Shown: piece by piece, positions 1 through 37,102 of the stretch | Position numbering within the stretch: position 1 is the first letter of the stretch | Layout of the letters: each line of letters starts with the position of its first letter | Notes under the pieces: generated by a model | What the model saw: only the letters and a program-made list of their open reading frames with translations | What the model was told of the DNA's origin: nothing | Databases searched by the model: none | Assembly (NCBI GenBank): GCA_903946745.1 | Contig: CAJAWW010000055.1 | Location: forward strand, 1 to 37,102 | Source of the DNA: an uncultured beta proteobacterium | GTDB lineage: Bacteria; Pseudomonadota; Gammaproteobacteria; Burkholderiales; Rhodocyclaceae | Length of the DNA stretch: 37,102 nt | Reading direction: 5' to 3' | Position numbers and translations under genes: made by a program

Positions 1-50
1 CATGCTGTTTATGCGTAGACTCGGCCAAGAGAATATGAAGAGGAATTGTG

Positions 51-953
51 ATGGATGATCTCGATTTTTCCGCACCGGCGGCGACACCTAAACCATCTGC
101 ACCACCCGCACCACCCGCAGCCGCTGCCAAGGAGATCACGCCCTATGATCCGCAATTGGCGCTCAAGTTTTTCAAACTGGCGGGCGAGTTAGAGACGTTC
201 GCTGCCGGGGCTCAGCTATTTGCCGAGCGGGAAAAACCGGGTCGATTTTTTTCTCGTGGCGCACGGGTGTATTTGCTGATCGATGGCGAAATTGCGCTGA
301 CGCTCAAGGGCAAACCGTTGAATCTCGTGCTGCCCGGAGAGATGTTCGGCGTACTGGCTGTGATCTCGGATTCGTCGCGGAGTGCCACCGCCGTTGCACG
401 TAAAAATTCCCGGGTGTTGTCGCTGGATGAAAAGCGATTTCTTGCATCCTTGCAGCAGGAGCCTGAATTTATCGTCATGCTGATTAGTAGTATGTCGCAG
501 CAGTTAGTCTTCAGTATGAACCGACTGATTGCAGCCAATCGGCCGCGACCGCCGCGCATTGGCGGCCAGGGTTTAGGCAAGACCATGCTGGCTGATTTGC
601 GTCATGCCATGGGTGATCCAACGCCGAAGCTGATGAAAGCCGGTGAGGTCATTCTCACGAAGGGCGCGATGGGGGTGTCGATGTTCGTGGTGGTGACCGG
701 GCAGGTTGCGATCGCTATTGACGGGGTGGTGGTCGAACATGTCGGCCCCGGCGAAGTCTTCGGTGAGACCGCGTTGCTTGGGCCAACCGCTCGCGGTGCC
801 TCGGCGACGGCTGAAACCGATGGCGCATGGTTGTCGGTGTCGCGCGATGATTTTATGCAGATCGTGAAGGTGCGGCCGGCTTTCGGTATTGCGCTGCTAC
901 GCTCAATGAGCGAACGCATTCAGTATCTCGGCGAATTGATTGCGGGCGGCTGA
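51..953 (+). CDS. Tandem cyclic-nucleotide-binding-domain protein
   Basis: The 300-residue product carries two CNMP/CRP-type beta-barrel domains, about residues 45-140 and 190-295, after an Ala/Pro-rich N-terminal tail. The second domain has a good phosphate-binding-cassette-like stretch (PGEVFGETALLG with TARGASA). The first keeps SRSATA but has FGVLAV where the cassette glutamate is expected. No helix-turn-helix follows either domain, so it is probably a ligand-sensing or protein-interacting regulator and not a DNA-binding CRP homologue; its partner is unknown. ATG at 51 is preferred over GTG at 48 because AGGAA at 41-45 is properly spaced from it. A bidirectional terminator follows the stop. 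Confidence 0.8.
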   Translation: MDDLDFSAPAATPKPSAPPAPPAAAAKEITPYDPQLALKFFKLAGELETFAAGAQLFAEREKPGRFFSRGARVYLLIDGEIALTLKGKPLNLVLPGEMFGVLAVISDSSRSATAVARKNSRVLSLDEKRFLASLQQEPEFIVMLISSMSQQLVFSMNRLIAANRPRPPRIGGQGLGKTMLADLRHAMGDPTPKLMKAGEVILTKGAMGVSMFVVVTGQVAIAIDGVVVEHVGPGEVFGETALLGPTARGASATAETDGAWLSVSRDDFMQIVKVRPAFGIALLRSMSERIQYLGELIAGG

Positions 954-960
954 AAACAAA

Positions 961-986
961 AACGGGAGCATCGCTCCCGTTTTTTT
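961..986. terminator. Bidirectional Rho-independent terminator
   Basis: A perfect 9-bp stem (AACGGGAGC at 961-969, GCTCCCGTT at 973-981) with a 3-base loop is followed on the plus strand by a T run (980-986). It is preceded by an A-rich run at 954-962, which is a T run on the minus strand. It lies between the convergent cyclic-nucleotide-domain gene and ppiC, so it can end both transcripts. Confidence 0.9.
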
Positions 987-1006
987 GGTGCTGCCGAGGG
1001 CGCAAA

Positions 1007-1816
1007 TTACTGAACCTTGGCCTTGGCGCGCAGTTCTTCAACGTGTTGTTGAACCATCCGGCGCTGCAGTTGCTGGCTGATCTGCCCCTTGGCTTCGTCG
1101 ATGGACGGCAGTTTCAGGTCGCGGGTTTCGTCAAGCTGGATAACGTGCCAGCCATGTTCGCTCATGATCGGGGTCTCGGTGTATTTGCCAGCGGCGAGTT
1201 GAACCATGGCATCAGCAAAAGGCTTGGTGAATGAGGCGCGATTGGCCCAGCCGAGTTCGCCACCACGATCTTTCGAGCCGGGGTCTTTCGACTGTTTGGC
1301 GACGTCTTCGAATTTGGCACCCTTCTTCAGGCTGTCGATGATGGCCTTGGCTTCATCTTCTTTTTCAACCAGTACATGACGAGCCTTGTATTCCTTGTCA
1401 CCAAGCTTGGCCTTGACGACTTCGTATTCCGTTTTGATGGCCGCTTCGGTGACCGGATGGGTGCGTGCGTATTCGTTCAGATAAGCACCCACCAGGACAT
1501 CCTGACGCGCTAGATCAAGCTGGACTTGAACTTCCGGCTTTTTGTCCAGTGCCTTTTTGACGGCTTCCTGGGACAGGATTTCGCGACGCACGAGTTCTTC
1601 GCCGATCTGCTTGCGCAGTTCCGGGGAATCCGGAATGCCCTGGCGCATTTGTCCGGCTGCAAGGATGTCGGAACGGCTCTTGGGAACGATCTTGCCGTTG
1701 ACGGTCGCCAGGGTGCCGGATTTATCGGCTGTTTCTTTTTTCTGGGCGAGGGCAGGGGAGGCGCTGATGGCACCGGCAAAAGCAAGCAGAATGGCGTGGC
1801 GGATGGTACGGTTCAT
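1007..1816 (-). CDS. Parvulin-type periplasmic peptidyl-prolyl isomerase
   Basis: The 269-residue protein begins with a Sec signal peptide (residues 1-24, likely cut after SPALA). A SurA/PpiC-like N-terminal helical region follows, with a parvulin rotamase domain at about 140-233. Parvulin marks include ARHVLVEKEDEA, FEDVAKQSKDPGSKDRGGELGW and SEHGWHVIQL. It probably assists folding of exported or outer-membrane proteins in the periplasm, like PrsA/SurA-type chaperones. It is the last gene of a leftward run starting at msrB, 63 bases after bolA. The start is supported by AAGGA upstream; that Shine-Dalgarno/spacer unit is tandemly duplicated (1816-1837). Confidence 0.9.
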   Translation of the reverse strand: MNRTIRHAILLAFAGAISASPALAQKKETADKSGTLATVNGKIVPKSRSDILAAGQMRQGIPDSPELRKQIGEELVRREILSQEAVKKALDKKPEVQVQLDLARQDVLVGAYLNEYARTHPVTEAAIKTEYEVVKAKLGDKEYKARHVLVEKEDEAKAIIDSLKKGAKFEDVAKQSKDPGSKDRGGELGWANRASFTKPFADAMVQLAAGKYTETPIMSEHGWHVIQLDETRDLKLPSIDEAKGQISQQLQRRMVQQHVEELRAKAKVQ

Positions 1817-1837
1817 GGTGGTTCCTTGGTGGTTCCT
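1816..1837 (-). repeat. Tandem 11-bp duplication of the ppiC ribosome-binding unit
   Basis: On the plus strand TGGTGGTTCCT occurs twice back to back (1816-1826, 1827-1837). On the coding strand this gives AGGAACCACCA twice, ending at the ATG, so the Shine-Dalgarno-like AGGA is present at two distances from the start codon. Confidence 0.8.
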
Positions 1838-1879
1838 GAATGTGCGGAAAGTTGAGGAGGTCTATCTGGATGGTGATGG

Positions 1880-2155
1880 TTAGTGTGAGCCGGCTTCGTC
1901 GGGGGTTTGCGCGATGATGCTCAACGCATGAATTTCCTGCTTCATCAACGAGCCGAGCGAATCATACACCAAGCGATGCCGTTGCATGGTGGTGCAACCG
2001 GTAAAGCGTGGGGCAACGATGTGCAGACGGTAATGGCCGCCACCGCCCTTCGCGCCGGCATGCCCTGCGTGTAGATGCGATTCGTCAATGATTTCGATGG
2101 CTGAAGCATCGAGGACGGCGAGCCGCTCACGCATGTGTTGTGCTGTGGCGGTCAT
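1880..2155 (-). CDS. bolA: BolA family protein
   Basis: A 91-residue BolA-fold protein. The class II KH-like core is visible as [13 protein letters not shown], then [13 protein letters not shown], then [13 protein letters not shown], the usual C-terminal end of the family. BolA proteins pair with monothiol glutaredoxins and take part in Fe-S cluster handling; some act in morphology or stress control. Which subfamily this is cannot be decided here. Its ATG overlaps the yciI stop by ATGA, so the two are translationally coupled in the msrB-yciB-yciI-bolA-ppiC run. Length is normal for the family. Confidence 0.88.
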
Positions 2156-2457
2156 CCGCGCGGGAAAACCTGCTTGAACGGGCGCACACTGACCGTGGCA
2201 TAGACGCCGGTGGCGACGTAAGGGTCGGCGTCGGCCCAGGTTTGCGCGGCATCGAGCGAGTCGAATTCTGCGACGATCAGGCTGCCCGAGAATCCGGCAG
2301 GGCCGGGGTCAATGCTGTCGATGGCAGGAAATGGACCCGCCATTGCAAGGCGACCGGTGGCATCGAGTTCGTTGAGTCGTGAAAGATGAGCCGGGCGGGC
2401 AGCCAGGCGATTTTCAAGGCTGTTGGGTACGTCTTGGCCGACGATAGCGTAAAGCAT
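2152..2457 (-). CDS. YciI family protein
   Basis: The 101-residue product is a YciI-like alpha/beta-barrel protein: it starts [13 protein letters not shown], has [12 protein letters not shown] with the family histidine, then [10 protein letters not shown], and ends with the [17 protein letters not shown] strand-helix pattern. The family is ferredoxin-like and mostly of unknown enzymatic role. The start at 2457 is chosen because GGAGGA lies nine bases upstream and because residues upstream in the same frame match nothing in the family. It sits just after yciB and overlaps bolA by four bases. The yciB-yciI-bolA-ppiC neighbourhood is common in betaproteobacteria. Confidence 0.85.
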
Positions 2458-2459
2458 GC

Positions 2460-2993
2460 TTATTTCTCCTCCGGAATGTATTTGGCCAGAACGAGGCCTT
2501 GGGCGACGATGAAGACGATCATCAGACCCATGCCGCCGAATAACTTGAAGGTCACCCAAGTTTCGGTGCTGTAGGTGAAGGCGATGTGCAGGTTGAGCAC
2601 ACCCATGACCGTAAAAAAACCTATCCAGGCCAGATTCAGGCGCTTCCAGATCAACTCGGGTACTTGAACCTGCTCTTCAAGCATCTTGCGGATCAGGTTG
2701 CGGCCAAAAAACTGAGCCGAACCAAACAAGGTGGCAGCAAACAGCCAGTAGAGAATGGTCGGCTTCCACTTGATGAACACTTCATCATGCAAAATGAGTG
2801 TGGCGCCGCCGAATACCACGACCAGCGCGAGACTGACCCAGAGCATGGTGTCAACTTTGCCATGACGAAACCAGACCCAGGCAATTTGCACCATGGTCGC
2901 GGCAATGACCACGCCAGTGGCGACATAAATGTCGAAGAACTTGAACGCGGCAAAAAAAAGGATGACCGGTAAGAGGTCGAAGAGAAATTTCAT
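2460..2993 (-). CDS. yciB: Septation protein A / inner membrane protein YciB
   Basis: A 177-residue polytopic inner-membrane protein of the YciB/IspZ family. The conserved start [18 protein letters not shown] is intact, followed by about five hydrophobic segments and the motif [20 protein letters not shown]. Family members affect cell-envelope integrity and, in some enterics, intracellular spreading and septation; the molecular activity is not established. It begins 18 bases after the msrB stop and ends 2 bases before the yciI start. The yciI Shine-Dalgarno lies inside the 3' end of yciB, so the genes are probably cotranscribed and coupled. Confidence 0.93.
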
Positions 2994-3011
2994 GGGACGG
3001 GATTGTAGCGG

Positions 3012-3449
3012 TTACCTGGAGTTTTCGTGCTCGTCATCCAGCGCGAGCGAGGCCGAATTGATGCAGTAGCGCAGACCTGTTGGTGCCGGGCCATCGGGAA
3101 ATACGTGACCCAGGTGCGAGCCACAGCGGCGGCAGGTGACTTCGGTGCGACGCATGAAGTGGCTGCGGTCTTCGTGCTCGGCAATCGCCGTTTGTTCCAT
3201 CGGTGCAACGAAACTGGGCCAGCCACAGCCAGAATCAAATTTGGCAGAGGATGCGAAAAGTGCTTCGTCACAACCGATGCAGCGATAGACACCGGATTTT
3301 GTGCAGTCCCAGTAGATGCCGCTAAAAGCCGGTTCGGTGCCTTTTTCGCGGGCGACGTGGTATTGCGTTGGCGTCAGGCGAGCCCGCCATTCGGCTTCGG
3401 TGGTGGGGTGTGTACTGAGGGTGTTGCGGTCGTTGTTTTTGTCGGTCAT
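3012..3449 (-). CDS. msrB: Peptide-methionine (R)-S-oxide reductase MsrB
   Basis: The 145-residue product reduces the R epimer of methionine sulfoxide in proteins. Zinc-binding CxxC pairs are Cys57/Cys60 (YRCIGC) and Cys106/Cys109 (TCRRCG). The catalytic cysteine is Cys129 in RYCINSASL, and Cys75 in SGCGWPSF is a plausible recycling cysteine. No signal peptide, so it is cytosolic. The start at 3449 has GGAG seven bases upstream and gives the normal family length. It heads the leftward run to ppiC and is divergent from dadA, with 80 bases between the start codons. Confidence 0.95.
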
Positions 3450-3475
3450 TGAAGTCTCCAGCCGCTGACTATAAT
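3449..3475 (+). promoter_or_regulatory. Candidate dadA promoter in the msrB/dadA divergent gap
   Basis: A perfect TATAAT lies at 3470-3475, with TTGAAG at 3449-3454 as a possible -35 box (15-base spacing, slightly short). A second weaker -10-like TATACT is at 3495-3500. On the other strand the same AT-rich core reads TATAGT, so it may also serve msrB. The assignment rests on sequence match only. Confidence 0.45.
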
Positions 3476-3529
3476 CGGCGCGATGGTGAATGCCTATACT
3501 TTCGGCCGCAAAAATTACAGGGTGTTGCA

Positions 3530-4804
3530 ATGCAGGTGATTGTTCTGGGTGCCGGGGTGATTGGTGTGGCGACGGCCTGGTATCTGGCTGCGGACGGTCA
3601 CCGTGTCACGGTGCTGGAGCGTCAGCCCGGCCCCGGACTCGAAACCAGTTTCGCCAACGGGGGGCAGGTTTCTGTCAGCCATGCTCAGCCGTGGGCAACC
3701 CCCGCAGCTCCACTCAAAATCATGCAATGGCTGGGGCGCGAAGACGCGCCGTTATTGTGGCGGTTGCGTGCCGACCCAGCCCAGTGGGCCTGGGGTTTGC
3801 GTTTCTTGCGCGAGTGCAGCGCTGCGCGGACGCGTGCGAACATTCGTGCAATTGTTGGGCTAGGGTTGGAAAGCCGCGCTGCACTACAGGCATTGCGTGG
3901 TGAGTTGGCGCTTGAGTACGATCATCTTGAACGCGGAATTCTGCATTTTTATACGGACGCACGCGAGTTTCAGCAGGCGTTGCCACAGGCCGCACTGATG
4001 CGTGATTTTGGGTGTGATCGGCAGCCGAAAACAGCCGCGGAATGTCTTGTTATCGAGCCGGCACTGGCGCATTCCAGTGTGCCTGTTGTGGGTGGTACTT
4101 ATACGGCGGCCGATGAATCGGGTGACGCGCATAAATTCACCGTGGCGCTGGCGGCACACGCGGCGCGCTGCGGTGTCGAGTTTCGTTTTGATACAACCGT
4201 TCAAGCGTTGGTGCGCACGGGCAAGCGGGTATCCGGTGTGCGTATGACCTCCGGGGAAACGCTTGCCGCCGATGCGACGGTGCTGGCCTTGGGCAGCTAT
4301 TCGTCGGCACTGCTGGCTCCACTGGCTCCGCCGTTTGGTATCAGGTTGCCGGTTTATCCGGCAAAGGGGTATTCCGCAACGATGGTTCTGCCGGAGGAAT
4401 GTGCGGCACCAACAGTGAGCCTCACCGACGATGGCTGGAAACTGGTCTTTTCACGTCTGGGTAATCGCTTGCGTATTGCCGGTACGGCAGAGTTTTGTGG
4501 TTACGATACGACGCTGAACCGGGTGCGTTGTGAACACATCATGCGGCGTGTGGGTGAGATTTTTCCGTCATTGCTGAATGAGGGCAATGGTTCTGGTGTC
4601 GAGTTCTGGTCGGGGTTGCGGCCAGCTACGCCGGGCAATGTGCCGCTGATCTGCGGCACGGGTCATCTTGGTTTGCCAGGCTTGTGGTTGAACACCGGCC
4701 ACGGAACGCTCGGCTGGACGCTGGCCTGTGGTTCCGGGCGAATGCTGGCCAGTCTCGTGGGAGGCTATGCGCCCGCGCTGGATCCCCGGCCGTATCGTTG
4801 GTAG
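3530..4804 (+). CDS. dadA: D-amino acid dehydrogenase (FAD-dependent)
   Basis: The 424-residue flavoprotein oxidatively deaminates D-amino acids such as D-alanine at the inner membrane, passing electrons to the respiratory chain. The N-terminal dinucleotide fold is clear ([18 protein letters not shown], then VTVLER), followed by [19 protein letters not shown], typical of DadA. The C-terminal part has [17 protein letters not shown] and [20 protein letters not shown], the DAO-family FAD-binding end. The start at 3530 gives the canonical MQVIVLGAG beginning; upstream in-frame codons do not fit the family. No alanine racemase gene is adjacent. The stop lies 9 bases from the convergent fimV stop. 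Confidence 0.93.
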
Positions 4805-4813
4805 ATGCTGACC

Positions 4814-7006
4814 TCAGCCTTTGTCGCGCAAAATTTGTTGCAGCAGGATGATTTCCTCGGCAACCTCTTGTGGGAAGCCTGCACGGGTGCCGTCGCGATT
4901 GTCGCTCAATAGGTCGGTCAGGAAGGCTTCGCATTCTGGTGTACGCCAAACGCGCTGCAATTGCTCGGACAGATGGCGGTATCCGGTCAGTGATTGTGCC
5001 AATGAAGGATCCACGACGTCATCCCAGCCGCGCGGTTGCACATTGAGGTGCTGTCGCAGATTTTGCGCCAGCGCATCGAATTCGTCGCGCTGCCCGGTTT
5101 TGCGGTAAATCTCTAGCGCCTTGAGCCATGGCATGGCGTCGCGTTTGGGTTCCTGGTAAATGTGTTCGACCAGTGTGCGTGCGGCTTCTTTTGCCAAGCC
5201 CATCGATTCCATGATGCTTGCAAGCTCAATGGCATCGTCCATGCCGGAATTGCCGCTGTCCGGCGTTTCCAGTTGTTTGATCGTTGTGGTTGCCGGTGCG
5301 GTTTCGGTTTTTTCTGAGTTGCCGAATAGTGCGGGTAGCGTGAAATTGATCGGCGCGTTGAGCGCCGGATCAACGGGCTGGCGAGGCTCAAGAGTGGGCG
5401 CCGGCGGGACGGTTGTCGGCACGGGTGTTGGTAGCGTCGGTGCGGGTTTTGGTAGCGTTGCTGCGGGTACCGCCTGTACCGGTGAGGGCTGAACCGGTGC
5501 CGGGGGTGGTTTCAGCGTCGGTGCTTGTGCGATCACAGGTGTGCTCGCAGGCGCGATCGGATCAGAAAAGACGAGCGACGTCATCAGATCTTCAGCCGGT
5601 GCATGGGGTGCTGGGGGGGGCGGGTTTGTTACGGGCGGCGGTTGCCAGGGGAGGGCGCTGTTCTCGTTTTCGCGGGGGATTGCAGCAGTGCTTGGGGCCG
5701 TGTTCAACGTCAGCCGTTTTACTTGAAGACGATGCTGAAGGCCGAGCAATCCGGCACCGACAGTACCGCCGGCGATGATGAGTGCCAGCAGTTCAAATAT
5801 GCCAAGATTTTTCGGCTCCGGTCGGGCATCGGCCTTCATTTGCTGAAGTTTCTGTTCAGCTTCGAGTTGGCGGGTCTTGGCGTCCAGCGCCACGATGTAG
5901 TCCTTGACCTCGATAAAGGCGGCGGAAAGGGTTTTTAGGTTCTCGCTGAGTTCCAGCTCGGTACGACCCTGATCTTCGACCATGCGTTCCATGCGCTCAA
6001 TGGCACTCGATAGCTCGCGCGGGTTGAGCGGACGCTGTGTGCCTGCGCTATCGCCACCGATGACCAGTCGATCCTTGCGTGCGCTGGGCGTTGCAACGGT
6101 TGCGGTGCTCTCGGTGTTGCGTGTGGCCGGTGCCGGTTTTGGCGGTTGTGCGGGTTTTGGCGTGGGGGCGGGCGGGGGTTCTGGCGCTGCCTTGGCGGCG
6201 CTTTCCGGGGGGGGCAGGTTGGGGGGGAGTGACAGCACGGTGCCGCTCGGAAGCGGTATTGAGCCAATTTGAGTTTTTCCGGCAAAGAGTTCCGGGTTTG
6301 CCAACCCCATCAGGCGCCGATATTCGTCGCGCGTTGCTTGATTTTCCGGGTAGCGGACACGTGCCATCGCGTTCAGGTTGGTGTCGCGTGTGAGTCGCAG
6401 CGATTGCGGGTTGCCCGGCAACGGCGCTGTGGGAGCGATTGCGCTGACCGCAGTGGGGGGCGGTGTGCGTACGGCGGGTGGAGCGGGTGCTGCGGGAGTA
6501 GGAGGGGGCAGCGGTGAGGCTGGAGGTTGGACAGATTTTTCGGGGGGAGATGCTTGCGCCGGAATTATTGTGGGTTCAGGTACATTGGATAAAACCAGAA
6601 AGTCCTTGGCAAGTTCGTTGTTGCAACCGACGACCAGACGAAACTCGATCAGGGGTTCAGTGACAGCGAGCGATGAAACCAGAACGATACGATAGGCGCC
6701 GGGTTTTGTGGTGTCCAGCGTGAGCCGTGCGCTACGGGGGAAAAACTGGCGATCCGGTGTGCCGGGCGGCAGCATCATGCGCACGCAATCAAGCGGTGGC
6801 AACTGTTCGCCGGGGATCAGCGATAGCGGAATTTCCAGTCGCAATGGTTGGCCGATGACGGGGGTGCCCAAGGGCGTGCCCAACCCCATGGCCCAGACGC
6901 CGATGGGAAGGCTTGCGCCAAACAGCGCCAGCGACTGTATCAGGCGTGAGCGCACGAGGCGCGGAGCCTGCGGCAGAGAAGATTTACGAGGCGGACGGGG
7001 GGGCAT
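4814..7006 (-). CDS. fimV: FimV/HubP-like polar hub protein
   Basis: The 730-residue protein has the FimV layout. An N-terminal hydrophobic export segment lies at about 20-40, then the FimV N-terminal motif (GLGTP to IGQPLRLEIPLSL). A Pro/Ala linker precedes a LysM-like region (about 200-256) with LRLTRDTNLNAMARVRYPENQATRDEY split across it. Next come another proline-rich stretch, a coiled coil (335-391), one transmembrane segment (about 401-424), a long low-complexity cytoplasmic linker, and a C-terminal TPR-like cap (about 590-700). FimV-type proteins organise poles, type IV pili and chemotaxis by binding peptidoglycan and cytoplasmic partners. ATG at 7006 is preferred to the TTG at 7018. 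It follows the DUF2863 gene by a few bases. Confidence 0.85.
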   Translation of the reverse strand: MPPRPPRKSSLPQAPRLVRSRLIQSLALFGASLPIGVWAMGLGTPLGTPVIGQPLRLEIPLSLIPGEQLPPLDCVRMMLPPGTPDRQFFPRSARLTLDTTKPGAYRIVLVSSLAVTEPLIEFRLVVGCNNELAKDFLVLSNVPEPTIIPAQASPPEKSVQPPASPLPPPTPAAPAPPAVRTPPPTAVSAIAPTAPLPGNPQSLRLTRDTNLNAMARVRYPENQATRDEYRRLMGLANPELFAGKTQIGSIPLPSGTVLSLPPNLPPPESAAKAAPEPPPAPTPKPAQPPKPAPATRNTESTATVATPSARKDRLVIGGDSAGTQRPLNPRELSSAIERMERMVEDQGRTELELSENLKTLSAAFIEVKDYIVALDAKTRQLEAEQKLQQMKADARPEPKNLGIFELLALIIAGGTVGAGLLGLQHRLQVKRLTLNTAPSTAAIPRENENSALPWQPPPVTNPPPPAPHAPAEDLMTSLVFSDPIAPASTPVIAQAPTLKPPPAPVQPSPVQAVPAATLPKPAPTLPTPVPTTVPPAPTLEPRQPVDPALNAPINFTLPALFGNSEKTETAPATTTIKQLETPDSGNSGMDDAIELASIMESMGLAKEAARTLVEHIYQEPKRDAMPWLKALEIYRKTGQRDEFDALAQNLRQHLNVQPRGWDDVVDPSLAQSLTGYRHLSEQLQRVWRTPECEAFLTDLLSDNRDGTRAGFPQEVAEEIILLQQILRDKG

Positions 7007-7021
7007 GAGCGACGGCAAAGC

Positions 7022-8188
7022 TCAGTGCAGGTGACGGGGGGCGGCTTCGGTTTGTTCCTCCGGCATTTCTGCATGGACGGGTTCGCCTTCCGGGTTCGGG
7101 TAGAGCGGTGCGCCGCAGTCATCGCAAAACTCAAGCGGGAATCGATGATCGAGCATGATTACGTTGCTGAGCCCGGCCTCCCGCAGGACGGCCTCAATCT
7201 GCGCCGGAATGTCGCTGTTATTGTCTTCGTTCTCCAGCAATGGCCAGACCACGCCATGCAGCACGTCGTTGCTGCTGCGCGGAGTGAATCCGATTCGGTA
7301 TTCCTCTAATTGCTGATCGTAAAACGGCGCGGCAACTGCGCGCAATTCGTTGGCAGGCGTGTTGAGCGTGGTTTGTAAAAACGCCACCGCAGAACGTAAT
7401 GACCAGGGGCGTGAGGCGTGATCGGCGTCGCGCACGGCGGCGTGATAGGCGGCGACGGGTTGAAATTCCAGCGCGCAGGCCGGCAGCGAGGGGCGTAAAG
7501 CGTCGCCACCCTGACTTGCCCATTGACGGAACGCTTCTGCCGGATCGCCATCGTTCTCCTGCCAGCGGAACAGCGGGCTGCCGCGCGGTGCGGAGACGGC
7601 ACCGATCAGATAGCGGGTGTCGGACAGGAAATGGATGGTTTCGGGCAATTGTGCGGGATCGAATTTGAGGTCGCGGTCGTGGATCGCGGCTTTGGTTAGC
7701 TTATCGGCCAGTTGCGTGGTGTCGACATAGTTTTGCGGCAGTTGATCGGGGCTGAACAGCACGTCGATCAGGCCGAGTTTTGCATCGGCAGCCAGTACAT
7801 GTGCATGCAGGTGGATACGTAATGCTTCCATCTGAGCGGACGGAATGCTGCCCGAGGGGATATGGTAGCGTGACCAGGCCAGAACCGGGGCGGCAATCAT
7901 GACGGTATCGATGCCGGCGTCGCTGCGGCGGGTTTCTGCACAGAACTCGACAATATCAGCCAGTTCGTCGTAGGCGCGGGCGTCGGAATTGTAGAACTGG
8001 TCGAGTATTGCGATCAGCGCATCTTCGTCCCGGTCGGCGAGCAAGCGGTCAACGACGGCGGTGAGACGTGATTCCCAGAACGCATCTTCAATTCGATTGG
8101 ATGACAGGCTGAGACGGGTCGCCAGTCGTATCAGGAGTTCTGAGTCCGGCGTCTGGCGGAGCCGGCGCGGTTGGCGAGAGCGTTTCAT
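7022..8188 (-). CDS. DUF2863 family protein
   Basis: The 388-residue protein matches the betaproteobacterial DUF2863 family. Its C-terminal zinc-ribbon-like signature FCDDCGAPLYPNPEGEPVHAEMP is visible here as FCDDCGAP and PNPEGEPVHAEMPEEQ. The rest is largely helical with no signal peptide or membrane span, so it should be cytosolic. The function is not known. Lys/Arg-rich residues 1-12 open the protein. It is only 15 bases upstream of the fimV ATG on the same strand, which makes cotranscription very likely and suggests a link to pole organisation or surface structures; that link is inference. Confidence 0.82.
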   Translation of the reverse strand: MKRSRQPRRLRQTPDSELLIRLATRLSLSSNRIEDAFWESRLTAVVDRLLADRDEDALIAILDQFYNSDARAYDELADIVEFCAETRRSDAGIDTVMIAAPVLAWSRYHIPSGSIPSAQMEALRIHLHAHVLAADAKLGLIDVLFSPDQLPQNYVDTTQLADKLTKAAIHDRDLKFDPAQLPETIHFLSDTRYLIGAVSAPRGSPLFRWQENDGDPAEAFRQWASQGGDALRPSLPACALEFQPVAAYHAAVRDADHASRPWSLRSAVAFLQTTLNTPANELRAVAAPFYDQQLEEYRIGFTPRSSNDVLHGVVWPLLENEDNNSDIPAQIEAVLREAGLSNVIMLDHRFPLEFCDDCGAPLYPNPEGEPVHAEMPEEQTEAAPRHLH

Positions 8189-8233
8189 GGGGTCGGTGCC
8201 GTGACTGCGTAAGCCAAAGGGGTAGGGCGTCGG

Positions 8234-8242
8234 ATTCTACCA
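8234..8242 (-). promoter_or_regulatory. Candidate extended -10 promoter for DUF2863-fimV
   Basis: The minus strand reads TGGTAGAAT, an extended -10 (TG, one base, TAGAAT), about 46 bases upstream of the DUF2863 start; no good -35 is seen. The remaining 8189-8324 gap holds no gene or hairpin I can support. Confidence 0.4.
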
Positions 8243-8324
8243 GCACACCAGCAAGGGGCGAATGCGGGGTGCGGACAAGTTAGCTGATAGACTTTGGGCT
8301 TCCCAATTTCATCCAGTGAATCCG

Positions 8325-8963
8325 ATGTTTTCAAAGCTGATGCCGAAAGAAGGTAAGTTCTTCGACTTGTTTAATGCGCATGCGGAGTTGATCGTCAAGG
8401 GGGGCCAGCAACTGATTGCGCTGGTCAATGATGTGGGCACTGAGGGCACATCGATCGCCCAGCATGCGCAGTGGATTGATGAGACGGAAACGGCCGCCGA
8501 CGAAGTGACCCATGCCACTATGGCGTTACTGCACACGTCGTTCAATACACCGCTGGACCGCGACGAAATTCACAGCCTCATTATTCGTATGGACGATATT
8601 CTGGATGTGATCCAGGATTTTTCCGAGGCAATGAATCTTTACGATATTCGAAAATTGACGCAGGAAGCACGCCAACTTGCCGATATCTGTAACTCCTGCT
8701 GCATCCGCGTTAAATCGGCTGTGATCCTGCTTAATAATATGGATAATGCGCCGGCAATTCTCAAAACCTGTCAGGAGCTGGATCGGCTCGAGTCCGATGC
8801 TGATCGGGTGATGCGCACCGGTATTACCAAGCTCTTCCGCGACGAGGAAGATGTGCGTCAGCTCATCAAGTTCAAGAGTATCTACGAATTGCTCGAAACC
8901 ATTACTGACCGTTGCAACGATGTGGCAAATATTATCGAGGGTATCGTCCTCGAGAACTCCTGA
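8325..8963 (+). CDS. DUF47 / PhoU-like phosphate transport accessory protein
   Basis: The 212-residue, all-helical protein belongs to the DUF47 (TIGR00153, PhoU-like) family. It starts MFSKLMPKEGKFFDLFNAHAE and shows the family's acidic helical repeats (DETETAADEVTHA, DRLESDADRVMRTG) that bind metal clusters in PhoU-fold proteins. Such genes typically lie directly before a Pit transporter, as here (11 bases apart), and are thought to regulate or assist phosphate uptake. The start at 8325 matches the family N-terminus; the 21 upstream in-frame residues do not. No Pho box was recognised. Confidence 0.92.
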   Translation: MFSKLMPKEGKFFDLFNAHAELIVKGGQQLIALVNDVGTEGTSIAQHAQWIDETETAADEVTHATMALLHTSFNTPLDRDEIHSLIIRMDDILDVIQDFSEAMNLYDIRKLTQEARQLADICNSCCIRVKSAVILLNNMDNAPAILKTCQELDRLESDADRVMRTGITKLFRDEEDVRQLIKFKSIYELLETITDRCNDVANIIEGIVLENS

Positions 8964-8974
8964 GCCTGAACCTT

Positions 8975-9982
8975 ATGCAGACACTCGATATCAGTCTGTC
9001 TGTAATTGTTGTGCTGGTGCTGCTGGCGCTCGCCTTCGATTTCATGAATGGTTTTCATGATGCAGCCAATTCGATCGCGACGATTGTTTCCACGCGCGTA
9101 CTGAAGCCGCAGCATGCGGTGATGTGGGCCGCCTTTTTCAATGTGGTCGCCATTTTCATTTTTCAACTGAAGGTGGCCAGCACCATCGGCAAGGGCACTA
9201 TCGACCCCGGTATCGTCGATCATTACGTCATCTTTGGTGCCTTGGTTGGCGCCATTGTGTGGAACATCGTTACCTGGTACTACGGTATTCCTTCCAGTTC
9301 TTCGCATGCGCTGATTGGTGGCTTGGTCGGTGCGGCGGTGGCCAAGAGCGGCACCGGGGCGTTGATCTGGGGCGGGCTGGGCAAGGCCGTGGCTTTTATT
9401 TTCATTGCGCCGATACTAGGTTTTCTGTTGGGCGGGTTTCTGATGGTGGGGATTTCCTGGCTATGTCATCGCGTGTCCCCGCGTAAGGTGGATAAGACTT
9501 TTCGGCGTTTGCAATTATTTTCGGCCGCCGCCTACAGTATTGGTCATGGTGGTAATGATGCGCAGAAAACAATCGGCATCATCTGGATGTTGCTGATTGC
9601 GGCAGGGCTTACAGCACCGGGCGAGTCAGTGCCGGTTTGGGTGATTGTTTCGTGCTATTCGGCAATGGGCGTGGGAACCATGTTCGGTGGCTGGCGTATT
9701 GTCAAGACCATGGGGCAGCGCATCACCAAGCTGAATCAACCGAAGGGGTTTTCTGCCAACATGGGCGGGGCTATCACGCTGTTCATGGCAACGAGTCTGG
9801 GTATTCCGGTGTCCACGACGCATACGATCACGGGCGCCATTGCGGGTGTCGGTGCTACGGGGGGGGCAAAAAATGTGCGCTGGGGTGTCGCCGGCGGCAT
9901 TGTCTGGGCGTGGATATTGACGATCCCGGCGAGTGCGCTGGTTGCCGCGATTGCATGGTGGTTGGGTCGCCAGATTCTCTAG
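8975..9982 (+). CDS. pit: Inorganic phosphate transporter, Pit family
   Basis: The 335-residue inner-membrane protein has about ten hydrophobic segments and both halves of the PiT signature: GFHDAANSIATIVSTRV near residue 25 and SIGHGGNDAQKTIG in the second half. It imports phosphate, usually as a metal-phosphate complex, with protons. Other family marks are GIPSSSSHALIGGL and GIPVSTTHTITGAI, which are internal duplicates of each other. The start at 8975 follows the DUF47 stop by 11 bases. An eight-G run followed by six A residues at about 9859-9872 lies inside the gene but leaves the frame intact. Confidence 0.95.
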   Translation: MQTLDISLSVIVVLVLLALAFDFMNGFHDAANSIATIVSTRVLKPQHAVMWAAFFNVVAIFIFQLKVASTIGKGTIDPGIVDHYVIFGALVGAIVWNIVTWYYGIPSSSSHALIGGLVGAAVAKSGTGALIWGGLGKAVAFIFIAPILGFLLGGFLMVGISWLCHRVSPRKVDKTFRRLQLFSAAAYSIGHGGNDAQKTIGIIWMLLIAAGLTAPGESVPVWVIVSCYSAMGVGTMFGGWRIVKTMGQRITKLNQPKGFSANMGGAITLFMATSLGIPVSTTHTITGAIAGVGATGGAKNVRWGVAGGIVWAWILTIPASALVAAIAWWLGRQIL

Positions 9983-9991
9983 CGGTTGTAC

Positions 9992-11056
9992 ATGGCTGAA
10001 ATGACCCCCGATGTAACCGCACTGCGTTTGACTGCTTTTAGCCACGGCGGAGGCTGCGGGTGCAAGATCGCCCCCGGCGTACTTGCCCAGATACTGCGCG
10101 GTGCGCGCGGATTTCCGTTGCCGCCGGAGTTGATGGTCGGCATTGAAACCAGCGACGACGCTGCGGTGTATCGCCTGAACGATCAGCAGGCGCTGATTGC
10201 GACGACTGATTTTTTCATGCCGATTGTCGATGACCCGCGTGATTTTGGCCGTATCGCTGCGACCAATGCGATCAGTGATGTCTATGCCATGGGAGGCTCC
10301 CCGATTATGGCGCTGGCGCTGGTCGGTATGCCGATCGATAAATTGCCGATGGAGGTGATCGCCAGTATTCTCGACGGGGGCAGCAGTGTTTGTGCTGCTG
10401 CCGGCATTCCGGTTGCGGGCGGCCATACCATTGATTGTGTCGAGCCCATCTACGGTTTGGTGGTGCTGGGGTTGGCGCATCCGGACAAGATCAAGACCAA
10501 TGCCGGAGCGCGGGCGGGCGACTGTCTGGTGCTGGGCAAACCGCTCGGCGTTGGCGTGCTTTCGGCGGCGCTCAAGAAGGGTGCGCTGGATGCGACGGGT
10601 TATGCCGCAATGATCGCCAGTACGACTCAACTTAATACGCCGGGAAAATTATTCGCCGAGTTGCCGGCGGTTCACGCAATCACCGATGTCACCGGGTTTG
10701 GCTTGCTCGGTCATTTGCTGGAAGTCTGTCGTGGCTCGGGTTTGTCGGCGTCGATCGACATGCGCTCGGTGCCCTTGCTGGCAGGTGTCGCATCGCTGGC
10801 GCAGGCGGGGTGTGTCACGGGCGCTTCGGCGCGCAACTGGGCGGGGTATGGGCACGAAGTTAGTTTGTCTGCCGGCATCACACCGCTGCATCAGTCTTTA
10901 TTGACCGATCCACAAACCAGTGGCGGTTTGCTGGTCGCTTGTGCGCCGGAGCGTGTGGATGCCGTTCTGGCGATTTTTCGCGCGGAAGGATTTTCAGAGG
11001 CCGCTGTCATCGGTCAAATGACGGCGGGTGCTGCGCACGTTACAGTCAACGCTTAA
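9992..11056 (+). CDS. selD: Selenide, water dikinase SelD (cysteine form)
   Basis: The 354-residue enzyme makes selenophosphate from selenide and ATP for selenocysteine or 2-selenouridine tRNA. The glycine-rich active-site segment SHGGGCGCKIAPG has Cys22 at the catalytic Cys/Sec position and the following Lys25. Other marks are TSDDAAVYRL, TTDFFMPIVDDP, RIAATNAISDVYAMGG and TDVTGFGLLGH. No in-frame TGA is needed. ATG at 9992 is chosen over a TTG at 9986; no strong Shine-Dalgarno is seen. No selA, selB or selU lies in the window. It is 9 bases from pit and shares a TTAA overlap with the convergent methylase gene stop. Confidence 0.95.
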   Translation: MAEMTPDVTALRLTAFSHGGGCGCKIAPGVLAQILRGARGFPLPPELMVGIETSDDAAVYRLNDQQALIATTDFFMPIVDDPRDFGRIAATNAISDVYAMGGSPIMALALVGMPIDKLPMEVIASILDGGSSVCAAAGIPVAGGHTIDCVEPIYGLVVLGLAHPDKIKTNAGARAGDCLVLGKPLGVGVLSAALKKGALDATGYAAMIASTTQLNTPGKLFAELPAVHAITDVTGFGLLGHLLEVCRGSGLSASIDMRSVPLLAGVASLAQAGCVTGASARNWAGYGHEVSLSAGITPLHQSLLTDPQTSGGLLVACAPERVDAVLAIFRAEGFSEAAVIGQMTAGAAHVTVNA

Positions 11057-11772
11057 TGCGGCACGTCGGCCAGTAACAGAAAGACGGTTGGCCGTTTGTC
11101 CAGATCGGGCTGGGGTGCACGTTTCCATTCACTGATGCGTCGTGAGGCAATTTGTTCGCTCGGTAGCGTCAGATCAGTCGCCAGGCACAGGCGCGTGTTG
11201 TCCTGACAGGTTGCCAGCATGGCGGCCAGCAGCGTGTGATTGCGATACGGGGTCTCGATAAAGACTTGTGTTTGCTTGAGCCTTGCCGAGTCGCGCTCCA
11301 GTTCGGTGAGGCGCTGCCCACGCTCCGGATCGCGGGCCGGCAGGTAGCCGTGGAAGGCGAAACGCTGGCCGTCAAGGCCGGATGCCATCAAGGCCAGCAG
11401 CAACGATGAGGGGCCGCTCATTGGTTTGACGGTGATGCCGGTTTCATGGGCGCGGCGCACCAGCAACGCCCCCGGGTCGGCGACTGCCGGACAGCCTGCT
11501 TCAGACATCAGCCCGATATCAATGCCCTGCTGGAGTGGCAGCAGCAGGCGTGAAATGTCGGCCGGCGTGAGCGTTTTGGGTATTTCTTCGATGCACAAGT
11601 CACGCAAGGGTTGTGGATGCCCGAGGCGCTTGAGTTCGGCACGGGCAGTTTTTGCGTTTTCGACGACGAAATGTGTGAGCGTGCACGCCGCATCGCGTGT
11701 GGCTTGCGGCAGGTAGGCAGTCCATGCGGTATCGCCGAGCGCAACGGGAAGTAGCCAGAGCATGCCATTCAT
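11053..11772 (-). CDS. Tetrapyrrole-methylase-family SAM-dependent methyltransferase (RsmI-like)
   Basis: The 239-residue protein has the tetrapyrrole methylase fold as used by RsmI. LLPVALGD lies at the N-terminus, GLMSEAGCPAVADPGALLVRRAHE carries the SAM-site signature, then come PMSGPSSLLLALMASGL and FHGYLPARDPER with IETPYRNHTLL. It is shorter than E. coli RsmI and lacks part of its C-terminal region; it matches the RsmI paralogue often found beside maf in betaproteobacteria. The substrate is not certain. The start at 11772 gives MNGMLWLLP; an ATG at 11763 is also possible. It begins just after the maf stop on the same strand. Confidence 0.85.
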   Translation of the reverse strand: MNGMLWLLPVALGDTAWTAYLPQATRDAACTLTHFVVENAKTARAELKRLGHPQPLRDLCIEEIPKTLTPADISRLLLPLQQGIDIGLMSEAGCPAVADPGALLVRRAHETGITVKPMSGPSSLLLALMASGLDGQRFAFHGYLPARDPERGQRLTELERDSARLKQTQVFIETPYRNHTLLAAMLATCQDNTRLCLATDLTLPSEQIASRRISEWKRAPQPDLDKRPTVFLLLADVPH

Positions 11773-11777
11773 AAAAA

Positions 11778-12377
11778 TCAGGGCAGCGCCAGGCCTTCGG
11801 CGCGCAGCATGTCGCACAGAGCGATCAGCGGCAGCCCTACCAGCGCATTCGGGTCGTCACCGCGCTGGTAGCGCAACAGCGAAATGCCGAGCCCTTCGGA
11901 TTTTGCGCTACCGGCACAGTTCAGCGCGTCCTCTTTGTCCAGGTAAGCGGTAATTTCCGCTTCGGAAAGCTCCCGAAACCCCACAAACACCGGTACGACG
12001 CACGTTCTTGCCTGGCCGGTGACAGCATTCAGCACACATAGTCCGGTATGGAAAACGATCTCTTTGCCGCGCATCAGACGTAATTGCGCGGCTGCGTTGG
12101 TTTTTGTGTGCGGTTTGCCGAAGCGCACTTCATCGCAGGCGGCTACTTGATCCGAGCCGATGATGAGCGCATCGGGAAAGCGCGTAGTGACTGCGCGGGC
12201 TTTGGTTTCAGCCAGACGCAGCGCCGTGGCGGCGGGCGCTTCACCGGGGAGTGGGGTCTCATCGGTATCCGGTGCTGCCGTCTCGAACGGTATCTGCAAA
12301 CGCGCCAGCAATTCGCGCCGGAACGGGGATGTCGAGGCCAGAACGAGGCGAACCGGGCGAGCCAGATGAGGGCGCAT
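11778..12377 (-). CDS. maf: Maf/YceF family nucleotide pyrophosphatase
   Basis: The 199-residue Maf protein hydrolyses modified or non-canonical nucleoside triphosphates. It starts with the conserved [17 protein letters not shown] loop (Ser, Arg, Arg phosphate binding). ETKARAV and then [11 protein letters not shown], with the catalytic Asp, follow, and [13 protein letters not shown]. Its place beside yceD-rpmF argues for the YceF type (7-methyl-GTP preferring); that substrate call is inference from context. The start at 12377 gives [15 protein letters not shown]; the long in-frame upstream stretch overlaps yceD antisense and is not credible. It is divergent from yceD. Confidence 0.92.
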
Positions 12378-12390
12378 GAAGCTGATTGAC

Positions 12391-12418
12391 TTGAAAAGAA
12401 TAGGCTGGCCATGATAAC
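12391..12418 (+). promoter_or_regulatory. Candidate promoter of yceD-rpmF-plsX-fab operon
   Basis: TTGAAA at 12391-12396 and GATAAC at 12413-12418 are 16 bases apart, with five and four matches to the sigma-70 boxes. The pair sits in the maf/yceD divergent gap, 30 bases upstream of the yceD start. Confidence 0.5.
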
Positions 12419-12447
12419 ATTCGCCCCTTTTTCGGGAGCGCAACTTC

Positions 12448-12945
12448 GTGGCGCGAGCATTGACCGAACTGGTTTTGGATGGTCTGGAGTTTGCGCGCTG
12501 TGGTCGTGCGCTGTCCGGCATCGTTAGTTTTGCTGACTTGCCGCGCTTGACGGATGTTCTGGCGGATGACTGTGGGCATTTCACGGTGAGTCTTGAGGGG
12601 CATCGTGACGACGAAGGGAAATCGTGGCTTGATCTGAAGATTTCGGGCGAGCCGATGGTTTATTGTCAGCGTTGTCTGGCCGGGGTGAGTTTCCCGTTGT
12701 CGATTGAAAGCCGTCTGCAACTGATTCCGCCAGGCGGACAGTGGCCGGATGACGATCTGGAAGATGACAGCTGTGATGCGATTTCGGCTGAAAATGCATT
12801 AAGTGTGCTGTCGTTGGTTGAGGATGAGGTGTTGCTGGCGCTGCCGATTGCGCCGCGACACGAGCAGTGCGAGCCGCCGGGTGCGGCCGTGAATGAATAC
12901 GGGGCATCACCGTTTGCGGTGTTGGCCGCTTTTAGGAAGCATTGA
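12448..12945 (+). CDS. yceD: YceD family protein (DUF177), 23S rRNA accumulation protein
   Basis: The 165-residue cytosolic protein is of the YceD/DUF177 family, found upstream of rpmF in most bacteria and linked in E. coli and plants to 23S rRNA accumulation and ribosome assembly. The CxxC pair of the family is present ([13 protein letters not shown]), followed by acidic residues and [18 protein letters not shown]. The C-terminal [12 protein letters not shown] is typical. The start is GTG at 12448, with GGGAG nine bases upstream. It is followed by rpmF with a 25-base gap. Confidence 0.92.
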
Positions 12946-12970
12946 ATCAAGGAAACAAGGAGTAAGCGAA

Positions 12971-13150
12971 ATGGCTGTTCAGCAAAACAAGAAGTCCCCA
13001 TCCAAGCGCGGTATGCATCGCTCGCATGATTTTCTTTCGGCACCGCCGCTGGCGGTCGAGGCGACCACGGGTGAAGTGCATTTGCGCCACCACATCTCGC
13101 CGTCCGGTGTTTATCGCGGCAAGAAGGTTGTAAAGGCCAAGGGCGAATAA
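12971..13150 (+). CDS. rpmF: 50S ribosomal protein L32
   Basis: The 59-residue basic protein starts [22 protein letters not shown] and ends [14 protein letters not shown], both characteristic of bL32. AAGGAG at 12957-12962 gives a strong Shine-Dalgarno with eight-base spacing. It lacks the zinc-binding cysteine pairs seen in some L32 forms. The yceD-rpmF-plsX order couples ribosome and lipid synthesis genes, as in many proteobacteria. Confidence 0.97.
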
Positions 13151-13166
13151 GTCTCTTTCATGATTG

Positions 13167-13199
13167 CGGCCGGATGCGTTGTTCGTGTCTGGCCGTTTT
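13167..13199 (+). terminator. Weak terminator-like hairpin between rpmF and plsX
   Basis: CGGCCGGA (13167-13174) can pair with TCTGGCCG (13188-13195), one G-U pair, 13-base loop, followed by TTTT. The short T run suggests partial termination that would lower plsX-fab expression relative to rpmF. Confidence 0.45.
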
Positions 13200-13243
13200 C
13201 ATGTCCGCCGTTTTACATCATTAGCTCCAAGAGCGACTGAACG

Positions 13244-14290
13244 ATGGCAATCACCCTCGCGGTGGATTGCATGGGAGGCGATCACGGTCCGTCAGTGACG
13301 CTTCCCGCTATCTTCGAATTCCTCCGCCATGATCGGGATTGCGCCGCCATTCTGGTTGGGCGCGAGGGCGATCTGCGTTCGCACGTCGACGCGGTGGCGG
13401 CCGAGTTTGGTAGCCGGATTTCGCTGCACCATGCGTCCGAAGTGGTGGCGATGGATGAGCCCGTCGCCAGTGCACTGCGCAACAAGAAAGATTCTTCGAT
13501 GCGCGTGGCAGCCAATCTGGTGAAGGACGGGCAGGCCGATGCGGCCGTGTCCGCCGGCAATACCGGCGCATTGATGGCAATCTCCCGTTTTGTCCTGAAG
13601 ACGCTGCCGGGCATTGATCGCCCGGCGATTTGTTCTATCTTGCCTTCGCAACGCGGGGCGACCTATGTGCTCGATCTCGGTGCCAACGTCGACTGTACGC
13701 CCGAGCACCTGCTACAGTTCGGCATCATGGGCTCGTCGCTGGCTGCAGCACTGGAGCATATTGAGCGTCCGAGTGTCGGTTTGCTCAATATCGGCGAAGA
13801 AGATATCAAGGGCAACGAAGTCGTCAAGCGCGCTGCGGAGTTGCTGCGGGCGAGCGATCTGAACTTTGCCGGCAATGTGGAAGGAAACGATATTTTCAAG
13901 GGGACGGTGGATGTCGTGGTGTGCGACGGTTTCGTCGGCAATGTCACGCTCAAAGCTTCCGAGGGCTTGGCGCAGATGATTGGTGGCGCATTGAAGGCGG
14001 AGTTTTCGCGCAATGTGTTAACCAAACTGGCCGCGCTGGTGGCGATGCCGGTGTTGAAATCTTTCCGTCGGCGCTTTGATCCGCGCCGCTATAACGGTGC
14101 CAGTTTGCTGGGGTTGAAGGGGATCGTCGTCAAAAGTCACGGCTCTGCGGATCAGTTTGCGTTCCGTTGTGCGCTAGAGCGTGCCGCTGAAGCGGCGCGC
14201 CAGCGTGTGCCGGAAAAAATTGCGGCACGCATGGCGGCAGCCGGAGTCTTTACCGTTGCTTCAGCGTCGACTATTACGATTGGATCGTGA
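13244..14290 (+). CDS. plsX: Phosphate acyltransferase PlsX
   Basis: The 348-residue peripheral enzyme converts acyl-ACP and phosphate to acyl-phosphate, the acyl donor for PlsY in phospholipid synthesis. Family marks: [20 protein letters not shown] at the start, [39 protein letters not shown] and [16 protein letters not shown]. Length is normal. The stop overlaps the fabH start region (TGATG), giving translational coupling. A one-mismatch copy of the dispersed 14-mer lies at 14262-14275, close to the 3' end. Confidence 0.96.
14262..14275 (-). repeat. Dispersed 14-mer copy (one mismatch), in plsX
   Basis: Minus strand reads AATAGTCGACGCTG against the consensus AAAAGTCGACGCTG. It lies antisense in plsX, in a frame where GTCGAC is not read as Val-Asp (Ala-Ser-Thr-Ile instead). 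Confidence 0.7.
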
Positions 14291-15273
14291 TGAATAGCCA
14301 GGCAATGATCCACTCACGCATTACCGGTACCGGCAGTTACCTACCGGGCGATCCTGTAGGCAACGCCGAATTGATTGCCGCGCACGGGCTTGAGTCGTCC
14401 GATGAATGGGTGATCTCGCGCACCGGCATTCGCACACGTCACCTTGCGCCCACCGGCACGGCAGGTAGCGATCTGGCGCTGGAGGCGAGTCGTCGCGCCC
14501 TTGATATGGCCGGTCGTGCGCCGGCAGATGTCGATCTGATTATTGTTGCCACATCAACGCCGGACTATATTTTCCCCAGTACCGCTGCGCTGCTGCAATC
14601 CAAACTGGGTATCACCAATGGTGCGCCGGCTTTTGATGTTCAGGCGGTGTGCAGTGGTTTTGCCTATGCGCTGACCATTGCCGAAAAATTTATTCGTTCG
14701 GGGTCGCACAAATGCGCGTTGGTCGTGGGTGCCGAGGTCTTTTCGCGCATTCTTGACTGGCAGGATCGCGGTACCTGCGTGCTGTTCGGCGATGGCGCAG
14801 GCGCTGTGGTGCTGGAAGCGGCGAACGAGCCCGGCATATTGGCGAGTGCGCTGCATGCCGACGGCCGACATAACAACATTTTGTCCGTGCCCGGGCAACT
14901 GAATCGAGGTCAGGTGACAGGCGATCCGTTTTTGCGTATGGACGGGCAGGCGGTATTCAAGTTTGCGGTTAAGGTTTTGGCTGAAGTCGCGCATGAAGTG
15001 CTGGACGCGGCGGGTATGAGCGCAGCGCAGCTCGATTGGCTGGTTCCGCATCAGGCGAATGTCCGCATTTTGCAGGCGACGGCCAAAAAGCTCGGCTTGC
15101 CAGCAGAAAATTGTATCGTGACGGTTGAGCGTCACGGCAACACATCGGCCGCGTCGATTCCGCTGGCGCTGGATGAGGCCGTGCGCGACGGTCGCGTGCA
15201 GCGCGATCAACATTTGTTGCTGGAAGGCGTTGGTGGCGGGTTTACCTGGGGCGCGGTGCTCCTCAAGTTCTAG
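14290..15273 (+). CDS. fabH: Beta-ketoacyl-ACP synthase III
   Basis: The 327-residue enzyme condenses acetyl-CoA with malonyl-ACP to start fatty-acid synthesis. The Cys-His-Asn triad is visible in [16 protein letters not shown] and [10 protein letters not shown]. The N-terminal [13 protein letters not shown] and C-terminal [17 protein letters not shown] are canonical. The start is uncertain: ATG at 14290 overlaps the plsX stop, while ATG at 14305 would give the more usual [14 protein letters not shown] beginning; GTG at 14287 is a third option. It is followed by fabD after 10 bases. Confidence 0.95.
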
Positions 15274-15283
15274 AGGCGGAGTT

Positions 15284-16231
15284 ATGTCATTTGTTATGAA
15301 ATTTGCACTCGTTTTTCCGGGGCAGGGCTCGCAGTCAGTGGGCATGATGAATGCCTATGGCGATCATCCGGTCATCCGTACCTGCTTTGACGAAGCGTCG
15401 GCTGCGCTGGGGCGCGATCTCTGGCAACTGGCCTGCGACGGCCCGGCAGAGGCGCTCAATCAGACCGTGAATACGCAACCCCTGATGCTGACTGCCGGGG
15501 TCGCGGTTTATCGGCTCTGGCTCGCCAAGGGAGGCGTGCCGCCGGCAATGGTCGCGGGGCATAGTCTTGGCGAATATTCCGCGCTGGTGGCGGCCGGCGT
15601 GTTGCAACTCAAAGATGCGGTGCCGCTGGTTGAATTGCGCGCACAGGCCATGCAGGAAGCGGTGCCGGCGGGTGAGGGCGCGATGGCGGCGGTGCTGGGG
15701 CTCGATGCTGCGGCGGTGATCGCGGCGTGCGCCGAAGTGGCTGCGGGCGAGGTGGTACAGGCGGTGAATTTCAATGAACCCAAGCAGACGGTCATCGCGG
15801 GGCACAAGGCCGCAGTTGAACGTGCCGCCGAAGCGGTCAAGGCGCGCGGTGCCAAGCGTGCCCTGATGCTGCCGGTGTCGGCACCGTTTCATTGCAGCCT
15901 GATGCAACCCGCTGCACAGAAACTCAAGCAGCGTCTGCTGAGCGTCGACTTTTCGGTGCCACAGATTCCAGTCATCAACAACGTTGATGTGGCGCAATTG
16001 ACCGATCCTGTGGCAATCATGGATGCGCTGGTGCGGCAGGCGGCGGCACCCGTGCGTTGGGTTGAAATCATGCTGGCGATGCAGGCGGCGGGCGTGACAC
16101 AGGTGTTTGAATGTGGTCCGGGCAAGGTGCTTTCCGGCTTGGTCAAGCGTTGTGCCGAGGGTTTGACCGGCTCGGCCATGGCTGACCTCGCCGGTGTTGA
16201 TGCTGCGCTGGCGGCAAGCAGAGAGGTTTGA
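15284..16231 (+). CDS. fabD: Malonyl-CoA:ACP transacylase
   Basis: The 315-residue enzyme loads malonyl groups onto AcpP. Motifs: FPGQGSQSVGM near the N-terminus, the nucleophile serine in AGHSLGEYSALVAAG, and the catalytic histidine in PVSAPFHCSLM. The start at 15284 has GAGG seven bases upstream; ATG at 15296 is an alternative. FabG starts 2 bases after its stop's first base-pair neighbours (ATG at 16233), so the two are tightly linked. A near copy of the dispersed 14-mer lies at 15940-15953, encoding Leu-Ser-Val-Asp-Phe-Ser. Confidence 0.96.
   Translation: MSFVMKFALVFPGQGSQSVGMMNAYGDHPVIRTCFDEASAALGRDLWQLACDGPAEALNQTVNTQPLMLTAGVAVYRLWLAKGGVPPAMVAGHSLGEYSALVAAGVLQLKDAVPLVELRAQAMQEAVPAGEGAMAAVLGLDAAAVIAACAEVAAGEVVQAVNFNEPKQTVIAGHKAAVERAAEAVKARGAKRALMLPVSAPFHCSLMQPAAQKLKQRLLSVDFSVPQIPVINNVDVAQLTDPVAIMDALVRQAAAPVRWVEIMLAMQAAGVTQVFECGPGKVLSGLVKRCAEGLTGSAMADLAGVDAALAASREV
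15940..15953 (-). repeat. Dispersed 14-mer copy (one mismatch), in fabD
   Basis: Minus strand reads AAAAGTCGACGCTC; only the last base differs from AAAAGTCGACGCTG. The core 13-mer is exact. In fabD it encodes Ser-Val-Asp-Phe. Confidence 0.75.
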
Positions 16232-16232
16232 G

Positions 16233-16985
16233 ATGACGACTGACGTATTGAAGGGGCAGGTTGCTCTTGTCACGGGCGCTTCGCGCGGCATCGGCCGTGC
16301 CATCGCGCTGGAACTGGGCGCACAGGGTGCCACTGTGATCGGTACCGCAACTTCTGAAGCGGGCGCGGCAGATATTCAGGCAGCACTCGATGAGGCAGGT
16401 GTCGCGGGTTTGGGGGCATGCCTCAACGTGACCGATGCCGCCGCTTGTGATGAATTGCTGGGCGGAATTGAGAAAAAATTTGGTGCGGTATCGGTGCTGG
16501 TCAATAACGCCGGTATCACGCGCGATAATCTGGCCATGCGAATGAAGGATGACGAGTGGGATAGCGTCATCGATACCAATCTGAAAGCCGTGTTTTTTAT
16601 GTCGAAACGGGTCATGCGCGCCATGATGAAGGCGCGATTCGGTCGCATCATCAACATTACTTCGGTGGTGGGTGAAGCCGGCAATCCGGGGCAGGCCAAT
16701 TATGCGGCGGCCAAGGCCGGTGTGGCGGGCATGAGCCGTGCGCTGGCACAAGAATTGGGTAGCCGCAACATCACGGTAAATTGTGTCGCGCCCGGCTTCA
16801 TCGATACCGACATGACCAAGGCGTTGCCGGATGCGCAGCGCGATGCACTGTTGGGAAAAATACCGTTGGGTCGCCTCGGGCGCACGGAAGAAATTGCAGC
16901 GACGGTGGCTTTTTTGGCGTCGCCGCGTGCAGGCTACATCACCGGCAATACAATCAATGTCAATGGCGGGATGTATATGGCCTGA
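16233..16985 (+). CDS. fabG: 3-oxoacyl-ACP reductase
   Basis: The 250-residue short-chain dehydrogenase reduces 3-ketoacyl-ACP with NADPH. It has TGASRGIGRAIA (residues 14-25) for cofactor binding and VLVNNAGITRDNL. The catalytic Ser/Tyr/Lys lie in NITSVVGEAG and NYAAAKAGVAGMSRA, and the end NTINVNGGMYMA is canonical. The start at 16233 follows the fabD stop by one base. Its own stop codon (16983-16985) lies inside the first arm of a terminator-like hairpin before acpP. Confidence 0.96.
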   Translation: MTTDVLKGQVALVTGASRGIGRAIALELGAQGATVIGTATSEAGAADIQAALDEAGVAGLGACLNVTDAAACDELLGGIEKKFGAVSVLVNNAGITRDNLAMRMKDDEWDSVIDTNLKAVFFMSKRVMRAMMKARFGRIINITSVVGEAGNPGQANYAAAKAGVAGMSRALAQELGSRNITVNCVAPGFIDTDMTKALPDAQRDALLGKIPLGRLGRTEEIAATVAFLASPRAGYITGNTINVNGGMYMA

Positions 16986-17012
16986 TCTCTGTAGGGAGAT
17001 CAGGCAGTTTTT
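16981..17012 (+). terminator. Hairpin with T run between fabG and acpP
   Basis: CCTGATCTC (16981-16989) pairs perfectly with GAGATCAGG (16996-17004) across a six-base loop, followed by a T run at 17008-17012. The fabG stop codon TGA lies within the left arm, so a terminating ribosome would cover part of the hairpin. Likely a partial terminator or mRNA processing/stability element upstream of acpP. Confidence 0.75.
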
Positions 17013-17063
17013 GTTAAACTAAGCGGGTTTTACACACCCTGAATATCAGCGAAGGAGCGGTAC

Positions 17064-17303
17064 ATGGATAGCATCGAACAACGTGTCAAGAAAATCGTCG
17101 CCGAGCAACTCGGGGTCAACGAGGCCGATATCAAGAACGAGTCCTCGTTTGTGGATGATCTCGGTGCCGATTCACTCGACACCGTAGAACTGGTGATGGC
17201 GCTGGAAGAAGAGTTCGAGTGCGAGATTCCGGACGAAGATGCCGAGAAGATCACCAACGTGCAGCAGGCGATTGACTACGTCAACGCCAACGTCAAGAAG
17301 TAA
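17064..17303 (+). CDS. acpP: Acyl carrier protein
   Basis: The 79-residue acidic protein carries growing fatty acids on a phosphopantetheine at Ser37 in the DSL motif ([21 protein letters not shown] region). It is modified by AcpS, whose gene lies at 31319-31696. AAGGAG lies just upstream of the ATG, giving strong translation, and the fabG-acpP gap of 78 bases is the longest in the fab block. A dedicated promoter is expected there but I could not fix convincing boxes. Confidence 0.98.
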
Positions 17304-17323
17304 ATTTTTCTTCGGGAGTCATC

Positions 17324-18568
17324 GTGTCCATCGGATCCAAGCGCCGTGTAGTCGTTACCGGTCTCGGGCTCGTTTCGCCAGTTGGCAATACCGTCCCGGA
17401 AGCCTGGGCGAATTTGCTAGCGGGTCGTAGCGGGATCGGGCGCATCACGCACTTCGATCCATCAGCTTTCAAGGCGCAGATAGCCGGCCAGGTCAAGGAT
17501 TTCGACATTGGTATATATCTGTCGCCCAAAGAAGCCCGGCGCATGGACACGTTCATTCACTTCGGTCTTGCCGCAGGGATACAGGCGGTGCGCGATGCCG
17601 GCTTGGAAACTCCCGGCGACGATGCGGATCGAATCGGCGTGAATATCGGCTCGGGCATCGGCGGTTTGCCCTTGATCGAGAGCACGCACAACGACTACCT
17701 TGCCGGTGGGCCACGAAAGATTTCGCCGTTCTTCATCCCGGGCACGATCAGCAACATGATTTCGGGTAATTTGTCGATCATGTTTGGCATGAAGGGCCCG
17801 AACATCGCGGTGGTCACCGCGTGCACCACCGGCCTGCATGCCATCGGGCTTTCGGCGCGAATGATCGAATATGGCGATGCTGACGTGATGGTTTGCGGAG
17901 GCTCGGAGGCAACGATTTCGCCGCTGGCCATCGGTGGTTTTGCTTCGGCACAAGCGCTGTCTACCCGCAATGACGACCCTGCCACCGCCTCGCGTCCATG
18001 GGACAAGGGGCGCGACGGTTTCGTCATGGGCGAAGGCGCTGGCGTACTGGTGATTGAAGAATACGAACGCGCCAAAAAGCGCGGTGCAAAAATTTATGCC
18101 GAGTTGACCGGTTTTGGCATGAGCGGTGATGCCTATCACATGACGGCGCCGGACACCGACGGACCACGGCGCTCGATGGTTAATGCGCTGAAGAATGCCG
18201 GGCTCAACACCGATCAGGTGCAGTATCTCAACGCGCACGGCACCTCAACGCCGCTGGGCGACAAGAACGAGACCGAGGCGATCAAGCTGGCGTTTGGTGT
18301 GGATAACGCCAAAAAGCTGGTGGTGAATTCGACCAAGTCCATGACTGGCCATCTGCTCGGTGGAGCCGGTGGTCTGGAGTCGGTATTTACCGTGCTGGCG
18401 GTGCATCATCAGATTTCACCGCCGACCATCAATATCTTCGAACAGGATCCGGAGTGCGATCTTGACTACTGCGCGAATGTTGCGCGTGAGATGAAGATCG
18501 ACGCCGCCATGAAAAACAACTTCGGCTTCGGCGGTACCAACGGCACGCTGGTGTTTCGCCGCGTTTGA
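17324..18568 (+). CDS. fabF: Beta-ketoacyl-ACP synthase II
   Basis: The 414-residue condensing enzyme elongates acyl-ACP. The catalytic Cys is in AVVTACTTGLHAIG and the histidines are in LNAHGTSTPLGD and KSMTGHLLGGAGG; the N-terminus RRVVVTGLGLVSPVGN is typical. Start is GTG at 17324 with GGGAG upstream; no in-frame ATG gives the full conserved N-terminus. It follows acpP by 20 bases, the standard acpP-fabF pair. Confidence 0.97.
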   Translation: MSIGSKRRVVVTGLGLVSPVGNTVPEAWANLLAGRSGIGRITHFDPSAFKAQIAGQVKDFDIGIYLSPKEARRMDTFIHFGLAAGIQAVRDAGLETPGDDADRIGVNIGSGIGGLPLIESTHNDYLAGGPRKISPFFIPGTISNMISGNLSIMFGMKGPNIAVVTACTTGLHAIGLSARMIEYGDADVMVCGGSEATISPLAIGGFASAQALSTRNDDPATASRPWDKGRDGFVMGEGAGVLVIEEYERAKKRGAKIYAELTGFGMSGDAYHMTAPDTDGPRRSMVNALKNAGLNTDQVQYLNAHGTSTPLGDKNETEAIKLAFGVDNAKKLVVNSTKSMTGHLLGGAGGLESVFTVLAVHHQISPPTINIFEQDPECDLDYCANVAREMKIDAAMKNNFGFGGTNGTLVFRRV

Positions 18569-18599
18569 TTGAGCGATTGAGCGCGTGAGCGGGCGGGCA

Positions 18600-19016
18600 A
18601 TGCGTGCCGTCGCCCCGCAGCGGATTGGTGTACTGGCTTCACGCCAGTTGTTGCTGATCCAGTCGGTGGCGCATCTGGTGGCGGTCGTTGCGGTGTGGCT
18701 ATCAAATCTGCCTGCGCTGCTTTCCGCTACATTGATGTTAGTCATTGGCGCATCATTAGCCGTGCAGCGCCGGCCGCAATCGGTTATCGGGCTAATTCTT
18801 GGCGGTGATGGGGCGCTTGAAAAAGTCGACGCTGAGGGAACGGCAATCCGCGTGATGCTTGCCCCGCAGACGCTGGTACTGCCGTTTCTGGTGATTCTGC
18901 TGTGGCGTGAAGGCCGTCGTCACTGTTCGCTGCCAGTGATGCGCGACAGCATGAGCGCTGACGACTTTCATACCTTGCGGCTATGGCTGCGCTGGCAATC
19001 GACCGCTATTCCCTGA
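18600..19016 (+). CDS. YgfX-like small membrane protein
   Basis: A 138-residue protein with two hydrophobic segments (about residues 20-55) followed by a soluble C-terminal part containing LGGDGALEKVDAEG and LVILLWREGRRHCSL. The layout matches the YgfX/CptA-like family (DUF1434 type) found between fabF and nadB/rpoE in betaproteobacteria. In E. coli, YgfX is linked to SdhE and cytoskeletal proteins; no sdhE partner is adjacent, so that role is not assumed. ATG at 18600 has a purine-rich GGGCGGG upstream; GTG at 18585 is an alternative start. It is convergent with nadB, 12 bases apart. Confidence 0.72.
   Translation: MRAVAPQRIGVLASRQLLLIQSVAHLVAVVAVWLSNLPALLSATLMLVIGASLAVQRRPQSVIGLILGGDGALEKVDAEGTAIRVMLAPQTLVLPFLVILLWREGRRHCSLPVMRDSMSADDFHTLRLWLRWQSTAIP
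18821..18834 (+). repeat. Dispersed 14-mer copy (exact), in ygfX-like gene
   Basis: Exact AAAAGTCGACGCTG. It is read in the YgfX-like gene as Lys-Val-Asp-Ala. Confidence 0.85.
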
Positions 19017-19028
19017 CTTACTTCCTGA

Positions 19029-20636
19029 TTAACTGTTGCTGCGCGGTTGCAGGACAGTTTCCAGTGCGCGCGGTAGTGTGGCCGGGTAATCGCGGCTGTA
19101 GTGCAGCCCCCGGCTCTCCTGACGGCGTTGCGCGCTTTTGACAATAAGATGTGCGGTGAGCACCAGATTCCGAAGTTCGATCAGGTCGTTGCTGACGCGA
19201 AAGTTTTCGTAATATTCGTCGATTTCTTTTTCCAGCAAGCGGATGCGATGCAGTGCGCGCTCCAGTCGTTTGCTGGTGCGCACGATGCCGACATAATCCC
19301 ACATGAAGCGTCGCAGTTCGGCCCAGTTGTGCGAGATGACAATTTCCTCATCAGCATCGCGCACCCGGCTTTCATCCCATTGCGGCAGCGGTGGGATACT
19401 TTCGAGCGGTTGCGCCAGAATGTCGGCCGCAGCCGAGGCGGAAAATACCACGCATTCCAGCAGTGAATTGGAGGCCAGCCGGTTAGCACCATGCAGCCCG
19501 GTGAACGCCGTTTCGCCAACGGCATAGAGGCCGGGCAGGTCGGTGCGTGCTGCCAGGTCGGTGACAACGCCTCCGCAGGCATAGTGCGCGGCCGGCACCA
19601 CAGGGATGCCTTCGCGCGTGATGTCGATACCCAGCTCAATGCAGCGTGTGTAGATTGTTGGGAAGTGCTCGCGCAGGAAGGCTTCCGGCTTGTGTGTCAT
19701 ATCGAGAAACACGCAATCGACGCCGTGCCGCTTCATTTCGAAATCGATGGCGCGGGCAACGATGTCGCGCGGCGCAAGCTCTGCCCGTTCGTCATGATCG
19801 GGCATGAAGCGGGTGCCATCGGGGAGTCGCAGCAGGCCGCCTTCTCCACGCAGTGCTTCGGAAATTAGAAAGGATTTTGCGTGCGGGTGATACAGGCAAG
19901 TTGGGTGGAACTGGATGAATTCCATGTTTGCTACCCGGCATCCGGCTCGCCATGCCATGGCAATTCCGTCGCCGGTGGCGGTGTCGGGGTTGGTGGTGTA
20001 GAGATACACCTTTCCGGTGCCGCCGGTGGCCAGCACGGTATGGCTGGCGCCGATGGTGATGACGCTATCGTGGGCGACATCCAGCACATAAGCGCCGAGG
20101 CAGCGATTGTTGGGCAGGCCGAGTTTTGCGCCGCTGATTAAATCTACGGCGATATGGTGTTCCAGCACGGTGATATTCGGGTGTTGCAGGACTTGTTCGG
20201 TGAGCGTTTGCTGTACGGCTTCGCCGGTGGCGTCGGTGGCGTGAATGATGCGCCGATGGCTGTGTCCACCTTCACGCGTCAGATGAAACCCCAGCGGGCT
20301 GTTGTCTTTGGTGAAGGGTACGCCACGTTCAATGAGCCACTGGATGGCTTCGCGGCCGTGCTCGACGACGAAGCGCGTTGCGGCCGGATCGCACAGGCCG
20401 GCACCGGCGGTAAAGCTGTCACGGACATGCGCTTCAATGGAATCGGCCGGGTCAAGTACTGCGGCGATGCCACCTTGCGCCCAGGAAGAGGCAGAGTCGC
20501 CAAGCGATTTTTTGGTCACCAATGCAACCCGCCGGTTATCGGCGAGGCGCAGGGCAAGAGATTGGCCGGCCAAGCCGCTGCCGATCACGAGGACGTCATA
20601 TTGCCTCGTGGAGGCGTGGCCGGTCGTCGGATTCAT
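19029..20636 (-). CDS. nadB: L-aspartate oxidase
   Basis: The 535-residue flavoenzyme makes iminoaspartate, the first step of NAD synthesis from aspartate. FAD-binding [19 protein letters not shown] is at the N-terminus, then [16 protein letters not shown]. The active-site region has FHPTCLYHP and [15 protein letters not shown], and [16 protein letters not shown] follows; the C-terminal helical domain is complete. It acts with NadA (not in the window). Only one ATG fits, and it has no Shine-Dalgarno; a candidate extended -10 lies only nine bases upstream, suggesting leaderless translation. nadB divergent from rpoE is a conserved arrangement. Confidence 0.96.
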
Positions 20637-20644
20637 GGAGGGCG

Positions 20645-20653
20645 ACTATAACA
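20645..20653 (-). promoter_or_regulatory. Candidate extended -10 promoter of nadB
   Basis: The minus strand reads TGTTATAGT, an extended -10 (TG, one base, TATAGT; five of six matches). The predicted RNA start is about 20638, one or two bases before the nadB ATG at 20636. No clear -35 is seen. Confidence 0.5.
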
Positions 20654-20698
20654 TTGCCTGACATTGTTCGAATCCGTCTGAAATTTTGCATATTGCCG

Positions 20699-20726
20699 GG
20701 AACTTCATGTTGCCATCAGGGTCTTT
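20699..20726 (+). promoter_or_regulatory. Candidate sigma-E promoter upstream of rpoE
   Basis: GGAACTT (20699-20705), the full sigma-E -35 consensus, is followed after 16 bases by TCTTT (20722-20726), a partial match to the -10. It lies about 125 bases upstream of rpoE in the divergent gap (20637-20849). The gap also holds an eight-G run (20747-20754) and a lone TATACT at 20781-20786. RpoE autoregulation is known in related systems. Confidence 0.45.
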
Positions 20727-20849
20727 CTTTGCAGCAGTCATTGAATGGGGGGGGCGGGAAGTGATGAAGTGGCTTGTTGTTATACTCGCCGGCGGTTGGC
20801 ATGACAGCCAAACAGATCGCCAATTGCAGGACGATATACGCAAAAGCCC

Positions 20850-21449
20850 ATGGGAGAACGCGAAGCAGACCGAGTTTTGGTCGAGCGGGTACAGGCCGGT
20901 GACAAGCAGGCATTCGGATTGCTCGTCACCAAATACCAGCGCAAGCTGGCGCGACTGGTTTCGCGCATGGTTCGCGATGCCGCCGAGGTCGAAGACATTG
21001 TTCAGGAAAGCTTCATTCGCGCCTACCGCGCATTGCCGGGCTTTCGCAATGACAGCGCCTTCTACACTTGGCTTTATCGCATCGGGGTGAATACGGCGAA
21101 GAACTGGTTGCAGGCGCATGGTCGCCGCGTGCCGACATCGACCAGTTTGGACAATGAAGAAGCCGAGACCTATGACGAAGGCGAATTGTTGCGGGATTCC
21201 GATACGCCGGAACGCTTATTGATGACCAAGCAGATCGGCGAGACGGTCAATGCGGCGCTGGAGACGCTCTCTGCAGAGTTGCGCACGGCGATCACGCTGC
21301 GTGAAATTGAGGGTTTGTCGTATGAAGAAATTGCGCAGATCATGGATTGCCCGATTGGTACCGTGCGATCACGGATATTTCGGGCGCGTGATGCAATTTC
21401 CGCGCAGTTGCGTCCATTGCTGGATGCTGCTCCGGACAAACGTTGGTAA
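20850..21449 (+). CDS. rpoE: RNA polymerase sigma factor RpoE (AlgU/sigma-E)
   Basis: The 199-residue ECF sigma factor directs envelope-stress transcription. Region 2 is DIVQESFIRAYRALPGF then TWLYRIGVNTAKNWL; region 4 has LSYEEIAQIMDCPIGTVRSRIFRARD as its helix-turn-helix. It begins MGEREADRVLVERVQAGDK, the normal AlgU-type start. RseA, RseB and a MucD protease follow in the same operon with tight overlaps. A sigma-E-like promoter is seen upstream. Its stop (TAATG) overlaps a possible early rseA start. Confidence 0.96.
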   Translation: MGEREADRVLVERVQAGDKQAFGLLVTKYQRKLARLVSRMVRDAAEVEDIVQESFIRAYRALPGFRNDSAFYTWLYRIGVNTAKNWLQAHGRRVPTSTSLDNEEAETYDEGELLRDSDTPERLLMTKQIGETVNAALETLSAELRTAITLREIEGLSYEEIAQIMDCPIGTVRSRIFRARDAISAQLRPLLDAAPDKRW

Positions 21450-21493
21450 TGCGCGCGGGTAATGCACGCTGGGAAATGCAGAAAGACGAGATC

Positions 21494-22003
21494 ATGAAAA
21501 ACCGCGTATCGGCTCTGATGGATGGAGAACTTGAAGATCACGAGATCGACGAGACTTTGCAGGCATTGCGTCGCCGTGATGATTTGCGTACCGCATGGTC
21601 TGATGCGCAGGTGATCGGTTCGGTGTTGCGTAAGGACGGGGCGGCGGCATTTGATGTGTCGGCGCAAGTCATGTCGGCGCTCGAATTGGAACCGACTGTG
21701 CTGGCGCCGAGATCACGCCGGGTTGAGTGGCGTCGCCCGGCACTGGCCTTGGCGGCCTCTGCGGCGGGAATTGCGCTGGTCTCATCTCTGGCGATGAGCC
21801 CCGGTGTCACTTCGTCTCCTGCTGTCGTGACTGCGGTATCCACAAACAAACCGGCACAGAACGCTTCCGCATCATCCCGGCGCATGCAGGAATACTGGGT
21901 AGCCCATCAGGCCTACGCGCCGGCCAGTGGCATTGGTGGCGGTGCGCATCATATTCGCACCGTGGCGGTGACGGCGACCGGTGGTGAGGGGCGTAAAGAG
22001 TGA
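21494..22003 (+). CDS. rseA: Sigma-E anti-sigma factor RseA
   Basis: The 169-residue inner-membrane protein sequesters RpoE. The cytoplasmic N-terminal domain opens with MKNRVSALMDGELEDHEIDE, typical of RseA/MucA, and continues with RTAWSDAQVIGSVLR. A single transmembrane segment (ALALAASAAGIALVSSLAM, about residues 81-100) is followed by a periplasmic tail that would bind RseB and be cut by a DegS-type protease. ATG at 21494 fits the family; an ATG at 21449 overlapping the rpoE stop would add 15 residues and allow direct coupling. No DegS gene is separate from mucD here. Confidence 0.9.
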   Translation: MKNRVSALMDGELEDHEIDETLQALRRRDDLRTAWSDAQVIGSVLRKDGAAAFDVSAQVMSALELEPTVLAPRSRRVEWRRPALALAASAAGIALVSSLAMSPGVTSSPAVVTAVSTNKPAQNASASSRRMQEYWVAHQAYAPASGIGGGAHHIRTVAVTATGGEGRKE

Positions 22004-22956
22004 GTCGATCTATATGGGGTGGTGTCGCATCTGCGATTTATCTGTTCGCGTCGCCGGCTTGGGCCGATGACAGTCTTGCTCTGTTGCAGAAAATCGCTCA
22101 GGGTGCGCGGCACCTGACTTATAGCGGAATCTTTGTCTATCGAAGCGGCAACAAGGTCGAAACATCGCGCATTGTGCATACGCAGATCGATGGCCGTGAG
22201 AGGGAACGCATTGAGGTTCTTGATGGCAGTCCGCGTGAGGTGATTCGTGACGGCAATGAGGTCAAATGTTTTATACCCGATGAGCAGTTATTGATTGTCG
22301 AAAGCCTGCCACGGCAGCGCGGTTTTCCGTCGATGCTCCCTGCTGGATTGGGGCGGCTTTTGGATCACTACACAATTCGTAGTGGCCGGCACGAACGATT
22401 TGCCGGGCTGGAAAGTCTTGCGATCCAGCTCGAACCACGCGACCAATTGCGCTATCGACATGAGTTCTTGGTGGACGCCGCCAGTGGTCTCATGCTGAAG
22501 GCGGTCATGCTGGGTGAGCACGGCGAGATACTCGAAGCGTTTGCGTTTTCGCAGATAAAAATTGGTGGCACTCTTGATCCTGATGCATTCAAACCCCATT
22601 TTGATCCTGATCGGGTGCGCGTTCAGCAGGTTCGTGCGACACAGGTTAGGGTTGATGATATCGGCTGGAATTTCAAGGCATCCATGCCGGGATTCCGCCG
22701 GGTTGCCGCCACAAGACGACAGGCGTCTTCCACGCAGACGGAAAGTCTGCATGTGGTATTTTCAGACGGTCTGGCGTCGATTTCTGTTTTCATCGAGCCC
22801 GGTAGTGCAGATGAGTCGGTGGAAACCTTGGCACAGTTTGGGCCGGTGAATGTGTATCGACGCCAGTTGGGCGGGCATCGGTTGATGGTGATGGGTGAGG
22901 TGCCGGCCGTGGCGGTGAAGCGCTTGGCTGATGGGATCGAGCGGAGAATGAAATGA
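22000..22956 (+). CDS. rseB: RseB/MucB periplasmic sigma-E regulator
   Basis: The 318-residue exported protein binds the periplasmic part of RseA and shields it from cleavage. A signal peptide ends at SPAWA (about residue 22). The N-terminal domain resembles LolA/LolB (YSGIFVYRSGNKVETSRIVH) and the C-terminal domain has MPGFRRVAATR and VFSDGLASISVFIEP, both typical of MucB/RseB. GTG start at 22000 overlaps the rseA TGA (GTGA). It overlaps rseC by four bases. Confidence 0.93.
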   Translation: MSRSIWGGVASAIYLFASPAWADDSLALLQKIAQGARHLTYSGIFVYRSGNKVETSRIVHTQIDGRERERIEVLDGSPREVIRDGNEVKCFIPDEQLLIVESLPRQRGFPSMLPAGLGRLLDHYTIRSGRHERFAGLESLAIQLEPRDQLRYRHEFLVDAASGLMLKAVMLGEHGEILEAFAFSQIKIGGTLDPDAFKPHFDPDRVRVQQVRATQVRVDDIGWNFKASMPGFRRVAATRRQASSTQTESLHVVFSDGLASISVFIEPGSADESVETLAQFGPVNVYRRQLGGHRLMVMGEVPAVAVKRLADGIERRMK

Positions 22957-23402
22957 GTCGTTGCGACGCTGTGGTGAAAGAAGTCGACGCTGATATGGCG
23001 CTGATTGAGTTGTCGGGTCGGCCGCACGCGTGCGGCAGTTGTGCGCGCGTGGATGGTTGCGGTAGTGGATTGCTGGGTCTGGGCACCGGGCCGCGCCGTT
23101 ACTGGCTGAAAAATTCGGTCGTTGCACATCCGGGTGATGTGGTCAGTGTTATGGTCACTGATGGCACGCTGTTGCGTACATCGCTGGTGGCCTATCTGTT
23201 GCCGGCATTGCTGGCAATCGCCGGGGCGGCGACGGGCGATGCACTGGGGGGGGATGCTGCTGCTCTTGCGGGGATGTTTGCCGGGCTCGTGACCGGTGTG
23301 TTGTGGTTGCGTTACACAGAATTGCGCACACGCGCCGGTAACAGTTTTTTTTCTTTGCAGCGTGAAACATCAACGACTCATTTGTACAAGGACGTGTCAT
23401 GA
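22953..23402 (+). CDS. rseC: SoxR-reducing system / RseC family protein
   Basis: The 149-residue inner-membrane protein has the RseC/MucC layout. A cysteine-rich cytoplasmic N-terminal part (ACGSCARVDGCGSG, a CxxC then Cys pattern) is followed by two transmembrane segments (about 73-95 and 100-117). RseC modulates the sigma-E response and, in E. coli, helps keep SoxR reduced. ATGA overlaps exist at both ends, with rseB and mucD. A one-mismatch 14-mer lies at 22979-22992, and an eight-G run at about 23246-23253 sits between the membrane segments. Confidence 0.92.
   Translation: MSRCDAVVKEVDADMALIELSGRPHACGSCARVDGCGSGLLGLGTGPRRYWLKNSVVAHPGDVVSVMVTDGTLLRTSLVAYLLPALLAIAGAATGDALGGDAAALAGMFAGLVTGVLWLRYTELRTRAGNSFFSLQRETSTTHLYKDVS
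22979..22992 (+). repeat. Dispersed 14-mer copy (one mismatch), in rseC
   Basis: Reads AGAAGTCGACGCTG against AAAAGTCGACGCTG. In rseC it encodes Glu-Val-Asp-Ala after a lysine codon. Confidence 0.75.
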
Positions 23403-24838
23403 AAAAAATGCTCTTCGCGCTCGGTATGGCGCTCTCGCTTTGTTCGATGTACGCCGTGCCCCTGCATGCCAAGGATCTGCCCGACTTTACCGAGTTGGTC
23501 GAAAAGCAGGGTGCCTCCGTGGTGAATATCAGTACCACGCAGGTTATCAAGGGAACGCGCGCCGGGCCGCAGTCTCCGTTTGATGAAGATGATCCTGCCG
23601 CTGAGTTGTTGCGCAGGTTTTTCCCGGGACAGATTCCGGGATTTCCCGGTCAGCCGCGTGAATACAAGAACCGCTCGCTCGGTTCCGGATTCATCATCAG
23701 CGCCGACGGCCATATTTTGACCAATGCGCATGTGGTCGATGGTGCCGATGAGGTGCTGGTCAAACTCACCGACAAACGGGAATTCAAGGCCAAGGTGCTG
23801 GGTGCTGACAAACGTACCGATGTAGCGCTCATCAAGATCGAAGCGGGTAATTTACCGGTGGTTCGGCTAGGCGATCCGGCAAAATTGAAGGTGGGCGAGT
23901 GGGTGGTTGCCATCGGCTCACCGTTTGGTTTTGAAAACACGGTGACTGCGGGCATTGTTAGCGCAAAAGGGCGGTCGTTGACGCAGGAAAACTATGTGCC
24001 GTTCATTCAGACTGATGTGGCGATCAATCCCGGTAATTCGGGCGGGCCATTGTTCAACATGAAGGGTGAGGTGGTGGGTATCAATTCGCAGATTTATTCC
24101 CGCTCCGGTGGGTTCATGGGGCTGTCGTTCGCGATTCCCATTGATCTTGCGCTTGAGATACAAGGGCAACTTAAGGCTAAAGGCAAGGTGAGTCGTGGCC
24201 GCCTGGGTGTGGTGATTCAGGAGGTGAGCAAGGAGTTGGCCGAGTCTTTCGGTCTTGGCAAGACACAGGGCGCCTTGGTGGCTTCAGTGGAAAAGGGTGC
24301 TGCTGCCGATAAGGCAGGCGTTGAGGCGGGCGACATTATTCTCAAATTTGACGGTAAGCCGGTGACCGATTCCAGCGATCTGCCGCGTATTGTCGGTGCG
24401 ACCAAGCCGGGCAGCAAGGTGGCGTTGCAAGTCTGGCGCAAGGGAAGCAGCCGCGATCTTGTCGCCACGGTCAGCGAAATCCCCGATGATTCGGGCGCAA
24501 CACGCAACGCGCGACGCGGTGGCAAGCCGGCGGATGCCGCTGCGGCCAACCGTCTGGGTTTGGTGCTGTCGGTACCTACGGCTGAACAGCGGCAGTCGCT
24601 GGGTATCCAGCACGGTCTGATCGTTGAAGATGTGCGCAATGGTGGAACACGCACTGATCTGCGTCCCGGTGACGTTATTCTTTCTCTCATTAACAAGGGA
24701 AGCCCAACCGAGGTGAAGTCAATTCAGCAATTCAACGAACTGCTTTCTGCTTTCGACAAGAGCGCAAACATCACGCTGCTGGTACGTCGTGGCGAAGCGC
24801 AAACCTTCATCACCATCAAGGGGATTTCCGATAAATAA
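23399..24838 (+). CDS. mucD: Do-family periplasmic serine protease MucD/DegP
   Basis: The 479-residue protein has a signal peptide (cut after VPLHA, about residue 24) and a trypsin-like protease domain. The His is in TNAHVVDGADE, the Asp in RTDVALIKIEAG, and the Ser in NPGNSGGPLFN. Two PDZ domains follow (about 265-355 and 380-475; GALVASVEKGAAADKAGVEAGD is the first ligand loop). It degrades or refolds damaged periplasmic proteins and in MucD-type operons limits the sigma-E response. ATGA overlap with rseC shows it belongs to the rpoE operon. Confidence 0.96.
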   Translation: MKKMLFALGMALSLCSMYAVPLHAKDLPDFTELVEKQGASVVNISTTQVIKGTRAGPQSPFDEDDPAAELLRRFFPGQIPGFPGQPREYKNRSLGSGFIISADGHILTNAHVVDGADEVLVKLTDKREFKAKVLGADKRTDVALIKIEAGNLPVVRLGDPAKLKVGEWVVAIGSPFGFENTVTAGIVSAKGRSLTQENYVPFIQTDVAINPGNSGGPLFNMKGEVVGINSQIYSRSGGFMGLSFAIPIDLALEIQGQLKAKGKVSRGRLGVVIQEVSKELAESFGLGKTQGALVASVEKGAAADKAGVEAGDIILKFDGKPVTDSSDLPRIVGATKPGSKVALQVWRKGSSRDLVATVSEIPDDSGATRNARRGGKPADAAAANRLGLVLSVPTAEQRQSLGIQHGLIVEDVRNGGTRTDLRPGDVILSLINKGSPTEVKSIQQFNELLSAFDKSANITLLVRRGEAQTFITIKGISDK

Positions 24839-24848
24839 TTGTCCGAAT

Positions 24849-25094
24849 TTGCGCCTGTATAGTCGCGAATACTGCCACCTCTGCCATGACATGCTGACAG
24901 CTCTTGAGGCGCTGCGTGACGAGGCAGAGGTTTTGAATTTCTCTATTACGGTGATTGATGTCGATGCCGACCCGGTGCTTGAGGCCAGATACGACGAACT
25001 GGTGCCGGTGCTGGTCGGCATGGACGATCAGGAGCTCTGCCACTACTTTCTCGATACGGCGAAAGTGCGTGAGTATTTGAACGCTTTCCGCTAA
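24849..25094 (+). CDS. Glutaredoxin-like thioredoxin-fold protein
   Basis: An 81-residue product of the DUF836-type glutaredoxin family, with the redox motif CxxC in LYSREYCHLCHDM. The thioredoxin-fold strand VIDVDADPVLEARYDELVPVLVGMDDQELCHY carries the cis-proline (LVPVL). No ATG is available: a TTG at 24849 gives the family-like beginning RLYSREYCHLC, while GTG at 24789 would give 101 residues by overlapping mucD. Neither has a good Shine-Dalgarno, so translation probably depends on ribosomes ending mucD. Such genes commonly lie between mucD and lepA in betaproteobacteria. Confidence 0.75.
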   Translation: MRLYSREYCHLCHDMLTALEALRDEAEVLNFSITVIDVDADPVLEARYDELVPVLVGMDDQELCHYFLDTAKVREYLNAFR

Positions 25095-25131
25095 AATCCG
25101 GCCTCTGATTTTTGGCCTTCTCTTCACATCC

Positions 25132-25185
25132 AAGGTGCTCAATACGTTGCAATACGTTGCAATACGTTGACTGGGCACCTTTTTT
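25132..25185 (+). terminator. Terminator/attenuator hairpin upstream of lepA
   Basis: AAGGTGCTCA (25132-25141) pairs with TGGGCACCTT (25172-25181), ten pairs including one G-U, followed by TTTTTT (25180-25185). The 30-base loop consists of a triplicated decamer. The T run ends nine bases before the lepA ATG, so upstream transcription must read through it to make lepA mRNA. Confidence 0.8.
25141..25170 (+). repeat. Triplicated decamer in the lepA leader
   Basis: AATACGTTGC occurs twice in tandem and a third time as AATACGTTGA, filling the loop of the terminator-like hairpin. Copy number changes would alter loop size without touching the stem. Confidence 0.9.
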
Positions 25186-25194
25186 GTTGCACCG

Positions 25195-26988
25195 ATGAAA
25201 CTCATCCGTAATTTCTCCATCATTGCCCACATCGATCACGGCAAATCAACGCTGGCGGATCGCATCATCCATCGTTGCGGCGGCTTGTCGGATCGCGAGA
25301 TGGAAGCCCAAGTGCTTGACTCGATGGATATCGAGCGCGAGCGCGGCATCACCATCAAGGCGCAGACCGCAGCACTTTTCTACACGGCGCGCGATGGGCA
25401 GGTGTACAACCTCAACCTGATCGACACGCCGGGGCATGTGGATTTTTCCTACGAAGTCAGCCGCTCCTTGTCGGCCTGCGAAGGCGCGCTGCTGGTGGTC
25501 GATGCGTCGCAAGGCGTTGAAGCGCAGACAGTAGCCAATTGCTACACCGCGCTCGAACTGGGTGTGGACGTGGTGCCGGTGCTGAATAAAATGGATTTGC
25601 CGCAGGCTGATCCGGACAATGCGCGGCAGGAAATTGAAGACGTCATCGGCATCGATGCCTCCGAGGCGATTCCCTGTTCCGCCAAAAGTGGCATGGGCGT
25701 GGATGACGTTCTCGAAGCGGTAATCGCACGCATCCCGCCGCCCAAAGGCGATCCGGCCGCGCCCTTGAAGGCGCTGATTATCGATTCGTGGTTCGACAAC
25801 TATGTCGGCGTCGTCATGCTGGTGCGGGTGGTTGACGGCAGCCTCAAGGCCAAAGACAAAATTAAGCTGATGTCGTCGGGCTCCACCCACTTGTGTGAGC
25901 AGGTGGGCGTGTTCACGCCGAAATCGCTGCCACGCCCGGAATTGCGTGCCGGGCAGGTGGGCTTCATCATCTCCGGCATCAAGGAGATCCATGCGGCGAA
26001 GGTGGGCGACACCGTGACGCTGGTGGATAAGCCCGCCGCTGAGGCGTTGCCCGGTTTCAAAGAGATCAAATCGCAGGTGTTTGCCGGGTTGTATCCGATT
26101 GAATCCAATCAATACGACAGCCTGCGTGATGCGCTGGAAAAACTGCAACTCAACGATGCCTCGCTGCAATATGAGCCGGAAGTTTCGCAAGCGCTGGGCT
26201 TCGGCTTTCGCTGCGGGTTTCTGGGCCTGCTGCACATGGAAATTGTGCAGGAACGGTTGGAGCGCGAGTTCGACCAGGATTTGATTACCACGGCACCAAC
26301 AGTGGTGTATGAAGTGATGATGCGTGACGGCACGCTGATACAGGTGGAAAACCCGGCCAAGTTGCCGGAAATTCAGCGCATGGAAGAAGTTCGTGAGCCG
26401 ATCATCACCACCAAAATTTTTGTTCCACAGGAATATCTGGGCGCGGTGATTACGCTGTGCGAAAGCAAGCGCGGTTCGCAGGTGAATATGGCCTACCATG
26501 GCCGGCAGGTGCAATTGACCTACGACATGCCGATGGCTGAAGTGGTGATGGATTTCTTTGACAAGCTGAAGTCAGTTTCACGCGGCTACGCCTCGCTGGA
26601 TTACGAGTTCAAAGAATATCGCTCGGCCGATGTGGTCAAGCTCGATGTGCTGATTAACGGCGAAAAGGTGGATGCGCTTTCGCTCATCGTGCATCGCGCC
26701 AATGCGCCGTATCGTGGCCGCGAACTAGCTGCCAAAATGCGTGAATTGATCCCGCGTCAGATGTATGACGTGGCGATTCAGGCGGCGATTGGTTCGACCA
26801 TCGTGGCGCGCGAGAACGTCAAGGCGATGCGCAAGGACGTGCTGGCAAAGTGTTACGGTGGCGACATTTCGCGCAAGAAGAAACTGTTGGAAAAGCAGAA
26901 GGCCGGCAAGAAGCGCATGAAGCAGGTGGGCAGCGTTGAAATTCCGCAAGAAGCCTTTCTTGCCGTGCTGCGTGTCGGTGATAAATAA
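25195..26988 (+). CDS. lepA: Translation elongation factor 4 (LepA)
   Basis: The 597-residue GTPase back-translocates or assists the ribosome. G motifs: [25 protein letters not shown] and [11 protein letters not shown]; then the EF-G-like domains and the LepA-specific C-terminal domain ending [23 protein letters not shown] (seen as [11 protein letters not shown]). Start [16 protein letters not shown] matches E. coli. No Shine-Dalgarno is visible because the ATG directly follows the T run of the upstream hairpin. lepB follows after 8 bases. Confidence 0.98.
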
Positions 26989-26996
26989 GGCTGGTC

Positions 26997-27785
26997 ATGA
27001 ATTTTGCGCTGATACTTTTTTCGTTGGTGATCGCGACGGGTGTTGTTTGGAGCATCGACCATTTTTGGGCGCGCAAGAAGCGTCCGGCCGGCACGCCCGA
27101 TCCATGGTGGGTGGAATATGGCGCCAGTTTTTTCCCGGTGATTCTGGCAGTGTTTGTTCTGCGTTCATTTCTGTTTGAACCCTTCAAAATTCCTTCAGGA
27201 TCGATGATCCCCACGCTGTTGATTGGTGACTTTATTCTGGTCAATAAATACACCTATGGCATTCGCTTGCCGGTCATCAACAAGAAAATTGTCGAGATGA
27301 ATTCGCCGCAGCGGGGTGATGTGATGGTGTTTCGCTATCCGCCTGATCCTTCGCTTGACTACATCAAGCGCGTGGTGGGGTTGCCCGGGGACAAGGTCGT
27401 TTATCGCAACAAAAAACTGACGGTCAATGGAGCCGAGATTGTTCAGACCAAGCAAGATGATTATCTGGATAGCGAGCGCCTTTTCTACACGCCACGTTTT
27501 TCCGAGAAACTCGGTACGCTTGAGCATCAGATTCTTGTGGCACCCGAATCCCCCTCCTATGTGAACCCCTTTGCGAGTTTCCCGTACCGCGAAAATTGTC
27601 TCTACAATAGCGAAGGTGTCATATGTACCGTGCCGGCCGGGCAGTATTTCGTGATGGGGGATAATCGCGATAACTCTCAGGACAGTCGCTTCTGGGGTTT
27701 CGTGCCCGACGAAAATCTGGTGGGCAAAGCGGTCTTTATCTGGTTCAATTTTGGCGATCTGAAGCGGATCGGTTCCATCAATTAA
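26997..27785 (+). CDS. lepB: Signal peptidase I
   Basis: The 262-residue inner-membrane protease removes Sec and Tat signal peptides. Two N-terminal membrane segments (about 3-20 and 43-60) precede the catalytic Ser69 (IPSGSMIPTL) and the general-base Lys124 (YIKRVVGLPGD). The conserved box GDNRDNSQDSRFWGFVP follows. A 10-base gap separates it from the DUF4845 gene. lepA-lepB is the conserved order. Confidence 0.97.
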   Translation: MNFALILFSLVIATGVVWSIDHFWARKKRPAGTPDPWWVEYGASFFPVILAVFVLRSFLFEPFKIPSGSMIPTLLIGDFILVNKYTYGIRLPVINKKIVEMNSPQRGDVMVFRYPPDPSLDYIKRVVGLPGDKVVYRNKKLTVNGAEIVQTKQDDYLDSERLFYTPRFSEKLGTLEHQILVAPESPSYVNPFASFPYRENCLYNSEGVICTVPAGQYFVMGDNRDNSQDSRFWGFVPDENLVGKAVFIWFNFGDLKRIGSIN

Positions 27786-27795
27786 AGGGGGCAGC

Positions 27796-28155
27796 ATGAG
27801 ATTTCAGCGAGGCGTCAGTCTTAACGGACTCATGATTGGTAGCGTGATTTTTGCGGTGGTGGCTCTCGTTACCATGAAGGTGCTGCCAGAATGGATTGAA
27901 TTCGGCAAGATCACGAAGGCGGTGAAGTCGACCGCAAGTGATGCCAGTTTGAAAGATGCCTCCGTTGCACAGGTGAGAGCCAGTTACGAGAAGCGCCGGG
28001 ATATTGACGAGATCAAGAGCGTTTCTGCCAACGATATCGAGATCACCAAAGAAGGCGGCGAGTTGGTAATTTCATTCGCTTACACCAAGAAAGTTCCGTT
28101 GTTTTCTAACGTCAGTCTGGTTTTTGACTTTGAGGGCAGCAGCGCCAAGCAATGA
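27796..28155 (+). CDS. DUF4845 membrane protein
   Basis: The 119-residue protein has a pilin-like N-terminal membrane anchor (GVSLNGLMIGSVIFAVVALV, about residues 6-25) and a short periplasmic domain with IEITKEGGELVISFAYTKKVPLF. It is the DUF4845 family, nearly always between lepB and rnc in beta- and gammaproteobacteria; function unknown. GGGGG lies just upstream of the ATG. It overlaps rnc by ATGA. Confidence 0.9.
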   Translation: MRFQRGVSLNGLMIGSVIFAVVALVTMKVLPEWIEFGKITKAVKSTASDASLKDASVAQVRASYEKRRDIDEIKSVSANDIEITKEGGELVISFAYTKKVPLFSNVSLVFDFEGSSAKQ

Positions 28156-28820
28156 AAATGCAGCGCCTTGAAGCAGCGCTCGGGCACGGTTTTCACCGGC
28201 CGGAGTTGTTGAAACAGGCGCTGACCCATCGCAGTTTTGGCGCAGACAACTACGAACGCCTTGAGTTTCTCGGTGATTCTGTTCTCAATTGCGTTATTGC
28301 CGATCTGTTGTTCACCCGATTCCCGACACTCAAGGAAGGTGAATTGCATCTGCTGCGCGTGAGCCTGGTGCGACAGGAGGCGATTGCCGGGATCGCCCAG
28401 CAGCTCAATCTGGGTGAGGTCTTGCGGCTCGGTGAGGGTGAATTGAAAAGCGGTGGCTCCCGTCGGCCCTCGATATTGTCTGACGCGATCGAGGCAATCT
28501 TCGGCGCGATTTATCTGGATGCAGGTTTCGATGCCGCGCATGCCGTTATCGGAAGGTTATACGCGACAGCCATCGCGCGCATCGTGCCGACCGAAACCAT
28601 CAAGGATCCCAAGACCGCGTTGCAGGAAATTCTTCAGCGTCGCCGTCTGCCCGTGCCGCGTTACAGTTTGATCTGTACGCGCGGTGAAGCGCACAAGCAG
28701 GAGTTTGAAGTGGAGTGCATGATCGAAGGTTTAGATTTGCGTAGCACTGGAATCGGCACCAGTCGGCGCATTGCAGAACAACAGGCAGCCAGTCGGGCGA
28801 TGGCGGAAATCAAACCATGA
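28152..28820 (+). CDS. rnc: Ribonuclease III
   Basis: The 222-residue endonuclease cuts double-stranded RNA, including rRNA precursors. The signature YERLEFLGDSVLN holds catalytic acidic residues, and DAIEAIFGAIYLDAG the second metal-binding site. A dsRNA-binding domain fills about residues 150-222 (DPKTALQEILQRR to AEQQAASRAM). Overlaps of four bases with DUF4845 and era indicate coupled translation. RNase III autoregulation through a 5' hairpin is known in E. coli; I did not identify one here. Confidence 0.97.
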   Translation: MKMQRLEAALGHGFHRPELLKQALTHRSFGADNYERLEFLGDSVLNCVIADLLFTRFPTLKEGELHLLRVSLVRQEAIAGIAQQLNLGEVLRLGEGELKSGGSRRPSILSDAIEAIFGAIYLDAGFDAAHAVIGRLYATAIARIVPTETIKDPKTALQEILQRRRLPVPRYSLICTRGEAHKQEFEVECMIEGLDLRSTGIGTSRRIAEQQAASRAMAEIKP

Positions 28821-29728
28821 CGGACGTTGTGAGTGCTGCATTTCGCACCGGATACCTCGCGGTCATCGGGCGACCCAACGTTGGAAAGTCGACGCTGATG
28901 AATCGCCTCATCGGTGCCAAGGTGAGTATTACCTCCAAAAAAGCGCAGACCACGCGCCATCGCATTCATGGCGTGCTGACCAGTGAGTCGGCTCAGTTCG
29001 TGTTCGTCGATACACCGGGTTTTCAGACCACGCACAAAAATGCGCTGAATCGACTGATGAACCGCAGCGTCACCTCTGCGTTTTCCGATGTCGACGTCAT
29101 CCTGTTGGTGGTGGAAGCGGGGCGCTGGGGCAGTGGCGAAGATGATATCGTGCGCATGCTGCCGGCCGATACGCCGGTGGTGCTGGTCATCAACAAGATC
29201 GACCGGCTGACGAACAAGGCCGAACTGTTGCCCTTTATGGCCAAAGTTTCAGCCTTGTACGGATTCGCCGAACTGGTGCCGCTGTCTGCCGAAAAAGGGC
29301 ATGGAACGCAAGAGCTGTTGCCCATCGTCGCCCGTTACCTGCCCGAGGCACCGCCCGTATTTGATGCCGATGACATCACGGATCGTTCTGAGCGTTTTCT
29401 GGCCTCTGAAATATTGCGTGAAAAACTCTTTCGCAATCTGGGTGAAGAGTTGCCTTACGGCATCGCGGTTGAAATCGAGAAATTCGAGGTCGACACCACC
29501 GGCTCTAATCCCTTGCGGCGAATCCACGCGGCAGTCATTGTTGATCGGGATGCACACAAGGCCATCGTCATTGGCAAGGCCGGCGAGCGTCTGAAGCGCA
29601 TGTCTTCAGATGCACGCAAAGACATGGAAAATTTGTTTGGCGGCAAGGTCTGGCTGGAAACCTGGGTCAAGGTTCGCGGTGGCTGGGCAGATGACGAGCG
29701 CGCACTGAAGTCGCTGGGCTACGAGTAA
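28817..29728 (+). CDS. era: GTPase Era
   Basis: The 303-residue GTPase assists 16S rRNA maturation and 30S assembly. G1 is IGRPNVGKSTLMNRL, G3 is VDTPGFQT, G4 is INKIDRL, and the C-terminal KH domain has VIGKAGERLKRM. ATGA overlap with rnc. The P-loop codons GKSTL contain a one-mismatch copy of the dispersed 14-mer (28884-28897); here the protein sequence is fixed by function, so this copy may be coincidental. Confidence 0.97.
   Translation: MTDVVSAAFRTGYLAVIGRPNVGKSTLMNRLIGAKVSITSKKAQTTRHRIHGVLTSESAQFVFVDTPGFQTTHKNALNRLMNRSVTSAFSDVDVILLVVEAGRWGSGEDDIVRMLPADTPVVLVINKIDRLTNKAELLPFMAKVSALYGFAELVPLSAEKGHGTQELLPIVARYLPEAPPVFDADDITDRSERFLASEILREKLFRNLGEELPYGIAVEIEKFEVDTTGSNPLRRIHAAVIVDRDAHKAIVIGKAGERLKRMSSDARKDMENLFGGKVWLETWVKVRGGWADDERALKSLGYE
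28884..28897 (+). repeat. Dispersed 14-mer copy (one mismatch), in era
   Basis: Reads GAAAGTCGACGCTG. It falls in the era P-loop (Gly-Lys-Ser-Thr-Leu), in a different frame from the other copies, so it is the least convincing of the nine. Confidence 0.55.
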
Positions 29729-29740
29729 AGGGGTGAGCCC

Positions 29741-30460
29741 GTGAGCGGCAAGCAACGCATTGATGCCGAGCCGGCGTATGTTCTGCACCTGCATCCCTAC
29801 AGTGAAACGAGTCTGGTGGTGGATGTTTTTTCGCGCTGCCATGGACGTGTCCCGCTCTTGGCGCGCGGCGCGCGGCGCCCACGTTCGGCGATGCGCGGCA
29901 CGCTGATGGCATTTCAGCCGCTGGAGCTGGGCTGGTTTGGCAGCGGTGAAGTTAAAACGCTGGCCAAGGCGGAATGGATGGGCGGCGTGCCTTTGCTGAC
30001 AGGTCGCTGTCTGTTGCTGGGTTATTACCTGAATGAATTACTGATGAAAATGTTGCCGCGTGAAGACGCCCATCCGGCCTTGTACGATGCCTATGGGGAA
30101 GCGTTGATGGCCTTGGCGCAAGGCAGCGCGGATGCGCCGGAATTGCGTCGTTTTGAGAAGACGCTGCTGAAAGAGCTGGGCTACGGGCTGACGCTGGACG
30201 TGGACGCTGATTCGGGTGCTCCCATTGCGACGGAAGCACAGTATTGCTACTTGGTTGAACGTGGTCCGGTTGCAAAAGTCGACGCTGGGGATACGCCGAT
30301 GCTGTCCGGAAAAACCCTGCTCGACATGGCCGCCGACGATTACACCGACCCGCGCACGCGCCAGCAGAGCAAGCAGTTGATGCGTCAATTGATTGCCCAT
30401 CACATGGGCGGAAAGCCGCTACATTCGCGGCGAGTTTTCGTGGAGTTGCAGGAACTATGA
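29741..30460 (+). CDS. recO: DNA repair protein RecO
   Basis: The 239-residue protein anneals single strands and loads RecA with RecR. The N-terminal OB fold has AYVLHLHPYSETSLVVDVFSR and the conserved LARGARRPRS. The helical middle has GYYLNELLMKMLPREDAHPALYD and RRFEKTLLKELGYG. It starts with GTG at 29741 with AAAGGGG upstream. It carries an exact 14-mer (30274-30287). A three-hairpin noncoding element separates it from pdxJ. Confidence 0.94.
   Translation: MSGKQRIDAEPAYVLHLHPYSETSLVVDVFSRCHGRVPLLARGARRPRSAMRGTLMAFQPLELGWFGSGEVKTLAKAEWMGGVPLLTGRCLLLGYYLNELLMKMLPREDAHPALYDAYGEALMALAQGSADAPELRRFEKTLLKELGYGLTLDVDADSGAPIATEAQYCYLVERGPVAKVDAGDTPMLSGKTLLDMAADDYTDPRTRQQSKQLMRQLIAHHMGGKPLHSRRVFVELQEL
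30274..30287 (+). repeat. Dispersed 14-mer copy (exact), in recO
   Basis: Exact AAAAGTCGACGCTG, read in recO as Lys-Val-Asp-Ala. Confidence 0.85.
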
Positions 30461-30472
30461 CCATCCCCCCAT

Positions 30473-30554
30473 CCCCCTTCCCAAGGAAGGGGGTGACGCT
30501 TGTTCGCGGGCTGCGCCCGCTCCATGTTCGGGCGACCCCTCCTTGGGGCGGCCC
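30473..30554. repeat. Three-hairpin GC-rich intergenic element
   Basis: Between recO and pdxJ three stem-loops follow in a row. The first is CCCCCTTCC/GGAAGGGGG with loop CAA (30473-30493). The second is GCGGGC/GCCCGC (30506-30520). The third is GGGC+CCCC/GGGG+GCCC with a 2x2 internal mismatch (30530-30554). No T run follows any stem, so they are not simple terminators. The layout resembles palindromic extragenic repeat units; whether copies exist elsewhere in the genome cannot be seen here. Confidence 0.7.
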
Positions 30555-30566
30555 TGCGGAGGAATT

Positions 30567-31322
30567 ATGATCGAACTCGGTGTCAATATTGACCACGTTG
30601 CCACGGTGCGCGAGGCGCGTCGAGGTCATGAGCCTGATCCGGTGTGGGCTGCCGTGGAAGCGCATCTGGGGGGGGCTGACGGCATCACGGTGCATTTGCG
30701 CGAAGACCGCCGGCATATTCAGGACCGCGACGTGCGGCGTTTGCGAGAGCTCACGCACATTAAGCTGAATCTGGAAATGGCGGCCACCGACGAGATGGTC
30801 GGTATTGCTTGCGATATTCGTCCGGAAATGGCGATGCTGGTGCCCGAAGGCCGGCACGAAATCACCACCGAAGGCGGGCTGGATATTGTCGGGCAGGAAG
30901 CGCGTCTGCGCGATGTCGTTGCCCGGCTGGGCGAGGCGGGCATCGTCACCAGTGTATTCATTGATGCAGAGCTGCCGCAGGTCGAGGCCGCCAGTCGCAT
31001 CGGTGTGCGTGTGTGTGAAATCCACACAGGCCCTTATGCCCATGCTTTTCATGGTAAAGGGCGTGATGCCGAAAGCCCGGCTGTTCTGGATGAGCTGGCA
31101 AAAATACGCGTGGCCGGTGCTGCCATTTGTGCCGCCGGGATGCGCTTCAATGCCGGGCATGCACTGAACTATTTCAATGTGCAGCCGGTGGCGGCACTGC
31201 CGCGCATTCGCGAACTGCATATTGGTCACGCTATTGTCAGCCGTGCCGTGTTCGTCGGCATGCGCGAGGCGGTGCGCGAGATGAAGCGTCTGATGCGCGA
31301 AGCGGCGGCAGCAGCGCGGTGA
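30567..31322 (+). CDS. pdxJ: Pyridoxine 5'-phosphate synthase
   Basis: The 251-residue TIM-barrel enzyme condenses aminoacetone phosphate and deoxyxylulose phosphate to pyridoxine phosphate. Start ELGVNIDHVATVREARRG is canonical; LREDRRHIQDRD, LNLEMAATDEM, VPEGRHEITTEGGLD, EIHTGPYAHAF and NAGHALNY are active-site loops. GGAGGA (30558-30563) right after the third hairpin of the intergenic element is its Shine-Dalgarno. Its stop overlaps acpS by GTGA. Confidence 0.97.
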   Translation: MIELGVNIDHVATVREARRGHEPDPVWAAVEAHLGGADGITVHLREDRRHIQDRDVRRLRELTHIKLNLEMAATDEMVGIACDIRPEMAMLVPEGRHEITTEGGLDIVGQEARLRDVVARLGEAGIVTSVFIDAELPQVEAASRIGVRVCEIHTGPYAHAFHGKGRDAESPAVLDELAKIRVAGAAICAAGMRFNAGHALNYFNVQPVAALPRIRELHIGHAIVSRAVFVGMREAVREMKRLMREAAAAAR

Positions 31323-31696
31323 TTTTTGGAATTGGCACCGATATCGTTGCCGTGGCGCGCATGCGCGAGCTGTGGCAGCGGCACGGCGAGCGTGCGTTGG
31401 ATAAAATCCTGGCACCGGACGAGCGTGCGGCTTGCCTTGCCGCCACCGAGCCGGCGCGTTTCATGGCCAAGCGTTTTGCTGCCAAAGAGGCACTGGGCAA
31501 GGCGCTCGGTAGCGGCATGCGTGCGCCTGTTCTGCTGCCCGAGATCAGTGTGATACACGATGCGCTGGGTAAGCCGGATTTCACTTATGGGGCGGCACTG
31601 ACGGCGCATATGCAGCACAACGGGCTGACCGCCCGCCTTTCTATCAGCGACGAGCAGGAATACGCTGTCGCCTTCGTTGTGGTCGAATGCCCATGA
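31319..31696 (+). CDS. acpS: Holo-acyl-carrier-protein synthase
   Basis: The 125-residue enzyme transfers phosphopantetheine from CoA to AcpP Ser37. FGIGTDIVAVARM carries the magnesium-binding Asp and RFMAKRFAAKEALGKALG the Glu/Lys motif. The start is GTG at 31319 overlapping the pdxJ stop. The end AVAFVVVE is typical. nagZ begins at its stop (ATGA). Confidence 0.95.
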   Translation: MIFGIGTDIVAVARMRELWQRHGERALDKILAPDERAACLAATEPARFMAKRFAAKEALGKALGSGMRAPVLLPEISVIHDALGKPDFTYGAALTAHMQHNGLTARLSISDEQEYAVAFVVVECP

Positions 31697-32694
31697 ATAT
31701 GATGCCTTGCGGGCCGCTGATGGTCGACATCGCGGGTCTCGAACTCACTGCGCTTGATCGACAGCGACTTTGCCATCCGTTGGTCGGCGGTGTCATTCTG
31801 TTTGGTCGCAACTATTGCGATCGCGATCAATTGACGGCGCTGTGTGCATCGATCCATGATTTGCGTCACATTCTGATTGCGATCGATCACGAGGGCGGAC
31901 GCGTGCAACGCTGTCGCGAAGGTTTCACGCGGATTCCGGCGATGCGGCGTTTGGGGGCGTTGTGGGATAGCGACCCGGCCACCGCTTATACCGATGCGCA
32001 GTTGATTGGCTATGTGCTGGCGGCCGAGTTGCGTACCTGCGGCGTCGACTTTTCATTTACGCCGGTGCTCGACCTGGATTGGGGGCCGAGCGGGGTGATT
32101 GGAGACCGTGCTTTCCACCGCGATCCAACGATTGTGACGCAACTTGCAGGGGCTCTGATCGATGGTTTGCGCGCAGCCGGCATGGGTTGCTGCGGCAAAC
32201 ATTTTCCGGGCCATGGATGGGCTGCCGCAGATTCACATGTGGCGATGCCCGTGGATGAACGTAGTCTGGCCGACATGGCACCGGATCTGCTGCCGTATCG
32301 TCATCTGAAGCTGGATGCCGTGATGCCGGCGCATGTGATCTATCCGCAGGTTGATGCGCGCCCCGCCGGGTTCTCGCCCGTGTGGATCGGCAAGTTGCGG
32401 ACAGAATTTGGTTTGGACGGCGTGATCTTCAGCGACGATCTGTCGATGGAGGGTGCGAGTGTCGCGGGTGGTATTGTCGACCGTGCAAACGCCGCCTGGG
32501 CGGCGGGTTGCGACATGCTGCTGGTGTGTAATGCGCCGGATTCGGTAGCTGTTCTGCTCGATCAGTGGAACCCGCCCCCGGATCCGGTGCGGGCAGCCAG
32601 AGTTTCGCGTTTGTCGCCAAAGATGCCGGCACCAAGCCTCGAAAAAAATCCCGCCTATGAGGCGGGATTGGTGGCGATCAAAAAGCTCGCGTAA
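31693..32694 (+). CDS. nagZ: Beta-N-acetylhexosaminidase NagZ
   Basis: The 333-residue cytosolic GH3 enzyme removes GlcNAc from recycled muropeptides. Motifs: DHEGGRVQRCREGF, GKHFPGHG with the following DSH, and the nucleophile Asp in VIFSDDLSMEGA. ATG at 31693 overlaps the acpS stop (ATGA); an ATG at 31687 is possible. It carries a one-mismatch 14-mer (32040-32053). Its last codons (Asn-Pro-Ala-Tyr-Glu-Ala-Gly-Leu) are also the hairpin of the efp terminator on the other strand. Confidence 0.95.
   Translation: MNMMPCGPLMVDIAGLELTALDRQRLCHPLVGGVILFGRNYCDRDQLTALCASIHDLRHILIAIDHEGGRVQRCREGFTRIPAMRRLGALWDSDPATAYTDAQLIGYVLAAELRTCGVDFSFTPVLDLDWGPSGVIGDRAFHRDPTIVTQLAGALIDGLRAAGMGCCGKHFPGHGWAAADSHVAMPVDERSLADMAPDLLPYRHLKLDAVMPAHVIYPQVDARPAGFSPVWIGKLRTEFGLDGVIFSDDLSMEGASVAGGIVDRANAAWAAGCDMLLVCNAPDSVAVLLDQWNPPPDPVRAARVSRLSPKMPAPSLEKNPAYEAGLVAIKKLA
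32040..32053 (-). repeat. Dispersed 14-mer copy (one mismatch), in nagZ
   Basis: Minus strand reads AAAAGTCGACGCCG. In nagZ it encodes Gly-Val-Asp-Phe. Confidence 0.75.
32642..32669 (-). terminator. efp terminator inside the nagZ coding end
   Basis: On the minus strand AATCCCGCC and GGCGGGATT form a perfect nine-pair stem with a five-base loop, followed by a seven-T run (32642-32648). It lies 26 bases past the efp stop and wholly within nagZ codons. Confidence 0.88.
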
Positions 32695-32695
32695 T

Positions 32696-33253
32696 TTATT
32701 TGACGCGGTTTTTGTATTCGTTGGTGCGGGTATCGATTTCGATCTTGTCGCCAATTTCAACGAACAGCGGCACCGGCAGTTCCATTCCGGTACTGAGCTT
32801 GGCGGGTTTCATGACCTTGCCCGAAGTGTCGCCCTTGACGGCGGGTTCGGTGTAGATCACTTCGCGCACCACGCTGTTGGGCATCTCAACGGAAATGGCT
32901 TTGCCGTCATAGAACACCACTTCGACCGGCATGCCGTCTTCGAGATACTGGGTGGCGTCACCCATGTTTTCGCCTTCGACTTCGTACTGGTTGTACTCGG
33001 CATCCATGAAGACATACATCGGGTCGGCGAAGTAGGAATAGGTGCATTCCTTGCGCTCGGGCACGACTTGCTCGAATTTGTCGTCGGCCTTGTAGATGGC
33101 TTCTGAGGCGGCATCGGTGAGCAGATTCTTGAATTTGAATTTAACGACAGCAGAGCTGCGGCCGCCTTTGTTGTATTCGGCTTTCTGGACGACGAGCGGT
33201 TCGTTGCCGACCATGATGACGTTGCCAGCGCGGAGTTCCTGAGCGATTTTCAT
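32696..33253 (-). CDS. efp: Elongation factor P (Arg32 type)
   Basis: The 185-residue factor relieves ribosome stalling at polyproline. The tip loop NKGGRSSA places Arg32 where EarP-type EF-P is rhamnosylated (other types have Lys). The C-terminal [16 protein letters not shown] and [18 protein letters not shown] are canonical. AGGA lies nine bases before the ATG. earP is directly upstream on the same strand (50 bases), and convergent nagZ ends one base away. Confidence 0.97.
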
Positions 33254-33303
33254 GACATGCTTCCTGCGACGGAATTAGAAGAGTGGGAGAAATTGAAAAC
33301 CGT

Positions 33304-34368
33304 CTATTTTAGCCGCGCAAGACAAAACTGCACAAGGTTTGTCGCCAAATCTGTGTGGGCGGCGAGATGGTTTGTCCATATTTGCGTGTGTTGGCGCATG
33401 GCGGGCAGGGCGCTGGAGAATGCTGGCCAGTCGAGCGTTCCATCGCCGTTCCAGGCGTGCCAGAAAGCGGCCATCGTCCGTATGCTTAGCGTATGCCCAG
33501 CGTCGACTTTTCCAAAAGCGGCGATGAACGCATCCAGTTTTTGCAGGTGTAGGTTTTCTGTTTGCGGATAGATTTGCCATACCAATGGTTTCGCCGCCCA
33601 TTGTGCGCGGATGAAAGAGTCTTCGCCCCGGACGAAGTTGAGATCGCAGGTCCACAAAAGTTCGTCGTAGCGTTGCTGCGGTAAAAACGGCAGCGGCACG
33701 AGTTCCAGTCTGCCGATCTGCTGGCGTGGTTCGGTGCTACCGGGGCAGAGCACCTGTATCGGTGTGTCGGATCGCGCCCATGCGGCGAGCAGAGCGGGCA
33801 ATGCCGGGTTAACGTAACTGAAGAGCGAGATTGTCAGTGACGCAGGCGGTGGGTCGCCGAGCAAAAATTCTTGGCGAAATGCTTTTGCATTAAATACCCG
33901 GCGCCGTTTCTCGTAGTCGCGTTCCCGCAGAAGGCCACCGGTATTGCTGTCGAACCCCGGGAAAAAGAAATGCTTGGTCAGCGGCAAGCGCGGGTGGGGA
34001 GAGGGTAAGCCGTGGCATCCGCTGACCCAGTCTTCTGCCGAGAGATATTCGAGATTTAGCCACACCGGTTGCGTGGTGCGGCTTGCCATGGCAGCGACGT
34101 AGTTCGGTGGCAGTTCGCAGGCGAAGGTTTCGATGACGATGTCGGCGGGGGCTGTGTCGGCAAAAGATTTCTCCCAGCGGCGCACGTCCACACTGCTTCG
34201 CGGGGCGTCGGGTGCCAATCGGTATAGTGGTTGGGGGTCGTCGATCCATAGACGCACCTGCCAGCCGAAGTCATCCGCCAACTGCGATGCAAGTCGCCAA
34301 CAGACGGCGGCGTCGCCGAAGTTGTCGACCACGGTACAGAAAATGTCGCAGCGCAGTGAGGTGTTCAT
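33304..34368 (-). CDS. earP: EF-P arginine rhamnosyltransferase EarP
   Basis: The 354-residue enzyme uses dTDP-rhamnose to modify Arg32 of EF-P. It is of GT-B shape (formerly DUF2331). The N-terminal CDIFCTVVDNFGDAAVCWRLA holds conserved Asp15 and Asp19. The sugar-nucleotide motif FVRGEDSFIRAQWA has RGEDS at about 247-251, and PLVWQIYPQ follows. Start at 34368 gives MNTSLRCDIF; the longer in-frame upstream part overlaps the divergent glycosylase gene. It heads the earP-efp operon. An exact 14-mer lies at 33498-33511. Confidence 0.95.
   Translation of the reverse strand: MNTSLRCDIFCTVVDNFGDAAVCWRLASQLADDFGWQVRLWIDDPQPLYRLAPDAPRSSVDVRRWEKSFADTAPADIVIETFACELPPNYVAAMASRTTQPVWLNLEYLSAEDWVSGCHGLPSPHPRLPLTKHFFFPGFDSNTGGLLRERDYEKRRRVFNAKAFRQEFLLGDPPPASLTISLFSYVNPALPALLAAWARSDTPIQVLCPGSTEPRQQIGRLELVPLPFLPQQRYDELLWTCDLNFVRGEDSFIRAQWAAKPLVWQIYPQTENLHLQKLDAFIAAFGKVDAGHTLSIRTMAAFWHAWNGDGTLDWPAFSSALPAMRQHTQIWTNHLAAHTDLATNLVQFCLARLK
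33498..33511 (-). repeat. Dispersed 14-mer copy (exact), in earP
   Basis: Minus strand reads AAAAGTCGACGCTG exactly; in earP it is the sense strand and encodes Lys-Val-Asp-Ala. Confidence 0.85.
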
Positions 34369-34392
34369 GATGGCAGACGGTATCCTATCCGA

Positions 34393-35028
34393 ATGAATGG
34401 AATGATCGACTGCATTGACTGCACTTTGTGTCCGCGCCTGGCCGGTTTTTTGGCCGAAGTGCGCGCCACCCATCCGCATTATCACGGTCGTCCTGTATTG
34501 CCGTTTGGTGACCCGAAGGCGCGGCTCCTGATTGTCGGCCTAGCGCCCGGGATGCATGGTGCCAACCGCACCGGCCGGCCGTTTACCGGTGACTTTGCCG
34601 GAATTTTGCTGTATCAGGCCCTGCATGCGTTCGGGTTCGGTTCGCTGCCGGTTTCCGAGGCGGCCGACGATGCGCTGGTACTGACAGATTGCCGTATCAG
34701 CAATGCGGTCAAGTGCCTGCCGCCGGCGAACAAGCCCGAGACGGCCGAAATCCGCACCTGCAACCGTTATCTGTCGGCGGAACTCGCTGCGGCACCTGAA
34801 TTGCGGGTGATTCTGGCGCTGGGCCTGATTGCACACAAGGCGGTACTGATGGCCTTAAACCTCAAGCAATCTGCGTATACTTTTGGGCATGGGGCACGGC
34901 ATCAACTTCCCGATGGCCGGGTACTGGTTGATAGTTATCATTGCAGCCGCTACAACACGCAGACGCACCGTCTCACCAGCGTCGACTTTTACAATGTCTT
35001 CCGCACCATTCGATCCGAACTTGACTGA
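34393..35028 (+). CDS. Uracil-DNA glycosylase family protein (family 5, UDGb-like)
   Basis: The 211-residue enzyme should remove uracil or other deaminated bases from DNA. Cysteines for a 4Fe-4S cluster are seen in CIDCTLCPRL, AVKCLPPANKPE and RTCNRYL. Motif A is GLAPGMHGANRTGRPFTGD, as in UDGb. The second active-site motif reads YHCSRYNTQT, whereas HPS is usual, so a proline is replaced by cysteine. No Shine-Dalgarno precedes the ATG. It overlaps the uvrC start by 35 bases and carries an exact 14-mer at 34977-34990. Confidence 0.9.
   Translation: MNGMIDCIDCTLCPRLAGFLAEVRATHPHYHGRPVLPFGDPKARLLIVGLAPGMHGANRTGRPFTGDFAGILLYQALHAFGFGSLPVSEAADDALVLTDCRISNAVKCLPPANKPETAEIRTCNRYLSAELAAAPELRVILALGLIAHKAVLMALNLKQSAYTFGHGARHQLPDGRVLVDSYHCSRYNTQTHRLTSVDFYNVFRTIRSELD
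34977..34990 (-). repeat. Dispersed 14-mer copy (exact), at the udg/uvrC junction
   Basis: Minus strand reads AAAAGTCGACGCTG exactly. It is read in the glycosylase gene as Ser-Val-Asp-Phe and ends three bases before the uvrC ATG, in the place of a ribosome-binding site. Confidence 0.85.
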
Positions 35029-36829
35029 TCCATCGTCTGTGCGCGAGGCGTTCGACAGCAAGAACTTTATCGCCGCACTGCCCGATGCGCCGGGGGTGTA
35101 TCGCATGCTCGATGGTGCGGGTGGCGTGCTGTATGTCGGTAAGGCCAAGAACCTCAAGAAGCGGGTTTCATCCTATTTTCAGAAAACCGGACACAGCCCG
35201 CGCATTGCGCTGATGCTGCAGCAGGTTGCCACGATGGAAGTCACCGCGACACGTTCCGAGACGGAAGCGCTGATTCTTGAAAATACGCTGATCAAAAAAC
35301 TGGCGCCCAAGTACAACATCCTTTTTCGTGACGACAAGTCTTACCCTTACATCTGTCTGACCGGCAGTGAGTTTCCGCGTCTTGCCTACCACCGGGGTCC
35401 GTTCGAGAAAAAGTCTCGTTACTTCGGGCCGTTTCCCAGCGGTTTGGCGGTGCGGGAGAGTATTCAGCTGATCCAAAAAACATTCCTGTTGCGGACGTGC
35501 GAAGAGGCGGTTTTCGCGCATCGTTCGCGGCCGTGCCTGATGCACCAGATTAAGCGCTGCAAGGCACCGTGCGTCGGCCTGATCTCGGCCACCAATTACG
35601 CGGCGGATGTGAAGTTGGCGGAACTGTTCCTCAAGGGGCGGCATGCCGAGGTGATTGATGACCTCGGTAGTCGAATGGCCGCTGCGGCTGCTGAATTGTG
35701 CTTTGAAGAGGCCGCGGCGCTGCGCGACCAGATCAAGGCATTACAGACCGTGTTGCACCGGCAATATGTTAGTTCCACCCGCGACACTGATGTCGATATC
35801 ATCGGTGCCGTGGTCGAGCGCGGTGAGCTTTGTGTGAATTTGGCCATGGTGCGTGGCGGTCTGCATATGGGTGACCGGGCGTTTTTTCCGAAGGCTATGG
35901 GCGATTGCGCGCCACCGGATGCGGCCGATGGTTTGTCTGCGTTTCTCGCCCAGCACTACGCCGAGCAAACGCCGCCACCGCGTATTCTGTTGGGCACTTT
36001 CCCGCTTGACGACATTCCGGAGGGCATCAACGCGGGCCCCGCACGCAATGAAATGGAGCGCGCATGGCTAGAGATGGCGCTTGGTAACGCCAAACTCGCC
36101 CTCTCGTCGCGGCGGCAGGCGAAGACGCGCAGCAGCAACCGCTTGGCTGCCTTGCAGGAAGCCTTGCAACTGGCCGAGTTGCCGAATCGCATCGAATGTT
36201 TCGATATCAGCCACACGATGGGTGAGGGCACCGTGGCCTCGTGTGTGGTGTGCGTCGATGGTGCCATGAAGAAAAGCGATTACCGGCGTTTTAATATCAC
36301 GGGCATCGTTCCGGGTGATGACTATGCAGCGATGCGACAGGCGCTTGCGCGGCGTTATGAAAAAGTTGCTGCCGGCGATACGGTGGCACCAGACCTGGTG
36401 CTGATCGATGGTGGCAAGGGGCAGCACGGTGTGGCACGCGACGTCTTTGCCGAGTTGGGGCTGGATCATCTGGTCAGTGTCGGCGTGGCCAAAGGTGAAG
36501 ACCGCAAGCCGGGGCTGGAAACACTGTTTGTTCACGGGCGAAGCGAGCCGCTACAATTAGCCATGGACAATCCGGGCTTCCATTTGATTCAGGAAATTCG
36601 CGACGAGGCGCACCGCTTCGCGATTGTCGGGCATCGTGCACGACGCGCTAAGGCGCGGAGTCGCTCGACACTGGAGGACGTCGCGGGTGTGGGTCCGACC
36701 CGGCGCAGAAGCTTGCTCGCACAGTTCGGCGGGTTGGAGGGCGTCAAGGCGGCGACGATTGAAGATCTGTGTCGCGTCGACGGAATTTCGCGTCGGCTGG
36801 CCGAAGAAATTCACAAGCAGTTGCACTGA
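34994..36829 (+). CDS. uvrC: Excinuclease ABC subunit C
   Basis: The 611-residue nuclease makes both incisions in nucleotide excision repair. The N-terminal GIY-YIG domain starts at [29 protein letters not shown] UvrB-binding UVR segment lies at about 205-240. The RNase H-like C-terminal nuclease has [12 protein letters not shown] and [10 protein letters not shown]. Tandem HhH motifs end the protein ([25 protein letters not shown]). ATG at 34994 overlaps the glycosylase gene and has no Shine-Dalgarno; GTG at 35039, just after that gene's stop, is an alternative nearer the usual N-terminus. Confidence 0.97.
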
Positions 36830-36830
36830 T

Positions 36831-37102
36831 ATGCCGCTCAATATTCCCAACCTGCTCACCTGGGCGCGCATTCTTCTGATTCCGTTCATGGTCGGCGTGT
36901 TTTATGCGCCGCTCACCGTCGTTGAGCAAAACCAAGCCGCCACACTTGCATTTGTCATTGCGGCAGTGACCGACTGGTTCGATGGCTGGTTGGCGCGCAA
37001 GCTCGATCAGACCTCCGCATTTGGGGCGTTTCTCGATCCGGTAGCCGATAAATTGATGGTCGCAGCCGCGCTCGTCATGCTGGTGCAACTGGGCCGCGCG
37101 GA
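36831..37102 (+). CDS. pgsA: CDP-diacylglycerol-glycerol-3-phosphate 3-phosphatidyltransferase (partial)
   Basis: The first 90 codons are present and the frame runs off the window end. It starts [21 protein letters not shown] with a membrane segment. The full CDP-alcohol phosphatidyltransferase motif follows: [13 protein letters not shown] and then [10 protein letters not shown] (D-x2-DG-x2-AR-x8-G-x3-D-x3-D). It makes phosphatidylglycerol phosphate. It begins one base after the uvrC stop; uvrC-pgsA is a conserved pair, which supports pgsA over other family members. Confidence 0.93.

Follow-up and report, generated by a model that had tools for sequence, protein, structure and literature searches.

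The closest described systems are the DUS of Neisseriaceae and the USS of Pasteurellaceae. DUS are 12-mers of the ATGCCGTCTGAA dialect series and are read by the minor pilin ComP. They occur in hundreds of scattered copies, on both strands and with a frame bias, and their genus-level dialects replace each other genome-wide. USS are built from a AAGTGCGGT or ACAAGCGGT core with AT-tracts, giving a site in several parts that extends over more than two turns, starts with an A-run and has preferred frames in genes. Pairs of DUS or USS often form terminators. Other dispersed words include the cyanobacterial HIP1, a highly iterated 8-bp palindrome scattered through genes in thousands of copies. The protein-binding words matS, SBS, Noc and KOPS are macrodomain-confined or strand-skewed, and Chi, like KOPS, is short and skewed along the replichores. 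Published DUS and USS favour one orientation and frame within reading frames (PMC2346458), and the USS receptor is predicted to be PpdA/ComN (PMC12616744). According to the recent literature, discrimination of DNA by tags of this kind is confined to Neisseriaceae and Pasteurellaceae (PMC12616744; PMC7811141; PMC5031613).

The window analysed here is a stretch of 37,102 nucleotides, contig 55 in the assembly of an uncultured bacterium of the Rhodocyclaceae (2,825,442 bases, 332 contigs). The original prediction was that a dispersed 14-mer in this window resembles a DNA uptake sequence. Sequence comparisons lead us to read the sites as an uptake-signal sequence that would have spread through a bias in DNA uptake and would be recognized by a putative type IV pilus competence receptor (probability about 0.7). 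Our literature searches found neither the 14-mer nor uptake sequences described in this bacterial group, nor any report of natural transformation in the clade. The sites would represent a kind of uptake signal not described before, outside the DUS and USS sequence series and behaving like both.

With the DUS/USS class, the sites share an excess over controls, occurrence in both orientations with a frame bias, and dialects in related lineages. The likeness to DUS extends to the hundreds of scattered copies, the genus-level, genome-wide replacement of dialects and the host group, Betaproteobacteria with type IV pili. The consensus nevertheless differs from DUS in length and sequence. It is bipartite and 25 bp long, it is present in 130-650 copies in most positive genomes, and its dialects change the middle and keep both ends. 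The right-half GACGGC can also be read within reverse-complemented AT-DUS (TTCAGACGGCAT), perhaps by chance. The multi-part architecture, initial A-run and preferred frames recall USS, but the core is unrelated, a GC-rich ACGGC right half replaces the AT-tracts and the lineage is unrelated. The 25-bp length exceeds that of the DUS or USS core and counts against the uptake reading. Like HIP1 the site is an iterated word scattered in genes, but it is asymmetric and 25 bp long. In contrast to matS, SBS, Noc and KOPS, it is neither confined nor skewed in the genomes tested.

Nine sites in the window

A pattern search of the window returned nine sites, in agreement with the predicted list. Shuffled sequences gave an expectation of 0.31 sites (up to two mismatches), and no shuffle reached nine. 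All coordinates, strands and mismatch counts of the original prediction were confirmed: over the 14-mer, four sites are exact and five carry one mismatch, with five on the minus and four on the plus strand. Each lies in a different gene. Mismatches below refer to the longer site frame.

14251..14275, minus strand: uptake-like site (AATAGTCGACGCTGAAGCAACGG..), antisense in plsX; 1 mismatch to the 23-bp frame
15929..15953, minus strand: uptake-like site (AAAAGTCGACGCTCAGCAGACGC..), antisense in fabD; 2 mismatches
18821..18845, plus strand: uptake-like site (AAAAGTCGACGCTGAGGGAACGG..), in an unnamed 143-aa ORF; perfect, 0 mismatches
22979..23003, plus strand: weak uptake-like site (AGAAGTCGACGCTGATATGGCGC..), in an rseC-like gene; 3 mismatches over the full frame
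28884..28908, plus strand: weak site (GAAAGTCGACGCTGATGAATCGC..), spanning the codons for the GKSTL P-loop in era; 3 mismatches to the full frame
30274..30298, plus strand: uptake-like site (AAAAGTCGACGCTGGGGATACGC..), in recO, encoding KVDAGDT
32029..32053, minus strand: uptake-like site (AAAAGTCGACGCCGCAGGTACGC..), antisense over the conserved nagZ TCGVDFSF codons; 2 mismatches
33487..33511, minus strand: uptake-like site (AAAAGTCGACGCTGGGCATACGC..), sense in earP, encoding KVDAGHT; 1 mismatch
34966..34990, minus strand: uptake-like site (AAAAGTCGACGCTGGTGAGACGG..), antisense, close to the 3' end of a gene of the uracil-DNA-glycosylase family; perfect, 0 mismatches

Judged by the full site, the one in era at 28884 may be a coincidence. 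The first 14 kb of the window are free of sites, as predicted. Because the genome carries about one site per 6 kb, such an interval is not unusual.

Structure, excess and placement of the 25-bp site

The predicted 14-mer is genuine and enriched, but it is too short: it covers just the left-hand portion of a 25-bp site that is bipartite, has sharp boundaries and shows the consensus AAAAGTCGACGCTGgnganACGGY. The part that had been missed is a second block, ACGGY, at +19 to +23. Among sites picked by their first 14 bases alone, this block is nearly invariant (A at +19 in 89%, followed by C and G in 100% each, and mostly G at +22). Conservation ends abruptly before +0 and beyond about +25. The consensus derived from 124 sites, AAAAGTCGACGCTGgnganACGGc, totals 34 bits; about 13.6 bits would suffice to single out that many sites in the genome.

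The whole genome contains 175 exact copies of the 14-mer (94 forward, 81 reverse), compared with none of the reversed word. With up to two mismatches over 17 fixed bases, 384 sites were counted against 2 for the reversed control. More detailed statistics were computed on samples of 377-729 kb of the 2.8-Mb genome. Markov models of order 1 to 5 expect 0.004-0.03 copies in 377 kb, which hold 33, a huge excess. Synonymous-codon shuffling of all predicted genes in 729 kb reduced the 47 exact copies in coding sequences to 0-1, so codon usage does not explain the signal. The counts at zero to four mismatches are 41/40/22/11/6, versus 0/0/0/0/16 for the reversed control. Together, this mismatch spectrum and the excess of information (34 versus about 13.6 bits) suggest the trace of a self-spreading word.

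As predicted, the sites are scattered over ordinary genes and point in either direction. After correction of the gene calls, 90 of 116 sites fall within genes, 48 of them in sense and 42 in antisense orientation. One frame is preferred by 34 of the 48 sense sites; its codons, AAA GTC GAC GCT GGN GAN ACG, read KVDAGDT. The other 26 sites are intergenic though gaps make up 7.5% of the DNA, an enrichment of about 3-fold (p 4e-7) that persists with the earP site counted as genic; the gene calls come from a rough custom caller, and these shares are approximate. In the 729-kb sample the sites are mostly singletons. The antisense site in nagZ, among others, arose by substitution over conserved codons, without insertion. 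Two back-to-back sites in one relative form a perfect terminator hairpin (-30.9 kcal/mol); the sample of the genome itself contains no such pairs.

The positions of sites along the chromosome were examined in two closed genomes of relatives. With 32 and 23 sites, and hence low power, no macrodomain pattern was detected (Kolmogorov-Smirnov p 0.11 and 0.16; Rayleigh p 0.23 and 0.44). Strand counts of 14/18 and 9/14 showed no split by chromosome half. The lack of strand skew agrees with the 94/81 split described above.

Dialects among relatives

We searched 200 genomes of the same family, allowing up to two mismatches. Six other genera (g2, g9, g20, g63, g70 and g88) have members with about 130-650 sites, for which reversed controls gave 0-3. 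Nearly all remaining genera have 0-8 sites, and a few are intermediate with 9-21. Named relatives, together with a NagZ tree, identify the positive genomes as Sulfuritalea, Rugosibacter and other Rhodocyclaceae/Rhodocyclales. The loci are site-free in Accumulibacter, Propionivibrio, Methyloversatilis, Gallionellaceae, Oxalobacteraceae, Nitrosomonadaceae and Polynucleobacter. In the original prediction the word was species-specific. Its distribution is indeed restricted, but the wider clade and the dialects had been missed: related genera have hundreds of copies, either of this word or of a dialectal form.

The dialect of the six related genera, Sulfuritalea and Rugosibacter among them, is AAAAGTCGGCGCTGGCGnnACGGC (130-650 copies). 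It has G at position +8 (GTCGGC) where the genome studied here has A (GTCGAC). Further genus-level differences concern the first base, +15 to +18 and +24 to +26. About 50 further families of the order either lack this sister word or contain 1-5 copies of it. A third dialect, AAAAGTCAGTcccngcnggACGGCG, emerged from a k-mer scan of a genome without matches to the earlier words, G010, which is close to Azonexus by NagZ. It was also found in an Azonexus MAG (L109) and two neighbours (L081 and L082). Compared with the other dialects, the outer halves are the same and the 12-bp spacing is identical, but the middle is different. The AAAAGTC/ACGGC frame was absent from 40 kb of each of ten further site-less genera. 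An excess of AAAAGTC in a genome of the Accumulibacter group (G018) proved to be a REP-like inverted repeat, different from the uptake-like site.

The recO site at 30274 follows the dialects. It is positionally conserved in genomes of the Sulfuritalea group and Rugosibacter, and in each it is spelled in that genome's own dialect: AAAAGTCGACGCTGGGGATACGCC here, AAAGTCGGCGCTGGCGACACGGCG in a Sulfuritalea genome (L055) and AAAAGTCGGCGCTGGTGATACGSCG in two Rugosibacter genomes (L056 and L057), with GAC in the first and GGC in the others. The loop that holds the site is hypervariable in Betaproteobacteria, and site-less relatives have unrelated codons at this position.

From these patterns, it appears likely that the Rhodocyclales, through one group around Sulfuritalea and Rugosibacter and another that is Azonexus-like, are a third lineage with sequence-specific uptake. 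The conserved ends would anchor the putative receptor and the 12-bp middle would set the dialect.

Uptake machinery and competing explanations

Among the components of a type IV pilus DNA-uptake machine, the genome encodes PilT, PilU, a PilB-type ATPase, PilQ and ComEC. ComEC was found in 39 of 39 genomes tried and, being universal in the family, does not discriminate the trait. The receptor is probably a minor pilin. The ComP_DUS Pfam family (PF16732) failed as a marker of the trait: it occurs in 45 of 47 relatives, site-bearing and site-less alike. The assembly studied here has no PF16732 minor pilin and encodes two prepilins, as compared with 10-21 in relatives. This may reflect an assembly gap; a loss of the minor-pilin cluster from the genome is also possible. 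When the pilins of site-bearing genomes were grouped by their similarity and their net charge, no candidate receptor emerged. A PilY1 family search gave no match in the genome, nor in any control, so it is uninformative. The lack of a receptor candidate, of paired sites in the sample of the genome itself and of any transformation report for the clade in the literature found counts against the uptake reading.

The best rival explanation is that a clade-specific nucleoid or chromosome-organising protein binds the sites, which are dispersed in 150-650 copies, as MatP binds matS or SlmA binds SBS, or as in the case of Noc. A long, bipartite, two-turn site resembles a protein-binding site, and the assembly retains its sites though it has no recognisable minor pilins. 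However, neither macrodomain confinement nor a strand pattern is supported in the two closed genomes, within the low power of their 32 and 23 sites. The 34 bits far exceed the 13.6 bits needed, and a respelling of hundreds of sites between sister genera, including that in recO, would be hard to achieve without a drive. We therefore regard a nucleoid protein as unlikely. Even less probable is an intracellular signal for recombination or repair, either Chi-like or acting in DNA processing after uptake, instead of a surface tag. Biased conversion could also spread such a function, and the sites are dispersed on both strands and have dialects, but they are long and unskewed, unlike Chi and KOPS.

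A small mobile repeat of the REP/MITE type, copying itself into genes, would account for many near-identical copies and could carry a 12-bp middle that differs by lineage. We give it very little weight: similarity ends sharply on both sides, flanking inverted repeats are absent, copies are mostly singletons, and conserved codons such as those for TCGVDFSF in nagZ are overlaid without insertion. These flat flanks and the derivation of sites from conserved codons led us to reject an insertion element. The frame common to 34 of the 48 sense sites could evoke a repeated KVDAGDT peptide, or codon usage. This explanation is practically negligible, with 42 of the 90 genic sites antisense and 26 of 116 intergenic; a composition or codon artefact is refuted by the Markov models and by the shuffling, which leaves 0-1 of 47 copies.

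All checks carried out from those proposed with the original prediction favour the uptake-signal reading; the function itself is an inference. A surface DNA receptor of the competence machine would bind the 25-bp site over two helical turns, with AAAAGTC and ACGGC on either side of the dialect-specific 12-bp middle. Cells would preferentially import DNA carrying the tag. Tagged alleles would then replace untagged ones by recombination, and tags would build up where they are tolerated, in preferred frames of genes and in intergenic gaps. Such an uptake bias would provide the drive behind tag accumulation. A shift in the receptor's taste would be followed by the whole genome, which would move into a new dialect.

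If this is true, a third lineage with dialects sharing one frame would offer an independent natural experiment on how uptake tags originate, spread and switch. The tag occurs in environmental bacteria, some of which are cultured. It would also sharply narrow the search for the receptor. The protein that reads the site has to touch both AAAAGTC and ACGGC, which lie about two turns from each other, and its contacts with the middle cannot be the same in Azonexus-like as in Sulfuritalea-like genomes. Finally, the tag could flag DNA transferred from these bacteria into other families.

Paired sites and other repeats

In a site-bearing relative (G016:C162:5055-5091, L441), two overlapping copies of the 25-bp uptake-like site lie head to head and form a perfect hairpin followed by a T-run, resembling an intrinsic terminator.

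Other repeats were also met. Words like CACGGGGAACACGG occur about ten times in the sample of the window's own genome used for statistics and probably belong to a CRISPR repeat array. In the G106:C1 sample (L406-L410), AAACCACGGGGGAAACC recurs seven to eight times in 100 kb, probably as a CRISPR array. In the Accumulibacter-group genome G018, GGAAAAGTCATGACCG lies within a REP-like inverted repeat (C1, L392-L394).

Pilus genes of the own genome

Genes resembling those of MSHA-type pilus biogenesis (MshE/G/A, MshL, MshM, MshN) were recognized, by eye only, alongside ordinary type IV pilus genes.

MSHA-like pilus genes (by eye only)
C24, C252, C275 (L386, L388, L389)

Copies in other families and in viral sequences

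The Sulfuritalea-type consensus, a sister dialect of the site, is present in 4-5 copies per genome in three genomes, all from other families.

Sulfuritalea-type copies in other-family genomes
G233:C3:26360-30943 (L440)
G280:C34 (L442)
G375:C5 (L443)

Some of these copies are a few kb apart; one lies inside a CzcB-like efflux gene and another inside a replication-protein-like gene. The DNA carrying them was probably donated by site-bearing bacteria.

The exact consensus was also found in at least 120 IMG/VR stretches (viral contigs; loci L251-L330), likely proviruses or host flanks from the site-bearing clade. Such stretches could reveal whether phages avoid the site or copy it.

Follow-up and report, generated by a model that had tools for sequence, protein, structure and literature searches.

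Attenuators of the trp, his and pyrBI type place a terminator between a promoter and the first gene, and the lepA leader that we describe here has the same predicted arrangement. It differs from them in lacking the devices on which they depend. Among the 72 lepA leaders that carry the unit defined below, no leader ORF is conserved (an ATG occurs in 4 of 72), and antiterminator pairing, scored as a leader/5'-arm duplex, is not above chance (mean -5.0 versus -5.4 for shuffled sequences; 2 of 72 loci at 5%). Taken together, these two results leave classical attenuation unsupported. The E. coli rnc-era-recO leader is cleaved by RNase III. Our locus resembles it in having a leader hairpin ahead of an operon, here also with rnc and era, but the hairpin sits before lepA and its stem of ~8–12 pairs with a U tract is shorter than the usual RNase III substrates. 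There is also a likeness to the small RNAs produced from 5' UTRs by premature termination, since a short RNA with a U tract at its 3' end is predicted, whereas for the lepA leader this RNA is a prediction, any target would be hypothetical, and there is no Rfam family. Naville and Gautheret (2010, PMC2965389) described premature intrinsic terminators and attenuators in the 5' leaders of bacteria. Like the lepA leader in our reading, these combine a promoter, a short leader, an intrinsic terminator and a regulated gene, with conservation over many genera. The lepA leader is far shorter than is typical, with a median of 18 nt ahead of the stem, and we detected neither a sensor nor an alternative structure in it; no lepA leader came up when the main text of that study was searched by term. 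Within our incomplete coverage of the literature on lepA leaders, premature termination, small RNAs and repeat-bearing terminators, we found no description of a lepA start-then-stop leader, and we provisionally regard the conserved start-then-stop signal before lepA as apparently undescribed so far.

The lepA gene (EF4) is highly conserved, and both its physiological role and its control are long-standing matters of debate; its operon also contains lepB, rnc and era. A start-then-stop leader would provide a concrete control point for this operon in a large bacterial group, and an example of termination too near the promoter for classical attenuation devices. We analysed the locus in the window, by which we mean the whole 37,102-nt stretch of DNA. 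The gene order is rseA, rseB, rseC, mucD, a DUF836 glutaredoxin-like gene, lepA, lepB, DUF4845, rnc and era, so the immediate upstream neighbour of the leader is the DUF836 gene (ending at 25094), which the preliminary description had overlooked, rather than the sigma-E operon itself. The features of the leader and its flanks are as follows.

24849–25094, + strand: DUF836 glutaredoxin-like gene, between mucD and lepA (Pfam PF05768, E 6e-17)
25089–25097, + strand: extended -10-like element CGC-TAAAAT (CGCTAAAAT; hexamer 25092–25097), putative lepA promoter
25104–25131, + strand: putative transcribed leader 5' of the stem, with a predicted start site ~7 nt past the -10
25132–25141, + strand: terminator stem 5' arm, AAGGTGCTCA, assigned by pairing and by homologous arms in relatives
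25140–25169, + strand: three exact tandem copies of CAATACGTTG, each CAA-NNNN-TTG, where relatives have single-copy loops
25172–25181, + strand: terminator stem 3' arm, TGGGCACCTT, assigned by pairing with the 5' arm
25180–25185, + strand: U tract of six T at the stem base, seen in the sequence; in relatives the T-rich tail is always at the stem
25195–26988, + strand: lepA (EF4; Pfam), with an SD-less ATG nine bases past the U tract; lepB, DUF4845, rnc and era come next

The mechanical ORF of the DUF836 gene spans 24789–25094, with an in-frame C-terminus ending in ELCHYFLDTAKVREYLNAFR before the TAA stop at 25092–25094. Its GTG start at 24789 overlaps mucD, and a TTG near 24849 better matches the family N-terminus (LRLYSREYCHLC) and is likely the real start, judging from the sequence.

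The anatomy of the hairpin can be read directly from the DNA and agrees in every detail with the preliminary description, which had reported a ten-pair stem with a six-T run ending nine bases before the lepA ATG, three tandem decamers in the loop and no Shine-Dalgarno (SD) sequence. The ten pairs include one G-U, two of the six T pair with the AA of the stem, and the nine bases GTTGCACCG separate the end of the U tract from the ATG at 25195. The decamer earlier given as AATACGTTGC/A is the CAATACGTTG repeat in another register, and the first two bases (CA) of the array belong to the stem. With a G+C-rich stem and a U tract directly after it, the hairpin has the form of an intrinsic terminator; its predicted terminator score is 8.9 and is positive also in relatives. 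The 131-nt region around the hairpin has a predicted RNA folding energy of -34.2 kcal/mol (z = -3.6), and none of 200 shuffled sequences was equally stable. At the Rfam gathering threshold, the hairpin and leader matched no riboswitch or cis-RNA family. Searching Rfam by E-value as well gave only a sub-threshold match to AsrC (23 bits versus a gathering threshold of 111), on the minus strand inside lepA, at 25195–25270. We set it aside as irrelevant to the leader; it probably reflects homology of the Salmonella model to lepA coding sequence.

The most informative feature is an upstream conserved promoter element that the preliminary description missed. The DUF836 TAA stop forms the first half of the TAAAAT hexamer (context TTTCCGCTAAAATCC). 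The motif TANAAT was found within 200 nt in 119 of 128 distinct lepA upstream regions and in 12 of 128 shuffled ones, and alignment of the -10 region gives the consensus T-C-[C/G]-G-C-TA[A/G]AAT followed by G/C-rich bases. No -35 was recognisable in the aligned regions, and strong -35 matches were not enriched. At least 41 related loci have the DUF836 stop (TAA or TAG) embedded in TA[A/G]AAT. Part of the -10 conservation is DUF836 coding constraint where that gene ends there. The hexamer is also retained where it is no DUF836 stop, and TATAAT or TACAAT forms occur at 10 of 77 such loci, versus 0 of 41 in the DUF836 set. We interpret the element as a putative extended -10 promoter for lepA that shares bases with the stop codon of the gene upstream, its promoter activity being predicted from the motif and its conservation.

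We assessed how widely the -10 element and the hairpin occur together. Leaders were taken from the best 30 of 41 whole genomes, 80 contigs of named species and the best 30 from a 399-genome family search; removal of duplicates and incomplete leaders left 128 distinct lepA leaders. Its relatives in this set suggest that the window belongs to a Rhodocyclales genome. We defined a strict unit as a -10 followed 18–80 nt later by a terminator hairpin that ends ≤60 nt from the ATG. This unit is present in 72 of the 128 leaders, compared with 0 of 128 shuffles and 1 of 416 windows of 200 nt drawn at random from these loci. These controls account for composition and not for relatedness, and the 128 leaders are non-independent yet span many families of Betaproteobacteria. 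A looser definition (spacing of 12–80 nt and any ATG distance within 200 nt) raises the count to 85 of 128. The ~44% of upstream regions without the strict unit comprise some with an altered or weak hairpin and others with the unit farther from the ATG; Achromobacter and its relatives carry it ~110–200 nt upstream of the lepA ATG. In a class-wide sample of 38 lepA leaders, most of them by far from other orders, only 2 have the strict unit. Sequence variation within the stem is compensatory: in 64 distinct hairpins, GC, CG, AT and TA pair types alternate at identical stem positions, and position 5, for example, is CG in 26, GC in 26, TG in 8 and AT in 4. The exact AAGGGTGC...GCACCCTT hairpin occurs at lepA in five relatives, and only there in four of them, with one extra copy in the fifth; being nearly confined to lepA, it is no stock terminator stem of those genomes. 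We conclude that, at the level of sequence, a promoter element plus terminator is conserved before lepA in many Betaproteobacteria.

The leader lacks an SD sequence in the window, where the best anti-SD pairing of lepA is -2.1 kcal/mol. The corresponding energies are -4.8 to -10.7 kcal/mol for rseB, rseC, mucD, lepB, DUF4845, rnc and era, and -3.2 kcal/mol for rseA at its mechanical ORF start. A hairpin-bridged SD (AAGGTG in the 5' arm) was considered but rejected, since the stem sequesters these bases. Across the dataset, 5% of lepA leaders reach an anti-SD energy of ≤ -5 kcal/mol versus 32% of random windows, a difference that partly reflects the T-rich terminator tail. The pattern suggests SD-independent lepA initiation in nearly all betaproteobacterial loci examined.

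Our main reading, to which we assign a probability of about 0.68, is that the hairpin works as an intrinsic terminator within the short leader of lepA itself, either leaky or controlled by a factor; we infer promoter activity, termination and the read-through fraction from the arrangement of the motifs. A sigma-70-type promoter with an extended -10 (the TAAAAT containing the DUF836 stop) would initiate transcription ~7 nt downstream. RNA polymerase would then reach the hairpin and U tract within ~20–30 nt, and a fraction would stop, releasing a short RNA of ~50 nt in relatives (median 51 nt in the 72 leaders) and ~82 nt here; in the predicted transcript, the G-C part of the stem is preceded by a median of 18 nt in the 72 leaders and by ~29 nt in the window. 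The fraction that reads through would yield a lepA-lepB-DUF4845-rnc-era mRNA translated from the SD-less ATG, and the terminator may also shield lepA from rse-mucD-DUF836 read-through. Since the leader shows neither a conserved leader peptide nor antiterminator pairing, any control would operate through termination efficiency itself or a trans factor on the polymerase or hairpin, and not via a classical RNA switch.

This reading modifies the earlier proposal of an attenuator between the sigma-E operon and lepA-lepB-rnc-era. The proposal stands insofar as a terminator-like hairpin, conserved and with covarying stems, separates the two sides; its classical form, with a leader peptide or an alternative antiterminator, is unsupported. 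The DUF836 gene and the conserved -10 upstream place the hairpin in lepA's own putative leader, on the same strand and between the -10 (without a -35) and the lepA start codon, from where it would attenuate lepA's own putative promoter as well as the upstream operon. A wider generalisation is that Betaproteobacteria share an undescribed minimal lepA-lepB-rnc-era attenuator, with a stop-codon -10, a terminator ~20 nt past the start, no RNA sensor, and read-through governed either by a trans factor or by polymerase behaviour that varies with growth rate; we offer this tentatively and at somewhat less than even odds.

Several points weigh against our reading: besides the missing -35, the upstream regions without the strict unit and the DUF836 coding constraint on the -10, G-C-rich intergenic terminators are commonplace, and the downstream genes could be expressed from a promoter within lepA or one lying far upstream. 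The hairpin might then be a plain constitutive terminator of the rse-mucD-DUF836 operon, with lepA and the downstream genes mainly transcribed from elsewhere (an internal or far-upstream promoter) and the -10 a mere DUF836 stop region. The position of the hairpin directly after the DUF836 gene, the absence of a -35 and the stop codon within the hexamer at 41 or more loci would all fit. We nevertheless consider it unlikely, since the order of -10 and terminator is kept where DUF836 does not end there, in Burkholderia and at loci L003, L018, L019, L064, L114 and L130 (with TATAAT versions at L018, L019 and L130). Moreover, the stem ends a median of 15 nt from the ATG, and the short stretch after the hairpin, from a few to ~30 nt in most relatives, leaves no room for a later lepA promoter. 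If transcription does begin at the -10, the product of termination could itself be the functional molecule, a trans-acting small RNA to which lepA read-through is secondary. RNAs of ~50 nt with a 3' U tract are typical of Hfq-bound small RNAs, and the spacing of promoter and terminator predicts just such a product; the sequence from the -10 to the stem, however, appears by inspection to be unconserved between families and has no Rfam family at the gathering threshold, and we judge this quite improbable.

The hairpin could alternatively act on translation, as a 5' stabilising structure with a U-rich ribosome (S1) enhancer of the SD-less lepA mRNA, and not as a terminator. It lies close to the putative 5' end, and lepA is SD-less throughout. 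The position of the U tract helps to separate the two roles. The stem base has a mean of 6.1 T in 8 nt, while the ATG distance ranges from 5 to 59 nt, and the nine loci with the ATG ≥25 nt away have just 1.6 T in the 8 nt preceding it. The U tract thus tracks the stem and not the ATG, which favours termination over a translational role; in addition, the G-C-rich stems directly abut the T run. We therefore give the translational alternative little credence. Less credible still, and in our view very improbable, is a slippage-driven switch in which the tandem decamer tunes lepA expression, as the preliminary description had envisaged. Its appeal is that the three copies are perfect, that each is able to form CAA/TTG pairs, and that predicted folding strengthens with copy number (-13.2, -17.5 and -21.2 for one to three copies). 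The predicted terminator score is nevertheless nearly flat for one to four copies (9.4, 9.9, 8.9 and 7.2), and in the closest relatives the loop is a single 10-nt unit.

The single loop, on a homologous stem, is found at L015, L033, L034, L114, L115, L116, L118 and L119 (the single-copy loci were also recorded as L015, L033, L034 and L114–L119). The L015 hairpin reads AAGGTGCTCA-ACGGCTTGAA-TGAGCGCCTT, and the loops of L033 and L034 are AGGACTTGAT and AGCGTTTGAA. Removing two decamers from the hairpin of the window gives AAGGTGCTCA-ATACGTTGAC-TGGGCACCTT, the same form as the single-loop hairpins of the relatives, so the simplest history is that an ancestor with one copy gained two more. The triplicated decamer was seen in one genome only among those examined, other species having one unit. 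Elsewhere in its own genome the repeat does not recur, and a family search allowing two mismatches (a loose 16-mer) gave matches in most genomes, which is the background level. The triplication is probably a private, lineage-specific and neutral expansion of an ancestral 10-nt loop, and the most striking feature of the leader is in this sense the least important. Within the window, the array is the sole exact triple tandem with a period of 7–15, and five shuffles contained none. The top-scoring tandem array in the window is a 21-bp repeat of 2.6 copies at 5415–5468 (TRF score 73).

Follow-up and report, generated by a model that had tools for sequence, protein, structure and literature searches.

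The recO-pdxJ gap and its palindromic element

The window, that is the whole stretch of 37,102 nucleotides that was analysed, carries on its plus strand recO (29741–30460; ORF list, Pfam RecO_N and RecO_C) followed by pdxJ (30567–31322; Pfam PdxJ). The 106 nucleotides in between (30461–30566, plus strand) were assigned by a family search and by model matches to an inserted palindromic element in sense orientation; the covariance model alignment to it spans 30460–30565. The element is framed by two copies of the word ATGA, both on the plus strand. The left one (30457–30460) contains the recO stop codon TGA (30458–30460) and matches the recO/pdxJ overlap of relatives, e.g. ...GAGTTGCAGGAACT|ATGATCGAACTC. 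The right one (30567–30570) is the second copy of this junction word and includes the pdxJ start codon.

Three hairpins were located in the element, with all positions referring to the plus strand. Hairpin 1 (30473–30493), recognised from the fold, the inverted repeat and covariation, has a 3-base loop and a 9-bp stem of perfect pairs (30473–30481 with 30485–30493). Hairpin 2 (30506–30520), detected by fold and covariation, has a 6-bp stem which is also perfectly paired (30506–30511 with 30515–30520) and whose arms vary among copies with compensation. Hairpin 3 (30535–30565) was defined by covariation as a variable stem enclosing the conserved loop TTGGGGCGGCCCTGC. Its arms (30535–30542 with 30558–30565) form 8 pairs in the family, 6 of which are kept in the window copy as judged by eye, and the window copy folded singly favours other pairs in this region. 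The single-copy fold of the gap reached −54.1 kcal/mol (z −2.42; 4 of 200 shuffles were as good or better), which is only moderately better than chance for GC-rich DNA of such kind. That the three stems go beyond chance is therefore concluded from the covariation over 26 copies described below and not from the single fold.

The earlier note had described three strong hairpins in the gap, the absence of a terminator T run and a pdxJ Shine-Dalgarno sequence lying directly 3' of the last stem. The hairpins were confirmed, and no T run could be read off the sequence between 30461 and 30566. The position of the Shine-Dalgarno has to be corrected: GGAGG at 30558–30562 (plus strand), with a predicted duplex to the 16S tail of −9.5 kcal/mol, actually belongs to the 3' arm of hairpin 3.

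The junction was compared in 80 named pdxJ loci, 67 of which had both genes aligned. In 39 of these 67 loci recO and pdxJ overlap by exactly 4 nt; gaps of −1 or 0 were found in 4 loci, of 9 to 47 nt in 18 and of 77 to 195 nt in 4, and the two remaining values (−756 and 941) are artefacts or rearrangements. The typical junction of relatives reads GAGTTGCAGGAACT|ATGATCGAACTC, and the window reads GAGTTGCAGGAACTATGA, then 106 bases, then ATGATCGAACTC: the same flanking words stand about 110 bases apart, with ATGA on both sides. A profile search detected the element in none of the 80 named loci. A copy does lie at the recO-pdxJ junction (L037) of one genome of the same family (G112), the PdxJ of which is 86% identical. 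Both copies may go back to one old insertion or to two separate ones, and the copy in the window could be old, as the G112 junction is also filled; the sample contains a single genome from the window's genus, which puts the insertion date beyond the reach of this comparison. At the same junction, a Sulfuritalea MAG (L054:2404–2500) has a gap of 97 nt with a different inverted repeat (GTGAAACGTGAAAA ... TTTTCACGTTTCAC); next come GGAGAAATC and the ATG of pdxJ. This palindrome is apparently unrelated to the element.

A second clear copy was found in the own genome (G000, a draft of 2.83 Mb in 332 contigs) at G000:C316:6786–6885, bringing the clear copies to two, next to one match that is doubtful (E 7.9e-4). 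Two palindrome patterns searched in the same genome showed no excess over reversed controls (15 vs 18 and 12 vs 14 sites). The genome search for related palindromes that the earlier note had proposed thus delivered a further copy, and the more general palindrome patterns gave nothing above controls; the own genome is not rich in such palindromes and the copy number is low. The second copy lies within the coproporphyrinogen oxidase gene hemF (L002:659–1693, minus strand) and is in frame, a status which, for this and the other copies in ORFs, was judged from the reading frame alone. It contributes about 34 element-derived codons to an N-terminal glycine-rich segment, with GGCGGTGGC on both sides. 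The best PDB relative aligns to hemF residues 11–47 and from residue 78 on, with the element-encoded stretch between.

The second own-genome copy, the many copies in relatives and the frequent overlap at the relatives' junction uphold the proposal of an inserted palindromic repeat unit. The gap very probably represents a single copy of a palindromic element, 106 bases long, dispersed and non-coding, which was inserted at the ATGA overlap of the recO end and the pdxJ start. A leader fixed across distant relatives, which the earlier note had set against an insertion, is not what the 80 pdxJ loci and the repeat copies display.

Distribution of the element and upkeep of its stems

Matches were obtained in 52 of 150 same-family genomes, the own genome included, and in 29 of 68 genera, with 5 candidates scored per genome; absence from the other genomes holds at that sensitivity. 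When 150 candidates were scored per genome, 48 matches were counted in G068 (E<=0.01), and 63, 66, 17 and 6 in G010, G128, G082 and G072, respectively (E<=1e-6). Copies also form arrays of up to 5 adjacent units, with 14 arrays among the 141 sites analysed below. No element was detected in 273 other genomes of the class (14 candidates scored per genome). With 3 candidates scored per genome, six of 250 genomes of the order matched, namely five of the same family, own genome included, and one of another family (G502). For G502 six copies were listed, the best being 88% identical over 102 query bases, and this patchy occurrence suggests horizontal transfer. A sample of 41 genomes of the order (96 candidates scored per genome) contained one genome (G456) with two weak model matches unconfirmed by the sequence profile. 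From the closest named PdxJ loci, the host family appears to be Rhodocyclaceae-like.

Plasmid and phage records gave no match at E limits of 1e-5 and 1e-2, and the left and middle parts of the element core had no hit in viral contigs. The right part of the core matches one IMG/VR contig (L306, positions 39–59) near the edge of the examined stretch, possibly in the host flank of a prophage.

Several smaller observations were made on individual copies. In two different genera the element precedes what seems to be the same gene (L039 of G029 and L150 of G068), both starts being followed by CCAACCCGTCAAGTT; this shared site parallels the one before pdxJ in the own genome and G112. Three copies of G128 (L254, L266, L268) have a common left neighbour, GCGAACCCCNTGGGGAATTG, perhaps another repeat adjoining the element. 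A repeat of G019 (L303, L304, L305) has only the hairpin-3 module GCTTTTCCTTGGGGCGGCCCGGCGGAAAAGC (a stem around CTTGGGGCGGCCCGGC) in common with the element and differs in its left part, pointing to hairpin 3 as a separable module.

Covariation was evaluated on 26 copies aligned without use of structure. The score was 0.329, compared with 0.103 ± 0.012 in shuffles, and was reached by none of 500 shuffles. Pairing cells amounted to 93.0% against 80.1% in shuffles and to <=60% when the partner was slid; as the tested structure derives from the window copy, the comparison with the slid versions is biased in its favour. Both sides had changed in 16 of 23 pairs. Stem 3 is the most variable and its loop, TTGGGGCGGCCC, is nearly constant. 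The palindromic stems are kept by compensatory change.

Departures from Watson-Crick pairing were counted in 103 model-aligned matches, an alignment that leans to the covariance model and so weakens any argument from G-U pairs. Sense copies showed 7 GT and 19 AC, antisense copies 11 GT and 13 AC (sense vs antisense, Fisher p 0.24), and half-classified copies 13 GT and 14 AC. Upkeep of the stems as DNA, at mobilisation or by templated repair, fits better than upkeep as RNA, since the latter would allow G-U pairs and no G-U excess was seen.

The same counts bear on another reading of the gap, in which pdxJ has a conserved RNA leader or a processing/stability element maintained for its RNA fold; the earlier note had offered an RNA processing/stability element as its other option. 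Three stems with the Shine-Dalgarno partly sequestered in hairpin 3 beside the start codon, strong two-sided covariation and the copy at the recO-pdxJ junction of G112 are what such a leader would display. It is nevertheless highly improbable: it would have to be reconciled not only with the lack of G-U excess over A-C but also with an element missing from every one of the named pdxJ loci, with copies whose flanking sequences differ and which occur in both orientations, and with the absence of any Rfam family match at gathering score in the whole window. An individual copy may still affect RNA.

Position of the copies and empty sites

The location of the element was analysed on 160 distinct near-full copies, retained from 221 profile hits after removal of duplicates, of hits missing more than 15 profile positions at either end and of hits no more than 60 bases away from the end of a locus; merging of array neighbours reduced them to 141 sites. 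The loci are the best matches from the sampled genomes together with most copies of three genomes and hence a biased set, and the gene calls are home-made from stop/start frames and GC3, so that figures for both strict and loose junction rules are reported. Under the strict rules, 38 sense and 33 antisense copies of the 160 lie at stop/start junctions, whereas of 3200 placements drawn at random in these loci 18 do; a further 66 satisfy the rules on a single side and 23 on no side, copies within arrays being among the 23. Under the looser rules and with arrays merged, the 141 sites divide into 91 junctions, 5 in-frame positions in an ORF (hemF was missed by the strict in-frame rule) and 45 others, the corresponding numbers for 3745 control placements being 94, 1216 and 2435. 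The sampled copies strongly prefer stop/start junctions of co-directional genes, in both orientations, a habit that is unusual among small palindromic repeats. By eye, several of the 45 other sites resemble junctions, and L189, counted as antisense, may lie between convergent genes.

The upstream stop of the 38 sense copies is TGA in 32; in 23 it lies within ATGA, and 22 have ATGA as start word. Eighteen read-through frames were listed, several of which run opposite to real genes. Their hosts include what we take, from reading the translated flanks, to be helicase-, RND-pump-, GlnL- and UvrD-like genes.

Empty sites were sought with flank pieces of eight insertions in G010, which led to 13 orthologous stretches in two congeners. 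None of the 13 carries the element at the orthologous site, and three of the loci have a match elsewhere (L274, L278 and L282, the last a weak fragment only). Eight pass directly from gene to gene (L273, L275, L277, L278, L279, L282, L284, L285), as in the empty CAAGCGCGCTCATTTGG versus the filled CAAGCGCGGTCATGAGAGC-element-GGACGGCGCTCATTTGG. Different palindromic repeats were found at the same place in L274, L276 and L280 and a short inverted repeat in L283 (all four loci from G120 and G072), and another short sequence in L281. The sites orthologous to L199, L189 and L207 are those with other inverted repeats, and L276 and L280 share a common type, CGCAAAGG...CCTTTGCGTCTTTGCG. Repeats of several kinds may have hot spots at gene junctions.

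The observed positions could also arise if the element inserted anywhere and purifying selection left only the harmless sites, with no target preference for junctions. The rarity of in-frame copies within ORFs relative to the controls agrees with such a process, and so do the other palindromic repeats at junctions of this type (L274, L276, L280, the short one of L283, and L054). On the other hand, ordinary spacers would presumably be a far larger harmless target than four-base overlaps, and yet junctions account for 91 of the 141 sites. We regard random insertion followed by selection as a possible but rather doubtful explanation.

Filled sites often have ATGA/TCAT on both sides, although selection for stop and start alone could keep these words. 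Beyond ATGA, matching of the flanks was significant for sense copies (p 0.001 over the 8 bases upstream) and not for antisense copies (p 0.22). In a separate comparison, sense copies likewise scored above permuted pairs (5.45 vs 4.91), and antisense copies showed no excess (5.66 vs 5.46). A target duplication longer than ATGA is weakly supported. Two more specific ideas were discarded. Long target duplications of 9–11 nt, as seen in L040, L157, L166 and hemF, are not general; the antisense copies show no excess over permuted pairs. A choice of target by complementarity to the 5' arm of hairpin 3, hinted at by hemF and L183, was abandoned because the 3' arm is missing from the empty sites of L213 and L214; for the same reason, the 3' arm of hairpin 3 was attributed to the element itself.

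Described repeats and a possible mode of spread

With dispersed copies that are absent at orthologous sites, the element is of a generally known kind, the small interspersed palindromic repeats (REP/MITE/RPE-like). In the open-licence papers searched, neither this family nor palindromes that target gene junctions were found described, the beta-proteobacterial repeat element (BRE) having been compared by description only.

In the REP survey of Di Nocera et al. 2013, GTAG and CGTC REPs are single hairpins of 20–40 bp, high in copy number and located for the most part between co-directional or convergent genes (PMC3733652). The co-directional ones lie close to the upstream 3' end, with a varying distance to the next gene, and Thauera, one of the named relatives here, carries a GTAG-1 family, according to the same survey (PMC3733652). 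Like the element, GTAG and CGTC REPs are described there near or overlapping ORF ends, in arrays and as intragenic copies (PMC3733652). The element differs by its 106 nt, its three hairpins and its position between stop and start in both orientations. On its other strand, CGTC stands one base off stem 1 in 87 of 149 scored copies (14 of 26 aligned ones), and 17 of 160 copies have GTAG at their left boundary. Of the 26 aligned copies, 23 and 25 have C-G as their first and second stem pair, respectively, and the loop has 3 bases.

Seen as a REP/BIME unit, whether mobilised by a REP-associated tyrosine transposase (RAYT) or counted with the CGTC-tagged REPs, the element would share the small palindrome, the high copy number, the arrays and the intragenic copies with the published REPs, as well as the CGTC beside hairpin 1. 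No dedicated transposase is reported for CGTC REPs (PMC3733652). However, instead of a single hairpin with A-T first pairs and a loop of 4–5 bases as in CGTC REPs, the element has three stems, C-G as first two pairs and a 3-base loop. A search for the Y1 (RAYT-type) transposase domain in six carrier genomes linked no transposase to the element: it gave 7 hits in 4 of the genomes (1–3 each), none of the 7 with an element within about 1.5 kb, and no hit in the carriers G000 (draft) and G072. A longer, autonomous form of the element was not noticed either. REP/BIME membership is therefore considered very improbable. A RAYT-mobilised REP was dropped in view of the Y1 hits without adjoining element, and membership of the GTAG/CGTC REPs fails on size and stem make-up; a distant link to the CGTC REPs is possible from the CGTC word beside hairpin 1.

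The BRE of Bordetella and Comamonadaceae is the nearest to the element by description, as judged without sequence comparison. It is about 90 bp long, GC-rich, tandem in places, both intergenic and intragenic, and beta-proteobacterial, and it sometimes extends a few bases into the end of an ORF; a single copy is present in Azoarcus sp. EbN1, a member of the Rhodocyclaceae (PMC3110155, partial text). Unlike the element, it is reported mainly from Bordetella and Comamonadaceae, and in that partial text overlap with ORF ends is the only positional feature reported, with no stop/start junction pattern (PMC3110155). The sole extra-family match among the 250 genomes of the order, that in G502, stands against identity of the two, in a sample that may not include Bordetella or BRE-carrying Comamonadaceae. 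That the element is the published BRE is considered improbable.

The MITE-type repeats ERIC/RU, BOX and Correia were also compared. These and other prokaryotic MITEs resemble the element in being non-autonomous, dispersed, structured and sometimes intragenic (PMC10969869). The junction location sets the element apart from them, and no parent transposase was found. An inverted-repeat search of the window copy and inspection by eye revealed no pair at the ends of the kind that MITEs have as terminal inverted repeats. Rickettsia palindromic elements (RPE) are likewise palindromic inserts that can be in frame in a host protein, as is the copy in hemF here. They are about 150 bp long and reported as in-frame ORF inserts (PMC10969869), whereas copies of the element within ORFs are a minority. 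In-frame insertion of the RPE type in unrelated ORFs was seen, on the reading frame only, in hemF and 5 of 141 sites, and is not the main habitat.

We tentatively propose that the element is mobile DNA of operon junctions which recognises ATGA in either orientation, duplicates it, carries outward ribosome-binding sites and so spreads with little damage while uncoupling gene pairs. The element probably inserts as DNA at the junction word, and its hairpins would be needed in folded single-stranded or cruciform DNA. An ATGA would then stand on either side of the insert, and neither the stop of the upstream gene nor the start of the downstream gene would be lost. As ribosome-binding site, the downstream gene would use the G-rich end turned towards it, with GGAGG in sense and a GGGGGGAAGGT-like sequence in antisense orientation. 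At recO/pdxJ, pdxJ would no longer be translated by coupling through the overlap but be initiated on its own some 110 bases further downstream, behind a Shine-Dalgarno that is partly paired in a hairpin.

In prokaryotes, four-base overlaps of stop and start occur frequently, with translational coupling as a potential benefit (PMC6728339). If the proposal is true, such an element could spread through essential operons and turn overlap-coupled pairs into separately initiated ones. An element that repeatedly lands at overlaps and leaves both genes readable would naturally supply many operons with uncoupling mutations, and the filled and empty sites of congeners would be matched pairs to test the worth of coupling. 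Selfish DNA could in this way live in a gene-dense genome outside the ordinary spacers.

Pairing with what we take to be the 16S tail was predicted for both orientations. Sense copies gave a mean of −8.1 kcal/mol, compared with −6.1 for shuffled sequences and −3.5 at random positions, and in the window the value before pdxJ (−9.5) exceeds that before the left ATG (−6.2). The predicted mean unpaired probability of the Shine-Dalgarno region is 0.26 in sense and 0.29 in antisense copies, and the strength of initiation is uncertain because this region is mostly paired in the predictions. Antisense copies reached −10.3 against −10.0 when shuffled, and their Shine-Dalgarno-like score may be a by-product of G-richness.
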